Assembly: GCA_030141585.1 (NCBI GenBank)
Contig: JAQIFP010000081.1
Span: 1 to 27,199 of the forward strand
Source: Ophryocystis elektroscirrha
Lineage: Eukaryota > Apicomplexa > Conoidasida > Neogregarinorida > Ophryocystidae
Length of the DNA: 27,199 nucleotides
Direction: 5' to 3'
Under the pieces are notes generated by a model that saw only the letters and a program-made list of their open reading frames with translations, was not told the DNA's origin and did not search any database. Positions 1 through 27,199 of this stretch are shown here, one piece after another (the first letter of the stretch is position 1; each line of letters starts with the position of its first letter). Made by a program: the position numbers and the translations under genes.

Positions 1-1365
1 TGTTTTCGAGTTTGGGTTTAACTTCATTATTTTCGGTATGTTTTTTGCCAAATTCGTGGTTTTCTTCCTCAAATTCTTCAAAGTTCTTGTCGGTTTTTTT
101 TTTGTGAATAGGTTCAGATTTATCAAAAGATTTAAACTTCAAAGAATCCTTACTTTCTATGGAATTGTTATAAAAAATTTCCTTAGTTTGAGGAGGTTTC
201 CTGTTTACAATTTGATTATTTTGATGTGGGGTGTTGTTATTGACAAGTTTTCTATTTTTGTTGGCGGCTTCGTTCTCGTGGTCGTGGTGAACTATTCTTG
301 TTTTATGATTTAGAGATGAGTCGTATTCTTGTATTTTTGCACTGTTAGGAGGCTGTGTTTTTTGGTTAAATAAATGAGACTCGATCGGAACTAAAGAGAC
401 GGGTTTTTTTTGGCGTCTGGATGATGGAGTATTAAGACCACAAAATTGATTACTTTTATAATTTTCAGGTGGAGAAAGAGATCTATATACAATTCGAGAG
501 GATGTATTCAATTGTGGAGAACACGAGTTATATAAATCTGTCACTATATTACGATATATTGGCTGCTTATTTATATTGGCTTTTTGTTCTGGAGTTTTTT
601 CGGAATTCCATTTACGTAATATAGAGCGTGTTAATAATTGGTCGGACGGGTTTACATTGAATATATTGTCCGTTTGTATGGTTCGGGAATCCATTATTGC
701 TCCAGAGCGATTATATAAAGTAATTATAGGCCGGATACTTTCATAAGTTTTAGATATAGGTGTTATATCTACGGATGTTGGGACTGTTGTCGATGCAGAA
801 ACTTGATTATGCAAGTTATATGGAGACAGAAGTTTTTGTTGAGGAATTTGCTTTGAAACGGGAGACTGTTCAAAACATGCTGTTATATTAGAAGAAGAAA
901 TAGAGGAAGATGAAGAAGAAGACATGGAATTTCTGATGTTTTTTTTTTCACCACATTCTGTTTGTAATGCCTCTATTTTTTTTTTAGCTAAAATAGCATC
1001 CTTGCACTGCACTTCACGTATTTTAGATATTTCTTTTTGTAATATGTCTTTTTGTTGTAACAAATTTCCAACCATTACCGCATATTTGTCTGCTTTTTCT
1101 TTCAATACAGATGCTTGCAAATCACCTTGGTTGCGTAACTTTTCGCACTCATTTTTTAACCTTGTAATTTCATCCTTCATTGATATTTTAATTAAATCGT
1201 TTTCTTCTAATCGTTTTGTAAGTTGTCTGTTCTCTTCTTTCAACTTCGCATTTTTTTCTTGTAAACTGGAGATTGTTGTTTTCAACTCATTCAGCATATT
1301 TTCCGTCTAAAAAAAGTATTTCCATGATATAACAGAGAATTTTCATAATTATATACATATTTATA

Positions 1366-1401
<36 letters not shown>

Positions 1402-2506
1402 TATAAATATATAAATATTTTGATATATTAAAAACTAAATATATAAATATGTTAATTTATAAAAATGTAAATATATAAATATATAAATATATGGATATAT
1501 GAATGTATAAATATATAAAATGATAAATATATTAATATAAATAAATATATATATATATATATTTAGAATATTTATAGTAAAATTATTGGTTTTTTCTTCT
1601 TAAGCAATAATAAGATATACATATACCAGTTTGTTCAAAAATTAAGCATAATGACATTAATAAATACTAAATATTAATAGTATTATATTATATAATATAT
1701 AATACTAAATATTATATATACACTTGTTTTTTAGAAGTTAAAGTACAGTTAAATGTTTATATTTATACAGTAATTACTTTTATAGATGGAGCTTGAACTA
1801 ATTTCAAAGAGTTTTCTAATTCCTTCACTTCAGCAGTCAACCTAGCGATAGTTTCTTCTTGTGCTTGAATAATAATATTCGACTTTTCTTTCTGAGATGC
1901 ATTTAATGTAGATTTATCGTTTTCAACTGTCTAAAAATATGTTAAAAACAGATTTATCGTACTATAGATTTTTGTAAGGCTTTAAGTTGTAGTTCAGTTT
2001 GATTTAATTTTTTGTCTAAAGCTTCTTTTTCACGTTGAAGATTTTTAATTTCTTCCTCAGCTTTCGCTTTATATTTTTCTAGCTCAAATATTTGGTTACT
2101 GTAAACCTCAGCCATTTTTTCATTGTACACAGGCTTCAAGTGATGATGTTCATCTTCATCATCCGACATTCTCACTTTTTTTGTCTTTCCCCACCAGGTT
2201 TTTTTTTTTTTATGTGGTGTCTTCGGATACGTTCCGGTAGCATTTTTATTTGAAGTCTGATATGCAACATTTCACGATAATACAATAATAATTTATACTA
2301 TTTAAAAAAATTTCTACTTGCGCGAAGTTATCAGTTTGTTTATATATATATATATATATATATATGTAATACTATTAGAGTTTCTAAAATAACGTGTATG
2401 TATATATATATATATATATATACATATATACATGTGTAATACTATAAGAGTTTCTAAAATAACGTATATATATATGTAATACTATTAGAGTTTCTAAAAT
2501 AACGTG

Positions 2507-2560
<54 letters not shown>

Positions 2561-3697
2561 TACATGTGTAATACTATAAGAGTTTCTAAAATAACGTATA
2601 TATATATGTAATACTATTAGAGTTTCTAAAATAACGTATATATATATGTAATACTATTAGAGTTTCTAAAATAACGTATACATATATATGTAATACTATT
2701 AGACTTTCCAAAATAATATATATATATATATATATATATACATATGTAATACAATTAGAGTTTGTAAGATAGCGTATATATATGTATATATATATTTGTA
2801 ATATTATTAGAGCAATTAAAATAGTGTATATATATAGAGCATGATTTTGATGAATTACAATTAATTAAGGTTATTTAGAAGAATTAAACTTACAGTAAAA
2901 GATCTTGGAGACGATACTTCATCGTTTTGAATTCTATAGAATAAGTGTAGCTGAAAATTCTTACAGATCGATAGCGTCATATCTTAAATTCATCAGATTA
3001 CTTTCAAGCAGCAATTGCTTCCTAAGGAAACAATAAAATAAACTTTCATTTACTCTAATAATTTTTGAATTTCTTCATTTTGCTCAGTTCTGTAAAATAG
3101 AAAATCTGATTATTTTATGGTTACATTTTTATTTGAGCACTTTTCAAAGCGTCAGAAGGTTCTTTAGAATCACTAAAACAAATAGAGTACATTTTTGATA
3201 TTACTGCATTGTAGAAAGTTCTTTCCTTAATTGAGAATTCTCTTGTCTTTCTCTATTAATAAAAAACATTTTGTACATCTGTCAAAATAATTTTGTTACT
3301 TACTTTTCAAGTTCCGCTGATAACGCATTTACACTAAAGAAAATTTAATTATATTTAATTGAAGTTCATGAATATTTGGTATTTTATGCTTTATATAATT
3401 ATTATTTAATTGAAAATTAATATATTAATAGTATTTTTGGTACGTAATAGGATTATTTATGGCTATATATGTACATCTCCAATATACTCTGTCTTTTACA
3501 CAAATATTAGCTACAAATTTAAGTCTTTATAGCAAAGATATAATTTGCTATTATAATTCATAATGTGTATATATTTATTGTGTAAAATGGAGAGCCATAA
3601 AGTATATTTTTGCACGAATAAAACAAAATTGCAATAATTATACTATTATTTAAACAAATGCTTAATAAAAATAAATTTATATATAATATTTATATAA

Positions 3698-3729
<32 letters not shown>

Positions 3730-4197
3730 ATATATACATATATATATACATATATATATAAATGTGAATGACTTAGATGTTTTGAGAATATATTATAAAT
3801 GTTATTATGTGACTGTAGGTTAAAGTATAATTTATATTTGTCATTTATTAATATATGCAAGATGGATATTGATTGATTAATATTCAGGTTACCTTTTCTT
3901 CTCACTCATCAAAACGGTATATTTTTTATGAAGGGTCTGATATTTTTCAGTCAATTGGTAATATTTTTTCTATTAGGAAGGTCATATAACTACAATAAGT
4001 ATTACTTCCCAATTGTCTTGTGATAATATGGAAGACCTAGAATTTGATTCATACGTATTAAGTGGACTTTGAGAGGTTTCCTGATATTGTATAAAATAAA
4101 AATATAGTCTATAGTATTGGTGTAAATATTTGTTAACTCATGCGTGTGTATATATAAATGTTACTAAGTAAGTTTTATATCACTCTTAGAAACATAG

Positions 4198-4249
<52 letters not shown>

Positions 4250-4649
4250 GCTTGTGCAGCATTAATGGGTAATATAAACATGTATTTATACGAATAAGAA
4301 ATTACATGCAACATTATCTAAGAAATCTACAGAACAAGCAAATATTTAATTATTTTACCACTTTGCCGCCGGTTTGTGAATTAATAGCTTTCCTAGTCGG
4401 CAATAATTCAACATAAACGTTACTGTGGTAGTTTAAAATCTTTAAAATCTGCTTCGGCTCCAGACAGTATTACTGATGTTGTTCTTTCCAAATCTGAAGC
4501 AACTTATAAGATCTGTAAATTATTGAACCGTGTATAGAACTTTTGTCATCTTGCTCAGATGCACTGTGTGCCGATGTTTTTCGTTTAGATGACGAATGCC
4601 CCAATAAGTGCTTATTGGTAGTTCTGGCCAAATTTTTCATTGCCTTCAT
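1..4649 (-). CDS. Coiled-coil protein of unknown function, 14 exons, 3' end beyond left edge
   Basis: Rebuilt exons: 4649-4529, 4493-4424, 4392-4359, 4080-4006, 3969-3893, 3333-3304, 3252-3205, 3172-3125, 3089-3054, 3021-2965, 2933-2894, 2256-1963, 1930-1778, 1306-1. All join in phase and give about 796 residues. The ATG at 4649 is preceded by an in-frame TAA three codons upstream. Residues from about 80 onward are mostly heptad-type helix (for example LTEKYQTLHKKYTVLMSEKK), interrupted by a basic stretch (HKKKKTWWGKTKKVR) and an acidic-His stretch (MSDDEDEHHH). The last exon starts as coiled coil, then has a Ser run and a low-complexity Asn/Lys/Glu tail ending in a 9-residue repeat at the edge. 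No enzymatic domain is visible. A cytoskeletal or scaffold role is only a guess. Intron 1 uses an unusual gttcaa donor; exon 1/2 limits are the least certain. A 12-nt microexon near 4317-4306 is possible. The ORF appears to continue at 27199-26717. Confidence 0.75.
1307..1777 (-). other. Long intron of the coiled-coil gene, TA-rich
   Basis: The 471-nt interval between exons 1930-1778 and 1306-1 starts with gtaatt and ends with ttttag on the minus strand. It is nearly pure A/T, with a (TA)n run around 1368-1397 and another near 1545-1561. I found no further exon in it. Confidence 0.7.
2366..2827. repeat. Minisatellite of nine ~30-bp cores separated by variable TA tracts
   Basis: The core gtaatactattagagtttc (first 20 of about 30 bp, continuing to aacgt) starts at 2366, 2436, 2476, 2568, 2608, 2648, 2690, 2746 and 2798. 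The copies are nearly identical up to 2677 and decay over the last three. Copies 1-2 and copies 3-4 form a larger duplicated unit that includes a gtgtatg-(TA)n-catgt spacer. The whole array sits inside the 637-nt intron (2893-2257) of the coiled-coil gene. Confidence 0.9.
3334..3892 (-). other. Long intron of the coiled-coil gene, TA-rich
   Basis: This 559-nt interval starts gtaacc and ends ttctttag on the minus strand. The phase (AG|T) joins the coil MSEKK with SVNALSAELEKE without interruption, which supports skipping the whole interval. It holds cata/tata repeats around 3695-3760 that give a meaningless Tyr/Met-rich ORF. Confidence 0.7.
4200..4245. repeat. (TA)n microsatellite
   Basis: An uninterrupted run of about 22 TA units inside the 278-nt intron 4358-4081 of the coiled-coil gene. 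Confidence 0.9.
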
Positions 4650-5027
4650 TTTCCGTTAGTTTTCCAATTTTTAAAATTCATTTATTAATTTTTTTTCTTT
4701 ACAAAAAAATTATATGAATTGCTTCAGCCCTGCTTGTTGAATTAACTGTACAGGTTTTATGATTTTTTTAATATTTGAAGCAAAAATCAAGTTTTTATTT
4801 GAATAAAGCAACTTTAACATCCAAACATAATAAAATATATGTGCAAAATTTATAAAGCAGTTTTTATTTGATAATTTCCAACAGATAATTATAAATTGTA
4901 GTTTTTTGTCATTTGCAAGGCTATTTTACTAATGTGGGATTTTTTTTTGTAATAAAATTATTTGAATTATATTATTAGCGAATTTTTCAGGCTTTTTTTC
5001 CTTTAATTATAAAAATAAAAAAAAAAT
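4650..5027. other. Intergenic: 5' flank of coiled-coil gene and 3' flank of RPL12
   Basis: AT-rich sequence with several poly-T/poly-A runs (4689-4696, 4941-4949, 5018-5026). Both neighbours are on the minus strand, so it should hold the RPL12 3' UTR and the promoter of the coiled-coil gene. I see no ORF or RNA gene in it. Confidence 0.6.
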
Positions 5028-5738
5028 TTATTTGACTGCAACTGTTCTTTCGCTGATAGATTGAACGGATTCCATAGTTAACTCAGATTGCCAATGTTTT
5101 GGTGATTCATTATTAACAGTGCAACCAATTGCATTACTAAAATGAATCAAATTAGTAAACAGTGAAGATAATTTCAGATACAAATTATATATAAAGATAC
5201 ATTATTCGAATAATAGTAATTTTTAACATTACTAATAATACAATATTTAACACCAGACATTTAGTATAAGTATACAGTAATACTCTTGAGTATTACTGTA
5301 TACTAAATTAACTGATATTATAACTCACCAAGTGCCTAAAACTTCCTTTACGGTTCCGAAAAGATGCTTTGATGGAATACCAGTGTTTCTTTCTCTCAAG
5401 ATTTTTGCAATAGCAACAACTGACTCTATTGTTAAATTGCCATTGTGTTTAATGTTCTTAGTCTTCTTTCTATCACGAACCGGTTCATGCAATTCTTTAA
5501 GTAAAAGAGCAGTTGCTGATGGAATTACATCAACGGTAGCTTGACGATTTTGAATAGTTAATTTCACTAAAACTTTGATTCCTTTCCAGTCTTGTGTGGC
5601 TTTTGCAATATCTTCACCAACTTTTTTAGGCGACTAAACAATACAATCATTTAGAAACAGTAATCATTTGCAGTCAAACTATCTGTAATTTACAAAATCT
5701 ATTATATATTTTCAATTATATATAAATACACATATGCA

Positions 5739-5773
<35 letters not shown>

Positions 5774-6311
5774 ATATATATGTATATATATATATATGTA
5801 TATATATTATTATATATATGTATATATATATATATGTATATATATTATTATATATATATGTATATATATATGTATATATATTATTATATTCATTTATAGA
5901 ATTATATATATAATTTTATATATAATTTGATAAATAAATATGAACATTTATATAAATTCTCAAGTAATAACAACCAATATTAAATATATGACTGATTCTA
6001 TTACTAATATATTTGAAAATATGCTAATATGTCCGCTGTTATTCAAGTCTACATAAAGAGCATAAGATATTATTATTTCAGCGAAGATAATTTACAGCAC
6101 AATACAGTATAATTGAAGTCAAATAATGTAAGTTTTAAATAGAGTGTCTAAAAGCATTAATTACCAAACCTAATGGCCCTAATTTAGGTGCAAGAACAGC
6201 TGTTGCTCCGACTTCGCCACCAACTTGTCGTAAAAATACTGGAAAAAAAATATAAGTTTACTGATTTTACCAACCGTATTTAATTTCGTTAGGGTCGGGT
6301 TTTTTCGCCAT
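5028..6311 (-). CDS. RPL12: 60S ribosomal protein L12 (uL11)
   Basis: Large-subunit stalk-base protein uL11, which binds 28S rRNA and anchors the P-protein stalk in the cytosol. Exons 6311-6275, 6238-6165, 5633-5329 and 5136-5028 give 174 residues, close to the usual ~165. The start reads [17 protein letters not shown], followed by [46 protein letters not shown] and [14 protein letters not shown], all hallmark blocks of the family. Intron 1 (6274-6239) only keeps frame with the atypical donor gttggt; the nearby gtaaaa would break the conserved KYVFLRQ. Intron 2 is 531 nt and full of TA repeats (5741-5890); intron 3 is 192 nt. The gene is divergent from RPS25 across 195 bp, which suggests a shared promoter. 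Confidence 0.95.
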
Positions 6312-6506
6312 TTAAAATTTGTTTTATGAACCTTTTCTAAAACGTCCCAACTGTAAAATTCCTTTTATTACATTTGTTAGACAAAAAAAAATTATTCTTA
6401 TATAATTGAGGTAATTTAATAATTTATTGAAAATAAAATGTTATCAAATAATTTTTTTTAACAAATTATTTACTCTGTCATTAATAATAATAATATTTTA
6501 GAAAAA
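6312..6506. promoter_or_regulatory. Likely bidirectional promoter between RPL12 and RPS25
   Basis: Two ribosomal protein genes start on opposite strands 195 bp apart. The interval is AT-rich, with T-runs near 6380-6390 and 6452-6460. I do not recognise a specific motif; the promoter call rests on gene arrangement only. Confidence 0.45.
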
Positions 6507-6880
6507 ATGCCACCTAAAGAAAAAAAAACTAAAGCTCAAATTCTCGCCGCTGCTTCTTCAGGAGGAAAATCAAAGAAGAAGGTAGAAAATTAAAATAACT
6601 AAAAGTTTATATTTAGAAATGGTCAAAGGGAAAACAGAAAGACAAATTAAATAATGCAGTTTATTTTGATAAATCGACTTATGATAGACTTATGAACGAT
6701 ACACCTAAAATGAAGATGATTACCCCATATACTGTCTCTGAGCGTCTGAAAATCAACGTTTCACTTGCTCGAATGGCTATCAAATACTTAGAAGATCAAA
6801 AACTTATAATTCCATCAGGTCCTCAAAATCATGCTCAAAAAATATATGTACCAGCAACAGTAAAGGCTGCCGCTAATTAA
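6507..6880 (+). CDS. RPS25: 40S ribosomal protein S25 (eS25)
   Basis: Small-subunit protein eS25. Exon 1 (6507-6581) encodes MPPKEKKTKAQILAAAS and a Lys-rich end; after a 35-nt intron (6582-6616), exon 2 (6617-6880) starts KWSKGKQKDKLNNAVYFDKS and continues through the winged-helix core (TVSERLKINVSLARMAIKYL) to the stop. Total 112 residues, the usual family length. The KWSKGK/VNNxVxFDK-like block and the ARxAIKxLxxxxxI block are diagnostic. The start is the first ATG after an A-rich leader. It heads a run of genes on the plus strand and faces RPL12 across a short divergent promoter. Confidence 0.95.
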
Positions 6881-7004
6881 GTTCAAATTAACTTTATTTT
6901 TTTTTTACTCTTTTTAGAAAAAAAAAAAAAAATTATAGTCTCAAATATATAATAATACAAATCAACAGTTTTAAACTAATTAAATAAATAACTTCTATCA
7001 GTAA

Positions 7005-7055
7005 AATGGCTTTTTTCATTAATAGTCCCATTCCAAAATATGCAGCTGAAAGATA
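7005..7055 (+). other. Short upstream ORF overlapping the 60-aa ORF
   Basis: An ATG in an A-rich context (gtaaaATGGC) opens MAFFINSPIPKYAAER and stops at TAA 7053-7055, inside the next ORF but in another frame. It may be a uORF, or the true N-terminus joined by a frameshift (AGA TAA C) or by one base missing in the sequence. Confidence 0.35.
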
Positions 7056-7222
7056 ACGGATTTTTGACAAGGCGTGTAGCCGTTCCTGAGTACGATAAAA
7101 CTAGTTCAAGACACTGCTCTTCATGTTCTAAAGATGTTAAGCACCCGACAAGTACTTTAGTTTACATGCCCATATATAACTCAGATGGTAATCAGATTAT
7201 GTGTGTATGTAAACATCAATAA
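7040..7222 (+). CDS. Small hypothetical protein with CxxC and CxC cysteines
   Basis: A 60-residue ORF beginning MQLKDNGFLTRRVAVPEYDK, with HCSSC in the middle and MCVCKHQ at the end. The CxxC...CxC pattern could bind a metal, but I recognise no family. Its frame has a stop just upstream (near 7018), so 7040 is the first possible ATG in frame; the better-placed ATG at 7005 is in another frame and overlaps it. It lies between RPS25 and the 266-aa gene, all plus strand. It could be a complete small gene or the downstream part of a protein starting at 7005. Real coding is suggested by the G/C content and balanced composition compared with the flanks. Confidence 0.45.
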   Translation: MQLKDNGFLTRRVAVPEYDKTSSRHCSSCSKDVKHPTSTLVYMPIYNSDGNQIMCVCKHQ

Positions 7223-7766
7223 TAAAAATTTAGTGCTTATTGTTTTTTTTTTTGTTTACATGATTAATATCATAGATTTATATACTTTATAGTTTTTGTC
7301 ATGCATGATTATATACTCTTGAGGGTATATTGAAATATATACTATTAACTAGACTTTAATATTTGCATTAAGGTTATCCTCATTAGCTTAATATAAATAT
7401 ATATTAATATTATATATATATATATATATATAAGACCTAGATATAATATTCAAGCTTTTATATATCAATTAGCAAATAAATATAGTTAAATGTGAATATA
7501 TGGCTTTATTTAATCTATATTATCTTTATATTATAAATCTTGCATACTATATATATCATATATAAATATATATATATAATAAACAATATAATTGCATTTG
7601 TTGGAACAAATATAAAGTTATGTGTTTTTTTTTTTATACTAAATATATTATATTATAATCATACAATAATGAATATGTTGCTCTATCCTTTATTTTTTTT
7701 TTTTTTTTAGACAAAATCGAGAAAGAAAAAAAAAATTTAATTGAAACTTTTTCCTTGCGGTTACAG
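7223..7766. other. AT-rich intergenic stretch with TA tract and poly-T
   Basis: Contains a TA run at about 7410-7432, many short tata blocks, and T-runs at 7629-7637 and 7692-7708 followed by an acceptor-like ttttag at 7710. From 7711 the sequence is open in the frame of the next gene, so a 5' exon border may lie here; otherwise I see nothing coding. Confidence 0.5.
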
Positions 7767-8815
7767 ATGAGATTACACATACAAGGCAGTAAATTAATAA
7801 AACGATTTGCTGATATCTATGAGTGGGGAGAAAATAACGCTTTCATTTTCGACCTATTAACAACTGAAGAATGTGATTATTTATTGTCTATAAACTCTGA
7901 CTACCGTGAACTTAAGAATTCTTTAATTCGTCGATTGTCCATATTGACACAAGTTCCAGTCGAATATGTAAGGTTGTCTACAGGCCTAAGAGATGTTTTA
8001 TATTCAATAACAAATCCTGACCATATGGTCAGTTTAACTTTTCTTCAAAGTAAATAATTTTAGACTTAAATAATACCTTTGTCATTAAAGCTCTTCTTAC
8101 TACTTTCTCTTTTTTTTTTTTTTCTAAATTCTTACTTGCTCCCACTTTTTCTTTTTATTACACTACTAGCGGAGGTTTTCTTTATATCTTCACTTTTTTT
8201 TTTCTAATCAAATTAATTCTTTTAGCTAAATTAAAATTGCTGTTCTGCATACGTGTGTCTATCCACGCTTGTTCTCGTTTCTTGTACTTCATGAAACTTT
8301 CAGACCAAATTCAAATATTGGTATTTTCAGAGCTAGATAAATCAAAAAAAATTGTGATTCGTAGCGAAAATCAAACTATTCACCCTTTCCCAGGATTAAC
8401 TTTAATTATAAATCGCAAACTTTTAAATGAAATTGAGTTCGAGCCTGAACCCGACTCTTACATTATGATTTATACTGAATTAACCCATATTACTAAGCCT
8501 TTCACGAATTTGCAACATCAATCAACCTCTCAACATGATTGCATAGAAGTTTCAAGTAAAAAAAAAGAAAAAAAAAAAAAAAACTTTGTTAGACATTTTG
8601 GATAAAAAAAAAATAGACAATAGATTTATGGGTATAGAGGAACTTCTTCAGTATCATCAAGATTTAAAAGATCAAACTGTTCAAAGTAATTTATTTTTAG
8701 AATAAAATGTTATGTTTTAGTGTTTGATCAAATAGAAAAAGATTTTAATGATGAAAACGATAAAGAAGGCTTAAATCAATTACAAGAAAAACTAAAGGAA
8801 GAATTATCTAATTGA
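7767..8815 (+). CDS. Hypothetical protein, 266 residues, four exons
   Basis: Exons 7767-8049, 8226-8555, 8593-8685 and 8721-8815 join in phase. The N-terminus reads MRLHIQGSKLIKRFADIYEW; a hydrophobic patch (LKLLFCIRVSIHACSRFLYF) follows the exon 1/2 join, and the last third is acidic, helical and probably coiled (EELLQYHQDLKDQ, LNQLQEKLKEELSN). I do not recognise a family. Intron 2 (8556-8592) is an extreme case of an A-run intron: gta, then A-runs, then ctttgttag. The frame is open upstream to an acceptor-like site at 7710, so about 19 extra residues from a missing 5' exon are possible; alternatively ttacag at 7761-7766 is a 5'UTR acceptor right before the ATG. TRAPPC5 starts 88 bp downstream on the same strand. 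Confidence 0.6.
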
Positions 8816-8903
8816 GTCATAATTTATTTTTTTTTTTTTTTAAAGGAATTTGAAATTTTAATTAATGTATATATATACATATAATTTATTTCACATACCT
8901 GTT

Positions 8904-9686
8904 ATGCTTCAATATGCTTTTGATAACAAAAGAAATAACCGAAAAGCTCAAGATTCTAAAGAACATGTAAAAAATGAAATTAATCGACCATATAAAAATG
9001 AAGTACTTTCTAGGAAATTCCCAGAAGTTGTGCTTAGATTAGCTTAAGTTTTTTTTCTTTTTTATTTTCGGAATTAGTTAAAGTTTGCTTAGCAAGTTCC
9101 ACTGACGGTAATGAATTAGAAGAAAAATTACACTCTATGGGATTGGGCGTTGGTAGCCGGTTATATGAATACATTTCTTTCAAAAAACGCCCTGGTAAAC
9201 GTGATGTAAAAATATTGAGCATTTTGACTTTTATCTCTCAAACATGCTGGAAACTTTTGTTCGGGCGTCTGGGAGAATTGCTAAAAAGTGAAGATAATAT
9301 AAATGAATGTATGTCCTATATATATATACACATGATTAAATAGATATGATTAAGGATACTGACTTTGTTCTAACTAGGTTTATTGACGTTCCCAAAGTAA
9401 TTTTAATTATCCATATAATTTATAGTTTTAACTTTTTATATATATACAAATACTTGCTATAATTGTACTGTGTAATTAGTATTATTAAAGTTAATTATGA
9501 TTCCAATTATTGATTATATTATAAATGACTATTATATATATATATATTTATATATGTAAATAAGACTATTTACTTTTTTTTTACCAATAATTTGTTGATA
9601 CATATATACATATACATATATATATATATATTAAAAAGTAATTTAAATTATATATACATATATATATATATTGAAAGCTAATATAC

Positions 9687-9733
<47 letters not shown>

Positions 9734-10007
9734 AAAACAAATAATACATGACATTATATAAAATGTGTGAATTTGTGTATGTTATAGAACTTCGGGCATC
9801 TAAGCGTTGCTTCGTACGCTGCTGGTATTATAGAAGGAATGTTATGTGTGGCTCAATTTGTAAGTAAATTGTTGTTATATATGTTGTTAATAGCCTGCTA
9901 TTGTAACTGCTCATAATACTGACGAAAGCAATCCTGGCGATACTACAATATTGATTCAATTTTTTCCTGAAGTAGTTGAACGCAATAAAGCTATTAATAT
10001 ATCTTAA
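8904..10007 (+). CDS. TRAPPC5: TRAPP complex subunit 5 (Trs31/TRAPPC5)
   Basis: Core subunit of the TRAPP tethering complex and Rab GEF acting in ER-Golgi traffic. Exons 8904-9002, 9038-9308, 9344-9396, 9788-9859 and 9894-10007 give 202 residues (human about 188). Family blocks in order: NEISLSFFSFLFSELVKVC (matching the TEVSLSAFxLLFSELV type), then LHSMGLGVGSRLYEYISF, KRDVKILSILTFISQTCWK, LFGR, a YMIKD...RFIDVPK block, SVASYAAGIIEGML and FPAIVTAH. Intron 1 was placed so that ISLSFF follows KNE; reading through instead gives a stop. Two 35-nt introns and one 34-nt intron sit beside a 391-nt TA-rich intron (9397-9787). An in-frame ATG at 8865 would add 13 residues of TA-derived sequence and is less likely. 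Confidence 0.9.
9690..9731. repeat. (TA)n microsatellite in TRAPPC5 intron 3
   Basis: An uninterrupted TA run within the 391-nt intron 9397-9787, preceded by several shorter tata/cata blocks. Confidence 0.9.
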
Positions 10008-10448
10008 TACTCAAAGTTGAGAACATGTTAATTGAACTTGTACTTCATGATATTACACTTTATTACATATAGCGTTGTTTAAGTTATATATACATACTTT
10101 TTAATACGAAAAAAACAAACACTATTTATTATATAGCTACGAAATGCAGCTGTATATGTTTATATAACTTGATATGCGAATAAATACACGTATGAAATAA
10201 AAAGACAAAGTAATTGGTCAATAATGGTGTGCAATTCTAGGCTAAAACATTTCTAGATAATTTTTAAGAACCATACTTGTTAAATAACTATATTTTAATT
10301 ATATTATTATATCTAATAAAATATTAAATAAAAACCCATACGTTACAATTATATAAGTATAATATAGTTATTCTAAAATAAAAAATTTTTTTTTTTTTTT
10401 TTTAATTAAAAAAGAGCTTTTTTCACCTGATGTAAATACGATGTTTTT
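10008..10448. other. Intergenic between TRAPPC5 and the cyclin gene
   Basis: AT-rich, with a T-run at 10387-10403 shortly before the cyclin start. At 10441 an ATG TTT TTA TGA mini-ORF overlaps the cyclin ATG and may dampen translation. No other coding signal seen. Confidence 0.5.
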
Positions 10449-11377
10449 ATGACGCAATCAGATGATAAAAGACTACAAATATGTGAAGAATATATAAATA
10501 ATAATACACTTCGTGGCTGTTTAATTGGAACAACTCAACTTTGTCTAGATTTATGTGTAGCTTTAAAGCTACCTATACAAGTTATAATAACAAGTTTAAA
10601 ATGTATACAAATATATTTGACCGAGTTTGATTGGCAAAAAGTAGAATTTATTCATTTAGTCGGAGCTTGTATATTACTTACATGGAAATATTATGAAGAT
10701 GTTTTTTGTATAAAAAGTGCACGAAAACTGATTGAATTATCTGAAGAAATAATAAAATTACTACTTTTTCAAACTAGTGTGTCCCATCAATTAACACCCG
10801 CATCTATACAAAAATGTGATTTAAGAAATTTGTCTATAATTGACTTTAAGACTAAAAATGAAGGAAAGGAATTACAACGTATAAGGGATCGTATTAGAAT
10901 ATACGAGAATTGTTTATTGAGATGTATGAATTTTGAGATTAATACTGCGGAATTACCATTCTCATATATAAATTTTTTATGCTCTCATATATATAATGCA
11001 GAAGTTGAAAATTACGGTACTTATAAAAATACATATATTTGTTTATAGAAATAAAACATAGCTTACCAACATTTATTTATATAACTTATGGAATAACTAT
11101 TGATTATTATCGAACTCCATTTTGTCTATTATCGACCCCTAATAATATAGCTTTAGCTGCTATATGGAAATCTGCAATAACCCTGGGTCTACAAGTCCCC
11201 TTTAAAAATATATTGAATCAAGGTATACATCGTTATATATATACATATGTAGAATTTAATACTGATTATTTCCCTATAAAAGATGTAACAGAACATAAAT
11301 TAATCCTAAATAGAATGCGCCATATCTACGATTGGCTAGAAGATTTTATTTGTACAAATAAAATCTTTACTCAATAA
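10449..11377 (+). CDS. Cyclin-box protein, transcription-type (cyclin K/T/L-like)
   Basis: Probable regulatory partner of a CDK. Exons 10449-11016, 11049-11222 and 11253-11377 give 288 residues, joined through introns of 32 and 30 nt in phase. The first cyclin fold spans roughly residues 20-185: QLCLDLCVALKLPIQVIITS and IQIYLTEFDWQKVEFIHLVG, then ACILLTWKYYED, and finally YENCLLRCMNFEINTAELPF, which matches the ERxLLxxLxFDLxxxxPxxY signature of transcriptional cyclins. The second half (FCLLSTPNNIALAAIWKSAI) fits the second fold. The subtype cannot be fixed by eye. A four-codon uORF (10441) overlaps the start. The gene is convergent with RPP2, with 69 bp between stop codons. Confidence 0.75.
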
Positions 11378-11446
11378 TTTTTCGTTCACTGTTATCGAAT
11401 AAAAAAGGCTTTATTTAATTAAAAAAAAAAATTGGTCATTTTTTTC

Positions 11447-11873
11447 TTAATCAAATAATGAAAAACCTAAATCGTCATCTTCCTCTTCTTCTTCCGCTTC
11501 TTTTTCAGGTGCTTTTTCAGCTTCGGATGCTTCAGTTTTTCCTTCAACTGCAGCACTGCCTCCACTAGAACGGCCAACATTTGAAACAGATTGTAATTTG
11601 CTCATACCACTTGAAATCACCTATTTGAATACATTACATGATAAAAAAAAAAAAAAAATTATAGTCTTATGCGCATTTTTTCAACTATATACTATAAACC
11701 GACGTTGCAAAAATCTTCACGTATACAAAATACTCAGTTACGATTGTATATTAGCTTATATATCTTAATATCACATATTTAAATATAATATTATATTAAT
11801 TATATATATTTATATATAAATAAGTATTTATCGCATATTTATGTAAATTTTAACTTTTATCAATAATCTGTAA

Positions 11874-11905
<32 letters not shown>

Positions 11906-12214
11906 ATTGTAATTTAACTTTTTTTTTTTTTTTTAATCAAAATTAAAATGAAAATGTTATTTTAGATTCAAGAAAGTATACTACAATGAAAGAGATGTGT
12001 ACACGCATAAGTATAGTTTGTACATTAAATTGGAGATCATTGTGATTACCTCTGAAGCAGACTTTCCAGCCATTTCAGACATTAACTTATCAAGAATTTG
12101 ATCATCTATTTCAGACCCAACTGAATTTAAGATATCGCGAATATTTTGATGTGTAGGGTGCTGTGTTCCAGCCAATACAGACATCAAATATGCACTCACG
12201 TATTTTAATGACAT
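11447..12214 (-). CDS. RPP2: 60S acidic ribosomal protein P2
   Basis: Stalk phosphoprotein of the large subunit that recruits elongation factors. Exon 1 (12214-12050) encodes MSLKYVSAYLMSVLAG, HPTHQNIRDILNSVG and the dimerisation helices; after a 429-nt intron (12049-11621), exon 2 (11620-11447) encodes VISSGMSKLQSVSNV, a Gly/Ala/Glu hinge, and ends in EEDDDLGFSLFD, the universally conserved C-terminal tail. The 112 residues match P2 rather than P1 because the start resembles M(K)YVAAYLL and the helix pattern is P2-like. The long intron contains an A-run at 11643-11657 and TA repeats near 11875-11896. Confidence 0.93.
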
Positions 12215-12559
12215 TTTCTATTTTAAATTAAGCCTTATACTGTTCCTGTTTTCGGGACAATTTGCAACAAAAAGGTGAATCTATAACAGCTGAGAATTTT
12301 TTTCTTTCAATCATAAAAAAAAAAAACTTTTTTTAAATTTATGGACAAAAATTTTTTCTTATTTTTGTCGTTTTTATAAATTTTACACGAAAAAAATTTT
12401 ATCTAAACACTTGATTTTACAAGCGGAGCAAATATGAATGTGATTTATAAATATTTCAATACATCTAAATTGTTCTAAAGCAATCAGTATACATATAAAG
12501 GCATTTGATAGATAAAAAAATGGAATTAGTATTAGAACCGGTTCCAAAGCCTTAAGGTT
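12215..12559. other. Intergenic upstream of RPP2
   Basis: Holds poly-A/T runs (12317-12326, 12396-12401) and otherwise unremarkable AT-rich sequence. It should contain the RPP2 promoter and the 3' flank of the membrane-protein exons. Nothing else is visible. Confidence 0.5.
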
Positions 12560-13025
12560 TTATATATCCATTGTTTTCATTATATGATCATAAACCTGTT
12601 TAGATCCACTAATGAAAGCTGCTGGTAGATCTTCAAGTACAGTATTTGATAACTCGCATTTAGTTTCCCAAGTTATATTGTCATTATAATCTGAATCACA
12701 GTAACCACAAAACCAATTATAAATATTTTTTTTAAGTTGAGGTGAGTCATAGCAGCAACAGCATTTTCTGATGTTATCTAGCGTTACATGTCCTATTGGT
12801 CTATACTCATATTTTACGAATAAAAATAGGAGTAGCATAATTAAATAAGAAACCTAAACCTTTTTTTATTTCTACAAATTACCAATAATATCGATGCCAG
12901 TCCTCTTATTAATACTTCCCATAACCCACACCTACAATCGGGAAATATAAATCCTTGGAAGAACCGAAGAATAGGGTTCCTTTTCACTGTTTTTTTTCGT
13001 ACTCTGCCATCCGGGCCCACAAGCA
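12560..13025 (-). CDS. C-terminal exons of a Cys-rich membrane protein, 5' exon not located
   Basis: Two exons, 13025-12883 and 12853-12560, join across a 29-nt intron in phase 0. They read LVGPDGRVRKKTVKRNPILR, then FFQGFIFPDCRCGLWEVLIR, then a transmembrane segment (GLASILLVSYLIMLLLFLFV), then a Cys-rich tail with CCCC and FCGYC motifs. The first exon begins right after ttgttgtag and has no ATG before the membrane segment, so an upstream exon ending in phase 1 is needed. The ORF at 14301-14546 could supply it (donor near 14318), but that needs a ~1.3-kb intron, twice the longest seen elsewhere. I do not recognise the family. Confidence 0.5.
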
Positions 13026-13257
13026 CTACAACAATTAAGTAGTGACTTTCATATTTAATTACGTATTGTCTATATATATAAAAATGTAATTCGCTGATTA
13101 CTATTAAAAAAAAATATATATGTAATAAATATATATGTATAGATTTACTACACGTAATTTATAAGGAATTATATTGATATATTAATTATAAAACATTATT
13201 TACTCGTATTTCATATAATTATCTTTAATATATGTAAATTTAATATATTTATATTTA

Positions 13258-13289
<32 letters not shown>

Positions 13290-13589
13290 GTAAACATTAT
13301 ATTATATCTATATATGTATATGTGTAAACTATTTAATATCTCTATAAATGTATTTTTTATTCTATATCTATACATATACATGTATATAACATTTTATATA
13401 TATATATATATATGTATTTAGTATTTATATATACATCTGTATCTTATTATATCTATATATATATGTGTATACTATTTATACCTGTATATAATATACACAT
13501 AAATATATCTATATGTGTATATTATTTAATATTTTTATATAGATGTATATATTATTTTATACCTATATATATATGTATATAACATTTTA

Positions 13590-13634
<45 letters not shown>

Positions 13635-14300
13635 TTTGTTTATGTATATGTATATATTATTATGACTATATATTATATAATATCAATATAAACATGTTTC
13701 TCTTATTTGAAATTTATATGTATGTATACTAGTTCATATATATATACATATATATATATATAAGTTTATTATTTAATATCTATATATATGCATACTATGT
13801 ATACCTGTATATATATATATATATATGTGTAAATGTAAATACTACCATAGCCGTTAAATATAATAATTAGTTATTATATAATAAATATAATAACTAATAC
13901 TAATACATTTACTAATACATGTGTTTTGTTAAAAAGTCAATCCTAAACAAAAATATGTAAAAAATTAACCACATATTTATTAATTAAGCAAATTAAATGA
14001 TATTCAATTGTAAGCGTACAATTATATCATTTAATTTATCGCATTACATTATTTTCATGTATAAAAAATAATTTATTATATTTTAAGATTTTAATAATTG
14101 ATTATACTTCACATTTAAATAAAAAATTACACAATCGAGCTATAGTGTAAATATATAAAATTTTATTATTATAAAAGAGGTAAGTTTTTACATTTTTATA
14201 TTCATATTTTTTTTCATATTTTAATATGTAAAAATTTTAAATATATACTATAAAAAAAATTAAGGTTTTATATTGCAGTTAATATATAGTGTGATATTTT
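13026..14300. other. TA-rich stretch with degenerate ~35-50 bp repeats
   Basis: About 1.2 kb that is almost entirely A/T. Between about 13260 and 13840, blocks of the type tctatatatgtgtatact, then atttaatat or atttatacctg, recur with decay, separated by pure TA runs (13258-13280, 13590-13630, 13806-13826). It is either a very long intron or intergenic DNA. No coding exon is visible. Confidence 0.6.
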
Positions 14301-14546
14301 TTATATTACTTCTCTTTGACCTAGTGCCGTCATAATGACACGGTAAATATTATGTAAACATTCACCAGCTGCGACGCCGATGATGCGTAACAAAAAATTT
14401 TCAGTTTCAGTTTTATGTAGGGAAAATATGTGGAGTTCAATTATATCATGCGGGGAAATTGCCTTAGCCGTAACTGGATAAACACCATCACAAACTAACA
14501 TCTTTTTACATATTATTATGTATAAATGTTTTTTGTATACATACAA
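14301..14546 (-). CDS. Small orphan ORF, 66-81 residues
   Basis: The better start is the Met at 14501 (MLVCDGVYPVTAKAISPHD), giving 66 residues ending in ALGQREVI; the 15 residues upstream (MYVYKKHLYIIIC) come from AT-rich flank. The protein is balanced in composition, with IIELHIFSLHKTETENFLLR and IIGVAAGECLHNIYRVIMTA as helical stretches. The final codons GAA|GTAATA look like a splice donor, so it may be an exon of a larger gene continuing toward 13025. It ends about 14 bp from the 3' end of the RING gene on the same strand. No family recognised. Confidence 0.4.
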   Translation of the reverse strand: MYVYKKHLYIIICKKMLVCDGVYPVTAKAISPHDIIELHIFSLHKTETENFLLRIIGVAAGECLHNIYRVIMTALGQREVI

Positions 14547-14559
14547 AAAAAAAAAAAAG

Positions 14560-15581
14560 TTAATTAATTTTTTTAAAGCTAATTAACACTCTTAATACGC
14601 TTAAAGATTTGTTAAATACTTGGTATTGTAAGAAATTTATAAATTGAACTGTGTATGCTTGTTCAAATATGCCAAGAGCATAAACGCTTTGACGGCATAA
14701 TGGACAACGAGGTATATTATTTACTTTAAGATTTGATTGAATAACTGTAAATGAGCAATAGGAACAACAATTGGAGTGCATACAAGGTAAAAATACGAAT
14801 TCTGGATCATCTTCAAAACAAATGAAACATTTAGTACTACTAGTCTTGTATAATTTTTTTGGTGAACTTTTATTAATTATTGTATTACTCGAATAACCCG
14901 GCTTTCTGGAATTATTAATTAAAAAATGCTCCACTTTATCATTATGTAACTTCATTTCTATATATGGAGACAATTTAACAACTTTATTTATTATATTTTG
15001 AATATCCCTATATAATCTTAACTCGAGATTAGATTTATTTTTAATCCGCGATATTAATCTGAATTTAAAAATATATTTCTTAAAGGCTTACTTGTAATAA
15101 TTTTCTCCCTTTTTCTCTGCCAATAATCGTATGCATTTAGGTACAGATTTATCGGCTAAAACTTCATGTTTAAGATAAGTTTTTTGGAATTTTTTAATGT
15201 AGAATTTAGTGCCTAATTCTGGAGTAAGCAAAAACTTATATCGTATTTGTTTAGAGTTGTTTATATTGTTAATAATTTCTTCAAAATGATTTACTATAAC
15301 GATTGTTTTTTTGGTACTTTTTTCTGAAAGCTTTATATAATATTAGTTTTCATTATATCTTACTTCTATATCAAATATAGAATGGTAGATAATTTCTACA
15401 CAGACACAGCATAATATAGCGGTAAATGTCCACGTTGATGTTTTCAATATTCCTATGCACAATATGAATTGGGATTTTTTTTTTTTTGCTTACCTATAGT
15501 AAATGCTACGAAAGATACTATAACAGTGATTCCAAAACATAACCGCTGAACTAAAAACCTTTTTCCGTATATTCTATACAT
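14560..15581 (-). CDS. Two-transmembrane RING finger protein (probable membrane-bound E3 ligase)
   Basis: Exons 15581-15494, 15452-15364, 15330-15092 and 15007-14560 join in phase to 287 residues. Residues about 13-33 (LVQRLCFGITVIVSFVAFTI) and about 37-55 (TFTAILCCVCVEIIYHSIF) are two membrane helices. A basic middle follows, and a C-terminal RING starts near residue 199: CFIC, then CMHSNCCSYC, then CPLCRQS, a C3HC4 set with all eight ligands present. RING proteins of this form recruit E2-ubiquitin; location at the ER, Golgi or another endomembrane is inferred from the hydrophobic N-terminus. After the RING come about 40 residues ending ISFKKIN. Introns are 41, 33 and 84 nt. A T-run of about 23 lies just upstream of the start (plus strand 15588-15610). 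Confidence 0.75.
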
Positions 15582-15952
15582 TAATCTTTTTTTTTTTTTT
15601 TTTTTTTTTTAAATAGCTAGTTTTTGAAGTACAATTCAATTGCATGATATACATTATATAAAACTATTTAACTAGTATATAATACATGCAGTATAATTAT
15701 TAGTTTCTTATGGCATTAGTTTAGAGAATAATGTCAATATATTGACAATATTCATTATATTTGAACATCAGTTACATATACCCTATTTCACTTTATGGCA
15801 ATGTAATTTGTAATATAAATTACATTGGGTAAAGCTATTTATTATCAATATAACAATAGTTGTTACGCTAACTAAGAATAATATTTATTTTTAATAATTT
15901 ACATAACTCGATAATTTACGGGAGTTATATTATAAATAAGAGTTTTTATTTA
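15582..15952. other. Intergenic between the RING and PIG-H-like genes
   Basis: AT-rich, with a long homopolymer at 15588-15610 and a tcatatattgacaat-type inverted motif near 15735-15755. Both neighbours are minus strand, so it is the RING gene promoter plus the 3' flank of the next gene. Confidence 0.45.
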
Positions 15953-16819
15953 TTAAATAAAAGAAGTTTTATTATCTATTAATTTAATACCAACAACTGT
16001 GAAATTGTCAAGATGTTCATAAGCATTAGAATTGTGGGGGTTTAACGTTGAAATTGTGAAGTTTTTAAGGATTTTAGGGATGTATGTGCTGAATAGGATT
16101 AAATATACAGATAGTTGAAAATGCGCTGCAAGAAATAAAAATATTAGTCAGCTTCATTAACACATATTATCGTTTAAATTTATCCATGTATAATAAATAA
16201 TTAGTGATTATATTCGCAATACAACAAATATAATAAAGTATGATATACATAATATATATTTTGTAATATAATATGGATTATACACTATATACACTCAACT
16301 AGAAATGTTAAGCGAAAAAAAAAAAAAGTATTTTTATGACAATTTCTGTATACTTTTTTTTTTTCTCTATAATTAGCAGTAAACATATACTAATCATTAC
16401 CAATGACTTCGATTGCGGCTTTTTTTTCATCATTTAGTAAAAAAGCATTTTTGAAATAAACATATATAAAGTATTTTGACGCTGTAGACCACCTTAAAAT
16501 TGCTTTAATTATGATATTAGTACCATATATATAAAAGAGCAAGATTAAAAAAAGAATTTTGAAATTTGGCAAGGATTTTATTGAAAGTAGAAAATATTTT
16601 GTAAGTGCAATAGAATATTTGTTGCGTCAAAAGTGTATAATTTAGAGAATTCCGTTGTACAGTGTGGCCAATTAAAATGAAAATTAATATAATAAGAATA
16701 TCAAGAATATTACAGGAATTTTTGTGGAGAATTAGGCCGTCATTTATGACTAGGTTCGTTGATCCGCGCAGTTGGACATTTGGAACTGGTTCTAATATGT
16801 ACTGAGTCATTAAACGCAT
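15953..16819 (-). CDS. Small membrane protein, possibly GPI-GlcNAc transferase subunit PIG-H
   Basis: Exons 16819-16524, 16492-16401 and 16125-15953 join through introns of 31 and 275 nt to 186 residues starting MRLMTQYILEPVPNVQLRG. A hydrophobic segment (ILDILIILIFILIG) lies at about residues 43-56. The second half has LLYIW, then FLLNDEKKAAIEVIAHFQLS followed by VYLILF. This E-x-I-(7)-YL arrangement and the total length resemble PIG-H, whose core carries INExI......YYL after a hydrophobic hairpin and a short beta-strand, and whose human form is 188 aa. PIG-H helps add GlcNAc to phosphatidylinositol at the ER. The match is by eye and weak, so I give no symbol. The upstream AT-rich 500 bp is shared with PRPP synthetase. 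Confidence 0.45.
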
Positions 16820-17318
16820 AATTGCTTTAATCAAGAAACAAATTTTGATTAAATTTTAGTTGCATGCTACAAAATCTCTCATAAGTTATTTATTATAACA
16901 CAAGATATTTTATGACTACAGTCATAAGATATTTTTTTAATCTATATCTCCCGCTATTTTAGTATTTAAAAAATAAATTATTATTTGTTCTCTAATGCAA
17001 TATAAATGTAATAAGTACGTATATGCTATATTATACATTTTATTATATACATGTATATAATAAGAATATATAATAAATAATAATATATCATGTTAAAATA
17101 TAATAAATAATTTAATATAAAGCTATTTAATAGTTTATATAGAGTTATTTACAAAAAAAAAAAAAAAAAAAAAACCTATCACATCTTTCATATATATCAC
17201 CTATATAGCTAACTTATAAGTATTTATATTGCAATTACATTATAAAAAAAAAAAAATATTTATGCTATCTTAAGGATAACTAATCCGATGGCACCTTTCC
17301 TATTACTTTAGTGTCGAA
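16820..17318. promoter_or_regulatory. Divergent intergenic region, PIG-H-like / PRPP synthetase
   Basis: The two flanking genes start on opposite strands 499 bp apart. The region is AT-rich, with A-runs at 17152-17174 and 17245-17256. The promoter role is inferred from arrangement only. Confidence 0.4.
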
Positions 17319-19820
17319 ATGTATAGAATTTTTGCTAGATATGCTTCAGTTCTTGTTAATCAGAAAGTTTCTTGTCTGAACCACATAGATTACAATTTGA
17401 ACTCAAATGTTAATGTTAAAGGTTTTGGTAATTATCTTCATAAAAAAAAAGTAGATATAAGCATTATAAGCATCTTATAAAAAAAAAAAAAAAAAACATA
17501 CTTTTTTCTTATATTTGAATAAATATCTTGTAAAATATAATACAAAAATTGTTTGAAGCTATATTACTGGTATTTAGCTTCACAGAGATGTCATATTTCG
17601 CACCTTAATAATAATAAGTCCTTACAATCATCCAAACCATCAAAAAGTTTAGTAAAGGAAGGAATTAACGATGCTATTGACGATTTAAAAAAAAAAAAAG
17701 CAATAGGAAAAATGGATAATATGGTTTTATTTTGCGGCAATTCAAATAAACCATTGGCAAGTGCAGTCGCTCGAGAACTTGGAATTGAATTAGGTTTGAT
17801 GAAGAAGTCGATTCTGTTATATTTGTAGGAGACTTAGATTCGAGTTATGATTACGAAGGAGAAACCAGATTCCAGTACAAAACGTCTTTGCGGGGAAAAA
17901 ATTTATTTATTATACAATCAACTTCTCCTCCAGTTAACGAAAATTTAATGGAACTTTATTTGATGGTAGCGGCTGCTAGAAGATCTTCCGCTAACAAAAT
18001 AACTGTAATATTGCCTTATTACGGGTATTCTCGCCAAGTAAAATTTAAAAAAAAAAAAAAAAAAAAGGATAAAAAATTAAACTCAAGAGTAACAATTTCG
18101 GCTGCTGATGTCGCTGCTTTATTAGAAACAGCAGGAGTTGACAGAGTAGTTAGTGTTGATTTTCATAGTGGGCAAACACAAGGATTTTTTAGCCCAACTG
18201 TTCCTTGCGACAATTTAGAGTCTCAGAATATTGGTATAAGTCATTAAAAAAAAAGTTTGTTAAAGCTGCGCTTTATTTAAAAAAAAAAAATTTTAAGGAA
18301 CTTGTAGTAGTATCTCCCGACGCCAGTAAGATGTTATAATTACATAAAAAACTCTCGATCGTTAAAAGCTTATGATATTATATTTGTGCTCATCAATAAT
18401 TATACATAACATAATAAACTTATACTAATTTTTTCGTTTATATCTCATATACTCTTTATGTGTTTACTCACATATACTTATTTATGATAAGTTATTCACA
18501 CACACATGCATGTAAATATTAAGAAATAAAAAGGTGTATTATTTTTTTTTATAACTCCCTTTGCAAAAGATTTTATATATCAAAAATAGTTGAATCTTAT
18601 TTAAAAAACATTATTAGGAGGAACTCATCGTGCAAGAAAATTTCAGACTTGTTTACTGCAACATGACGTGCCTGCAAATGATTTTGCAGTTGTTGTACAA
18701 GAAGTAATATACATATATATGCTTGATATTCCTTTAAGATAAAAAAGTCTAGTAAAATCCGAAAAAGAGATTTTGTAGGTTACGTTAAGGTATATTTTTT
18801 TAGAAAACATGCATTTTAAGGGCTGTGATGTCGTTATGATTGACGATATGATTGATACAGGACAAACTATTTGCGAAGCTGCTGATTATTTACGTCAAAA
18901 TGGAGCTAATGTACGTTAAATTTGTGCAAAATGTTTCGTTCTAATTATAAAGCTTGTATAATGTATTGCGTTTTACACGTATATAAATAATATATATATT
19001 GCCTATATACATATGCATAAATATATATGTAAACTAGTATATATCATATATATATGTATATATATATGTATATATATATGTATATATATGTATGTATATA
19101 TATGTATATATATATCTATATATATGTATGTATATATATGTATATATATATGTATATATATGTATGTATATATATATATATATATACATGTATATATGTG
19201 TATATAATTAAATATAATTATATATATATATATATATATATTATCTTATTATATTATATTAGAAATAATATATTATTTCTAAGAACAGCTTTATATACGC
19301 TTTAGAGGTGATAACAGGCAATTAAACATATACATCCAATCATTAATACAAAATTGAAATAAATATTGTTAATATACTTATTTTGATATAAATTTATTCA
19401 ATATATAATATGCACATGTATTAATATATTAATAGAATTAATTATTACAGATATTGATACTTAAATACACTTTCAATTATCATAATTTAATTTTTTTTTT
19501 TTAGAACATATATGTATTTGCTACCCATGGATTATTTAGCGATGGTGCATTAAGAAATATTCAGAAAAGTCCTATTAAAGAAGTTTTGATAACTGATACT
19601 ATTTTGCAAAGTTCTGTAAGCGTTAATTTGTACATTTTTACATTATTAGGAAGTATTAAGATGTAAAAAAATCAAACAGTTGAGTATTGGTAAGACAAAT
19701 ACGTAAATAATAATATTTTTTTTATTAGCGAAATTAATTGCTGATACGGTTAAAGTTGTCCAAGAAGAAAAAAGTACAGCAGATCTTTTTACAGCTGAAT
19801 ATTATAAACACAATAATTAA
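17319..19820 (+). CDS. PRPS: Ribose-phosphate pyrophosphokinase (PRPP synthetase) with N-terminal extension
   Basis: Makes PRPP from ribose 5-phosphate and ATP for nucleotide synthesis. Eleven exons: 17319-17427, 17578-17793, 17829-18037, 18068-18233, 18266-18325, 18618-18703, 18739-18789, 18821-18910, 19505-19615, 19650-19689, 19729-19820; all in phase, 409 residues. The core starts near residue 82 ([20 protein letters not shown]) and shows [52 protein letters not shown] and the PRPP-binding DDMIDTGQT. The first ~80 residues are extra: [16 protein letters not shown] is basic, without acidic residues, like an organelle presequence. Intron 17794-17828 explains an apparent frameshift. Intron 18038-18067 is 30 nt and stop-free in frame. 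The 594-nt intron 18911-19504 is TA-rich. Confidence 0.9.
19028..19241. repeat. TA/TATG microsatellite in PRPP synthetase intron 8
   Basis: Runs of tatatatg and tatgtatg units give two overlapping Ile/Tyr/Met/Cys-rich open frames that are not genes. It lies inside the 594-nt intron 18911-19504. Confidence 0.85.
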
Positions 19821-19866
19821 TTCTTGAATATTAACAATATTTTATCTATTTGATCTTTTCGATTCA

Positions 19867-20399
19867 TTAAAATCTGATGTATAAATGCAATAAATAAATT
19901 TTTACCATATCTGCTATCCAAATAATATTTCTAATTTCTTGCTCTTTCAACTTTACCCACGCATAAAAGATTCCTAAAAAATAATTATTCATAATTTATA
20001 TGTTTATTTTAAGTTTGATACACTGTGGATGTGTTTATAATTAGCTAACAAGTTAGTGTAGTAAATATTCAGTCATATTTGTGTGTGCTTACCGTAGTGA
20101 AACTGCTCATTAAACGTTGCTTCACAAAGCTTCACATGTTTAGCAAATAAAACGTCCTCCAGAGACACACTAGAATTTTTTTGGCTTAACTCCTGTTGTT
20201 CTTGTGGATCATTAGGCTTTATATAATAATGTTTGCATTTTTCGTACAATTCTAAATATTCCTTAAATAGCTAAAGTAATCGTAAAACTAGCTTACTGGA
20301 TACGGCTCTAGTGAGGCTCGAACTGTTATATCATTCCAAGATTTACGAATTTTATTAACGCCTTATTATAATAAATTATAAAATAATATATACATATAT

Positions 20400-20446
<47 letters not shown>

Positions 20447-22043
20447 TTTAAATAAATTAATGAACGAATTATATATACATATATAAATATATATGTATAT
20501 AAAATATACATATATATTTATATATATGTATATAAAATTTGAGAATATACACATATACGTATATAAACTAATTTATTATTATAATTATTAAACTTCACAT
20601 CTTAACTCAATAAAGTACATATATGAGTCGTCCAAACTATTAAGCCTAATTACTAAATATTTATAACAGCAATAAATATTATTATTTGTTTATTTTTTAC
20701 CATCAGGATAAAGATATCCAAAACCAGGGTATAAAGAATTTCTATCTTCAAGACGGGCAACAGATCCCAAAGGAGTATTGATTGTATTCAAAGTTACGGA
20801 CAAGACTCTAAAATCAGCTTCACACTTCAAAATGTGACCCATTATCTTTGCTGTCGCTCCACCTGAATGAAACTTGAGTAAAATGGAGGCATTCTTACCC
20901 AAATTTTGACAGTAATGGTAGAAACTTTCAAGCCATGCTTTTTTTAAAGCACTGCGCATTATCTCTAAATCGTGCTCAGTGAATTTTTGATTATCCATTC
21001 TTTGATCTTGAGAAGTTTTCGTTTTAAAATATGAGTCAAAATAGGCACCTTAGAAACACAAAAGAGTTTTAGTTGATGAGTATCTATGCAATAATAGATA
21101 TTTAAATTCAATATCATTATTTATTTAATTGAAATACTTATTTTACAGATATTAATGTAAATAGTGCTCAAATCATGCATAATTTACAAAATTTTTTTTT
21201 TTATGCAAATATATTTGTTAACATCGCGTGTTGCTAAAATATTCCAAAAAAAATAAATAATGTACCAATATATTAAATTATAAAAAATTATATTATATGT
21301 CATTTTAAATATTGAAAACATGTTTAATTATTTTAATATTATGCGATTAAATGTATTTATTTATAAATATATTTAATTATTTGCGAATTAGTTTATTTTT
21401 TTTGATAAAAGCATTACCCACGGGTGAATCAAGCAAAATAATACGACAAAGATCTTCATATCCAGATGTGACATCAAGGGTGGCAATAGCTCTCATTTCT
21501 GGGAAATAACCTAAGGGATCAACTCTAGTTAGTAATTCCTGAGATAATCAATGATTAATTTACTTTAACTACCTCAGCTGGCTTCTTATTTGAAACACCT
21601 TGAATTAAGCTTACAACATTATCAATCATTTTTTCCGCTCTGAAAAAATGTGTTGATTTACAATCTGTGGTATATTTTTACGCTACATAGTTTAGAAATT
21701 CACTTAAAGGATACTGGGCTATAGATTGAAGGTACTGAAAATCTTCCGCTAATTTAGCTCGACATTTAGCTGCTATAGTTGTCACTGCTAACGGTGATGG
21801 TTCATCTTGCAAAAAATTCTCATAGTTCGTTTCTTCTAAGGCTGATTTAAGATCTGACAAATAAAAATATAATCCAATAAGAGCATGCAGAGATTTACAT
21901 TATGTGTGTGTATATATATGCGCAAATATAGAGAATCAGATTATATACGAAAAAAAAAATCTACTACATTTATAATCAGTTTAAGTAATTTAATTACACC
22001 GTTTATAAGTATATATCCATATTTTCAAATAAAAACATGATAT

Positions 22044-22075
<32 letters not shown>

Positions 22076-22514
22076 TTTATTTATATGCAAATTTGCTGAG
22101 AATGTAGATGCAAGGAGAAACTAATATATTTAGTTTAGATGTAATAACTATAAACTGTTACAATTAAACATATTGATATGATACGTATTCATTCCTAAGT
22201 ATTAATATCTAATATAATAGCGGTTGAGTTACGACTTCATACAAAACTATTCAAAACATTTCCAATTAAATGCATTGTTTATAGAATATATATTATTCTA
22301 TAAGTTATTTAATATTTACATAATAAATTTATTCGAATATTATAAGTATTAGCAGATACTATTATCATGGTTTCAAAAAACAATGCTTACCATCCAATGT
22401 TTCAGCAGCACCTAATTTGCGATAATCATCTGGTGTCAACAAGCATTTGCGATATCCACGAACTATAGCTTCAGCATATCCATCTTTAGCATTAAATGTC
22501 CATATACTTGACAT
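19867..22514 (-). CDS. VMA6: V-type H+-ATPase V0 subunit d
   Basis: The subunit that caps the membrane c-ring and links it to the V1 central stalk on vacuolar and other acidic membranes. Exons 22514-22391, 21853-21682, 21639-21573, 21538-21418, 21048-20701, 20361-20297, 20270-20093 and 19973-19867 give 393 residues (human 351). Family blocks: [136 protein letters not shown]. The donor of exon 2 is gtaaaa at 21681; the earlier gtagcg breaks phase. The C-terminus ([11 protein letters not shown]) is shorter than usual after IWIA. Its stop lies 46 bp from the PRPP synthetase stop, tail to tail. Confidence 0.92.
20402..20443. repeat. (TA)n microsatellite in VMA6 intron 5
   Basis: A TA run of about 20 units within the 339-nt intron 20700-20362, followed by imperfect atatacatatata blocks to about 20565. 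Confidence 0.85.
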
Positions 22515-22940
22515 TTAATTTATTACAAATTATTTTCCTGTTTACAGTTCCTGAAAATACTCAAACATTCTATTAGTAAAATTTATTCTTGAATAATATA
22601 GAAAAGTAGATATTTTTTGCTTTTTATGAATTTTGTGAAATGTAAGTTCTGCTCTTCTATAATTATTATTTAAAAGTTTCACTATCTTCTGACTTTTATA
22701 CGTGAAATGTACTTAGGCTATTTAATTCATATGCTATGTATTGAAAACTTTATAAGATAAATTAACTTGAAATACATAAAATATGGACATTGTATGATTT
22801 TTCAAGGTTTTCGCTCGAAAGTCATTTCTGACTTTTTCTATTTTTCTATGGTAAGAGTTACTATAAGCTCGAATATTCGAGTACAGTTACATATTAAAAA
22901 CTTATTGATATACAATTTTATTGATATTTTTTAATTTAAT
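22515..22940. promoter_or_regulatory. Divergent intergenic region, VMA6 / oocyst-wall-like gene
   Basis: The two genes start on opposite strands 426 bp apart. The sequence is somewhat less repetitive than other spacers, with no TA run. A gctcgaatattcgagt palindrome-like block at 22867-22882 lies about 60 bp before the oocyst-wall-like start and could be a regulator site; this is inference. Confidence 0.4.
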
Positions 22941-24638
22941 ATGAAGACTTTATTTAATTCATTTATTTTATCTCATTTTATAGTTAAGTATGTTTATAGT
23001 GAAGGTCTCTCTCCAAATTTATCTCTTTCCGCTTTATCAACATTGACTACAACACAAGGTCCAAAAGTTATACTACCCAAAGGTCAATTTTCGATATGTT
23101 TACCAGGCTACAATTTAGAGGGTTTATATTGCGTCAAGGAAGTTCGTCAAAATCCTGACATTACATGTGTAGAAGGTGTTGCTTTAAATGGTCGATGCGA
23201 AATATCAGTGGATTATACTTTATCATGCCCCGAAGGTTACCAGTTAACAAACAAACAATGTTCTAAATTAGTTCGTACTGGCGTTCAGTTTTATTGTCCG
23301 AAAGGTTATTATGATGATGGTAACGCCTGCACTACAACAGTTTCTAGTGAAGCTGTACAATTTTGCGAAATTGGACAGTTAATTAATGATAGTTGCGTTA
23401 TTCAAGAAAGAGCAGAAAAAATTATTACATCAAAATGTCCTGATGGTAGTGAATTAATTAATGGTTCTTGCTGGAAACAGATTGAGACATTTAATTGTAC
23501 CAAGTCTAATGACACACAAACACTTAAAGTTATAAATCCCAAAATTGAACAAGTTTCCATACTTAAAAAACCAACAAATAAATTAAAAAATAATAACCGT
23601 AACTTACAAAACATTAACGACCTACCCATTGTCAAAAACAATGAAATTCTTTCTGAGCTTGATGAAGGTGTTGAAAAGTTGATAGATAATAGTGTAGAGC
23701 AACTTGTTGTAGAGCAATTTGATGCTGACGACATTGTAGATGATTTAGAAGATATTTTAGAAGACAGGAGAGATAATTTAAGAAATCGTGTATTTGATAA
23801 TGAAGTTGCTATTGTCCGAAGATATTTCCAAAATATAAAAAATAACTTAGATGAATTAACTGACACAGAGGATGTTAAATTATTGAAAGATAGAATCAAC
23901 AATTTAGTATCTGGCGATCTGGCAGATGAATTACGTGAAAGGATTGACGAGCTGACTGATTCAGATTTGATCAAAAGAATTAAAGATAGATTAGAATCTT
24001 TAAGTGATTTTGAACCTGAAGGATTCATTGTTGAAAAAGTTCCAGAATTTTCAAGTCTCCCTGTTTCAGATGATAGCAGAGCATTAAGAGGGTTACAATC
24101 AAACAATGATTTATTCCAAGATACTTCAGAAAGAAATTTAATAGGAAATAAGCCAAAACCAACACCAGTTAGTACACATGAAATGGTTGCCGTTGGTGCG
24201 CCACAACCTAAAATTGTAGATGTAGTTTCACAGACATGTGGCACTAAAGTACAAGTTGAAGCAATTGGATTGATATCCTGTCCACCAAACTTTGTTATGT
24301 CAGAAAATCATTGTATAAAGGAAACAAGATTACCACCAAAATTATCTTGCGGATCTAATGGAGTTAATGATGATGGATCATGTATACCACTACAAAAACA
24401 TGTACCCAAACAACCAGGATGTCCACCTCATGGAATATTTATTAAAGGACAATGTTGGAAAAAAGAAATTTTAGAGCCAATAAAAACATGCCCAATCGAC
24501 TTCCATCCAGCAGATGATGTTTGTTTAGGATTTGTTCCACAGGGTTCATTAGAATGTCCTACCGGTTTGTCTTTGGTTGGAGATGTTTGTGTAGGACAAA
24601 TAATACGTGAACCAACATTCTTATCTTTATCTGAATAA
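22941..24638 (+). CDS. Secreted Cys-rich protein, oocyst-wall (COWP-like) family
   Basis: A single exon of 565 residues, the only long intronless gene here. The N-terminus (MKTLFNSFILSHFIVKYVYS) is a signal peptide. Cys block 1 (residues 53-186) has 13 cysteines spaced about 9-13 apart in repeats of the form C-P-x-G-Y-x-L-x-x-x-x-C, as in CLPGYNLEGLYC and CPEGYQLTNKQC. This matches type I repeats of Cryptosporidium and Toxoplasma oocyst wall proteins, which are thought to form disulphide-linked layers of the wall. A Cys-free, acidic, helical spacer (about 187-432) follows, with two related units, LDELTDTEDVKLLKDRINNL and IDELTDSDLIKRIKDRLESL. Cys block 2 (433-550) has 11 cysteines. RNLQ (220), RGLQ (383) and RNLI (398) sit in the spacer, the first near its start and the other two well before block 2. 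Wall location is inferred from family. Confidence 0.8.
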   Translation: MKTLFNSFILSHFIVKYVYSEGLSPNLSLSALSTLTTTQGPKVILPKGQFSICLPGYNLEGLYCVKEVRQNPDITCVEGVALNGRCEISVDYTLSCPEGYQLTNKQCSKLVRTGVQFYCPKGYYDDGNACTTTVSSEAVQFCEIGQLINDSCVIQERAEKIITSKCPDGSELINGSCWKQIETFNCTKSNDTQTLKVINPKIEQVSILKKPTNKLKNNNRNLQNINDLPIVKNNEILSELDEGVEKLIDNSVEQLVVEQFDADDIVDDLEDILEDRRDNLRNRVFDNEVAIVRRYFQNIKNNLDELTDTEDVKLLKDRINNLVSGDLADELRERIDELTDSDLIKRIKDRLESLSDFEPEGFIVEKVPEFSSLPVSDDSRALRGLQSNNDLFQDTSERNLIGNKPKPTPVSTHEMVAVGAPQPKIVDVVSQTCGTKVQVEAIGLISCPPNFVMSENHCIKETRLPPKLSCGSNGVNDDGSCIPLQKHVPKQPGCPPHGIFIKGQCWKKEILEPIKTCPIDFHPADDVCLGFVPQGSLECPTGLSLVGDVCVGQIIREPTFLSLSE

Positions 24639-24788
24639 GAATTATTATTTTATTTTAATTTTTTTAAGTTAAATTTTTTTTTTTTTTAAATTAATTATAA
24701 TTTTGCACGTTCTTAAGTTTCTAGGTGGCTTTTTTACATCATGCGCCAGATTAAAAAATATGCTTATTAATCTAGATTAAATTGTATA

Positions 24789-26580
24789 ATGGAACCATTA
24801 AAAGATGCAAAAGGAGATAGAGTAGTTAAAGAAGTTAAACCACCACCAGCTAACGTAAGAATGAAATAAATAATAAATCATAAAATATATTATGATTTTT
24901 TTTTTTTTTTTAATATTTTATTAAAACATAGCCTCTTTCCCGTAATTTGTTATACCCGCCATCCTTGGGAGGAAATACGATAGATTGGAAAGTTTTAAGA
25001 GATCATTTATATGATGAAGGAAGATTAACTAAAGAGGATTGTTTATCAATAGTACAACAATTCACAGAAATTACAAATACAGAGCCCAATTTATTGCGGT
25101 TGACGGCACCCATAACAAGTATTTTTTTTTTTTTTTTATTTATATTTTAGTTGTCGGTGATATACACGGGCAATACTATGATTTTGTCAAATTACTTACT
25201 GTAGGAGGGGATCCAGAAGAAACACAGTAACTTTTTTTTTTTTTTTTCTTAAGTATAGGTATCTTTTTCTAGGAGATTATGTTGATCGAGGTTGTTTTTC
25301 AATTGAAGTTTTACTATTATTATATTCCTTAAAAGTAATTTAGACACTTTTTTAAAAATAAAAAAGATATTACGTTCTCAAAGAATTTGGCTTCTTCGAG
25401 GGAACCATGAATGCAGACAAATGACGGCATTTTTCAACTTTAGAGCAGAATGTAATTTTTAAAAACCAAAATACTACCATTAGGTGAATTTAAATATGAT
25501 TTAACGGTATATAATGCATTTATGGATTCTTTTGATACCCTTCCAATAGCAGCGGTATTGGATAATAAATTTATATGCTTACATGGTGGTATATCACCCG
25601 ACTTAGATTCCGTAAGATGTTTAAAAAATAATTATTATTTGTAGTTGAATCAATTATCAGGAATCAATCGATTTCAGGAACCACCTCGTTCGGGATTATT
25701 TTGTGATCTTTTATGGGCTGACCCTGTTGATGGTAAACGCTCTGATTCTTTAAGCTCTATAAGTAAAAAAAAAAAAAAAAAAAAAGTTGTATCTTTTAGC
25801 GTCTGAGTTGTATTTCCCTAATGATGTACGTGGCTGTAGTTTTTTTTTTGGTTATGAAGCCGCTACTAAGTTCTTAAGTAGAAATAATTTGATTTCGATT
25901 ATAAGAGCACATGAAGCGCAGTTGGAAGGTTTCAAAATGCATCAAGTTAATGCTCAAAACGGTTTCCCCACAATAATTACTATTTTCTCCGCTCCAAACT
26001 ACTGTGATTGTTATAGAAATAAAGGAGCTATTTTGCGGTTTGATGTAAGTTTTTTTTTTTTTTTTTTATTTAATTATTAGAATAATACATTGAATATACA
26101 GCAATTTAATTTTTCTCCTCACCCTTACTATTTACCTAATTTTATGAACGTTTTTTCATGGTCTTTACCATTTGTATCTGACAAAGGTAATACAAAAAGT
26201 AAATTCACTTATTCAGTTCTTGATATGTTGTATGCAATTTTATATCCCGCTTTTGATTCTTCAAATGAAGATGAAGAAGATGATTTAACAGACATAGAGC
26301 TGCCAAAAGATGTGTTGAAGTTCTTTACGACAGAAAAAGCTATAGAGCGAAAAAATTTGGCAATAACACCTCAGCGTAAAAAAAAAAAAAAAAAAAAACT
26401 ATTTTAGGTTTGAAAAGAATTCAAGTTAAAGTTCAATCGCTAGACGAAATATTACGAATTATGAAAGCTTTAAAAAGAAAACAAGCAATACACTCTACTG
26501 AAGGTAGAGACTTCTTACATAGCGATGATGAAATCGAAGATATAAGCAATTCATCTGATCAATTGTATAAAAATAATTAA
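24789..26580 (+). CDS. CNA: Calcineurin catalytic subunit A (PP2B serine/threonine phosphatase)
   Basis: A Ca2+/calmodulin-dependent phosphatase. Eleven exons: 24789-24854, 24932-25118, 25151-25226, 25259-25334, 25367-25451, 25484-25611, 25645-25762, 25800-26044, 26081-26186, 26217-26375, 26408-26580; all in phase, 472 residues. Metallophosphatase signatures are intact: GDIHGQ, GDYVDRG, RGNHE, plus [16 protein letters not shown] and [16 protein letters not shown]2B identity comes from [20 protein letters not shown], the calcineurin B-binding helix ([18 protein letters not shown]) and a basic amphipathic calmodulin-type segment ([20 protein letters not shown]). The protein ends about 40 residues after that segment in an acidic tail, and I see no classical autoinhibitory segment. 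Nine of the ten introns are 30-37 nt; two of them (25763-25799, 26376-26407) begin GTA followed by an A-run of about 20. Confidence 0.93.
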
Positions 26581-26716
26581 TGTGTTAAGTAATTTTTTTT
26601 TTTCTTTCAGTTTTTTATGAATTAATTTTTCTTTGTATAAAATAAATATATCTAAAAACAAAAAAAAAAAAAGAACTATAAAAAAATATTTCAAAAATTA
26701 TATATTAGAGTACAGT
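26581..26716. other. Short convergent 3' spacer
   Basis: 136 bp between the calcineurin stop (+) and the stop of the edge ORF (-). It contains T- and A-runs (26592-26602, 26660-26671) that may serve 3' end formation on both strands. Confidence 0.4.
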
Positions 26717-27199
26717 TCATGTATATAATATAGGAAGATCAAATGATTCGCGGTCAATGTTCTCATGAAACATTTGATCTAGTTTCTCTATGGAACCTTT
26801 AAAATTGAATAATTTGGCAGCAGCTTCTAGCTCCAATTTAGGAGACGAGTTTACCTCAAAAAATGTGGATTGTTGCATACTTAGCATACGATGCAAAGAA
26901 TCATTGATTTTTAAATCATCTTCATAACTGGGAAGATTGATTTTTTCAGAAGTTAAATCCGGTACTGTCGTCTGTATTTTTTTATAATTTTCTGCGGATA
27001 ATAAAATATCTGTGTTATTAGTATTTTTTCTTTTCAAAATATAGCTTGCATCTGTTTTTCCACCATCTTTTTCTAAATCATTTACAAAGTGATCACTATT
27101 TTTAAGTTCCAAGAATTTAGGACTACTTAAAGTTGAGTTATTTGATAATTCAAAATTAAATATAGCTTCATTATTTTCGAGTTTGGGTTTAGCTTCATT
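26717..27199 (-). CDS. C-terminal part of a coiled-coil-type protein, open at right edge
   Basis: The reading frame is open from the right edge (27199 is codon position 1) to a TGA at 26719-26717: 160 residues. It opens with NEAKPKLENNEAIFNFELSN, a 9-residue repeat unit plus part of another, and continues polar and helical (ELEAAAKLFNFKGSIEKLDQ) to DRESFDLPILYT. It lacks an N-terminus. The repeat is the same as the one at the left edge of the window on the same strand, so this is very probably the missing C-terminus of the coiled-coil gene 4649-1. Joined with a 1-bp overlap of the two edges, the whole protein would have about 956 residues. No domain recognised. Confidence 0.7.
   Translation of the reverse strand, partial: NEAKPKLENNEAIFNFELSNNSTLSSPKFLELKNSDHFVNDLEKDGGKTDASYILKRKNTNNTDILLSAENYKKIQTTVPDLTSEKINLPSYEDDLKINDSLHRMLSMQQSTFFEVNSSPKLELEAAAKLFNFKGSIEKLDQMFHENIDRESFDLPILYT
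27155..27199 (-). repeat. 27-bp repeat shared with left edge (9-aa unit)
   Basis: The minus strand encodes NEAKPKLEN then NEA at the right edge; at the left edge (positions 36-1) it encodes ENNEVKPKLEN. Unit copies differ by one Val/Ala codon and a silent Asn codon (AAC/AAT), so they are distinct copies and not one copy read twice. Confidence 0.8.

Follow-up and report, generated by a model that had tools for sequence, protein, structure and literature searches.

The two ends of a 27-kb Ophryocystis elektroscirrha contig very probably lie in one gene: wrong closure by the assembler is likelier than a real circle

Contig JAQIFP010000081.1 (C98) of the apicomplexan Ophryocystis elektroscirrha, analysed here at its full length of 27,199 bases (the window), very probably begins and ends on opposite sides of the same short repeat, which lies within a single gene. 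That the short-read assembler closed the contig wrongly is likelier than that the DNA is really a circle. The specific form of this explanation that we favour, to which we would give an even chance, is that of a linear nuclear locus that the assembly interrupted at a coding minisatellite and closed falsely at an internal point, 13,228-13,826 being the leading candidate.

Bases 1-28 and 27172-27199 are identical at 26 of 28 positions, each comprising one copy of a 27-bp repeat, coding on the minus strand, plus one base (ENNEVKPKL at the left edge, ENNEAKPKL at the right). Searching for the edge 28-mer with up to three mismatches in 8,008,172 assembly bases (~0.6 Mb of the published assembly and the contigs below 2.5 kb lying outside) returned the two C98 edges as the only sites, with none for a reversed-pattern control; an earlier note on this DNA had placed both edges in the same repeat, and this is borne out. 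Repeat identity extends ~8-9 bases beyond the unit on either side, giving a joined array of ~2.6 units. Among 1830 pairs made from 61 N-free contig ends, only the C98 head and tail score at least 18 with a GC content of at least 0.25, and the C98 edge score was attained by one of 2000 random non-overlapping pseudo-end pairs from within the window, in an AT array (3 of 400 in a cruder draw in which segments could overlap). The 18-base core of the repeat has one match with two mismatches in each of contigs C57 and C71, but the reversed-pattern control also has one and no 27-bp array is seen around either site; both were rejected as further repeat loci, being at chance level. The second match of the right-half search, 25 bases in a poly-A stretch inside C98 itself, was disregarded.

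At the left edge, a minus-strand ORF (2-1297, 432 aa from its ATG) runs off base 1, whilst at the right edge another (26717-27199, minus strand, 160 codons plus stop) enters open at 27199. The former belongs to the N-terminal part of a coiled-coil gene (1-2271, minus strand) with exons at about 2271-1957, 1930-1766 and 1306-1, their limits being set by eye, and the latter is the C-terminal part. The edge protein reads ...ENNEVKPKLEN on the left and NEAKPKLENNEA... on the right. If base 1 and base 27199 are taken as the same base, both the reading frame and the repeat register are kept and the joined frame runs on for 595 codons before reaching its stop, whereas an abutting join breaks the frame, just as the earlier note had stated. 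A gap of 27n-1 bases would keep both equally well; the fit holds modulo 27, and repeat units may be missing between the edges. The protein of ~956 residues that the earlier note had envisaged was not confirmed, as adding the two upstream exons gives 721 residues. Further small exons up to ~4.68 kb are plausible by eye.

Pfam gave nothing above cut-off in two scanned pieces of the N-terminal part or in the C-terminal part (26717-27199), and neither the 432-aa nor the 160-aa half has a relative at E ≤10 elsewhere in the searched assembly. Homologue searches also returned nothing at E ≤10, either for the left half among 4282 candidates (under a limit of 1.75x query length that would miss a protein of ~956 residues) or for the 721-aa joined protein among the best 7993 word-sharing candidates scored. 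Since the repeat unit is unique in the searched assembly at up to three mismatches, frame and register are right and the halves have no relatives elsewhere in that assembly, there is good support for assigning the two edges to a single gene and a single array. AT-rich apicomplexan proteins carry coding minisatellites, short in-frame Asn/Lys/Glu-rich repeats in low-complexity regions. The C98 repeat resembles these in being short, in-frame, Asn/Lys/Glu-rich and in a low-complexity region, but differs in showing no more than some two and a half copies.

The published assembly was made with SPAdes from 250-bp reads of pooled genotypes, the oocysts sequenced coming from eight butterflies. We sampled 71 contig ends, 10 of which read N. 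In 15 of the 61 N-free ends the terminal pure repeat is exactly 127 bases long, and the assembler k was therefore 127; 28 of the 61 end in at least 117 bases of pure repeat, two of these exceeding 127 (148 and 151). Repeats whose period is divisible by three also form ends of three or more further sampled contigs (C93, C96 and C100). For three of three repeat-ended contigs searched other than C98, the array has no copy outside its own contig in the searched assembly. A k of 127 is what is expected of SPAdes, with its default k list, for 250-bp reads. In having its edges in a tandem repeat, C98 resembles these contig breaks, but it differs in holding both sides of one repeat, and in that the repeat visible at its edges is inexact and does not reach the length of k.

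When a k=127 de Bruijn graph yields a contig as a closed circle, that contig is expected to show an exact terminal overlap of k bases. C98 lacks 127-base identical termini, the longest exact overlap of suffix and prefix being one base (overlaps of 1-2999 bases tried). The contig ends give no demonstration of the circular or tandem DNA proposed in the earlier note. The note's dull explanation, in which the assembler closed the contig by way of the short coding repeat, was rejected, as this repeat is where C98 is open. With the contig open at the edge repeat, any false join must sit elsewhere within it.

We infer that C98 is an ordinary nuclear apicomplexan locus whose edges would be the two sides of a 27-bp minisatellite in one coiled-coil gene. 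The k=127 assembly of pooled genotypes would have broken at the minisatellite, where the pooling of oocysts from eight butterflies makes repeat-length variants likely. The true order would then be ...13.8-27.2 kb followed by 1-13.2 kb..., with the split gene intact in mid-locus, and the apparent closure would stem from a false join inside the contig, the best guess being the AT tract at 13,228-13,826. When repeat-length alleles were modelled (one unit more or less, three more), the right edge was reproduced in 2 of 5 models and the left edge in 0 of 5; such alleles were accordingly rejected as the cause of both edges. Three observations sit uneasily with a false join: it would take a coincidence for a random misjoin to bring together precisely the sequences on either side of one repeat, the interior has neither an exact repeat reaching k=127 nor any N, and repeat-length alleles leave the position of both edges unexplained.

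The tract at 13228-13826 is an imperfect AT tract of 600 bp, the longest low-complexity stretch in the window (GC at 13-14 kb is 0.148), and is a candidate site for either a false join or a real closure. AT tracts at 5.7, 9.6, 11.8, 19.0, 20.4 and 22.0 kb sit inside genes; this one does not, and no recognised gene runs across it. A second long low-complexity stretch (2341-2836) is another possible join site, since it counts as part of the split gene only if the upstream exons placed by eye are genuine. Searches with the window halves for shared sequence were dominated by AT tracts (39 of 1122 candidates scored with one half, 39 of 1080 with the other); they gave at least 199 and at least 223 matches, did not list the window's match to itself and were used for AT-tract identities only. 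Among the matches listed, with 39 of 1122 candidates scored, the 13228-13826 tract is 67-77% identical to other AT tracts. The window contains no exact tandem run above 102 bp, no exact direct repeat above 105 bp and no exact repeat of 127 bases or more, so that its own repeats create no ambiguous point at k=127; the 13228-13826 tract may nevertheless share sequence with other contigs. C98 has no N bases marking a scaffold join, and no positive sign of a misjoin was seen in it.

The genes carried by C98 look like ordinary chromosomal, housekeeping-type genes. Ribosomal protein L12 (uL11; 5031-6311, minus strand, E 3.8e-40) is encoded across the AT tract at 5717-5924, with exon 1 (6311-6270) and exon 2 placed by eye, and is followed by ribosomal protein S25 (6617-6877, plus strand, Pfam E 4.6e-30). 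A TRAPP subunit gene (9038-10004, plus strand), which we take to be TRAPPC5-like, spans the AT tract at 9598-9730 (E 7.5e-18 for the first half; 9788-10004 by eye), and next to it lies a cyclin-like protein (10449-11377, plus strand) recognised by eye, its first exon having no Pfam match. The gene at 11450-12217 (minus strand), across the AT tract at 11775-11908, matches 60S acidic ribosomal protein P2 at E 6.3e-4, below the Pfam cut-off; its product ends in DDDLGFSLFD, presumably the P2 motif. Beyond the 600-bp tract lie genes for a RING-finger protein (14563-15087, minus strand, Pfam E 2.7e-10), ribose-phosphate pyrophosphokinase (17541-19663, plus strand, across the AT tract at 18980-19259, E 1.9e-47) and V-type ATPase subunit d (20076-22514, minus strand, across AT tracts at 20364-20534 and 22040-22086, E 4e-40). 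A cysteine-rich, apparently secreted protein (22941-24638, plus strand) has no Pfam match above cut-off and by eye is oocyst wall protein-like, whilst the calcineurin A catalytic subunit (24932-26577, plus strand) matches 5b8i_A at E 2.1e-125 and, as best chain, 9b9g_I at 1.4e-187 in two stretches. The genes for these last two proteins are each present in one copy in the searched assembly, as are the tested window parts (~6.4 kb) in the searched contigs, although a collapsed tandem array would look alike. Scans of the window for tRNAs and, at the gathering threshold, for Rfam families gave nothing.

That C98 is instead a real cyclic unit, either a ~27.2-kb extrachromosomal circle or a head-to-tail tandem with the gene intact over the junction and an assembler break at the minisatellite, is unlikely but deserves to be weighed. 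Unrelated edges would fit in frame and register only about once in 27, the interior seems sound, with no exact repeat reaching k, no N and several AT tracts bridged by genes, and no repeat-carrying flank is found elsewhere in the searched assembly, the two 2-mismatch core matches being at chance level. Against this stands the absent 127-base terminal overlap. Were a chromosomal copy also present, a branch in the graph would be expected inside C98 at the points where its flanks join, but C98 is continuous throughout; were there none, a circle would be the sole location of the genes for calcineurin A and ribosomal proteins, which seems biologically unlikely. Precedent comes from Plasmodium falciparum, another apicomplexan, for which two reports describe extrachromosomal amplicons, chromosome-derived and partly putatively circular (PMC8246734, PMC9915586). 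As described there, those elements were established by gels and exonuclease tests or by long reads, and their cargo is a resistance gene or var genes, whereas C98 is known from contig ends alone and carries housekeeping-type cargo.

Still less probable is a linear chromosome in which two different genes carry the 27-bp repeat at either end of a 27-kb segment, the joined protein being illusory: missing partners are normal in this assembly, as the three other arrays show, and there are the sequence outside the search and the ends that read N to reckon with. However, if the array had been duplicated and the copies were still identical at 26/28 positions, their flanks should be related too, yet neither half has a relative in the searched assembly at E ≤10, and the register would fit by chance only one time in 27.

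We likewise consider it improbable that C98 is an apicomplexan nuclear minicircle, a 27.2-kb circular or tandem element bearing about a dozen genes that may have no other copy, with those for calcineurin A, V-ATPase subunit d and ribosomal proteins among them. Were the circle real, it would be a great surprise to find essential apicomplexan nuclear genes on such a small circle or on an amplified locus in the apparent absence of drug selection. If instead, as seems likelier, the closure is an artefact, it would supply a simple screen for false circles, in which k is read from repeat-ended contigs and a k-long terminal overlap is then required. For O. elektroscirrha itself, the order of a 27-kb locus would be corrected and one gene model shown to be split across two contig ends.

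The two ends of C98, a contig of 27,199 bases with no N, lie in the same 27-bp coding repeat (ENNEVKPKL at the left edge, ENNEAKPKL at the right), as the earlier note had claimed: bases 1–28 and 27172–27199 are identical at 26 of 28 positions. On the minus strand, the left ORF (2–1297) is open past base 1 and the right ORF (26717–27199) is open at the right edge. Treating base 1 and base 27199 as one base yields a 595-codon open frame reading ...TENNEVKPKLENNEAKPKLENNEAIFN..., and this frame is lost when the ends are abutted, the shift that had been predicted for such a join. The further claim that the one-base join is exact in frame and register is correct only modulo 27, with extra units, as gaps of 26, 53, 80... 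bases, being equally compatible. Partial repeat units lie outside the unit at both edges, like a tandem array severed mid-way.

The match was set against the 8,008,172 bases in 118 contigs that were searched. The sole sites for the 28-mer at up to three mismatches are the two C98 edges, with a reversed control giving 0 matches. The contig-end sample comprised 71 of 236 ends (41 heads and 30 tails, those of C98 included), with 10 reading N and 61 N-free. Among the 1830 pairs of N-free ends, C98 head and C98 tail form the sole match with a score of at least 18 and a GC of at least 0.25. Five of the 22 contigs with both ends N-free are self-matching at C98's score (at least 22), the other four (C50, C107, C110 and C115) all in simple AT repeats. 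Since the 28-mer is unique to the edges and a single end pair qualifies, the edges represent one array, or two arrays with a very recent common origin. Searching the 8,008,172 bases for either half of the split gene gave no relative at another site; 1–1300 and 22100–27199 are each present as one copy in the genome contigs, and protein searches found no homologue. The stretch 22941–24638, also with one genome copy, encodes a single-exon cysteine-rich protein that by eye is oocyst-wall-protein-like and that gave no Pfam hit above the cut-off.

The published Ophryocystis elektroscirrha genome (8.63 Mb, ~0.62 Mb larger than the set searched; 156 scaffolds; GC 27.18%) was assembled by SPAdes v3.13 from 250-bp pairs with a k-mer coverage cut-off of 100, using DNA from oocysts pooled from eight butterflies, with RNA scaffolding by Rascaf (PMC10210345). 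The word 'circular' is absent from the main text of that paper (PMC10210345), and a literature search found no paper joining the species name with 'extrachromosomal'. C98 has a mean GC of ~25.5% and short T-rich introns (by eye), which, like the telomere-like ends of other contigs and the overall size of the set, agree with that genome and suggest that the contigs come from this species. For many contigs size falls with rising contig number and C98 ranks between C96 (27,205) and C99 (26,652), which suggests SPAdes output that RNA scaffolding did not alter. Pure tandem repeat extends for 117 bases or more at 28 of the 61 N-free ends; among these, 15 stop at exactly 127, and two run beyond it (148 and 151). 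The assembler word size is thus k = 127.

A circle closed in a k = 127 graph is expected to bear 127 identical bases at both ends. Those of C98 share 1, their only exact suffix/prefix overlap. C98 is therefore not a cleanly closed circle and the graph break is at the coding repeat.

C93, C96 and C100 likewise end in repeats with a period that is a multiple of 3 (coding nature by eye): 24 bp at the C93 tail (L057), 21 bp at the C100 head (L013) and an imperfect 30 bp at the C96 tail (L061). None of the three arrays has a copy outside its own contig in the 118 contigs (up to three mismatches for one array, two for the others), so a missing repeat partner is normal in this assembly and says little. 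When repeat-length alleles were modelled, two of the five models reproduced the right edge and no model yielded the left one. Telomere-like TTTAGGG/CCCTAAA ends are present at the C86 head (L073 1–500), C108 head (L026 1–500) and C114 tail (L052 1–500), and the C57 head region (L082) holds a cluster of short imperfect AAATCGCTTCTGT-type repeats in an apparent intron or spacer.

On prior grounds, and partly as a matter of judgement, the likeliest explanation, at about an even chance, is a wrong connection inside C98, in which case the true order would most plausibly be ...13.8–27.2 kb, 1–13.2 kb...; this requires a coincidence, because the connection must link both neighbours of the same repeat. 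That C98 is a real extrachromosomal circle or head-to-tail tandem unit would suit the matching edges but is doubtful: a circle accompanied by a chromosomal copy should branch the graph inside C98, where the interior is unbroken, and without such a copy essential genes would sit there alone. A linear segment whose two ends carry different genes is improbable, as related flanks would be required and none are seen.

No ambiguity at k = 127 is visible inside C98, because its longest exact tandem run (102 bp) and longest exact direct repeat (105 bp) are both shorter than 127. AT tracts at 5717–5924, 9598–9730 and 11775–11908 are bridged by the genes for ribosomal protein L12, a TRAPP subunit and P2, respectively (part by eye), that at 18980–19259 by the PRPP synthetase gene and those within 20364–22086 by the V-ATPase d gene. 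The tract at 2,341–2,836, a complex minisatellite built of 40-bp units (TATATATATATGTAATACTATTAGAGTTTCTAAAATAACG) that may lie in an intron of the split gene, contains the 105-bp repeat; it counts as bridged only if the upstream exons of this gene, assigned by eye, are real. The longest AT tract, 13,228–13,826, is bridged by no gene, and no positive sign of a wrong connection or of circle closure is seen at 13.2–13.8 kb. A wrong connection, if there is one, most likely lies at 13.2–13.8 kb, and a real circle derived from the chromosome could equally have closed there.
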